Shown piece by piece: positions 1-34,282 of a DNA stretch of 34,282 nucleotides (positions are counted from its first letter, which is position 1; the number at the start of each line of letters is the position of its first letter). Origin of the DNA: Paludibacteraceae bacterium (GTDB taxonomy: Bacteria > Bacteroidota > Bacteroidia > Bacteroidales > Paludibacteraceae); the NCBI GenBank assembly GCA_017447875.1, contig JAFSMP010000027.1:1-34282 (forward strand). Direction: 5' to 3'. The notes beneath the pieces were generated by a model. The model was not told the origin of the DNA and ran no database searches. It saw only the letters and a program-made list of their open reading frames with translations. Made by a program: the position numbers and the translations under genes.

Positions 1-811
1 CGGCTAATATCAAAGCACCGAAATAGGACGGGAACGTAACGCCTGTCTTGGCAAGTGCCCAACTGAGCAACGTACCGCCTGCCATAGCCAACAGGATCCA
101 ATAACTCGCCTTCGCATACTGCTGGAACTCCTGTTCGTTGGAACTGATACGCTTGGCGCGTCCTTCGGGAGATGCCTCGTCACTCTCGATACCCGCCATC
201 GCCGGGTCGATCTCATCATCTTTCGGCTGCTTCTGTTCATGAGTCAGTTTCTTGCGGATCATAAACTCCGCCATCGGACCGCCGATCATCGAACCGGCAA
301 TGAGTCCGAACGTAGCCGCTGCCATACCGATGGTGCCGGCGCCTTGCAGTCCCAGGTTCTCCAGCACTTGAGCGAAACCGCCTGCCGTACCGTGACCGCC
401 GGTCATGGAGACACTGCCGGCTGCTATGCCCAGCAGCGAATTGACGCCCATGAGTTTCGTGATTCCCCACGGCATCAGGTTCTGCAGCGTGATGATCAGT
501 ACCAGCAGCACCAACATGATACCCAAAGCTTTACCGCCTTGTTTGAGTACTTTGAAGTCGGTCTGGTAACCTACACTCGTGAAGAATGCCAGCATAAAAG
601 TATCCTGCAGCGTATGGTCAAACGACAACTCTATATGAAACCAACCATAAAGCGCTAATCCGAGTAACGAGAAGAGGATACCGCCGCTCACCGGCGAAGG
701 GATACACAACTTCTGCAGGAACGCCACCTTACGCGTCAATATCATGCCGACCATCAGTGCCAAAGCACCGATGCCGGCCGTCTGAATCATGTTCAACTCA
801 ACATTTATCAT
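1..811 (-). CDS. gltS: Sodium/glutamate symporter GltS (3' end outside window)
   Basis: Inner-membrane Na+-driven glutamate carrier. The first 270 residues are present and the reading frame runs off the left edge of the window. The protein is a series of hydrophobic segments and carries the GltS landmarks SMTGGHGTAGG and GLIAGSMIGGPMAE, which mark the re-entrant loop region of the first half. A charged loop (about residues 197-230, rich in E, D and K) separates the two halves, and a further membrane segment begins before the cut. The ATG gives MINVELNMIQ; a second ATG seven codons in is possible because the AAAGGA upstream is almost touching the first ATG. It starts only 5 bp after the stop of the beta-barrel gene and is probably cotranscribed with it. 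The family call is strong; the exact start is less certain. Confidence 0.9.
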   Translation of the reverse strand, partial: MINVELNMIQTAGIGALALMVGMILTRKVAFLQKLCIPSPVSGGILFSLLGLALYGWFHIELSFDHTLQDTFMLAFFTSVGYQTDFKVLKQGGKALGIMLVLLVLIITLQNLMPWGITKLMGVNSLLGIAAGSVSMTGGHGTAGGFAQVLENLGLQGAGTIGMAAATFGLIAGSMIGGPMAEFMIRKKLTHEQKQPKDDEIDPAMAGIESDEASPEGRAKRISSNEQEFQQYAKASYWILLAMAGGTLLSWALAKTGVTFPSYFGALILA

Positions 812-816
812 ATCCT

Positions 817-2370
817 TTAAAATCTATATTGCACTTTAATAGTAGCGGCATGTCGGTTCACCTTCGCCTCCTTGCAGAAACTGTCAAACATATCGTGCCA
901 TTCTGCACCGATATTCAGGAACGAACCGATCTGTTTGTTCACACTCAGACAACCGTACACCGGTGTGCCGTACAACTCGCGTAGCGGTGATTTCGAGCTG
1001 AAATAGATGACCTGTAACCCGATCTGCCATTGGCGCGGTAGATACGCAGTCGGAGCACAGCGTACCGAGGCAAAAACGGTACTTTTCGCCATATGCACAT
1101 TCGCTCCGCCGCTCAGTGTCACCCATTTCGTTTTCCAATACGCCGATGCTCCTATCTCTCCGAAGTTCTCTGCACCTTCCACGATATAAAAACTGCCCTC
1201 CGGCTGTATCGTCAGTTGCTGCGTACTATAGGCATAAGCTACCTTAAACTGGTTGATATCCCGTTCCCAAAGCAGGGTGTCGGCCAGTGCTAATTCCACC
1301 GGGTAAGCAGGGTTGTAGTATTTGCGGTAATAACCCACCTGAATCTGATGCCGGTTATTGGGCACATAGATAACACATACATCCGTGTTATTACGCACAT
1401 CGAACCGCTTCTGCACGCCTGCCGCGTCCGCCAACCGGTAGTTATACAGCATCACGCGATGTCCCGCCGTAAACCGCCATTGCGGCAAAGCGTACGTCAT
1501 CTGCAGATAGATATCGTGGTTGAAGACATACCAACTATTGTCCGTACCCTTCTCCTTCGTCATCGAGTAATCACCTTCCACACCCGCCAGCAGATCCAGC
1601 CCCTTCACAATCGGCGTGTTCAGTTCCAGTACCACCATCGGCAGTTGGTTCGTATACACCGGATCACTCGCATACTGATACCCGCCCAAGACCAGCAACT
1701 CCGTGCCCGCCTCATTGAAAGTATGGAAATAGCGTGCGCGACCCATGATCTTCTGCGAGTGTCCGTCCGGCATGGCGAGATATTGCTGTGTCAGATAAGT
1801 CAACAACCTGTTCCGGGCATCAAAACGGTTCGTCATATGCAGCGTCACATACTCCTTATGTCCGTTCTGATAGCGATACGACGCATTGGCATAGAGGTCG
1901 GTACGTTGACTGCCGTATAGCACATTCACCGTTCCGTTACCCTCTTGTTTTTTACCAAAACCGCCTTGTCCTTCCACGAATCCTTTCACCGTATCCGGCA
2001 TCGCCATGTTGATATCCAGCACATGTCCCATACCGATCGTCCCTTTCGCTACACCCGTATTTGTGCATACCTGAATCTTCGCGATGTCCTTCGCTTTCAT
2101 CTGACTCAACACCAACCGTACGTCACCGTTAACCGGCACGTTGTCGATGCGGAGGTTGTAATCAGAGATCAGATCTTCATAACCGGCTATCATCAGCTCC
2201 GGCGTCATCTGCAGCACATCCATCAGCGACTCTTCTCCCGTCAAATCCATGCGCTGGGGATAAACCATCGTCCTGTCTGCCTTCATCTCAACGGTAGGCA
2301 GACTATCGTCAGCCAGCATAGATGCGGCTAACAGCAGACAAGTCTCCAAGATAATAAGCGTTCGATACAT
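817..2370 (-). CDS. Outer-membrane beta-barrel protein, TonB-receptor-like with a short plug
   Basis: 517 residues. The signal peptide is MYRTLIILETCLLLAAS with cleavage near MLADD. Residues about 25-125 resemble a TonB-dependent receptor plug (a LMDVLQMTPEL stretch, then RIDNVPVNGDVRLVLSQ). The rest alternates polar and hydrophobic residues as barrel strands do and ends in the aromatic YRF. It lacks the carboxypeptidase-like N-terminal domain of SusC and has no SusD partner, so it is not a glycan importer of the SusCD kind. I chose the ATG at 2370 because a TTG upstream would lie inside the promoter's -7 box and the chosen ATG starts a clean signal peptide. It precedes gltS by 5 bp. The substrate is unknown. 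Confidence 0.7.
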   Translation of the reverse strand: MYRTLIILETCLLLAASMLADDSLPTVEMKADRTMVYPQRMDLTGEESLMDVLQMTPELMIAGYEDLISDYNLRIDNVPVNGDVRLVLSQMKAKDIAKIQVCTNTGVAKGTIGMGHVLDINMAMPDTVKGFVEGQGGFGKKQEGNGTVNVLYGSQRTDLYANASYRYQNGHKEYVTLHMTNRFDARNRLLTYLTQQYLAMPDGHSQKIMGRARYFHTFNEAGTELLVLGGYQYASDPVYTNQLPMVVLELNTPIVKGLDLLAGVEGDYSMTKEKGTDNSWYVFNHDIYLQMTYALPQWRFTAGHRVMLYNYRLADAAGVQKRFDVRNNTDVCVIYVPNNRHQIQVGYYRKYYNPAYPVELALADTLLWERDINQFKVAYAYSTQQLTIQPEGSFYIVEGAENFGEIGASAYWKTKWVTLSGGANVHMAKSTVFASVRCAPTAYLPRQWQIGLQVIYFSSKSPLRELYGTPVYGCLSVNKQIGSFLNIGAEWHDMFDSFCKEAKVNRHAATIKVQYRF

Positions 2371-2388
2371 ACCGTGTCTTTGAGGCTG

Positions 2389-2419
2389 CAAAGGTACACA
2401 AAAAATCTGATATATTCAA
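2389..2419 (-). promoter_or_regulatory. Bacteroidetes-type promoter for the barrel-gltS operon
   Basis: On the minus strand TTG is followed by 20 nt and then TACCTTTG, matching the Bacteroidetes primary-sigma consensus TTTG-N19-21-TAnnTTTG. It sits 19 bp before the chosen ATG at 2370, giving a very short leader. Confidence 0.75.
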
Positions 2420-2445
2420 GAAAAATGCATTTTTTTGTCTAAAAA

Positions 2446-2477
2446 TTTGCAAAATTGCGCAAAAAGCAGTACCTTTG
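2446..2477 (+). promoter_or_regulatory. Bacteroidetes-type promoter for the GNAT gene
   Basis: TTTG, then exactly 20 nt, then TACCTTTG: a perfect match to the Bacteroidetes consensus. It is divergent from the barrel promoter, with only 26 bp between the two -33 elements. It implies a leader of about 140 nt before the ATG at 2622, containing the 11-bp repeats and the hairpin listed below. Confidence 0.8.
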
Positions 2478-2520
2478 CGCCCAAAACAGGGGCATCGTGC
2501 TGTCATGATGCACCCCGCAC

Positions 2521-2564
2521 CATAGGATAACCATAGCATAACCATAGGATAACCATAGGATAAC
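2521..2564 (+). repeat. Four 11-bp tandem repeats in the GNAT leader
   Basis: Four units of CATAGGATAAC directly abut one another; the second has one change (CATAGCATAAC). The array lies in the predicted 5' leader of the downstream GNAT gene. One helical turn per unit would suit protein binding, but repeat expansion alone could also explain it. Confidence 0.85.
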
Positions 2565-2585
2565 ACTTTTTTAGTATAAACACAC

Positions 2586-2606
2586 TATATATACATAGTA
2601 TATATA
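2586..2606 (+). promoter_or_regulatory. AU-rich leader hairpin before the GNAT gene
   Basis: A perfect 9-bp inverted repeat, TATATATAC / GTATATATA, with a three-base loop. It ends 15 nt before the ATG, so it could influence ribosome access. All but one pair is A-U, so it is weak in RNA. Confidence 0.5.
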
Positions 2607-2621
2607 TAATCATTAACGCAT

Positions 2622-3497
2622 ATGGCAAAAATTGACAACAAAGACCATTCGCTCAGACGCGGAAAAATGAACAAAAAAGACAACGAGATTCATCGCGTCC
2701 GGAACGGCAAGGAACATGTTTATTCTGTGCGCAACGAGTACGATGGACCCGCTTCCGAAGCCCAAACCGCCCAACGCTCAAACTTCGGCAAAATCAGCTC
2801 TATCGTCAATCGAATCATGGCAGACCCTGCGCAAGTAGCCGACTTCGAACAACGAATGCATGCCGCCAATACAGCTGCTGTCGTTAATCTTAAGAAAAAA
2901 CCCTACGAAACAGTCCGCCAGTATGTCTATGCGGTCATACGCGATCAGATAGAACTGACCACTCCGCCTCCAACCCAACTACCCAAAGGCGTCAATTTGC
3001 ATATCCGTACATTTGCCGATCTCTCTACTTCCGAACTATACGAGATCCTCAAAGCCCGCTATGCCGTCTTCACCCAAGAACAAGGTATCATTTATCTCGA
3101 TGAAGATGACATCGATTATATATCTACGCATATCTTCCTCACACGCGGACCTCAAGTCATTGCTTATGCCCGTCTCTTCCGCGAAAAAATTGAGACGACC
3201 TTAGACCCCGACAAATACGAACTCGTTTCCAACGACAATATCTTCCATCTCGGCCGCATGCTCACTACGATCCGCCATCAAGGCTTCGGCACCCGTCTTA
3301 TGCACTCTGTCCTCGCCGAAGCTCGCCGTCAATCACAAATAACCAATGACAAATCACCAATGACCAATCCCCCTCTCTTACGCCTCCATGCCCAGACCCA
3401 CGCCATCCCCTTCTACGAGCGTTTCGGCTTCCATCCAGTCGGAGACATTTTCGAAGAGGCAAATATCCCGCATATTCTTATGGAAATGTCACTTTAA
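2622..3497 (+). CDS. ElaA-type GNAT acetyltransferase with a fused N-terminal region
   Basis: 291 residues. Residues ~125-291 read as an ElaA-like GNAT: LYEILKARYAVFTQEQ near its start, AYARLF, the acetyl-CoA loop HQGFGTRLM (219-227), AQTHAIPFYERFGF and a closing IPHILMEM. Residues 1-118 are extra relative to ElaA (usually about 150 aa). They are charged (NKDHSLRRGKMNKKD, HRVRNGKEHVY) and then helical, and look like a small separate domain; I recall similar short Bacteroidales hypothetical proteins but cannot name them. A heptanucleotide repeat inserts QITNDKSPMTNP (about 239-250) between two GNAT elements. The acyl acceptor is unknown. It is the only plus-strand gene of substance and is monocistronic, with its own promoter. 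Confidence 0.75.
   Translation: MAKIDNKDHSLRRGKMNKKDNEIHRVRNGKEHVYSVRNEYDGPASEAQTAQRSNFGKISSIVNRIMADPAQVADFEQRMHAANTAAVVNLKKKPYETVRQYVYAVIRDQIELTTPPPTQLPKGVNLHIRTFADLSTSELYEILKARYAVFTQEQGIIYLDEDDIDYISTHIFLTRGPQVIAYARLFREKIETTLDPDKYELVSNDNIFHLGRMLTTIRHQGFGTRLMHSVLAEARRQSQITNDKSPMTNPPLLRLHAQTHAIPFYERFGFHPVGDIFEEANIPHILMEMSL
3331..3372 (+). repeat. Heptanucleotide repeat inside the GNAT gene
   Basis: Six consecutive 7-bp units of the form AATnACM (AATCACA, AATAACC, AATGACA, AATCACC, AATGACC, AATCCCC). Translated in frame, they add a polar ITND/PMTN peptide to the acetyltransferase domain. The same unit occurs in three PUL genes of this window. Confidence 0.9.
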
Positions 3498-3630
3498 CTT
3501 TACATTTTGAAAAAAAATGCAAAAAATAAAAGGGGGTCTTCTTATCTTGCGAACGATTATTTCTTTTGGGGTCTTCTTGAAACACAGCCGTGAGTGAAAC
3601 GAACACCTTATAGAATGTCATAAAGAATGA

Positions 3631-3661
3631 AAGAAAAAAGGACCAAGCCTGTGCTTGATCC
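3631..3661 (-). terminator. Intrinsic terminator of the small-gene island
   Basis: On the minus strand GGATCAAGC-ACAG-GCTTGGTCC forms a 9-bp stem with one G-U pair, followed by TTTTTTCTT. It lies 25 bp after the TAA that would end the amber-interrupted reading frame. Confidence 0.8.
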
Positions 3662-3685
3662 TTTCCTTGGGTTGCCTTGTGGGGC

Positions 3686-4075
3686 TTAGCTGCGCGGGTG
3701 CTCTGCGTCGTAGGCTTGTCCTTCGACCATCCAGTACCAAGCCTTGAGGGTCTTCTTGCCACCGGCCAGATCTTTCTAGGCGATGAAGGCCTGTTGGTCT
3801 TGGGTGATCTTGGAGAGGTCCTTCGAGCGGTCGCTGACTGCCTCGGCCACCGTCGCGAAGCGTACGCGAGCGTAGAGTTCGCGAGTACTCGATGCGGTGC
3901 TGCGCTCTACTTTCTTGCGGATGTACACGCGGTTGCAGTTCGGGTTCTCAGTTGCTGCTACACGGTGGGTAGTTAACATCATCTTTTGGTCTGCCGCGTG
4001 TGGAGATTTCTTGTCGATCTTGTTGAGAGCGCCAGAGACCGTCTCGAACATCGGGGCATAGGTTGCTTTTGCCAT
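3686..4075 (-). pseudogene. Small unknown gene interrupted by an in-frame amber codon
   Basis: From the ATG, 99 sense codons run to a TAG at 3776-3778. The same frame then continues for 29 more codons (KDLAGGKKTLKAWYWMVEG, then QAYDAEHPRS) to a TAA just before the terminator. The downstream piece looks genuinely coding, so this appears to be a ~129-residue protein with one nonsense change, perhaps CAG to TAG. The N-terminal part (MAKATYAPMFETVSGALNKI, then THRVAATENPNCNRVYIR) is basic and soluble. I do not recognise a function; I recall similar hypothetical proteins in Bacteroidales. It could be a truncated functional protein, a dead gene or a sequence error. It follows the gene ending at 4108. 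Confidence 0.55.
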
Positions 4076-4083
4076 TACTGTAA

Positions 4084-4111
4084 GGGTTATGGGTTACGGG
4101 TTATGGGTTAC
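4084..4111 (-). repeat. Heptanucleotide repeat between the two small genes
   Basis: Four contiguous units GGGTTAT, GGGTTAC, GGGTTAT, GGGTTAC on the plus strand. It covers the stop codon of the upstream small gene and fills most of the spacer, so it is a non-coding or boundary example of the 7-bp repeat class. Confidence 0.9.
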
Positions 4112-4335
4112 AGGACATTCTTTAGAGCCGTGTCCGTTCGTCGGTCAAAGACAGCCGCCGTGACGCGATTAGGCGCCCTGAATTGCCGACTGAGAGACTG
4201 GTTGTGTACAAGACGAATAAGTCCGTCGTGGAGGGTGGTCAGATTGCACGTGAGTGCGAGGAACTCAGCATCGCTGAGGGACTTGAGATAGCCTTTGGCT
4301 TGCTCAAGCAGAAACTGTTCTAATTCTGTATACAT
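4108..4335 (-). CDS. Small hypothetical protein (75 aa)
   Basis: Not recognised. The sequence begins MYTELEQFLLEQAKGYLKSL, then SDAEFLALTCNLTTLHDGLIRLVHN, so the first 45 residues are probably two or three helices; the tail is basic. No signal peptide or membrane segment. It is the first gene of a two-gene unit: it starts after an inverted repeat and is followed by the amber-interrupted gene and a terminator. Its TAA lies within a heptanucleotide repeat, so the last codons may be of recent origin. Strand choice rests on the terminator and on the shared orientation with its partner. Confidence 0.5.
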   Translation of the reverse strand: MYTELEQFLLEQAKGYLKSLSDAEFLALTCNLTTLHDGLIRLVHNQSLSRQFRAPNRVTAAVFDRRTDTALKNVL

Positions 4336-4337
4336 TT

Positions 4338-4374
4338 GTGTCTAAATGGGCTGATTTGACAGTCCTTTAGACAC
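4338..4374 (-). repeat. 9-bp inverted repeat before the small-gene pair, resembling the IS end at 34132
   Basis: Arms GTGTCTAAA / TTTAGACAC are perfect and 19 bp apart, ending two bases from the ATG of the small gene. On the minus strand the block includes TCTAAAGGACTGTC, which recurs exactly at 34132-34145 just ahead of a transposase-like frame. It could be a repressor site or a relic end of a mobile element. Confidence 0.6.
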
Positions 4375-4403
4375 GAAAAGCGCACCGTTTCTCAACGATG
4401 CGC
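4374..4403 (-). terminator. Terminator of operon A, after manA
   Basis: On the minus strand GCGCATCGTT-GAGA-AACGGTGCGC is a 10-bp stem (one G-U) with a GNRA-type loop, followed by TTTTCG. It closes the operon that runs from the promoter at 11440 to manA. Confidence 0.75.
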
Positions 4404-4433
4404 AGGCATTAAGGTATTATGATGTATGAAGAT

Positions 4434-5408
4434 TTACATAGTAGCCGTGAGGAAGGTGGCGTTGCCGAATATGTAGAGGACATTCTCGGAAGCGGGAACG
4501 AGGAGGGTCTCGCCTTGCTTAACGCGGATGCCGTTGATGTTCGCTTCGCCCCAGAGGCAGACCACGACCACGAACGAGTCAGTATGCAGATCCACTTCTG
4601 CTGCCACCTGTACTACGACGCGGTTGACGGTGAAGTACGGGCAGTGGATGAGTTCGGAGTTGGGTTTGGTGGAGTCGTAGGAGGTTCTGTATTCAGGCCA
4701 CACCTGATAGTCAATGGCTTCCTTGGCCTGCTCGATATGCAGTTCGCGCGGGTTGCCGTGTGCATCCTTTCGTCCGAAGTCATAGACGCGGTAGGTGATG
4801 TCGGAGGTCTGTTGGATCTCGACGAGGAAGTTTCCAGCTCCGATGGCATGCAACCGTCCGGCAGGCAGGAAGAAGAGGTCTCCTTGGTGTGCTTCGTGGG
4901 TAGCGATGACATCCTGCATGGGCGAATGACCGTTGACAGGATCAGCTGTTGCAAGCCGCTCGTAGTCTTCGGGCGTGATGGAGGTCTTTAGACCGGAGTA
5001 GATCTTGGCACCTACATCGGCTTTGACAACATACCACATCTCGGTTTTTCCGGGACATTTATGGCGCTTCTGCGCGAGTTTGTCATCGGGATGCACTTGG
5101 ACGCTGAGGTCTTGGCGCGAGTCAATGAATTTGACGAGCAGCGGGAAGGTGTTGCCGAACTTCTTATAGACACGTTCGCCGACGAGCAGACCTTTGTATT
5201 TGTCAATGAGTTGGGCAAGGTTGAGACCGAGATCCACGTCCCCAATGATGCCGCGTTCGACGGCTACGGATTCGTGACCGGGCACGGCACTTATCTCCCA
5301 CGATTCGCCGATATTGGGTTGTGCGGTAAAGATGCCCTTGAACGGGGCTATTTGGTATCCACCCCAGATGGTGGTACGTAAATACGGTTGAAACTTATAG
5401 GGTTTCAT
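4434..5408 (-). CDS. manA: Mannose-6-phosphate isomerase, type I
   Basis: 324 residues, the short bacterial form of class I phosphomannose isomerase, a cytosolic zinc cupin that interconverts mannose-6-phosphate and fructose-6-phosphate. The metal ligands can be read directly: Gln104 and His106 in SVQVHPDD, Glu123 in GKTEMWYV and His187 in LPAGRLHAIG. The N-terminus KPYKFQPYLRTTIWGG and the ESWEIS motif are typical. It is the last gene of operon A, 57 bp after the epimerase start region, and has a terminator of its own. Its presence here links the mannobiose pathway to glycolysis; the mutase that turns mannose-1-phosphate into mannose-6-phosphate is not in the window. Confidence 0.93.
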   Translation of the reverse strand: MKPYKFQPYLRTTIWGGYQIAPFKGIFTAQPNIGESWEISAVPGHESVAVERGIIGDVDLGLNLAQLIDKYKGLLVGERVYKKFGNTFPLLVKFIDSRQDLSVQVHPDDKLAQKRHKCPGKTEMWYVVKADVGAKIYSGLKTSITPEDYERLATADPVNGHSPMQDVIATHEAHQGDLFFLPAGRLHAIGAGNFLVEIQQTSDITYRVYDFGRKDAHGNPRELHIEQAKEAIDYQVWPEYRTSYDSTKPNSELIHCPYFTVNRVVVQVAAEVDLHTDSFVVVVCLWGEANINGIRVKQGETLLVPASENVLYIFGNATFLTATM

Positions 5409-5470
5409 TTATGATTTCTTATTTAAGAAAATTAAAACGATTATTTCAAATTTATGATTTATGATTTATA
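5407..5470 (-). repeat. Degenerate heptanucleotide repeat between manA and the epimerase gene
   Basis: ATTTATG-type units: ATTTATG, ATTTCTT, ATTTAAG at 5407-5427, then ATTTATG, ATTTATG, ATTTATA at 5450-5470. It spans the spacer and includes the stop codon of the epimerase gene and the edge of manA. The same unit fills the spacer at 7983. Confidence 0.7.
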
Positions 5471-6596
5471 ATCTCTCGATAAGCTCTAAACACATGCGGG
5501 AGTTATGGTATGGGCATTTCCAGAAGCCGGCTTTGTCGTTGGAGGTGTTGGGTGTGCCATCGGGTAGGATGCCCCAGTACCACTCACCATGTTCGCGGTC
5601 CACTAAGCGAGTTTGGATATAGTCGAAAGCACGCAAAGCATGGGTCATTTGTAATTGGTCATTGGTCATTTGCCATTGGTTGACGAAGCCGACGACGGTC
5701 TCTGCTTGTGTCCACCAGTCGAGTTCGCCTAAGGAGCCGTCCGAATGCAGTTGTTCGCATGCTGCTTTGGCAAGACGATAGACGGTAGGGTCGCAGTTGC
5801 GTGAGAGCACGTCTGCTGCTTCTTTGAGCAACCACGAGCATTCGATGTCATGTCCGGCACTGAAATGATTGTTGGTAGGATTCCACTCCATGTCGAAGAA
5901 GAGTCCAAGATGACCGGAAGGCAGGATGATACGCTGTTCGAAGGTGTCGATGAGTGCATGGAGCGCTTCGTGCAGTTTCTCGGTCGGCCATACGCGGTAT
6001 AGGTTGGTGTATGCTTCGAGTACGTGAAGGTTTGTGTTCTGCGACTTGACGGTGTTCTCATCTTTCTCGCTGAGTCGCATATCGTCCAAGGGTTGCCAGT
6101 CCCGTGTTGTGGCTTCGGTATATCCTCCGAACACCCGATCGCGTCCGTGTTTCTCTATCAGATAGAACAGATCGATCGCTGCTTGCAGTGCCTCTTGATT
6201 GCCAGTTAGTCGGTTATATTCCGCCAAACCGTAGAGAGCGAATGCCTGGGCGTAAATCTGCTTATGGGTGTCGAGGGGTGTACCGTCGGCATTGAGTGAC
6301 CAATAGACCCCACCCTGCTCGCGGTCGATGAAACGCTGCATGAGGTAGTCATAGGCACGTGCGGCCAGGATGCGGTAGGACGTATGATGGAGTACACGTG
6401 CAGCCGCAGCGAATGACCATAGGATGCGTGCGTTGAGTACTGCTCCCTTGGGCGCATCAGGATGGAGGGTGTTGTGTCCGTCTATACGACCGTAGAACCC
6501 ACCCCGTTTGGTGTCCACCATACGGGTCTGCCAAAACTTCAAGATGACATCTTCCAGCAGATGCTGCGCATTATTTTTCAATTCGATAGAAGTCAT
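5466..6596 (-). CDS. AGE-family epimerase, probable mannobiose/cellobiose 2-epimerase
   Basis: 376 residues, an (alpha/alpha)6-barrel enzyme of the N-acylglucosamine 2-epimerase family. Residues matching the active site of cellobiose 2-epimerases are visible: Arg57 (LNARILW), His191 (NTNLHVLEA), His249 and Glu252 (GHDIECSWLL), Glu299 (WWTQAE) and His364 (KCPYHNSR). Beside a GH130 phosphorylase and a GPH transporter, the likely reaction is beta-1,4-mannobiose to mannosyl-glucose, as in the Bacteroides fragilis mannan pathway. It is cytosolic, with no signal peptide. It overlaps the transporter by ATGA, so the two are translationally coupled. A heptanucleotide array puts QMTNDQLQMT (residues 309-318) between the WWTQAE helix and the next one. 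Confidence 0.88.
   Translation of the reverse strand: MTSIELKNNAQHLLEDVILKFWQTRMVDTKRGGFYGRIDGHNTLHPDAPKGAVLNARILWSFAAAARVLHHTSYRILAARAYDYLMQRFIDREQGGVYWSLNADGTPLDTHKQIYAQAFALYGLAEYNRLTGNQEALQAAIDLFYLIEKHGRDRVFGGYTEATTRDWQPLDDMRLSEKDENTVKSQNTNLHVLEAYTNLYRVWPTEKLHEALHALIDTFEQRIILPSGHLGLFFDMEWNPTNNHFSAGHDIECSWLLKEAADVLSRNCDPTVYRLAKAACEQLHSDGSLGELDWWTQAETVVGFVNQWQMTNDQLQMTHALRAFDYIQTRLVDREHGEWYWGILPDGTPNTSNDKAGFWKCPYHNSRMCLELIERL
5641..5682 (-). repeat. Heptanucleotide repeat inside the epimerase gene
   Basis: Six 7-bp units on the plus strand: TGGGTCA, TTTGTAA, TTGGTCA, TTGGTCA, TTTGCCA, TTGGTTG. It is in frame and encodes a polar MTND-type insertion near the C-terminal part of the barrel. Confidence 0.85.
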
Positions 6597-7984
6597 TGGG
6601 CACGTTGTATTTTGAGTTCGGCGTCAATCTCTTTCATGCGTGCTGTGGTGAGCGGATAGAAAGAAACGACGAGCACGGCAATGAGACTGACTGCTGCCGG
6701 AATGAACGACATCAGGTATCGGAGGCAGAGGAGTGCAGACTCCGGCTGCACGATTGGTAATTGGTCATTGGTGATTGGTGATTGGGTGATATACCCGCAA
6801 GCGGCGAGGAGCCATAGGGCTGCCGAACCACCGATTGCGCCACCGAATTTCTGTGCCATGGATGAGGACGAGAAGATGAGTCCGGTGGAGGCGGTCTTGT
6901 ATCGCTGTTCCGCATAGTCGCTGACGTCTGCGTACATCGACCACACGAGCGGTGACATGATACCGGTGAGCAGCGAAATGAGCACTTGTGCTACGAGCAT
7001 CAGCCAGAAACCGGGTTGCGAAACAGGAATGAAGAAGAATAGCACGGAGAGGACGCACAGTCCGATATTGACCGCGATGAAGGTTGTCTTCTTGCCGAAG
7101 CGTCCGGCTAACGGCACACATGTGGCAACACCTATCATATTGCCTACTTCACCCACAGCGAGGAACAGACCCGCATAGAACAGGAACGACCAACCGCCGA
7201 TATTGAGACGTGTCTCTGCAGGGATGATGTCTGCGAAATAATAGGCTACGGTAGCGCCACGGACGGTGCAGAAGAGGTTGAAGCAGAGCGCAGCCCCAAT
7301 GAGTAGCCACCAGGGTTTGTTGGAAAGCAGTGCCTTGAAATCCGAACCGATGGAGACGGTAGAGACGGTTTTCAGTTCCTCTTTGGTTAGCAGGAAGCAG
7401 CAGATGAATAGCACGAAGCATGCCGCTGCGATGATGACCATTGCCCAGAACCAGCCTTGGGGACTGTCGTAACCGCCGAGTGCGTTGCACAAGGGTTCCC
7501 ATAGGAACAAGGCGAGGAACGAACCGCCGTACGCAAAGAACATACGGAAGGACGAATAGACCGTTTTCTCGTTCGAGTCATCAGTCATCACACCCAACAT
7601 CGCGCCGTACGGCACGTTGATTCCTGTATAGACAGTCATCATCAGGATATACGTCACGTACGCCCACACCAACTTAGCCGTGTACCCCCAATCAGGTGTG
7701 GTAAAGAGCAAGATGCCGGCGATGCTGAACAGCGGTGCCACAAAGAGCAGGTAGGGACGGTACTTACCCCAGCGTGTCTGCGTTCGGTCGGCAATAATTC
7801 CCATCATCGGGTCGGATATTGCATCCCATATACGCGTCACAAGCAGAATGATGCCCGCATCTTTTAGGCTAAGCCCGAAGATATTGCTATAGAAGAACGG
7901 CAGATAGTAGGAAAATACTTTCCAGAACATGGACGAGGACATGTCGCCGAAGCCGTAGCCGATATGGCGGAGGAGCTTGCTCAT
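6593..7984 (-). CDS. GPH-family sugar:cation symporter, probably for mannobiose
   Basis: 463 residues with about twelve membrane segments. The N-terminal half carries the GPH signature (DAISDPMMGIIADRTQTRWG followed by KYRPYLL). The family imports glycosides with Na+ or H+; position between the epimerase and GH130 makes mannobiose the likely substrate, as in the B. fragilis mannan cluster. It ends in an ATGA overlap with the epimerase and starts 21 bp after GH130. A heptanucleotide array (ITQSPITNDQLPIV) sits in the loop before the last membrane helices, where an insertion is best tolerated. Confidence 0.88.
   Translation of the reverse strand: MSKLLRHIGYGFGDMSSSMFWKVFSYYLPFFYSNIFGLSLKDAGIILLVTRIWDAISDPMMGIIADRTQTRWGKYRPYLLFVAPLFSIAGILLFTTPDWGYTAKLVWAYVTYILMMTVYTGINVPYGAMLGVMTDDSNEKTVYSSFRMFFAYGGSFLALFLWEPLCNALGGYDSPQGWFWAMVIIAAACFVLFICCFLLTKEELKTVSTVSIGSDFKALLSNKPWWLLIGAALCFNLFCTVRGATVAYYFADIIPAETRLNIGGWSFLFYAGLFLAVGEVGNMIGVATCVPLAGRFGKKTTFIAVNIGLCVLSVLFFFIPVSQPGFWLMLVAQVLISLLTGIMSPLVWSMYADVSDYAEQRYKTASTGLIFSSSSMAQKFGGAIGGSAALWLLAACGYITQSPITNDQLPIVQPESALLCLRYLMSFIPAAVSLIAVLVVSFYPLTTARMKEIDAELKIQRAQ
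6752..6786 (-). repeat. Heptanucleotide repeat inside the transporter gene
   Basis: Five units on the plus strand: GATTGGT, AATTGGT, CATTGGT, GATTGGT, GATTGGG. It is in frame and encodes a loop between the last membrane helices. Confidence 0.9.
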
Positions 7985-8024
7985 TTATGATTTAAAATTT
8001 CAAATTTATGATTTATGATTTTTG
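7983..8024 (-). repeat. Heptanucleotide repeat between transporter and GH130 genes
   Basis: Six units ATTTATG, ATTTAAA, ATTTCAA, ATTTATG, ATTTATG, ATTTTTG. They fill the whole spacer and run into the last codons of the GH130 gene. Confidence 0.85.
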
Positions 8025-9178
8025 TTTTTTGCCACGAGAGCTTTGATAGTCTCTACAGAAGCACCGGTGGTCAGGCCGTCTTCAGGCGTATGGAGGCAGT
8101 AATCCACGAGTTTGTTGATGGTTGATGTCGCCACATGCATACGGGTGTCAGCGCTAGCGTAGTAGATGAACACACGTCCGTCTTCGTCAGCTATCCAGCC
8201 ATTAGCAAAGGCTACGTTCATCACGTCACCTATATACTCCCATCCTTCGGGCACAAGGAACCATCCGCCGGGTTTGGCAATGATGCGCGTCGGGTCATCG
8301 AGTGCGGTCATGTACATATAGAGCACGTAACGCAAGCCGTCAGCGGTGTTGCGCACGCCATGCGCCAGATGCAGCCAACCCTTATCGGTCTTGATAGGTG
8401 CCGGTCCTTCGCCGTTCTTGACCTCATAGACGGTATGGTAGTTACGAGAGAAGATGATTCGCTCGTTGCGTACCTCGGCATGGGTGATGTCTTCTACGAG
8501 CGTCCAACCGATGCCGCCACCTTTGCCGGTGTCTATGAAGCCGTCCTGCGGACGGGTGAGCAACGCATATTTGCCTTCCACAAACTCCGGATGGAGCACC
8601 ACATTACGTTGTTGACAGAGAGAGGAAAGGTCTTTGAGACGCTCCCAGTGCACCAGGTCTTTGGTGCGTGCTATACCCGCTGCAGCGGTGGCTGCTGAGG
8701 TGTCAAAGGGTTTGGTCTCGTCGTGACGCTCCACGCAGAACACACCGTAGATATAACCGTCCTCGTGTTGGGTCAGACGCATGTCATAGACGTTGGTTGC
8801 CGGTGCATTCTCGCCGTCCGGCATGGTGATGGGTTCGTCCCAGAACCGCCACCCGTCAATTCCGTTCTCCGACTGCGCGACCGCGAAGAAGGACTTACGA
8901 TCCGCACCTTCCACACGTGCCACGACAGTATATTTACCGTTGAACTTAATGGCACCCGCATTGAGCACCGCATTCATCATGATGCGTTGCATGAGGTATG
9001 GGTTGTCGGTCTCGTTGAAGTCATAGCGCCACTCTAAGGGCGTATGTTCTGCCGTCAGGATCGGATAGCGATACTTGGTGTAGATACCGTTTCCGCCTTC
9101 GAGGGCTTCGTTTTTGCGATTGAGGAGTGCTTCGTGCGCTGCGCGCAGGGCAGTTACTTTATTTGACCACGTTTCCAT
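8006..9178 (-). CDS. GH130 phosphorylase, probable mannosylglucose phosphorylase
   Basis: 390 residues, the usual length of subfamily GH130_1. Cytosolic, no signal peptide. Predicted to split 4-O-beta-mannosyl-glucose with phosphate into mannose-1-phosphate and glucose. Typical segments: NETDNPYLMQRIMMNAVLNA, KYTVVARVEGADRKSFFAVA and NVYDMRLTQHEDGYIYG, whose Asp132 falls where the family's general acid lies; HPEFVEGKYALLTRPQDGF and GGGIGWTLVED follow. It overlaps the upstream esterase by 20 bp and is 21 bp from the transporter. The epimerase and transporter neighbours reproduce the B. fragilis gene set in which this activity was first described, which is my main reason for the substrate. Confidence 0.9.
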   Translation of the reverse strand: METWSNKVTALRAAHEALLNRKNEALEGGNGIYTKYRYPILTAEHTPLEWRYDFNETDNPYLMQRIMMNAVLNAGAIKFNGKYTVVARVEGADRKSFFAVAQSENGIDGWRFWDEPITMPDGENAPATNVYDMRLTQHEDGYIYGVFCVERHDETKPFDTSAATAAAGIARTKDLVHWERLKDLSSLCQQRNVVLHPEFVEGKYALLTRPQDGFIDTGKGGGIGWTLVEDITHAEVRNERIIFSRNYHTVYEVKNGEGPAPIKTDKGWLHLAHGVRNTADGLRYVLYMYMTALDDPTRIIAKPGGWFLVPEGWEYIGDVMNVAFANGWIADEDGRVFIYYASADTRMHVATSTINKLVDYCLHTPEDGLTTGASVETIKALVAKNKNHKS

Positions 9179-11318
9179 TTGCGTTGTATTTTACGTTATT
9201 GCGAATGATGACTAATTGTCCGTTTTCGATTCTTTTGCTTATTTCTACCGAGCTATTACTGACGGTTTCGAAATCCGTTGTACCGCCTTGCTGTTTGCGT
9301 GCAGCAAAGAACGCCATATAATCATTGTACCAGGTGGTACCTGCTTGGTGTGCGTTCTCGGGGTTGAAGATGAGTTCTTTGTCCGTCGAGAGCAGGTTGT
9401 TATACGGCGCTATGTTCGTATGCGGCGGGCAGACGTTATCTTGCAATCCGATGCAAGCGATGACGGGGCAAGAGATGGATGCAGCAAGGTTCTTGGTGTC
9501 GTAGTACGACAGGAAAGCGAACATCTCAGCATCGGTCATGGTGCCTTGGTTCTCACGTGCCACATAAGCCGGCCAGTTGGTTATCTCAAAATAATCGGGG
9601 AAGTCACCCATGAAAGCGATAGCCGGTGCGATAGCACGGAAGGTATAACCGGAGAGGGATGCCGCAGCATAAGTGAACGCACCGCCTTGGCTCTGTCCTT
9701 CAGCATAGAGGTTATTCATATCCGATGTAGGACGCGAAGCCATGAACTGGATAGCCCGCACGCAGTCCATGTATGCACCACGGTAGTAATACGCATCTTT
9801 ATTGCCGAACTGGTATGCAAACCAGTCGCCGTAGGTGTTGGTGAAGTCACGGTCTATACCATCGGCACGATCGGCTGCAGGGCGGTTATTGACAGACTGA
9901 CCACGGGTAGAGAGGATGAACTCAGCATAGGTAGGCTCAGCATCGCCATCGAAGCACCATGGGGTGTTTCCTTCACCACCGGGACGATAGCCGGAGTCAT
10001 AGCCTTGGTAGTGCATGATAACGGGGTGGGGTTGACCGTCTTGGGGTTCCGCATAGTAGCCACGGATGATGACAGGATCACCGGTAAGACCATCAGGCAC
10101 GGACTGCATCTCGACGAGATAGACCTTACGGTTAGCGGTGCTCTTGGCGGGAATCTCAGTGAGAGTGGCATTGATAGCGATGGCATCGAGTTGTGCTTTG
10201 GCAGCTGCCCAATAGTCGTCATAGTCGGATTGTTTGTCCGGAACCGAAACGATAGCCGTGGGGTTGATGGCGAAACCGAAGGCACGTGCGAGGTCATCAT
10301 TGACGATACAGGTAGCCTTGTAGAAACCGGCAGGAAGTTCAGCGTCAGGTGTGAGGACGATGTTATCCGTTGCGCCGGCTGCCACTTCGCGCGAGGTAAT
10401 AATGGTATCGAGTGCAATTCCTTTGTCGGTTGCGAGTTCCACTTCTACATTGGCGGTAACGGCAGTCTCGTAGGGATTGGTTACGCTGACGGTAATAGAC
10501 GGACGGGATGCGAACACCCAGTTGTTCGTGACGGGCACGGAGAGGGTGAGCGGTTTGAGGTCGGCAGGGTTGATAAGAAGCACCTCGGTCAGGGTATAGT
10601 TGCAACCGCTGACGATGACACCGCGTGCCTGCAATTCAGCAAGCATGGAGGTGGTGATGGTATAGTCATAATAGCGACCGCTGATGAGTGCCAAAGGAGC
10701 ATCCACCAGTTCCGTCCAACCGACAGTCTCTTTGAGTTGCAGTTGCGCATTGGAACCTACAGCCGCGAACTTCACGCGAAGCAATTGTCCTTCTACTGCG
10801 CTTGCGAACTTGGAAGCTTCAATAGTCTGCCATGCACCCCAGTTGGAAGGCATCTCGACGGAGCCACTCCAGATCGACTGGGTAGTACCGGCAGGCACAG
10901 CGGTATGGGAAAGGGAGATCTTGTTCGCCGTATAACCGGCACCTTTGACGATGAGCGCTTCACCTCCATTTATCGCATCCAGCATAGCCTGCGTCAACGT
11001 AATAACCGCTTTATGCGGTGCAGTCTGACCTGACAAACCATAGTTATGAGTGTCTGTAAAATCCTCCCAACTGCTCCAGCCGGCAGTTACATATTGCAAA
11101 TACACCTGTGGCCACTCGGTGCCGGTACTGATAGCTGTTACATAGACATTAATCTCGTCACCCGCTACAGCTTCTGACAAAGATGATTTGGCAATTTGCA
11201 CAAAGCCCGATGACCAATCATCGGCACAGGTGAACTCTTCAGTAGAAAGGATGATTTCCGCTGCTGAGAGCGTAGTCGCTGCAATGAGGGCAGCGAAGAA
11301 GGAAAATAGTTTTCTCAT
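9159..11318 (-). CDS. Secreted CE7-type acetyl esterase with two N-terminal modules
   Basis: 719 residues. Signal peptide 1-19 (MRKLFSFFAALIAATTLSAA). Modules of ~110 residues at 21-138 and 147-250 belong to the repeat family found in five proteins here (GDEINVYV, WPQVYLQY, VKGAGYTANKISL). A beta-sandwich linker (257-355) leads to an AXE1/CE7 alpha/beta-hydrolase (360-675). The triad is readable: Ser543 in GQSQGG, Asp627 in GLQDNVCPP and His657 in NAHQ; spacing matches the family. CE7 enzymes remove acetyl groups from sugars, here presumably from acetylated mannan fragments. The C-terminal tail (NGQLVIIRNNVKYNANG) matches three other proteins. First gene of operon A, directly behind an operator-type promoter. 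Confidence 0.85.
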   Translation of the reverse strand: MRKLFSFFAALIAATTLSAAEIILSTEEFTCADDWSSGFVQIAKSSLSEAVAGDEINVYVTAISTGTEWPQVYLQYVTAGWSSWEDFTDTHNYGLSGQTAPHKAVITLTQAMLDAINGGEALIVKGAGYTANKISLSHTAVPAGTTQSIWSGSVEMPSNWGAWQTIEASKFASAVEGQLLRVKFAAVGSNAQLQLKETVGWTELVDAPLALISGRYYDYTITTSMLAELQARGVIVSGCNYTLTEVLLINPADLKPLTLSVPVTNNWVFASRPSITVSVTNPYETAVTANVEVELATDKGIALDTIITSREVAAGATDNIVLTPDAELPAGFYKATCIVNDDLARAFGFAINPTAIVSVPDKQSDYDDYWAAAKAQLDAIAINATLTEIPAKSTANRKVYLVEMQSVPDGLTGDPVIIRGYYAEPQDGQPHPVIMHYQGYDSGYRPGGEGNTPWCFDGDAEPTYAEFILSTRGQSVNNRPAADRADGIDRDFTNTYGDWFAYQFGNKDAYYYRGAYMDCVRAIQFMASRPTSDMNNLYAEGQSQGGAFTYAAASLSGYTFRAIAPAIAFMGDFPDYFEITNWPAYVARENQGTMTDAEMFAFLSYYDTKNLAASISCPVIACIGLQDNVCPPHTNIAPYNNLLSTDKELIFNPENAHQAGTTWYNDYMAFFAARKQQGGTTDFETVSNSSVEISKRIENGQLVIIRNNVKYNANGNVVK

Positions 11319-11384
11319 GGGTAATTTTATTTTTTTTGTTCACTAATTAACCAAATTAAACGAATTTGTATTTCAAATCTGCTG

Positions 11385-11440
11385 CAAAATTACTGCTTTT
11401 TTGCGAGAGGGACTGACACTTTTTTTGCACGCACTGACAC
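11385..11440 (-). promoter_or_regulatory. PUL promoter 1 with tandem operator (operon A)
   Basis: On the minus strand GTGTCAGTG, then after a 21-nt step GTGTCAGTC, then 18 nt, then the -7 box TAATTTTG. No TTTG stands 19-21 nt before the -7 box; the second repeat occupies that place, as expected at an activator-dependent promoter. It starts 9 bp after the GH3 stop and implies a leader of about 60 nt. Two other copies are at 22911 and 33033. Confidence 0.8.
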
Positions 11441-11448
11441 AAGGGTCA

Positions 11449-13737
11449 TTATTTGGGCAATAACACCGGATTTACGGGTTCGGTATATTGTTTCAGGCGT
11501 ATTTTTTTCGTTAGACGGATGTCTCGGGATGAAGCAGCAAAAGCGAAAGTATATTCATCGGCAGGCAGGAGCCATTGGCTGTTGGGTTCGTCGAAGGATG
11601 CTAACAGGCGTATCGGTACACGCATCGTGAGCGTCTCGCTTTCACCGGGTTGCAATTCGTGGGTCTTGGCAAAAGCTTTGAGTTCGTGACCCATATATAC
11701 TTGCACCACTTCTTTTCCGCTGCGCGAACCAGTGTTCCGCACCGTGACGGACAGGATGACTTCATCGCCTTGGAGTTTGGCGGAAGGACGGCTATATTCG
11801 AACGTAGTATAACTCAGTCCGAAACCGAAGGGATACGCAACAGGACGCTCATTGGGATTAAAATAGCGGTAGCCGACTTGGGTACCTTCCGCATGGTCGG
11901 TATAGTGAACGAATTGGATAGGCGTTCCCCAGTTCTGTCGTTCCTTATAGTCATAGAGCGACATAGGTTGCGGGAAGTTGCGGGTAGAGGGATGGTCGGA
12001 GCAAGCGATAGGCCATGTCATGGTCAGTTTGCCGGAAGGGTTCACCTTGCCGGTAAGTATATCCGCCACACTGTTTCCTCCTTCCTCGCCGGGTTGCCAT
12101 GCTACCAATATAGCGTCGGCGTAGGCTTGCCAGGACGCGGTCTCGATGACCGAACCGGAGTTGATGATGACGATGACGGGTTTACGTTCACGTCGGAAGA
12201 TCTCACTGACGCGTCGGATGAGTTGGTGTTCATCAGCGGTAAGGTTGAAGTCATCCTCGATAGTACGATCCATGCCTTCCCCTGCTTGTCGTCCGAGGGT
12301 GATGATTGCCGCATCGGCTTGCGTCACTTCGGTTTCGATGAGTCGATCCGAGATCTCCAGTTCCGGCAGTTTGGGTTGTCCTTGATCGAGGAACCACATG
12401 AGCGGATCTTTGTCCGCCCGCAGTTTCTTGGTGGCAAAGGGGATGTAGGACTGATATATATCGGTGATACGTGGTGTCGTGGCGATGCCGGCATTGCGCA
12501 GTCCGGCCACCATATCGACAACGTAAGGGGTGTTGACGCAACCGGAGCCGAGTCCACCGGAAGCGAAGTCGTAACTATTAACACCGAAGAGTGCAATCGT
12601 GCGTATCTGAGATCGGAGAGGTAGGGTGTCGCCGAGGTTTTTGAGGAGCACCATGCCTTCAGTAGCAGACTGGCGGGTGATAACTGCATGAGCAGCAAGG
12701 TCAGGTTGGTCGGAATAGGTATAGTGGTTGTAACGCGGTGTGCGGATGATGAGTTGGAGCACACGGCGCACACAGGTGTCCACATCGGCGATGGAAAGGG
12801 TGCCGTTGTTGACGGCAGTGATGATGTCTTGTACTTGCTGCGGGTATCCGGGCATCATCAGGTCATTGCCTGCATGCACTTGTGCTTTGGTATCGCGTAC
12901 ACCGATCCAGTCGGTCACCACCACTCCATTGAATCCCCATTCACGACGGAGGATGGTGGTGAGGGCATCGTAACTCTGCTGCACGAACTGTCCGTTGATC
13001 TGATTGTACGACGACATGATGGTCCAGGGTTGTGCTTCGCGCACCATGATCTCGAATCCACGGAGATAGATCTCGCGGAGTGCTTTGGCGGAGAGTCGTT
13101 CATCTACTTTGGTTCGGTCAGACTCTTGGGAATTGACGGCATAGTGTTTGGGACACGCGCCTACACCTTGGGATTGGATTCCGCGCACCATAGCGGCACC
13201 GATCTTACCGGTGAGGATAGGATCTTCGGAGTAGTATTCGAAATTCCGTCCGCAGAGGGGATTGCGATGGATATTCATTCCCGGACCGAGAATGATGTCA
13301 CATCCGTACTCGCGCGTCTCGTTGCCGATAGCTTGTCCTACTTGTTCAACGAGGGCGGTGTTCCAAGTCGAAGCAAGGGCTGTGCCGATAGGAAAACCGG
13401 TGGCATAGAAGGTATCTGCCACGTTCTCGCGCACGGGGTCTATGTGTACCCCTGCCGGTCCATCTGCCATGACGATAGATGGGATGGCCTGTTCGTGTAT
13501 CTCCACAGTTATACCGGCCGCACCGGCTACGAGTCGTTTCTGATGACCGAGCATGGCACCGCTTCCGGCAAAGCCGTCATTGCCGCCACCCACGAGCAGT
13601 TGTGCTTTTTGCTCAAGGGACAGAGAGGCAAGGAGGGAGTCTATAGACTGATTGGTCATTGGTAATTGGTGATTTGTCATTTGTGCTTGCATAGTGGTAA
13701 TCAATAGGCATGAGATGATGATAATTGTTTTGCGCAT
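11449..13737 (-). CDS. Secreted GH3 beta-glycosidase, probable exo-beta-glucosidase
   Basis: 762 residues: signal peptide to about residue 19 (MRKTIIIISCLLITTMQAQ), GH3 N-domain, GH3 C-domain and a C-terminal fibronectin-III-like domain (about 650-745). Catalytic nucleophile Asp276 in GVVVTDW; candidate acid/base Glu487 in AGEGMDR; KHYAVN (197-202) is the substrate-binding KH motif. In a glucomannan locus the usual role is removing non-reducing glucosyl residues from oligosaccharides, but xylosidase or mannosidase activity cannot be excluded from sequence. A heptanucleotide array begins right after the predicted cleavage site (MTNHQLPMTN). It overlaps the GH26-GH5 gene by 37 bp and is the last gene of operon B; no clear terminator separates it from promoter 1. 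Confidence 0.88.
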   Translation of the reverse strand: MRKTIIIISCLLITTMQAQMTNHQLPMTNQSIDSLLASLSLEQKAQLLVGGGNDGFAGSGAMLGHQKRLVAGAAGITVEIHEQAIPSIVMADGPAGVHIDPVRENVADTFYATGFPIGTALASTWNTALVEQVGQAIGNETREYGCDIILGPGMNIHRNPLCGRNFEYYSEDPILTGKIGAAMVRGIQSQGVGACPKHYAVNSQESDRTKVDERLSAKALREIYLRGFEIMVREAQPWTIMSSYNQINGQFVQQSYDALTTILRREWGFNGVVVTDWIGVRDTKAQVHAGNDLMMPGYPQQVQDIITAVNNGTLSIADVDTCVRRVLQLIIRTPRYNHYTYSDQPDLAAHAVITRQSATEGMVLLKNLGDTLPLRSQIRTIALFGVNSYDFASGGLGSGCVNTPYVVDMVAGLRNAGIATTPRITDIYQSYIPFATKKLRADKDPLMWFLDQGQPKLPELEISDRLIETEVTQADAAIITLGRQAGEGMDRTIEDDFNLTADEHQLIRRVSEIFRRERKPVIVIINSGSVIETASWQAYADAILVAWQPGEEGGNSVADILTGKVNPSGKLTMTWPIACSDHPSTRNFPQPMSLYDYKERQNWGTPIQFVHYTDHAEGTQVGYRYFNPNERPVAYPFGFGLSYTTFEYSRPSAKLQGDEVILSVTVRNTGSRSGKEVVQVYMGHELKAFAKTHELQPGESETLTMRVPIRLLASFDEPNSQWLLPADEYTFAFAASSRDIRLTKKIRLKQYTEPVNPVLLPK
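13650..13684 (-). repeat. Heptanucleotide repeat at the mature N-terminus of GH3
   Basis: Five units on the plus strand: GATTGGT, CATTGGT, AATTGGT, GATTTGT, CATTTGT. It lies immediately after the predicted signal peptide, so the repeat encodes the first residues of the secreted enzyme. Confidence 0.9.
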
Positions 13738-15947
13738 TGTTGTATAAGTGTTATCGTGGATGAATCAGAGAGGAAGACCGAGTTGAGGCCTTGGGGTTCT
13801 TGTGCCGGGTCGCCGGTGTAGTCATCTCCTACTAGCCATTGATTATGGGTGGGTTGGGCAAATCCGCCCCATGCCCAAAAGTTACAACCGCAGATAGTCG
13901 GTTCGGTGCGCACAAGCGAGAAGATATATTGATAATAGTTTTCGCGTGCAGAAGTAGGAGAACCGGGGATAGTGGACATGCTGTCCCGCGGAAAACCAAA
14001 CTCTTCGATGACGATGGGTTTGCGGAGCGCGCGCGATATAGATAGGTGCGGCTGCAAATAGTTGAATGTTGAAGGTTGAATGTTTAATGGTTCTTTTGTC
14101 CATCCCCAGTTGTAGGGCCAGATATGGACGGTGAGGTAGTCGATATTCGGATCGGCGGAGATGCGATGGTAAAGGGCGGAGTCCATCTCGCAACCCCATA
14201 TTCCTTCCGAACCAATGGAGATGAGGTGGTTTGGGTCGATGGAACGAATGAGTGCCGAAGCCTCAGCAAGCCAATGGGCAAAACCCTCTTTCTGCGCGTC
14301 GCCGAATGCACGGGGTTCGTTACCTATCTGCCACGCCATGATAGCCGGGTCATCCGTATAGGCGGTATGCGTGTAGCGGTTGGTGCGGGAGATGATAAAC
14401 TGCACGTAGTCGAAGAACAGCGCTTGTGCCTCAGGGCTATCCGCAAACTGCGCCACATGGTTCATGAATGCTCCGTAACCGGCCTCTTCGGGTCGAGGTG
14501 CTTTGCCGTAACCGGCTTGCTCGAGGTAGAAACCATAGCCTCCGGACCACTCCCAGGAGTTATTGAGATAGAGTACCGCTTTCATGTCGCGTTTACCCAT
14601 CTCAGCCAGCAGGAAGTCGAGTCCGTCGAGGATAGTGTCATTATAGACTCCAGGGGATAGCTGGAGTGTTGGTTCCACTTTGGTCAGTACCCCTCTTTCG
14701 CCATCAGAGCCAACTAAGATACGGAGATTGGTGACTCCCAAAGCGGCAAGGGTGTCGAGTTCGGCAATGAGTCGTTCGCGGTTGCCTCCTTGTCCTTCAG
14801 AACCTAAAATGGCACCGTACCAGAGGTTGGTGCCAATATAGGAATAGGGTTTGCCGTTGAGCATAAATCTTCCGCTCTGCTGTTTGACAAAAGGCGAAGG
14901 AGCGATGTCGTTGAGGAAGAGGATATGCGGGTCGCTGTAGAGGTGCATGAACTCGCGTCCGTTGTCGGTGTCGGGCACAGGTCCGAAATGCTCTTTGGCA
15001 TCGGCATTGCGCCATGCAAGGATATAGCTCAAACCACGATCTTTGATGAGCGGCATCAGTACGCGATGCCACCACTCGGGATGCTTGGATACCGACTGAA
15101 TACCGCATTCCGTAAGGGCTACCAGTTTGCCATGTTGCGCACCATATGCACAGAGATAGTCGAGGTCTGTGCCCGCTTGTGAGAGGTAATCTTCTTCCGT
15201 TCCCCATTGATAGGCATCGAGACCGATCATATCCACGCGGTCATCACCCGGGTAGCGAGGAACAAAAGTCTCATCCGTAAAACCGCCTTGCAGATTGGGA
15301 GAATAACTCCAAACGATGTTCGGTGCAGTCAGATAGTCTTGGGTCAAGTTCCAGAGGGCGAGGTATTCTTCGGGCGTACAATGGGTGTTTCCCCACCAGA
15401 ACCAGAAGCCGTTGTTCTCATGCCACGGACGGAAGATGAAGGGGATGGGTTCGCCTTTCTCAGTCTGCAATGAAGTAAGGAACGTGCGTACGCGTGCGAG
15501 CCATGTCATGAACAGGTCATGTGTCTCGCCTTCGGATAGGATAGCCTTCACCACACCATCGGTGACATCCCAAGCCGTACCGCCTGTAACGGGGTTGCGC
15601 GGATGCCAGGAGATGGTGACGATACCACCTCGTTGATGATGACGGATGATCTCGGTGCGGATACGATCAAAGGGCACGCTGTCAAGGTTCTTGGTGTCGC
15701 CTACTTCGATACCGCCCAGGTCAAAGCCCATGACGGCAGGCCAGTCACCGCAGGTCTCCAGCACGTCACTGCGACCGTCTTCATACGCCCAACCGATGCC
15801 GTAGAACGGGTCATCCTGATGTCCGAACATAGTACCGCGCTGCTGCAAAGAGTCCAGACGGTTCAATAACTGTTCTCTACCGTTTTGCGGTTTATGGCAT
15901 GCTGCCAAGCAACATACCATAGCAAGTACAAAAACTATTTTTCTCAT
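13701..15947 (-). CDS. Bifunctional GH26-GH5 mannanase lipoprotein
   Basis: 748 residues. Lipoprotein signal with lipobox LAAC, lipidated Cys17. Residues ~22-345 are a GH26 domain (FGHQDDPFYG; acid/base Glu177 in FRPWHENNG; nucleophile Glu280 in ALTECG). Residues ~352-745 are a GH5 domain, most like the mannanase subfamily GH5_7 (acid/base Glu544 in IGNEPR; nucleophile Glu649 in VIEEFG). Both catalytic pairs are intact, so two beta-mannan-cleaving sites on one anchored chain are predicted. A heptanucleotide array encodes LNIQPSTFN in a GH5 loop (621-629). ATGA overlap with GH36 upstream; 37-bp overlap with GH3 downstream. No binding module or C-terminal tail. Confidence 0.9.
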   Translation of the reverse strand: MRKIVFVLAMVCCLAACHKPQNGREQLLNRLDSLQQRGTMFGHQDDPFYGIGWAYEDGRSDVLETCGDWPAVMGFDLGGIEVGDTKNLDSVPFDRIRTEIIRHHQRGGIVTISWHPRNPVTGGTAWDVTDGVVKAILSEGETHDLFMTWLARVRTFLTSLQTEKGEPIPFIFRPWHENNGFWFWWGNTHCTPEEYLALWNLTQDYLTAPNIVWSYSPNLQGGFTDETFVPRYPGDDRVDMIGLDAYQWGTEEDYLSQAGTDLDYLCAYGAQHGKLVALTECGIQSVSKHPEWWHRVLMPLIKDRGLSYILAWRNADAKEHFGPVPDTDNGREFMHLYSDPHILFLNDIAPSPFVKQQSGRFMLNGKPYSYIGTNLWYGAILGSEGQGGNRERLIAELDTLAALGVTNLRILVGSDGERGVLTKVEPTLQLSPGVYNDTILDGLDFLLAEMGKRDMKAVLYLNNSWEWSGGYGFYLEQAGYGKAPRPEEAGYGAFMNHVAQFADSPEAQALFFDYVQFIISRTNRYTHTAYTDDPAIMAWQIGNEPRAFGDAQKEGFAHWLAEASALIRSIDPNHLISIGSEGIWGCEMDSALYHRISADPNIDYLTVHIWPYNWGWTKEPLNIQPSTFNYLQPHLSISRALRKPIVIEEFGFPRDSMSTIPGSPTSARENYYQYIFSLVRTEPTICGCNFWAWGGFAQPTHNQWLVGDDYTGDPAQEPQGLNSVFLSDSSTITLIQQCAKQLSSSHAY
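14061..14088 (-). repeat. Heptanucleotide repeat inside the GH5 domain
   Basis: Four units on the plus strand: GTTGAAT, GTTGAAG, GTTGAAT, GTTTAAT. In frame, it encodes a loop shortly before the GH5 nucleophile strand. Confidence 0.9.
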
Positions 15948-18022
15948 TTCAACTCAAATATACGGGATGGATAGTCGATAGCATATTCTGTGGACAGCGG
16001 AATGTCCAATCCGACGGACATGAGGTATGCGCCGGTGAAGGACTGACCGTGCAGCGCACATGGTTGTTCGCCGTGACGGATATTGCGTTCGGTGAGTGTG
16101 TACGTGCGTGTGGGGTCTAATCCTGCCAAACGGATGCGACGGGATGCTTGTTTCATGAACGAACTGAGTCCGTAGGCAAAGAGAACTGCGTGGTCTTTAT
16201 TATCGTTTATGTACATAAGCGAAGCCACCTGCTGTTTCTCTACAACCGGCACGGGTTCGTACGGTGAAACAAGGCGGTATAAATTACCCAACTGAATCAG
16301 TTCACGCAGGGCTTTGTAGTCATGGATGGCGGTTGTACATTGTGCCCGTTCGGTCTCGGTCATGTGGGCAGGTTGCAGTTCCATACCGAGCCGTCCGGAC
16401 ATCGCCACATCGCAGCGGAACTTGATAGGTGTCGTGCGCCCGGTCATGAGATACGGACTGCCCCCGATATGTTGCGCCATGGCGTTGGATGGGAAGAAAT
16501 AGGAGGTTCCCCATTGGATATAAACGCGTTGCAGGGCGTCGTTGTTGTCGGATACCCAGAACTCATCGAAATACGGCATCAGTCCGTAGTTCGCCCGTCC
16601 CCCTCCCGATGCGCAGTTCTGGATGGTTACGTTCGGGTATTTGGCGCGGATACGTTCAAGGGTCTTGATGAGTCCAAGATGATAGTCCACATACAGATTC
16701 GACTGTTTGTCGCGGGGTAAGTAAGTAGAACCGCAGTTCTGTATGGACGCATTGGCATCCCACTTGATGTAAACTATCTCGGGGTTATTGGTCAGCAACG
16801 TATCGACGAGGTTGAAGACAAAGTCCTGCACCTTGGGATTAGTCATGTCGAGTACTAACTGCGTACCGCCACGACCCAGTTTGAGTTCGCGTCCTCGTTC
16901 TTGGAGTACCCATTCGGGATGTTTCTCAAATAGTTCGGAAGTGGTATTAACCGCCTCGGGTTCGATCCAGATACCGAATTGGATATGCCGTTCACGAGCT
17001 GCATCGGTGAGGGCTTTGAGCCCGTTCGGCAGTTTGCGTGTATCCACTACCCAGTCGCCCAATGAAGAGGAGTCGTTGTTACGCGGATACTTGGAACCAA
17101 ACCAACCGTCGTCCATCACGAATAGTTCGCCGCCGAAGGACGCGATGTCGTTCATCATGGCGATGATACGTTCTTCGGTGATATCGAAATAGATTCCTTC
17201 CCACGAGTTGAGGAGGATGTTACGTGTCGCATTGCCGTTGTGCATCATGCCGCAGTTACGTGCCCAGCGGTGGAACGCGCGCGATACGCCGCCCATTCCT
17301 TCCGTCGAATAGGTATAAGCCAGATGCGGTGTGGTGAAGGTCTGCTTGGGCTCTAAGATATACTCCGATGCCATGGGGTCTATACCGGCATAGAAATGAA
17401 AACCTTTCTCATCGGTAGCCGCCACACGTATCTCGAAGTTCCCGCTCCAGCAAAGCGCCGCACCGAGTACGCGACCGTAGTTCTCTTGGGGTACGCCATC
17501 CAGCGAAATCATCACTTCGGGTGCATCCAGATGCGCATTGCGTGCGCCATCGGTGTTTCGGATGGATTTGACGCCGCGCGTCAGACGCTCAACTGTCGGC
17601 ACACCTTCCGCAGCCCAGTTTCCATGCAGATGCAACAGGTGGGGATCATCTCCCTCGATAGGCAGATAGCCGCTATCGAAGCGCTGCAACCGAACCGGTT
17701 TCTTCTCCGTGTGACGGATCTCGTACCATGTCTCGGTTATATCCACCTCCTTGTATTGACGCACATGAAGGGTCACATAGAACGGCTGCACTATATCTTG
17801 GGTGCGTATTACCGTTTCTTTGTATTGCGCATGGTCGAGATAAGTTGTGTCCTGCGCCCGTAGTTGCAGACTCTGATCTCCGTCGGCGTGCTGCACCAGC
17901 AGCGCAGGAAGATGGATATGGTCGATGTCTCCGAAGGTGGGTAACATCTCTATTGCATGCAAACGTGCGCCCACACTGAGGCAGGCGCACATAATAGATA
18001 GATATATTAACGAGCGTTTCAT
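15944..18022 (-). CDS. Secreted GH36 alpha-galactosidase
   Basis: 692 residues with a signal peptide (MKRSLIYLSIMCACLSVGAR, cleavage near LHA). An N-terminal beta-supersandwich is followed by the (beta/alpha)8 catalytic domain. Nucleophile Asp422 in YIKWDANAS; acid/base Asp492 in FWVSDNND; CASGGGRANYG is the family's conserved loop; MDDGWFGSKYPRN and WIEPEAVN also match. It removes alpha-1,6-galactose side chains, which fits galactomannan. GH36 enzymes in PULs are usually periplasmic, and there is no lipobox. It lies 9 bp after the CE7 gene and overlaps GH26-GH5 by ATGA. Its signal-peptide DNA is nearly the same as that of the preceding CE7 gene. Confidence 0.92.
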   Translation of the reverse strand: MKRSLIYLSIMCACLSVGARLHAIEMLPTFGDIDHIHLPALLVQHADGDQSLQLRAQDTTYLDHAQYKETVIRTQDIVQPFYVTLHVRQYKEVDITETWYEIRHTEKKPVRLQRFDSGYLPIEGDDPHLLHLHGNWAAEGVPTVERLTRGVKSIRNTDGARNAHLDAPEVMISLDGVPQENYGRVLGAALCWSGNFEIRVAATDEKGFHFYAGIDPMASEYILEPKQTFTTPHLAYTYSTEGMGGVSRAFHRWARNCGMMHNGNATRNILLNSWEGIYFDITEERIIAMMNDIASFGGELFVMDDGWFGSKYPRNNDSSSLGDWVVDTRKLPNGLKALTDAARERHIQFGIWIEPEAVNTTSELFEKHPEWVLQERGRELKLGRGGTQLVLDMTNPKVQDFVFNLVDTLLTNNPEIVYIKWDANASIQNCGSTYLPRDKQSNLYVDYHLGLIKTLERIRAKYPNVTIQNCASGGGRANYGLMPYFDEFWVSDNNDALQRVYIQWGTSYFFPSNAMAQHIGGSPYLMTGRTTPIKFRCDVAMSGRLGMELQPAHMTETERAQCTTAIHDYKALRELIQLGNLYRLVSPYEPVPVVEKQQVASLMYINDNKDHAVLFAYGLSSFMKQASRRIRLAGLDPTRTYTLTERNIRHGEQPCALHGQSFTGAYLMSVGLDIPLSTEYAIDYPSRIFELK

Positions 18023-18031
18023 ATTCAGTAA

Positions 18032-20593
18032 TTATTGCATTATCTGCCCCAGTACACTATATTCTCTACCATCCCGTACAATCACCAGTTGCCCGTCGCG
18101 AAAGATCTTGGTAACGGTGACGGGTGATAGGTTACCGGTTACGGTTTCTATCTCTGTCGGCGTGTCCGGTGTATTGTCTATGCGGGCATTGAAGAACGCC
18201 ATATAGGTGGTCGTCCAGTCCGAAGCGGCAGCGTGTCCGTTGAAGGGATTGATGGAATACGCTTTGTCGGTCACTTGTGTCAACAGGTTGTAGGGAGCAA
18301 TGTTGAGATGCGGACCATCGGTGTTATCTTGCAAGGAGAAGTTGGTAATCACCGGACACGTGATCCACTTGGCGAAGTTCTTGGTGTCAAAATAACTCTG
18401 GTGCGCCAGCAGTACCGCCTTGCCTGTCTCGTAGTCGGAAGGATAATTGGTATTGATCCAGTTATTAAACACATTCGTCGGCCAACCTACAATCTCCATG
18501 GTGTGGATGAAGTCTGCGTGACCGGTGATAGAGGGTGCGATGGCACGAATATATCCGTTGCTCAACGCCGCACACACGTATGTCAGACATCCGCCTTGGC
18601 TACCACCGGCTGCGAAGATATTCTCCTTATTCACCTTCGCCTTCGAGCGAACGAAATCCACTGCACGACGGGTGTCGAGATAGACGTAGCGATAATAGTG
18701 TTCGTTGTTGTCTCCTAAGCGGTACGCATAGAAATCGACAGAACTCTCATCTTCCGGGTCAGTGCGGTATTTCTCACTACCGTTCTTGGCTTTATCGAGC
18801 GTCTGACCACGCGCCGAGAAGCGGAACTCACACCAACCGGTTTCGGTTGCAGAAGGCATCGTCAACTTACCACTCTTATCAGTTCCGTGGAAATGGATGA
18901 TGCATGGATAGGATCCGTCCGCTTTCGGTTCGGCGTAGTAGCCGTAAATATACACAGGTTCGCTGCCAACTGTCTCAGGTACCGATTTGTACTTCACCTC
19001 ATAGATATTACGCGCGTCAGACTCTTTACCGGGCAGCAGCGTCAACTCCGCATCAATAGGAATTGCAGCCAGTTGCTCCAACCAGCCGTTCCAGAACGTT
19101 CCGAAATCTTCTTGTGAGTCATCGGGACTAATGATGGCTGTCGGGTTATAACCGATGATGTAGGTGCAGATCGCGTTATTGTTTGCCTTGGCGGACATGC
19201 GGTAGAAACCCGGGACAAGATCGGGGAACTCAATCGATACCGTTTTTGTCTCACCGGCCGCCAGTTCAACGGGTTGCGAATAGGTGTTATAATCCGTGAA
19301 CATATCGGTCATGAGCGTTACATCGATGGATGTCTTGACACTGTTTGCTTCGTAATTGGTGAAGGTAACAGAAAGATTGGGAGTTCCATCTGTCAATTCC
19401 CAGGCACGAATATCTTCTTTATCAAATGTAGCGGTCAATAAGTACTCGCGCAACGGGTCAATGAGTTGCACAGCCGTGACGGTGTAGCCGATACCGGATA
19501 CCACGAGTCCATTCGCTTTGAGAGTATTAGCCGCTGTTTCGGTAAGCGTATATTCATAGTAATCGCCCCAATTAGTCGGCAGTTTCTCGAAGGTATTGGC
19601 ATCCGCTATAGTCTGCCATGTGCCATCCACGATATGTCCCTGCGCACCGTTCTTCATGTTCGCAAAGCATATACGCAGCCGCATACCGGCTTGCACTTGA
19701 GCCAAAGAAGCGGCTTCCACCTTGAGCCACTCGTTCGTACCGCTCCAGTTGATGGACTGCGAACCGGACCAAACGGTTGTGATAGCATTGCCGCGTTCGG
19801 GACTTACAGCTTGTTTGTGCGCTAACTCTACTTTGGTGACGGTAACACCGGTTCCGGAGAGATAGAGTTTCTTGCTGGAAGCCATTTGGGTAACCATCGT
19901 ATCCGCCACCAACAGGCCATAGACGTGCGGCATCTCATCGTTTTTACATTGATATCCAACATATCCTTTGCTCCATGCCACACGTACCTGCGGCCAAGAA
20001 GCAGACGGATCTTTCTCGCTGACAGAGACATAGATACTATCCCCTTCCACGATCTGTCCGATGAACGAAGCCATCGAACATAACTGACTCCAACCCATCA
20101 CTTGTTCGCCTTCCCACATGGTGGTGCGGACAGTGATATACTGTTGCTCGGGTTCAGGCGTAGTCTCATAGTGGGTAAGCGTGATCTTATTCGCCGTATA
20201 ACCGGCTCCCTTGACGACGAGATAGTGACTCACTGCTATACTATCCAGCATCGTTTGCGTTAGCGGCAAGGTCGCTACATGCGGAGCCTCCTGACCGGAT
20301 AATCCATAGGTATGCGGGTCTTCAAACGTCACCCAGCCCCAGGATGCATTCACAAACTGCAGAAAAACTTGCGGCCACTGAGTGCCGGAGCTTATAGCCG
20401 TCACATAGACGTTAATCTCATCACCGGCTACAGCATCTGCCAATAGTGCTTTATCGACCTGCGCATAGCCGGCAGACCAATCATCGGCACAGGTGAAAGA
20501 CTCGGAATAAAGCGTCGTTTCCGAGGCATACAAATGTGCGCCCACAAAGAGGCAGGCGCACAATAAGCACAAGAACGATTGTATACGTTTCAT
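18032..20593 (-). CDS. Secreted CE7-type acetyl esterase with three N-terminal modules
   Basis: 853 residues. Signal peptide 1-23. Three modules at 27-141, 154-258 and 271-378; the first is close to the first module of the esterase in operon A (SFTCADDWSAGYAQV against EFTCADDWSSGFVQI). Linker beta-sandwich 384-485, then CE7 hydrolase 490-800 with Ser665 in GGSQGG, Asp756 in SLQDN and His787 in FNGHA. The end carries the shared tail (DGQLVIVRDGREYSVLGQ). Together with the operon A enzyme it gives the locus two esterases of one architecture, perhaps for different acetyl positions or chain lengths. A heptanucleotide repeat encodes TVTGNLSPVTVT before the tail. Confidence 0.85.
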   Translation of the reverse strand: MKRIQSFLCLLCACLFVGAHLYASETTLYSESFTCADDWSAGYAQVDKALLADAVAGDEINVYVTAISSGTQWPQVFLQFVNASWGWVTFEDPHTYGLSGQEAPHVATLPLTQTMLDSIAVSHYLVVKGAGYTANKITLTHYETTPEPEQQYITVRTTMWEGEQVMGWSQLCSMASFIGQIVEGDSIYVSVSEKDPSASWPQVRVAWSKGYVGYQCKNDEMPHVYGLLVADTMVTQMASSKKLYLSGTGVTVTKVELAHKQAVSPERGNAITTVWSGSQSINWSGTNEWLKVEAASLAQVQAGMRLRICFANMKNGAQGHIVDGTWQTIADANTFEKLPTNWGDYYEYTLTETAANTLKANGLVVSGIGYTVTAVQLIDPLREYLLTATFDKEDIRAWELTDGTPNLSVTFTNYEANSVKTSIDVTLMTDMFTDYNTYSQPVELAAGETKTVSIEFPDLVPGFYRMSAKANNNAICTYIIGYNPTAIISPDDSQEDFGTFWNGWLEQLAAIPIDAELTLLPGKESDARNIYEVKYKSVPETVGSEPVYIYGYYAEPKADGSYPCIIHFHGTDKSGKLTMPSATETGWCEFRFSARGQTLDKAKNGSEKYRTDPEDESSVDFYAYRLGDNNEHYYRYVYLDTRRAVDFVRSKAKVNKENIFAAGGSQGGCLTYVCAALSNGYIRAIAPSITGHADFIHTMEIVGWPTNVFNNWINTNYPSDYETGKAVLLAHQSYFDTKNFAKWITCPVITNFSLQDNTDGPHLNIAPYNLLTQVTDKAYSINPFNGHAAASDWTTTYMAFFNARIDNTPDTPTEIETVTGNLSPVTVTKIFRDGQLVIVRDGREYSVLGQIMQ
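18111..18145 (-). repeat. Degenerate heptanucleotide repeat before the tail of the CE7 gene
   Basis: Five 7-bp units of form TnAnnGG on the plus strand (GTAACGG, TGACGGG, TGATAGG, TTACCGG, TTACGGT). In frame, in the linker just before the conserved C-terminal tail. Confidence 0.7.
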
Positions 20594-20616
20594 TGTATTA
20601 ACTCTTTACACAATTA

Positions 20617-20760
20617 TTAGAACGGACGTTTCGGTGCAAGACTTGGATTACTCGGGTTTGCTGCTTCAGTACTTATCGTTACTGTCTGTGAATTGCACAA
20701 GGTTGTCATCATCTCTACTGCGATGGCTTCCGTTTCTGGTTTCTTATACATCTTTCTCAT
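20617..20760 (-). CDS. Small 47-residue protein in operon B
   Basis: A complete small frame sits in the gap between the multi-module gene (7 bp away) and the CE7 gene (23 bp away). It begins MRKMYKKPETEAIAVEMMTT, continues LCNSQTVTISTEAANPSNPS and ends in LAPKRPF with TAA. It resembles the short Bacteroidales proteins that start M(K/R)K-YxKPE, have a single cysteine after a short hydrophobic stretch and end in a disordered tail. Their function is unknown to me. There is no long hydrophobic segment. The tight operon spacing on both sides and the start pattern argue that it is translated. An inner ATG at 20751 is possible. Confidence 0.65.
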   Translation of the reverse strand: MRKMYKKPETEAIAVEMMTTLCNSQTVTISTEAANPSNPSLAPKRPF

Positions 20761-20767
20761 AATTTAC

Positions 20768-22837
20768 TTATTTAACAATTTGACCATTTACGTTATACTC
20801 CACACCGTTGCGGAGAATGAACAATTGACCGTTGCGGAGCACCTTTACGGCATTGATGTTGACATTGGTGTTGTCCATTCCGGTAGTCGTATTATTATGG
20901 AATGCAATACGCATTTTAGGCGCCGGGTTAGCCCCTCCTTGATTAGCATTGAAACCACAACTAAGATAAGCACGATAAGGAGACAAAGATATATTGTTGC
21001 TTCTTACCTGATAGAACGCAGGTGCTTCCTCACCATGTTTCTGGAGCACGTAGTTGTAGTTGCCATCCGTAGTTCCCCAAACCGTACGAGACGGTAGGTA
21101 ATTACCTATTAATTGACCATCTGCATAGTCAGTAGTGGAAGAGGATTTTCCACTAATATCCCAGTTTCCGCCCTCTTGGCCAATGAAAGTATAAGGACCA
21201 GCTGCAGCCACTATAAGCACTGGTTTGTCCGCTGATATTGAACTGATGGGAGTAGCCCAAATGGTCTCATCCCCGTTATTAGTCAGTGTATAAGCTTCCA
21301 CACCATCCGGCAAACTGAGTACATTAAATGGAAGAACCAAAGTGGCCATACCGGCAGACGTAACATTCAACGTATACTGAGGCGAAGTTGCACTTGCTGA
21401 TTGCACATAGACATCAGATACCTTACAATTACTACCTCTAAGGCTCATACCATTTTCCTGAATCATTGCGAGCATTTCTGCATCCACAACATAACTTACT
21501 GTCATTGGCATAGCATGTCGCTCTGTATTGAAAGTGTAATGTGCTTTAGGTTCAAACTCTGTATAGTTGCCAGCAACCATCCATAATTGGGGGTATGTTC
21601 CAAGAGAAATATCTGTCACATTCGCACACAAAACATCACCTACGCTTAAACTGGAAAAATTAGACGCTTCTATGTGATCTGGAGTCCAAGTAATCGTTTT
21701 ATCTCCATGATACAAGGTATTATATATACTCCGTTGCTTTGCATAAGAGAAACGATTGATAGTAACGCCTGTTCCTGTAACGAAAAGCCGATCTGCCGCA
21801 TTGATAGTTGCTGCTTGTTCCGCAGTTAAAGTAAGTGTATATACTTTGGGAACAGTATTGTCAATGCCGGTAATGGAGTAATAATTTCCAAATGTTCCAT
21901 CATAACCGAAATAAATCTGTTTATTGCTCTCGTTGCGAATTTCCATTACAGTTACACGGAGTTGGTCTCCTTCCTCAAAAGTGGGTTTATCTTCTCTCCG
22001 CGTTAATCGTTCTCCCCACTCCAATTGCGTTGTATCTCCGGAATTCAGCACATTTTCCACATACATCTGCTGCTCGTATTTGAGTAAACGCACTTTCTTT
22101 ATGGTCATATTGTGACCGTTAAGATACATACCACTGGCACTCAGCGCGGCTACATCCGTAGCACTTACAGCAAAACTCAGTTGGGTATCACCCGATACGT
22201 CGGAATACTCGCCTGCATTACTTAATTTTGCATTCGTACTTGAAATTCTGAATTGGCATGCTGGAGTCTCTCCCTTATCGGAATAAGTTAACTCTATTAT
22301 ATCTCCCTCATGCAACTGAGCGTATTTATCTTTATATTCTTGAGCACTTAACCCAAGATATTGCCAGTCCCCAAACTCATGAGTACCTTCCCATACCACA
22401 TCCGGATTTATTTTTCCTACCACTTTGCATAAATACAAACTCTTTAACGTGGCAGAACCGGCGGCATTGAGATAAATATCAATAGCGCTTATCGTACTAT
22501 TGGTTACAGGAGCGTAGCCTTCTAAGTTTCCTGCTGGTATAGTAATAAGGGTATTCGTGTTGTCAGAATATCGAATATTGAAATCTATCGAAACAGCAGA
22601 CGCAGCTTTTAATTCCAATACTGCGTACTGTTGATCAGTAGCATCAAGTGTTCCATACCAATGAGTAATACCCTTTCTGGTATTCACTGAGGTTGATACC
22701 TCTTTGGTAGCTACTGTCCATGTAGCATCATCCGTAGCTGTAAAAACAGTTAAATCCAGTGCGTCTTTCAGTAACGTAGCCTGCAATGACAGTACACTCA
22801 TCATCACAGTGCTCAATAAAAGGAAAATTTTTCTCAT
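20768..22837 (-). CDS. Secreted multi-module protein, candidate mannan-binding protein
   Basis: 689 residues, no recognised catalytic domain. Signal peptide MRKIFLLLSTVMMSVLSLQA. Four copies of the ~110-residue module: a divergent one at 24-138, then 146-254, 262-366 and 371-478, with the markers GD(I/Q/V), LFVTGTGVTINRF and GMSLRGSN. Residues 488-655 form another beta-rich domain (VTSAGMATLVLPFNVLSLPD) of a type I have seen in secreted Bacteroidales proteins. It ends in the shared tail (LRNGQLFILRNGVEYNVNGQ). As first gene of operon B under promoter 2 it is likely made in large amounts and binds glycan at the surface; a structural or adhesive role is the alternative. The ATG is preferred over an upstream GTG because it starts the signal peptide. 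Confidence 0.7.
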   Translation of the reverse strand: MRKIFLLLSTVMMSVLSLQATLLKDALDLTVFTATDDATWTVATKEVSTSVNTRKGITHWYGTLDATDQQYAVLELKAASAVSIDFNIRYSDNTNTLITIPAGNLEGYAPVTNSTISAIDIYLNAAGSATLKSLYLCKVVGKINPDVVWEGTHEFGDWQYLGLSAQEYKDKYAQLHEGDIIELTYSDKGETPACQFRISSTNAKLSNAGEYSDVSGDTQLSFAVSATDVAALSASGMYLNGHNMTIKKVRLLKYEQQMYVENVLNSGDTTQLEWGERLTRREDKPTFEEGDQLRVTVMEIRNESNKQIYFGYDGTFGNYYSITGIDNTVPKVYTLTLTAEQAATINAADRLFVTGTGVTINRFSYAKQRSIYNTLYHGDKTITWTPDHIEASNFSSLSVGDVLCANVTDISLGTYPQLWMVAGNYTEFEPKAHYTFNTERHAMPMTVSYVVDAEMLAMIQENGMSLRGSNCKVSDVYVQSASATSPQYTLNVTSAGMATLVLPFNVLSLPDGVEAYTLTNNGDETIWATPISSISADKPVLIVAAAGPYTFIGQEGGNWDISGKSSSTTDYADGQLIGNYLPSRTVWGTTDGNYNYVLQKHGEEAPAFYQVRSNNISLSPYRAYLSCGFNANQGGANPAPKMRIAFHNNTTTGMDNTNVNINAVKVLRNGQLFILRNGVEYNVNGQIVK

Positions 22838-22910
22838 AAATGTATAGATTTTTAAAATTATTATTCGGGTTAAGTACACGGTTAAGTATACACGTATTCA
22901 AAATACGCTG

Positions 22911-22966
22911 CAAAATTACTGCTTTTTTTGCATATAGACTGACACAATTTTTGCACGGACTGACAC
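22911..22966 (-). promoter_or_regulatory. PUL promoter 2 with tandem operator (operon B)
   Basis: Same architecture and the same spacings as the copies at 11385 and 33033: GTGTCAGTC, 21-nt step, GTGTCAGTC, 18 nt, TAATTTTG. The A-rich tracts and GCAG before the -7 box are also kept. It begins 17 bp beyond the ATPase terminator and implies a leader of about 67 nt. Confidence 0.8.
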
Positions 22967-22983
22967 TTTTCGCAAAAAGGTAC

Positions 22984-23008
22984 AAAAAAACGCCACCGAA
23001 GTGACGCT
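22984..23008 (-). terminator. Terminator of the ATPase gene
   Basis: On the minus strand AGCGTCAC-TTCG-GTGGCGTT (8-bp stem with two G-U pairs and a UUCG loop), then a run of T. It is 24 bp beyond the ATPase stop and isolates that gene from promoter 2. Confidence 0.85.
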
Positions 23009-23032
23009 TAGAAGAATAAGGGTGAAAAACTA

Positions 23033-24400
23033 TTAAAAGATCAATTCGCTCTCGTCCATCTCTGCGGCCTGTTTGGCCTGCATGAACATGACAAAGTAAA
23101 CAGGTAGATAGAGTACTTTACCATTCTGCGTTACATCGCGTTCATTGGATATGACAACGGCTTTCTCAATGCGGTATTCCGGCTTGGTGACGAAATTATT
23201 GAGTGCACTATGCACCGTATAATCCTTTCCGGATTTGACTTCGACAGGCACTACCCGACATTCATCCGTGTCATCAACGATATAATCCACTTCCCCCTTG
23301 GAACGGTTGTCGTAATAGAACAAGTTATGTCCGTGCGCTGCTAACTCCTGCGCCACGACACTCTCGTACACCGCTCCTAAGTTGACACTTTCCTCCGTCT
23401 CCATGACTGCCTTGATGGACAAACCGTACAAACGGCTGGTTAGTAGTCCTACGTCATTCAGATAGAGTTTGAGCAGGTTCTTCTGCAACGATTCCGAAAG
23501 CGGATAACGCGGGTTCGAAATGGCATGCACATCCAATGCAATTCCTGCGGAAACAAGATACTCGAATTCTTCGGTATAATTATCATAGCGATCCCCTTTC
23601 TTGTCTTGGATGTCTTTCACTACGACGCGCTTTTTCTTATTCTCCATCTGAGACGGAATCATGTCGTAGATGCGCCGGATAAAGAGTTTCTTTTCCGCCT
23701 CCTCTTCGTACTTGGCCGCATCATCTTTGTATAGGTCTATGATCGCATTCTGAACCTCACGCACTTTGGCAATATTATGCGAATCCAAATAGGCATTCAC
23801 TACGTCCGGCAGTCCGCCTACCAACAAATAGCGCTTAAATAATGATAACACATATTCATGCATCTCCACCGACAAACTCTGACGCTTTTCATAGCACTCC
23901 TTTAATTGCTTCAAAGCCGCTTCTCCATATCCGTTAGCTATCAGCCATTCCTCAAAATCCAACTGGAACATCCGTTTGCGGATGACACTACCCACCGGAA
24001 TAGAAGTGGTCTTGCGTAGGGTAATACCTAATAAACTACCGCTTGTGATGAACCGATACTTGTGATCTTGTCGAAAGAACTTCAACAGCGTGAAGTATTG
24101 CGGGTAATGTTGAATCTCATCCAGGAAGATCAGGGTGTTGCTGTAGTCCTGCAATTGCGAACCGGCAACCGAACTGAGCGCAAAGTAAAAATCACTCACA
24201 TTGTGAATGTTTTTAAACAGCTGCGGACCTTCGTCATCTTCCACGAAGTTCACTTCGATGAAGTTTGGATAGATCTTTTTGCCTATTTCTCGTATGATAA
24301 ACGATTTTCCGATTTGTCGCGCACCTTCCAAGATTAAAATCTTGTCATTCTCAGAGCGCAAATAATCCTCCAAATACGCTGAAATTTTACGGTACAACAT
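23033..24400 (-). CDS. AAA ATPase with C-terminal DUF4143/nuclease-like domain
   Basis: 455 residues of the AAA_14 plus DUF4143 family, common and often mobile in Bacteroidetes; the cellular role is not established. Walker A GARQIGKS (26-33), Walker B LIFLDEIQ (D94, E95) and a sensor strand FITSGSLLG are intact. The C-terminal part holds KGEVDYIVDD and VVPVEVKSGKDY, the pattern of a PD-(D/E)XK fold. No signal peptide. It has its own promoter and its own terminator and sits between two PUL operons without matching their function, so it looks like an inserted cassette. Three 33-bp-spaced repeats fill its leader. Confidence 0.85.
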   Translation of the reverse strand: MLYRKISAYLEDYLRSENDKILILEGARQIGKSFIIREIGKKIYPNFIEVNFVEDDEGPQLFKNIHNVSDFYFALSSVAGSQLQDYSNTLIFLDEIQHYPQYFTLLKFFRQDHKYRFITSGSLLGITLRKTTSIPVGSVIRKRMFQLDFEEWLIANGYGEAALKQLKECYEKRQSLSVEMHEYVLSLFKRYLLVGGLPDVVNAYLDSHNIAKVREVQNAIIDLYKDDAAKYEEEAEKKLFIRRIYDMIPSQMENKKKRVVVKDIQDKKGDRYDNYTEEFEYLVSAGIALDVHAISNPRYPLSESLQKNLLKLYLNDVGLLTSRLYGLSIKAVMETEESVNLGAVYESVVAQELAAHGHNLFYYDNRSKGEVDYIVDDTDECRVVPVEVKSGKDYTVHSALNNFVTKPEYRIEKAVVISNERDVTQNGKVLYLPVYFVMFMQAKQAAEMDESELIF

Positions 24401-24405
24401 AAGCG

Positions 24406-24486
24406 ATTACACTTTTCAATATGTTTTTGTCGGTCAAAATTACACTTTTCAATGATTTTCAACCACCAAAAACTACACTTTTCAAA
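24406..24486 (-). repeat. Three leader repeats at exact 33-bp spacing before the ATPase gene
   Basis: On the minus strand TTGAAAAGTGTA(A/G)T occurs three times, starting at plus-strand positions 24406, 24439 and 24472, each 33 bp from the next (three helical turns). They fill the predicted transcribed leader between the -7 box and the ATG. This suggests a protein- or RNA-binding array, perhaps for autoregulation, but the role is not known. Confidence 0.85.
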
Positions 24487-24495
24487 TTTTCGCTG

Positions 24496-24526
24496 CAAAG
24501 GTAGTGCTTTTTTTTGATATACGCAA
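24496..24526 (-). promoter_or_regulatory. Promoter of the ATPase gene
   Basis: TTG, 20 nt, TACCTTTG on the minus strand: the Bacteroidetes consensus. It is nearly identical over 32 bp to the promoter of the AraC gene at 34016 (ATATCAAAAAAAAG in both spacers). Confidence 0.8.
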
Positions 24527-24535
24527 GTATTCTAC

Positions 24536-24560
24536 ACAAAAAAACGCCCCGAAGGACGTT
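24536..24560 (-). terminator. Terminator of operon C
   Basis: On the minus strand AACGTCC-TTCG-GGGCGTT (7-bp stem, one G-U, UUCG loop) followed by seven or more T. A T run on the other side makes it potentially bidirectional. It closes operon C after the last module protein. Confidence 0.85.
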
Positions 24561-24563
24561 TTT

Positions 24564-24599
24564 ATGTACCATTTAGTCATTTACCATGTACTATTTATT
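24564..24599 (-). repeat. Degenerate 7-bp repeat after operon C
   Basis: ATGTACC, ATTTAGT, CATTTACC (8 bp), ATGTACT, ATTTATT. It is less regular than the other arrays and reaches into the stop codon of the last gene. Listed as a probable decayed member. Confidence 0.4.
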
Positions 24600-25878
24600 T
24601 AATCCTCTGACCATTGACGGTATATTCGACACCGTTGCGGATGAGGAACAGCTGACCGTTACGGAGCACCTTCTGAACACTGACTTCTGACATCTGAATG
24701 CTCTCTATGCCGGTAGTATTCTTCGGAGTGCCGATAACGATACCGGTGAGGTGGTAACCTTGTCCTCGAACGACCAGACCGTGATCGGCAATGTCCATTG
24801 CCAGTTCATCGGAAGCCACTTTGTATGCAAAGAATCCGTCTGCCTCGGTTACGGTGAGGTCGGTCCAAGCCCAATCATCACCGGCTTTGTAGGTCAGAGC
24901 GAACTGTGCGCCGTCAATAGCCTGGGCATAGTAGATCTTGATGCTGTCACCTTCCTGAATACCTGCCAGCATATCTACCTGTACGGTATAGGTGTCAAAC
25001 TCTGTACCCACATACACTTCCTGATTCCAAGAGATAGCCACGTCACCCGTCCAGACGGTGCGATACTCATACTCTTTCTCTTCGGGTTGGGGTTCGTCAC
25101 CGGCTTTGTATTTATAGACTGCCACTTTGGTTACGTTCACACCGTCACCGGAGATACGGAAACCGTTCTGTACCGCTGCGGCTTGTGCAGCTGTAAGGGT
25201 GAAGACTACCTCGTACGGGAATGAACTGACATCATTGAGAAGTTCGTTGGTTACTTCTGCGGCAGCAGCATCGCGGAGGATTACTTTCGGCCACTCGGTT
25301 GCGGGGTTCTTGGCTAATACCGAAACGATTATCTGATCTTTAGCTGCGAGTTGTGCACCGAGTGCCGCATCCTGCTCGCAGATCTCAGTCCATGACAGCA
25401 CCACACCTTCTGCGTTCTCCCACAAGGTAGTAGTGTCTCCTTCGACCAGCACGATGGGTTGTTCGGGTTCCTGATCTTCGGACGCAATAGCGATTTGCGT
25501 GATGTTATAACCTTGTCCGCGGAAGACGAGACCACGGGTAGCTATCTCATTCGCCATCGTCTCATTAGGCACGATATACGAGATAATACCATCTATCGGC
25601 GCGAGACCATCTATATCGGTCCATGCCCATTGGTCTCCGGCTTTGTAGGTGATGACATACTGGGGTTCATCAATGTGAGCCACAACAGTCACTTTGATGG
25701 TGTCGTCCTTAACAAGACCGGCAAAGAGGTCAAGCGCTGTTTCAAACTGAACGCCGACATACACGTCTTGGTTCCATGAGATGGCGGTGTCACCTTGCCA
25801 AACAACTGTTTCGGAGGCTTTTGCCGGAGCAAAGACCGCTACGCTAAAAGACAAAAGACAAAAGATAAATTTTCGCAT
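24595..25878 (-). CDS. Three-module secreted protein in SusE/F position, candidate surface glycan-binding protein
   Basis: 427 residues with signal peptide MRKFIFCLLSFSVAVFAPAKA. Three modules at about 23-133, 146-256 and 272-383. Modules 1 and 3 are close duplicates (TAISWNQDVYVGVQF against VAISWNQEVYVGTEF; YKAGDQWAWTD against YKAGDDWAWTD; RGQGYNITQI against RGQGYHLTGI). The tail LRNGQLFLIRNGVEYTVNGQ matches three other proteins. Position right after SusD is where PULs carry SusE/F-type surface glycan-binding proteins, but there is no lipobox, so the anchoring must differ. I chose the ATG two bases after the SusD stop; an upstream TTG would overlap SusD without giving a better signal peptide. 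Confidence 0.75.
   Translation of the reverse strand: MRKFIFCLLSFSVAVFAPAKASETVVWQGDTAISWNQDVYVGVQFETALDLFAGLVKDDTIKVTVVAHIDEPQYVITYKAGDQWAWTDIDGLAPIDGIISYIVPNETMANEIATRGLVFRGQGYNITQIAIASEDQEPEQPIVLVEGDTTTLWENAEGVVLSWTEICEQDAALGAQLAAKDQIIVSVLAKNPATEWPKVILRDAAAAEVTNELLNDVSSFPYEVVFTLTAAQAAAVQNGFRISGDGVNVTKVAVYKYKAGDEPQPEEKEYEYRTVWTGDVAISWNQEVYVGTEFDTYTVQVDMLAGIQEGDSIKIYYAQAIDGAQFALTYKAGDDWAWTDLTVTEADGFFAYKVASDELAMDIADHGLVVRGQGYHLTGIVIGTPKNTTGIESIQMSEVSVQKVLRNGQLFLIRNGVEYTVNGQRIK
24673..24700 (-). repeat. Heptanucleotide repeat before the tail of the SusE/F-position protein
   Basis: Four units CTGAACA, CTGACTT, CTGACAT, CTGAATG on the plus strand. In frame, encoding IQMSEVSVQ in the linker before the conserved C-terminal tail, the same location as in the CE7 gene at 18111. 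Confidence 0.8.
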
Positions 25879-25880
25879 AA

Positions 25881-27617
25881 TTAATTCCAACCTGGGTTAT
25901 TCGTGTTAATATTTGAGTTTGTGTTTATTTCCTGTTGCGGAATAGGGAAAAGGAGGTTACGCTCGGTGCGGTTCTTGTTGACTCCTCCGTCATCATTACC
26001 TCCTATGGCATTCATCGCATCGAGGTAGATACCCCAGCGGATAAGGTCCCAACGGCGGTCTGCTTCGCAAGCCAGTTCTTTGGCACGTTCTTCGATGATG
26101 GCAGAGCGGCGTGCTTCTTTGGTTGTCAATGCTCGTTTGCCTCCCATCGAGGCGCGATCGGCATTGGCACGAGTCCGTACTTTGTTGAGTTGAGCGAGCG
26201 CATCGGATGGTTTATCCAGTTCGTTCAGAGCCTCGGCATAGATGAGTATCACATCAGCGAGGCGTAGGAATGGCCAGTTGGCATCCGCATTATCGATGGC
26301 ATCATTGGTGACATCCTCATACTTGGTAGTGAAAGCGAGACATTGCGCATCCGCAGAATAGTAATAATTGACCCCGTCCGCAAAGATACCGGTCGGGTCT
26401 TTGACCCAATTGCCATCCATGTCTTTACCGGTAGCCATAATGGTGTATTCCTCATCATAGGGATAGTAAAAACCACTATTGGATGCTTCCTGCGTATAGA
26501 CACGCCAGCGGTGTTTTACGCCCTGCGTGATACGATAGTCATCGTGGTCGAACAGATCATACCAATGGCGTGTGCAACCGGTCCAACCGCCTGACTGGAT
26601 ATAATCCGAACCCGGTGCGGTCTTGTAGCCCTCGTATTGGGTATGCACCGAATTCTTATAAGTCGCGTCTCCACTGACGGAACCAATGGAGAACAAGAAC
26701 TCCGATGCATTTGCATTGGCTTTAGTCCAAAGCAGGTTATAATCCGACAGGGTGTAACTGCCGAACGTACCGTTCACTACCGCTTCCGCCCAGTCAGCTG
26801 CTTGTTGGTAGAGTTGCATGGGGTCGAGGGATTCGTAACCTGCAACCGTCTGTTTATACAGCGTCTGCGTTTGCAAGGGTGCATACTGCTTGTTACCGCT
26901 GATGTCGGAGGTATAGGGAGCACCGGTGCGGATAGTCACTTCCGTTCCTGCGGGCATTGCACAGGCTGCTTCGGTGGCATACACTTTAGCGAGCAGACCA
27001 GCTGCTGAACCGGCATTCACGTGACCTGTTTGGTAAGCATCGTCGGTATTCTTGTAGAGCAGCCGGGTGGCGGACTCCAATTGCGCAATGATATAATCAT
27101 ACACTTCGGTCACCGGTTTGCGCGGTTGGTTACGGTCGAAGTTCTCCGTCTCGGGTTGGATAGGAACCGCACCGTAGGCACGTACGAGCAGGAAATAGGC
27201 GAAGGCTTTCTGGAATCGCAGTTCACCGATGGCATTGTTCTTTTCTTTATCGGTGATGTTCTTCATCGCAGCGATATGCCGCTCGGCATTGTTGGCACGA
27301 CCAATAAGACCGTAGCAGCCTTTCCAGAGTGCATCTACAAGGTCTGTCTCACCTTGGAAATTACCGGCTCCGAACGTACCGAACAACCAGTCCGGACCGG
27401 AGATATAATCGGCATCGAACTCCAGCATACGGGGAAAATAGCCCCAGCAGAACATATCGTAGATCCACTTGGAATAGACACCCGTCACGAGTTGGTCGCA
27501 TGCTTCTTTGCTGTCACCTATATTGGCGTCAGTAACGAGCGTATCGGGGTTCTCTTCAATCCAGGAGCAACTGCTCATTGCGAAAACCGCTATTAAGATA
27601 TAGATTACTTTTTTCAT
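25881..27617 (-). CDS. SusD-like glycan-binding lipoprotein
   Basis: 578 residues. Lipoprotein signal with the cysteine in AMSSCSW. It has the SusD/RagB features: an N-terminal helical part (ACDQLVTGVYSKWIYDMF), YDYIIAQLESA in the tetratricopeptide-like region, RLADVILIYAEALNEL, then LNKVRTRANA and ERAKELACEADRRWDLIRWG near the C-terminus. It caps the SusC transporter 5 bp upstream and binds oligosaccharide at the surface. Substrate inferred from the locus as mannan oligosaccharides. Confidence 0.95.
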   Translation of the reverse strand: MKKVIYILIAVFAMSSCSWIEENPDTLVTDANIGDSKEACDQLVTGVYSKWIYDMFCWGYFPRMLEFDADYISGPDWLFGTFGAGNFQGETDLVDALWKGCYGLIGRANNAERHIAAMKNITDKEKNNAIGELRFQKAFAYFLLVRAYGAVPIQPETENFDRNQPRKPVTEVYDYIIAQLESATRLLYKNTDDAYQTGHVNAGSAAGLLAKVYATEAACAMPAGTEVTIRTGAPYTSDISGNKQYAPLQTQTLYKQTVAGYESLDPMQLYQQAADWAEAVVNGTFGSYTLSDYNLLWTKANANASEFLFSIGSVSGDATYKNSVHTQYEGYKTAPGSDYIQSGGWTGCTRHWYDLFDHDDYRITQGVKHRWRVYTQEASNSGFYYPYDEEYTIMATGKDMDGNWVKDPTGIFADGVNYYYSADAQCLAFTTKYEDVTNDAIDNADANWPFLRLADVILIYAEALNELDKPSDALAQLNKVRTRANADRASMGGKRALTTKEARRSAIIEERAKELACEADRRWDLIRWGIYLDAMNAIGGNDDGGVNKNRTERNLLFPIPQQEINTNSNINTNNPGWN

Positions 27618-27622
27618 AGCAT

Positions 27623-30600
27623 TTAGAATACGAAGTTAATACCTAAACTATACGAACGCGCGGAGGGATATGAGTAACTGTCCACTCCGGGGCAGGCAGG
27701 GTTGGAACCACCGGCATTGACATCGGGGTCAAACCACGAGTATTTGGTGAACGTATAGACGTTATTGACCGTGAAGTTGAAGTTGATCTTCTGTAGCCAC
27801 TTGGCCGGATTGTTCCAGTCGTAACTTAGCGTGATATACTTGATCTTGAGGAACGAACCGTCTTCTACATATCGGTCAGAGATAAGCCACGTACGGGTAT
27901 AGCCGGCTGTCGCTTTCGGCCACAACGCTCCGTTCGGGTTCTCTGCCGTCCAGCGGTGGTCGTACGCCTCTTGGGTGATGTTTCCGTGGCTCGACATGGT
28001 GATGTCCGTCAAGTTGTAGTTGAAGATGTCATTACCGTGCGAGCCTTGCAACATAAAATTGAGACTCAGTCCTTTCCAACTCAATCGGCTCGTCAAACTA
28101 TATGTAAAATCGGGGTTGGTGTTACCGATAATGGTACGGTCGTCTGCGGTGATCTGTCCGTCTCCGGTAAGGTCGGCATAGATGATTTCACCCGTAGCAG
28201 GGTCAATACCGTCTTCTTTGTAGCCATATAATGTTCCGATGGGACAACCGTTGCGTTGCAGGAACACCTGGTCGGCTTTGGACCATAAGGCGGTTGCATA
28301 TTGGTCACCATCCAGTCCGCCAATACGGTTGCGGTTGAGTGAGAAGTTGGCATCGAGTTGCCATTTCCAGTCTTTCAGATCGATTGCCATTGCACCGATA
28401 GACACTTCGACACCTTGGTTAATCACCCACCCGCTGTTCACCATCATCTGACTGAAACCGGACGAGGAGGGGATGGTGACGTTCTGCAATAGATCACGCG
28501 TCTTCTTCCAGTAATAATCAACGGTGAGGTTGATGCGGTTATTGAGGAAACCGACATCGATACCGGCATCCGCTTGGTCGGTCGTCTCCCATTTGAGGTC
28601 GGGATTAGCCGGTCCGCGCCAGTCGATCATTGCCAAACCTCCTTCCAGCGAACCGTCATACGGGTACTTGGCTGCATCATAGACCGTCAGTGTGCGATAC
28701 GCTCCGATAGCTTGGTTACCTGTCTCGCCGAACGACACACGCCATTTCCAGTTACTGAGCACTTGCTGATCTTGCATCCACGGTTCATCTATCATACGCC
28801 AAGCGAACGCACCTGAGAAGAAAGGTGCCCATTTATGGTTGGCAGCGAACGAAGATGAACCATCCACACGCGCACTCGCCGTGAATAGATACCGTCCCAT
28901 GAGTGTGTAGTTGACACGTGCAAGAAACGACTCCAGGGACTGCACGGTCGAACTGCTATTCACTACCGCTTTATCCAGCGCCAAGGCTATGTTCGCATCT
29001 TTGGTCATGTCGTTCGGGAAATTAGTGACGGTAGTACTTTCGTTCGATCCCCAACCTTTCTCAAACGTCACACCGAGCACGGCATTGATGCTGTGGTTCT
29101 CGTTGAACTTATGATCGAAGGTCAATAGGGTCTCACTCGTGACGCTCTTCCATATACTCGATGCCTTGCCCGCCTTGCCGTTGTACGGCGATTTGCCTTC
29201 CTGTGTGTGGCGGTCGTAATAGGTAGAACGATGTCCGTCATTATAACCGAGACCAAGGTTCTGACGCAACTTAAGCCAAGGTTGGATAGTAAACTCCACG
29301 AACGAAGACGAGAACCAAGAGATTTGACGTAGTTCATCTTTCGCACCGTTCACATAATTGAGCGGATTAGCAGCCAGCCAGTTCAGTTCGTCCAACTGCT
29401 CTGTCTGCGTATGCGGGCCGTAGGTAGGCGGGAAAATCAACGCCGAACGGATGATACCTGTGTTCTCCGAGTTCGTACGCTGGAAATCGGTGGTGGCGTT
29501 CGTGAAATGCTGGCTTGTACCTATCTCCAACCACTTGGTGATATGCCAGGCGGTGTTGATACTCAGTCCGTAACGCTTGTATCCGGTGTTCTTGATGATA
29601 CCACGTTGATCCGCATACGAACCCGAGAAAGCGTAATAACCTTTGTCTGTACCGCCGCTCACCGAAGCGTTGTACTCCTGCGTATAACCGAGTTGGTAGA
29701 TCTGATCTTGCCAGTTCGTACCGGCCACTTCATCTACATTGCCGTACTTATCCGTTCGCAGTCCCGGGTTCAGGAAGTCCTCCGGTGCAGGATTATAGGT
29801 TCCTTGCGAATACACATATCCACTGCCGATATACGGGTACTCCCATTCTCCGCGATAAGGAGTCTGCCCGGTATATCCTTCGTATAGACGGCTATTAGCC
29901 GCTTGTTCATTGCGGTACAAGGCATAGTGGTAGGCATCAAGCATCTGCACTTTGCGACCTATCTGCTGAATACCGCCTTTGATATTCAGTTCTACACGTG
30001 GTCGACCTTCTTGTCCTTTGCGGGTAGTGATGATGACTACACCGTTTGCACCGCGGCTACCGTAGATAGCAGTAGCGGATGCATCTTTCAGCACCTCAAT
30101 CTTCTCAATATCGTTCGGGTTGATCATCGACAGCGGGTTCTGACTCTGGTTCTGACCCTCATTGGCGCCCGACGACGGTACGCCGTTGGGGTCGGTACCG
30201 AACGGGATACCATCGACTATATAAAGAGGTTGCGAAGAGGTGGTGAAGGAGTTAGCACCACGCACCGTGATACTCACGCCGCTACCCGGAGCTCCGTCCG
30301 AAGCTTTGACGTCCACACCGGCGATCTTTCCTTCGAGACTCTGAGCCACATTCATCTGTCCGCCGGACATGATGTCTTCGGATTTGATCTGACTGACCGA
30401 ACCGGATAGGTCCCGTTTCTTCATCGTGCCGTAACCAACTACCACCACTTCTTCCATCAGTTGGGTGTCTTCCTGCAGCGTCACATCCACGCGCTCTTTG
30501 CCGCGGATATTGACTACTTGGGTCTTGTAACCCACCATGGAGATTTGCAGGATGAACTTACCCTCCGGAACATCGAGGGTGAAGTTACCGTCCATGTCGG

Positions 30601-30754
30601 TGATCGTTCCCACTTGCGTGCCCGCCACCAACACACTGGCACCGATAGCCGGTTCGTTGTTTGCCGCCCCGTCCAGTACGCGACCGGAAACAGTGGTCTG
30701 GGCACTTAGCGCACACGTAAGCGCACATGTAATAATAAGGAATAATTTGCGCAT
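27623..30754 (-). CDS. SusC-like TonB-dependent outer-membrane oligosaccharide transporter
   Basis: 1043 residues. Signal peptide MRKLFLIITCALTCALSAQ, then a carboxypeptidase-D-like domain (TTVSGRVLDGAANNEPAIGA to about residue 95), TonB-box region and EEVVVVGYGTMKKRDLSGSV, plug domain with QPLYIVDGIPFG and IEKIEVLKDASATAIYGSRG, then the 22-strand barrel ending in SLGINFVF. It imports oligosaccharides in a pair with the SusD-like protein that follows 5 bp later. It starts one base after the stop of the preceding module gene. Confidence 0.96.
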   Translation of the reverse strand: MRKLFLIITCALTCALSAQTTVSGRVLDGAANNEPAIGASVLVAGTQVGTITDMDGNFTLDVPEGKFILQISMVGYKTQVVNIRGKERVDVTLQEDTQLMEEVVVVGYGTMKKRDLSGSVSQIKSEDIMSGGQMNVAQSLEGKIAGVDVKASDGAPGSGVSITVRGANSFTTSSQPLYIVDGIPFGTDPNGVPSSGANEGQNQSQNPLSMINPNDIEKIEVLKDASATAIYGSRGANGVVIITTRKGQEGRPRVELNIKGGIQQIGRKVQMLDAYHYALYRNEQAANSRLYEGYTGQTPYRGEWEYPYIGSGYVYSQGTYNPAPEDFLNPGLRTDKYGNVDEVAGTNWQDQIYQLGYTQEYNASVSGGTDKGYYAFSGSYADQRGIIKNTGYKRYGLSINTAWHITKWLEIGTSQHFTNATTDFQRTNSENTGIIRSALIFPPTYGPHTQTEQLDELNWLAANPLNYVNGAKDELRQISWFSSSFVEFTIQPWLKLRQNLGLGYNDGHRSTYYDRHTQEGKSPYNGKAGKASSIWKSVTSETLLTFDHKFNENHSINAVLGVTFEKGWGSNESTTVTNFPNDMTKDANIALALDKAVVNSSSTVQSLESFLARVNYTLMGRYLFTASARVDGSSSFAANHKWAPFFSGAFAWRMIDEPWMQDQQVLSNWKWRVSFGETGNQAIGAYRTLTVYDAAKYPYDGSLEGGLAMIDWRGPANPDLKWETTDQADAGIDVGFLNNRINLTVDYYWKKTRDLLQNVTIPSSSGFSQMMVNSGWVINQGVEVSIGAMAIDLKDWKWQLDANFSLNRNRIGGLDGDQYATALWSKADQVFLQRNGCPIGTLYGYKEDGIDPATGEIIYADLTGDGQITADDRTIIGNTNPDFTYSLTSRLSWKGLSLNFMLQGSHGNDIFNYNLTDITMSSHGNITQEAYDHRWTAENPNGALWPKATAGYTRTWLISDRYVEDGSFLKIKYITLSYDWNNPAKWLQKINFNFTVNNVYTFTKYSWFDPDVNAGGSNPACPGVDSYSYPSARSYSLGINFVF

Positions 30755-30755
30755 A

Positions 30756-31913
30756 TTATTGAGCAGATATTAGTTCTATTTTGGTTAATGTAAAGCCGAC
30801 ACCGGTGAGGACAAATCCTCGTGTCTTGACGGCATCGAGTGCTACGGGGTCAAACAGGTACACTACGTCATTGCCATCCAACGGATACCAAACAGGCTCG
30901 GCTGAACCGGTTATCTCATTCCATGTATAACCGTTACGCAGCGACAACTGAGGGGTCACGCCCGCTGCTTTCGCCGCGGGGTCTATCTTATAGGAGATAA
31001 GGAGCACATCGTTCTCGGTGCTCTTTTGGAAAGGCGCTGCCGAGATACGCAGGTTGCCACTCCAGTCGTTCGGAAAGGCTTTCTCGCCGTGGAAGATCTC
31101 ACCCGGTTGCAACACATATTCCTTCGGTGCCCGTTGTGCCTGACTGAGGTCTTCACTCGCTTCCCCCACGAACTGCACGATGCCAATCTTATCGAGCCGA
31201 TAACCCGTACCTCCGACACGCAAGGCGGTGTTCATTCCACCACCGGCTAACTGGATCTTCAGCAGCGGTGCATTATCAAGGATATACCATGTGAACGCTT
31301 CGCCTCCAACCGGAGCGCCGTCCACCGTCTGGTCAATCGCATTCCATGTGAAGTCCATCAGTTTGAGCGAAGCACCTGCTTGCACTTTGCTGATATGAAA
31401 ACGTAAGGCGTCGCCTTCGTGCAGGTTCATCAAACTCTGCGCCGGTATCTCCGCACTCACGCTCCAGTCGGCTTTCATCTGCACCGGCGTACCTCGCCAA
31501 ACGATCGTCTCTTGGTAATCCGCCGCATCTGCTATCGTCACATACAAGATTCTATAGTCATGTCCGCCGATGGCTATACCGTGTGTACGAGCGATCGCTA
31601 ATATATCGTCCGTCAAGGTCATTCGGAACGGACCCTTGATGCCAAAATAAGCATACTCGGGTGCGACGCCCTGCCAGTTCTGCGGGTTCTGAAATGCTCC
31701 CTGCGCCGTACCTTTGGCACGGTCATGATACACCGTGATGATGTCTCCGGCTTTCGCATCCGTAAAATGCCGCGCTTCCAGCACGATGTTATCTTTCCAC
31801 GCCTTGCCTATCGTCTTCGGTCCTACCAATATCGTCCGCTCGATAGCGTGCGCTGATAGAGTACAGAGTACAGAATACAGAGTACAGATTAATATGGTTC
31901 GAAAAGACTTCAT
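30756..31913 (-). CDS. Three-module secreted protein upstream of SusC, candidate glycan-binding protein
   Basis: 385 residues built almost only of three modules at about 25-128, 134-248 and 266-385 (markers ETIVWRGTP, GDALRFHI, LRVGGTGYRLDKIGI, GFVLTGVGFTLTKIEL). Unlike its relatives it has no C-terminal tail. The signal peptide core ICTLYSVLCTL is encoded by a heptanucleotide repeat. ATGA overlap with the GH26 gene; one base separates it from SusC. A carbohydrate-binding role is inferred from module type and context; no catalytic residues are recognised. Confidence 0.7.
   Translation of the reverse strand: MKSFRTILICTLYSVLCTLSAHAIERTILVGPKTIGKAWKDNIVLEARHFTDAKAGDIITVYHDRAKGTAQGAFQNPQNWQGVAPEYAYFGIKGPFRMTLTDDILAIARTHGIAIGGHDYRILYVTIADAADYQETIVWRGTPVQMKADWSVSAEIPAQSLMNLHEGDALRFHISKVQAGASLKLMDFTWNAIDQTVDGAPVGGEAFTWYILDNAPLLKIQLAGGGMNTALRVGGTGYRLDKIGIVQFVGEASEDLSQAQRAPKEYVLQPGEIFHGEKAFPNDWSGNLRISAAPFQKSTENDVLLISYKIDPAAKAAGVTPQLSLRNGYTWNEITGSAEPVWYPLDGNDVVYLFDPVALDAVKTRGFVLTGVGFTLTKIELISAQ
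31859..31886 (-). repeat. Heptanucleotide repeat encoding a signal-peptide core
   Basis: Four units GAGTACA, GAGTACA, GAATACA, GAGTACA on the plus strand. On the coding strand they give the hydrophobic stretch CTLYSVLCTL of the signal peptide. Confidence 0.9.
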
Positions 31914-33007
31914 CTCATCAGCCCTTTCACTTCCTCGCGGTCAAGCACCACGCCGCTGTTGAATGCATTTTTCCACCATGTCTCTCCGGCAAACTGATGC
32001 TCATCGCTCTGACCTCTGTTATACGCCGCGTCATACCATGTCATAAACCAGCTCCAACGGCTGCCTTCCGCCCAGATGTCACTCCACAGCGACATATCCA
32101 CATCGTCGCCGTTACCGCACTCCGCCAGCGTGATCATCTTATCGGGGTACAACCTCGTCAGCGACTCAAACTCCTTCTTCAACGGGTACTGCAACGCGTA
32201 GTAGTTATCGCGTCCGATGATGTCCACCACGTCCGCACCCGGATACCAGTCCGTGTCACCCACTTGCGAGGTCCACACCCAGATAAGGTTGTTCAGTTTA
32301 TGATAATTGACGAGACGATCGTACATAAACCGCCAAAGTTTCTTGTATGTCTCCGTACCTTGTGCGCCCCACCAGAACCAGGGCTTGCCGCCCGCAAACT
32401 CGTACGTGTTACCTGCCGCTTCGTGCAACGGACGCCAGATAACCGGAATACCGAGTTTCTGCATTTTCTTTAAGTACCCCGCCACTTGGTCAATATCCTT
32501 CACCATCTGCTTGTACTCCGCCGAACTCGGGTCATTGATCTTCGACGCATCAAAACTCGTCTCACCCGGCTTGATTCCCGGACTGCAGGTGCGGTTCACA
32601 CCGTCGTTCGCCAACATCTGCCAGTGCCACATAGCGCCTACGATGCCACCGGCGTTGTACCACTCCGTCACAGGGGTCATATCGCTATAATCGAGCCAGC
32701 CCGACGGGTTCACGTCCTTCGATGCATGGATATTCATGAAATCGAACACGTTCAGCGCAGGGTAATGTCCCGTCCACCGGTACACGTTCTCCGCCTCGCG
32801 CGTGTTCCAATCTATATTCGCTACCACGCCCGAGAGAGCGTTCTTGCCGTACTGCGTAGTCAGCAGCGACCATAGAGACTGAACCTCTGCGGTCGCGTTC
32901 TTGTTACATAACGTATACGACACTTCGGGCTCCGGTGTAGGAGCTTCCGCTTGCGTACAACTGGGACTCAAAAAAAGAAGTAATAGGGGTAAAAATCGGT
33001 GCCTCAT
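31910..33007 (-). CDS. GH26 beta-mannanase lipoprotein
   Basis: 365 residues. Lipoprotein signal MRHRFLPLLLLFLSPSC with lipidated Cys17, then a proline/glutamate linker. Single GH26 domain with acid/base Glu196 in IWRPLHEAAG, WFWWGAQG after it, and nucleophile Glu296 in TLAECGNG. It cuts beta-1,4-mannan internally, probably at the cell surface. It is the first gene of operon C, about 20 nt from the predicted start of transcription, and overlaps the next gene by ATGA. Confidence 0.92.
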   Translation of the reverse strand: MRHRFLPLLLLFLSPSCTQAEAPTPEPEVSYTLCNKNATAEVQSLWSLLTTQYGKNALSGVVANIDWNTREAENVYRWTGHYPALNVFDFMNIHASKDVNPSGWLDYSDMTPVTEWYNAGGIVGAMWHWQMLANDGVNRTCSPGIKPGETSFDASKINDPSSAEYKQMVKDIDQVAGYLKKMQKLGIPVIWRPLHEAAGNTYEFAGGKPWFWWGAQGTETYKKLWRFMYDRLVNYHKLNNLIWVWTSQVGDTDWYPGADVVDIIGRDNYYALQYPLKKEFESLTRLYPDKMITLAECGNGDDVDMSLWSDIWAEGSRWSWFMTWYDAAYNRGQSDEHQFAGETWWKNAFNSGVVLDREEVKGLMR

Positions 33008-33032
33008 GGTGCGTCTGTTTTAAATCACGATG

Positions 33033-33088
33033 CAAAATTACTGCTTTTTTTGCAAACAGACTGACACTTTTTTTGCACGCACCGACAC
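33033..33088 (-). promoter_or_regulatory. PUL promoter 3 with tandem operator (operon C)
   Basis: Minus strand: GTGTCGGTG, 21-nt step, GTGTCAGTC, 18 nt, TAATTTTG, with the same A tracts as promoters 1 and 2. It lies in the 84-bp gap between the AraC gene and the GH26 gene, ending 4 bp from the araC stop codon. The leader is only about 20 nt. Confidence 0.8.
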
Positions 33089-33091
33089 TTT

Positions 33092-33982
33092 CTAAACAAT
33101 CACCTTCGTTTTGACGTATTTTTCACGAAATTCGGACGGCGAACATCCTTTGCGTTTTCGAAATAAGCGATTAAAATTGCTTAGTGTATTGAATCCGCAG
33201 GTATAGCATATTTCGCTTACCGGTTTGATGGAATCAATCAGCATCCGCGCTGCATGCCCCAGACGGATGTCAATGATGTATTCCGCCAGCGACTTGCCGG
33301 TGCGCTGATGGAAAAACCGCGAGAAAGCGGCCGGTGTCATCGCCACCATCTCACTCAACTGCTCCAGTCGCAAGTCGTCCATATAGTGTTCGTCAATGTA
33401 TTTCTTCACCTTGTTCACCCGTCTGCTCTCATGCGCCGTGTCTGCCTTGGCAAACGAGGACGAAGCCAACGTACGCGACTCCGTGCATTGAGACAACTCA
33501 TATAACAAGTTAAACAATTCATCCACAGCATAAAAACCGCGCCTGATACTACTTATACGCTGCAAACGCGGATAGACCTGCATGATGGCGCTCTTCGGAA
33601 AAGCCAACCCCGACTGCGCACGAATCAACATCTCCGCGATACTCTTGAAGGCGTTGGTTAAGAAAATACCATGGGTGTAGTCCAACTGAAACTGAACCGT
33701 TATCTCATGAATATCCGTACTGGTGCAATCGCCTTGCGCCCACTGGTGCTCCAACTGCGGAGAAGTAATCAACACCAGATCGATATCGTCCGTCAACTCG
33801 TCACTATCACCCACTATACGCCTGCACCCGCGCGCGTTTTCTATAAAATTCAGTTCGAACAAATCATGCTTGTGCATCGGAAAATCAAAGCAAGTCTTGT
33901 GACGGTCTGCCACATACATAAAATCATGTTCACCAAGCGGCGTTATCTCTTGCAGAATGGTATTTTCTTCAGTCTGTTTCAT
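33092..33982 (-). CDS. AraC-family transcriptional activator, probable regulator of the locus
   Basis: 296 residues. N-terminal cupin-like sensor (FPMHKHDLFELNFIENARG at 34-52) and a C-terminal double helix-turn-helix (189-289: LEQLSEMVAMTPAAFSRFF, then VSEICYTCGFNTLSNFNRLF). No membrane segment, so a soluble, cytosolic regulator that could sense a small sugar such as mannobiose or mannosylglucose. AraC proteins usually bind direct repeats about 21 bp apart that touch the core promoter, which is what precedes operons A, B and C. It has a consensus promoter of its own without such repeats. It is the one gene here whose stop is TAG. Confidence 0.9.
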   Translation of the reverse strand: MKQTEENTILQEITPLGEHDFMYVADRHKTCFDFPMHKHDLFELNFIENARGCRRIVGDSDELTDDIDLVLITSPQLEHQWAQGDCTSTDIHEITVQFQLDYTHGIFLTNAFKSIAEMLIRAQSGLAFPKSAIMQVYPRLQRISSIRRGFYAVDELFNLLYELSQCTESRTLASSSFAKADTAHESRRVNKVKKYIDEHYMDDLRLEQLSEMVAMTPAAFSRFFHQRTGKSLAEYIIDIRLGHAARMLIDSIKPVSEICYTCGFNTLSNFNRLFRKRKGCSPSEFREKYVKTKVIV

Positions 33983-34015
33983 GGTGTGCAGGTGTTAAAA
34001 AAGTGTTATCGACCG

Positions 34016-34046
34016 CAAAGGTACTACTTTTTTTTGATATATGCAA
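34016..34046 (-). promoter_or_regulatory. Promoter of the AraC gene
   Basis: TTG, 20 nt, TACCTTTG on the minus strand. It fits the Bacteroidetes consensus and nearly equals the ATPase promoter at 24496. Without operator repeats it suggests constitutive expression of the regulator. Confidence 0.8.
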
Positions 34047-34131
34047 GAAAAAATGCAGTTTATCGTCCAAAACCCGCATTGAGGGGTGTTGAAAGAGCAA
34101 TTTTTGCGAAATCGGGTGCAAAATTAGCACA

Positions 34132-34282
34132 TCTAAAGGACTGTCTTATCCTGAAAAAAGTAGACACATTTAAAAACACTAAAATGTCTACATTATGTAT
34201 CAGAGAAAAGGTTATTGGTTTACACCAGAACAGCGAATGGCTATTGTCCACGAATTAGAAACTACAGGAATGTCTGTAATCC
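34132..34282 (+). mobile_element. Left part of a probable insertion sequence (continues beyond window)
   Basis: A block starting near TCTAAAGGACTGTC and including TAGACACA precedes a transposase-like frame. The same 14-mer and a similar TAGACACA lie at 4338-4371 ahead of the small-gene pair. The outer end and target duplication cannot be set from this window. AT-rich spacer 34047-34131 holds nothing else I can support. Confidence 0.5.
34195..34282 (+). CDS. Transposase OrfA-like helix-turn-helix protein (partial)
   Basis: Only 29 codons are inside the window: MYQRKGYWFTPEQRMAIVHE, then LETTGMSVI. The FTPEQR--IV pattern with a following helix is typical of the N-terminal helix-turn-helix of IS3-type OrfA transposases, but the piece is too short to fix the family. 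The frame is open at the right edge. Confidence 0.5.
   Translation, partial: MYQRKGYWFTPEQRMAIVHELETTGMSVI

Follow-up and report, generated by a model that had tools for sequence, protein, structure and literature searches.

In Escherichia coli, AraC at araI1-I2 has its proximal half-site at the upstream promoter element. The sites of XylS, at the Pm promoter, and of MekR consist of two direct half-sites with two boxes each, from which a 21-bp period follows, according to the part of PMC4514859 that describes them. The HTCS regulators that control glycan loci in Bacteroides have AraC-type DNA-binding domains, and the motifs predicted for them are direct repeats averaging 21 bp apart, in the relevant sections of Ravcheev 2013 (PMC3878776). 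For β-mannan, the galactomannan locus BACOVA_02087-02097 of B. ovatus is placed under the HTCS bacova_02097 in the passages of PMC5217682 that deal with it. CgrA, from the carrageenan locus of the marine flavobacterium Zobellia galactanivorans, is also an AraC-family protein and is needed for good growth on its polysaccharide; the passages of PMC5698469 concerned with it describe no operator. The 21-bp direct-repeat architecture has already been described for AraC-type DNA-binding domains, and the locus reported here is one more, well-supported example.

The window, the whole 34,282-nucleotide stretch of Paludibacteraceae DNA that we analysed, had been predicted to hold three operons with an almost identical activator-type promoter. 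The observation of three shared promoter blocks was confirmed, all on the minus strand and at the predicted positions. P3 (33033-33088), which heads operon 1, comprises a distal repeat GTGTCGGT (33088-33081), a core TGCAAAAAAA (33077-33068), a proximal repeat GTGTCAGT (33067-33060) and a −7 box TAATTTTG (33040-33033). The same elements are found in P2 (22911-22966), heading operon 2, as GTGTCAGT (22966-22959), TGCAAAAATT (22955-22946), GTGTCAGT (22945-22938) and TAATTTTG (22918-22911), and in P1 (11385-11440), heading operon 3, as GTGTCAGT (11440-11433), TGCAAAAAAA (11429-11420), GTGTCAGT (11419-11412) and TAATTTTG (11392-11385). Each block thus has two GTGTCRGT repeats whose starts lie 21 nt apart, followed by N19 and TAATTTTG. 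Both spacings hold in all three blocks as claimed, the 18 nt originally counted from a 9-mer being the same as 19 nt from the 8-mer repeat, and the compensating one-base differences in P1 are present in the sequence. The GTGTCRGT pair stood as described, but the conserved unit extends beyond the 9-mer, with TGCWAAAAWW immediately preceding the proximal repeat. Among 48 same-genus sites this element hardly varies, including at bases that are independent of how the sites were selected (G in 47/48 at −36; A in 48/48 at −33, −32 and −30).

The genes behind the three sites make up a single β-mannan pathway. With operon limits judged from gene order, operon 1 (24595-33007, minus strand) encodes a GH26 enzyme, SusC, SusD and two proteins without Pfam match (30756-31913 and 24595-25890). 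Operon 2 (11449-22879, minus strand) encodes a 703-aa protein, also without Pfam match and probably starting at ATG 22837, followed by an AXE1-type esterase, GH36, a GH26/GH5-like enzyme and GH3. Operon 3 (4434-11318, minus strand) encodes an AXE1-type esterase, GH130, an MFS sugar transporter, an epimerase and mannose-6-phosphate isomerase. The combination of SusC/SusD, GH26 and downstream mannan enzymes is that of a β-mannan polysaccharide utilization locus, the substrate being predicted from the genes. An AAA_14/DUF4143 ATPase (23033-24400, minus strand), lying between operons 1 and 2, has its own plain promoter (box 24503-24496) and is outside the regulon. GH26 mannanases, GH36, SusC/D, a phosphorylase, a symporter and an isomerase are shared with the B. 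ovatus locus, for which the passages on it in PMC5217682 mention neither GH3, nor two AXE1-type esterases, nor mannose-6-phosphate isomerase. Unlike that HTCS-controlled locus, the present one has a one-component AraC and three operators as its putative control.

This AraC-family regulator, the proposed binder (296 aa, 33092-33982, minus strand; Pfam HTH_18, E 1.4e-23), ends 3 nt, rather than the predicted 4 bp, from the third block. Its predicted structure is the classic AraC fold, with an N-terminal cupin sensing and dimerisation domain of the AraC/RhaR type and a C-terminal domain of about 100 aa carrying two HTH motifs, and structure comparison found it similar to AraC and RhaR domains. 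Virulence regulators such as ToxT and Rns also appeared among the whole-chain structure matches, at rmsd 8-14, reflecting the common AraC fold. As with AraC, XylS and MekR, the putative partners are a cupin and two-HTH protein and two direct half-sites of two boxes each with a 21-bp period, the proximal one at the upstream promoter element; the operator letters (GTGTCRGT/TGCWAAAA) and the Bacteroidota σABfr promoter (TAnnTTTG, with TTTG at −33) differ from theirs. Like the HTCS regulons, this one would join an AraC-type DNA-binding domain to a glycan locus, but the regulator is a single protein. No periplasmic sensor, histidine kinase or receiver was found in its 296 aa, where Pfam matches only the AraC-type HTH, so that sensing is probably cytoplasmic.

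Inspection of the promoters suggested how such a protein might act. P1, P2 and P3 all have a −7 box of the σABfr type TAnnTTTG, but none has TTTG or TTG starting 17-23 nt before it, in agreement with the claimed absence of an upstream TTTG, and they thus lack the −33 TTTG of σABfr promoters; a TTTG 16 nt before the box in P3 is too close to serve as a −33 element. By contrast, the promoters of araC and of the ATPase, GNAT and barrel genes, all said to have the plain consensus, do carry a TTG whose first base lies 23 nt from the −7 box. That of araC (34016-34046, minus strand) reads TTG, 20 nt and TACCTTTG (box 34023-34016); it contains no GTGTCRGT, and autoregulation through the same motif was rejected. 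Since P1-P3 keep the −7 box without a −33 box, weak promoters are expected in the absence of an activator. In all three, the proximal repeat overlaps the −33 position. We propose that an AraC dimer would occupy two direct half-sites 21 bp, or two helical turns, apart, the operator being TGCWAAAAWW-GTGTCRGT with a second GTGTC half-site before it. With its proximal repeat in the −33 TTTG place of σABfr promoters, the bound dimer may substitute for the −33 contact and activate in a class II-like manner. The ligand of the cupin domain is probably a manno-oligosaccharide in the cytoplasm, for example mannobiose or mannosylglucose. A proximal repeat over the −33 position would suit a steric block equally well, and the AraC might instead repress by obstructing polymerase until a ligand releases it. 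We consider this unlikely, because without a −33 TTTG the derepressed P1-P3 would still be weak, and because CgrA, an AraC-family precedent, acts positively as far as the relevant passages go (PMC5698469).

In the assembly (G000; 2.25 Mb, 70 contigs, 77% complete) the relaxed pattern was matched at exactly three places, all heading β-mannan operons, against none for the reversed control and about 6e-7 expected from base composition. Many matches before unrelated genes, which would have spoken against a local regulon, were not seen in this 77%-complete assembly, and a search with the extended operator allowing up to 3 mismatches returned the same three blocks only. A looser search, limited to the distal 19-mer, recovered the three blocks and six further places at 3 mismatches (control, one). 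Among 393 sampled Bacteroidales genomes, three of them of the genus, the exact two-repeat pattern was present only in G000; G029 and similar same-genus relatives outside that sample have one exact match each. We also considered a general 21-bp repeat before other promoters. With mannan-type sites removed, 820 promoter-like sites in 2.46 Mb showed mild enrichment at lag 21 (best cells 4-6, mean 1.05) and none in the 27/21 cell, and no general rule is claimed.

Across relatives, the motif follows the AraC orthologue. Among 178 same-genus genomes it was present in 24 of 32 with the orthologue and in 5 of 146 without it (Fisher p = 3e-18, ignoring kinship). Allowing one mismatch and any TANNTTTG raised the former to 28 of 32. 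G008 and G021 have a site with two mismatches, the G099 site is only partly kept, and on the 19-kb contig of G009, which has the orthologue, no site could be recognised. As for the five without the orthologue, where about one is expected by chance, the motif of G116 looks like a relative's site, that of G137 sits on a 3.7-kb contig, and those of G032, G173 and G175 look like chance. The spacing is strictly kept. On 35 same-genus contigs (32 with the orthologue and three chosen for a known site, which carry 4 of the exact proximal sites), all 40 exact proximal sites were at N19 and all 13 distal ones at N40, with none at any other spacing from 5 to 51. A set of 80 named loci, 28 of which are same-genus contigs overlapping the 35, gave 31 sites at N19, 12 at N40 and one each at N39 and N41, with none elsewhere from 5 to 61 and none in the reversed control; 50 of the 80 had no site within one mismatch at N19. 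In the remaining 52 loci, which are not among the recognised same-genus contigs, two-copy sites were found at N19 with period 21 (15) or N20 with period 21 (2), in 13 loci, and in none of 37 other combinations; 13 to 15 of these 52 loci keep the spacing. A same-genus weight matrix held out from these 52 loci found 24 sites of at least 15 bits, against 0 and 0 in two controls, while 37 of the 52 had no strong site (at least 18 bits). One-mismatch matches appear singly at other spacings too. The motif recurs in the gap behind araC in relatives, although the distal repeat there is degenerate in many, and two intact half-sites are not always retained.

Because the AraC and mannan genes are tightly linked, co-occurrence alone cannot tell the binder from its targets. 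Beside two diverged mannan-type AraCs, and beside a sister group linked to GH94, the geometry is the same and the letters are different; for the GTATTAGT sites the count is 10 of 20, and the mannan locus of G017, whose AraC is 42-43% identical, has no clear site. N269 of the second recognition helix separates the GH94-linked group but is unchanged in three diverged mannan-type AraCs, and so does not explain their letter changes. Another regulator, such as an HTCS encoded elsewhere, might bind the sites with the AraC a mere neighbour, as the 21-bp direct repeats predicted for HTCSs (PMC3878776, in part) and HTCS control in B. ovatus (PMC5217682, in part) would allow. This is quite improbable: none occurred among the 19 window proteins scanned, the motif follows the AraC orthologue and is retained where different genes come next (G022, G030), and its letters change next to homologous mannan genes whose AraC has diverged. 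That promoter segments were recently duplicated or gene-converted, with no shared regulator, is very improbable, for although the blocks share 84-90% identity over 58 nt, and their spacers alone 72-84% against a 60% mean for within-genome pairs, identity ends at the block (13-23% in the upstream and 27-47% in the downstream 60 nt), the same letters and spacings precede other genes in other species with different spacers, and the operator letters are conserved above the spacers in the 48 same-genus sites.

Taken together, the three blocks are in all likelihood operators of the neighbouring AraC (33092-33982), which would activate the β-mannan locus as a dimer. The original prediction of a local AraC regulon gains support from three sites heading one pathway and a motif that tracks the orthologue, and its suggestion that the adjacent AraC is the binder from co-occurrence, kept spacing and re-lettered sites beside diverged AraCs, all at the level of sequence. 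No published description of this GTGTCRGT operator was found in titles or abstracts among the matches listed. The string GTGTCAGT occurred in 4 of 10 literature matches listed, on oral or gut microbiome topics.

More tentatively, and with somewhat less than an even chance in our estimate, rumen-type Bacteroidales may have a subfamily of one-component AraC activators in which the proximal half-site of the dimer stands in for the −33 box at a fixed distance of 19 nt from the −7 box. It would control β-mannan loci where B. ovatus uses a periplasm-sensing HTCS, moving the signal to the cytoplasm, and a GH94-phosphorylase sister group would share the geometry with other letters. If so, the re-lettered sister group would form a natural series from which the AraC-DNA specificity code could be read. 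Protein-DNA specificity can be tested directly on the operators whose letters have changed beside diverged AraCs, and the fixed N19/21-bp geometry offers a practical search rule for the activator-dependent promoters of this group. What we describe is very probably an AraC-type switch's own small regulon, complete and testable with its putative binder, three operators and targets, through which an uncultured gut or rumen lineage would use hemicellulose.

The three repeat-pair blocks of the window (P1, 11385-11440; P2, 22911-22966; P3, 33033-33088; all minus strand) proved on re-reading to have exactly the form and positions first described, and each reads GTGTCRGT, 13 nt, GTGTCRGT, 19 nt and TAATTTTG. 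The distance of 4 given between araC and block P3 was amended, as the stop codon is 3 nt away. The blocks had also been said to be devoid of an upstream -33-type box, and this was borne out: TTG was found 17 to 23 nt before the -7 box (the TAnnTTTG-type σABfr element) in none of the three; in the four neighbouring promoters, those of araC and the ATPase, GNAT and barrel genes, TTG starts 23 nt before TACCTTTG. A genome search, put forward in the original prediction as a check, was done with a relaxed pattern (spacers 10-14 and 15-21). It matched only these three blocks in GCA_017447875.1 (2,245,835 bases, 70 contigs, 77% complete), where base composition predicts about 6e-7 matches and the reversed pattern gave none. 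The extended operator with up to 3 mismatches also matched only the same three blocks there. Among 393 sampled Bacteroidales genomes, to which the genus contributed 3, the exact two-repeat pattern was confined to this assembly, and a looser form in 61 closer relatives also matched genome G029, once. Recent duplication of a segment as the origin of the blocks was ruled out, since identity is limited to the block itself (84-90% between blocks, against 13-23% in the upstream and 27-47% in the downstream flanks).

The blocks head three gene runs (33007-24595, 22879-11449 and 11318-4434, minus strand). By Pfam and NCBIfam matches, these form a predicted β-mannan utilization locus with GH26, SusC, SusD, GH36, a GH26/GH5-like enzyme, GH3, two AXE1-type esterases, GH130, an MFS sugar transporter, an N-acylglucosamine 2-epimerase-type epimerase and mannose-6-phosphate isomerase. 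The AraC protein matches Pfam HTH_18 (E 1.4e-23). An AAA_14/DUF4143 ATPase gene (23033-24400) with its own plain promoter separates mannan operon 1 from operon 2, and in genome G008 a 31% relative lies between the MFS and epimerase genes. Three copies of TTGAAAAGTGTA downstream of the ATPase -7 box (24400-24510, minus strand) are perhaps another regulator's site. By eye from translations, a repeat domain of roughly 110 residues (W.G ... GD.I.V ... GLV..G.GY), which has no Pfam match, is seemingly common to five proteins, with some tblastn cross-hits among them: three without a Pfam match and both esterases in their N-terminal parts (9159-11318, 18032-20593, 20768-22879, 24595-25890 and 30756-31913). 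The first four of these (minus strand) share a similar C-terminal tail of about 25 aa (GQL.I.R.G.EY...G), which we take to resemble a type IX secretion sorting tail; the three scanned gave no NCBIfam sorting-tail match.

AraC matches at E 1e-60 or better were present in 69 of 178 same-genus genomes. The 32 genomes with at least 63% identity, two of them partial, were taken to hold the orthologue, and relatives of 34-59% were kept separate; the partial match of G143 (59%) could belong to either. GTGTCRGT-N18..20-TAATTTTG occurred 37 times in 29 of the 178 genomes, with about 1 expected, and its reversed control did not occur in them. The motif was present in 24 of the 32 orthologue genomes versus 5 of the 146 others (Fisher p = 3e-18, kinship ignored, which is not a true probability because the genomes are related). 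In those five, the site of G116 adjoins a 48% AraC relative and has that relative's flanking letters, that of G137 lies upstream of a gene on a contig of 3.7 kb, and the matches of G032, G173 and G175 look like chance.

Spacing was determined on 35 contigs (882 kb), namely the window, 31 further contigs that carry the orthologue, and three (G093_C129, G095_C87 and G137_C171) chosen for an already known motif site. Exact GTGTCRGT stood before TANNTTTG 40 times at N19 (19 nt up to the -7 box; 4 on the three site-chosen contigs), and another 13 copies at N40 represent the distal repeat; no exact copy had any other spacing from 5 to 51. One-mismatch copies numbered 9 at N19, 3 at N40 and at most 2 at any other spacing. 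With up to one mismatch, N19 gave 49 sites, spread over 28 orthologue genomes and one other genome, and 11 genomes have at least two sites. The genes downstream of the 49 sites encode GH26 (25), a 703-aa protein type (5), a 431-aa protein type (4), SusC (3), esterase (2), SusD (1) and GH26/GH5 (1), with 8 unassigned. Sites in G008 and G021 carry two mismatches, G099 has kept TGCTAAAATT and lost GTGTC, and no site was recognised in G009, where the orthologue is present. In G022 and G030 the genes right after araC are unlike those of the window, and still two sites were found in each. In G109 the orthologue match (L110/L221) contains one TGA and is followed by a site with a single mismatch (GTGTCATT).

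Beyond the genus, the analysis covered 80 named loci with AraC relatives of 59-79%, the best among 442 found; the titles of 77 name Bacteroidales, Paludibacteraceae, Prevotella or Prevotellaceae. Exact sites in these best 80 numbered 31 at N19, 12 at N40 and one each at N39 and N41, with none at the remaining spacings from 5 to 61; 23 loci had an exact site, 30 a site with up to one mismatch, and 50 no site. The 28 same-genus contigs counted before, recognised by their lengths, were set aside, and the other 52 loci, a few of which may still be same-genus, were analysed apart. Two-copy sites (up to 4 mismatches over both copies) were found in 13 of them, 15 at N19 with period 21 and 2 at N20 with period 21, and none in the 37 remaining spacing/period combinations. 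A weight matrix built from 47 same-genus sites detected 24 sites of at least 15 bits in the 52 loci, some being near-copies of each other (L241, L243), versus none in Markov-resampled or reversed sequence. At 18 bits or more, 15 loci have a site and 37 have none.

Numbered from the T of TAnnTTTG, GTGTCRGT occupies -27 to -20, and positions outside this selection are near invariant in 48 distinct same-genus sites: T 46, G 47, C 34 and W 44 at -37 to -34, A 48, 48, 44 and 48 at -33 to -30, and W 48 and 48 at -29 and -28. In the distal half-site the starts of GTGTC and TGC are 11 bp apart, an offset that would let both HTHs of a single monomer occupy consecutive major grooves. The distal GTGTC beside araC is frequently degenerate, possibly owing to its overlap with the last part of the coding region.

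Three same-genus genomes, G117, G186 and G017, have a related mannan SusC (53-68%) and AraC relatives of only 42-48%. By eye, the G117 site reads GTACTATG, 21 nt, GTGTCCAA, N19, TACCTTTG, and the G186 site GTGCCATA, 21 nt (start to start), GTGTTAGA, N19, TATCTTTG; no clear site was seen in G017. Of 20 loci whose AraC relative is 42-50% identical, 10 (L055:1-1446 and nine other paralogue loci, a sister AraC group) have GTATTAGT, with up to one mismatch in it, at N19 before TANNTTTG, each time in the promoter divergent from araC. Judged from sequence, these are putative sites of mannan-type geometry with different letters. GTCGG lies a few bases upstream of GTATTAGT in all 10 loci. In 9 of the 10 the next gene begins like a GH94 phosphorylase-like gene, the Pfam GH94 match coming from the one case tested. 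Four residues of the DNA-binding domain (K230, D250, N269 and Y289) do not vary among 13 mannan-clade sequences and are different in the 10 GH94-clade sequences; in the predicted AraC model, N269 maps to the second recognition helix. N269 and D250 are kept in the three diverged mannan-type AraCs, and therefore are not the explanation of the changed letters.

Excerpts of published reports show this kind of operator to be already known: predicted HTCS motifs of B. thetaiotaomicron are direct repeats with a mean spacing of 21 bp (PMC3878776), XylS and MekR sites sum to a 21-bp period as well and AraC sites are likewise paired half-sites (PMC4514859). In further excerpts, binding to direct repeats is largely an AraC-family trait (PMC9723621), and the σABfr report agrees with the -7 and -33 elements (PMC7366714). 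Titles and abstracts from literature searches described neither this operator nor a one-component AraC controlling a β-mannan locus. A dimer would sit on both direct half-sites, the proximal of them taking the -33 position; with the -7 box intact and no -33 box, this would be a class II-type activator layout by analogy with established AraC-family regulators. The presence of a cupin domain points to a small ligand in the cytoplasm, for whose class a manno-disaccharide produced by the locus is our best, though tentative, guess. The β-mannan locus of B. ovatus is HTCS-controlled, as excerpted from its report (PMC5217682), whereas the locus in the window is proposed to be under the control of a one-component AraC.
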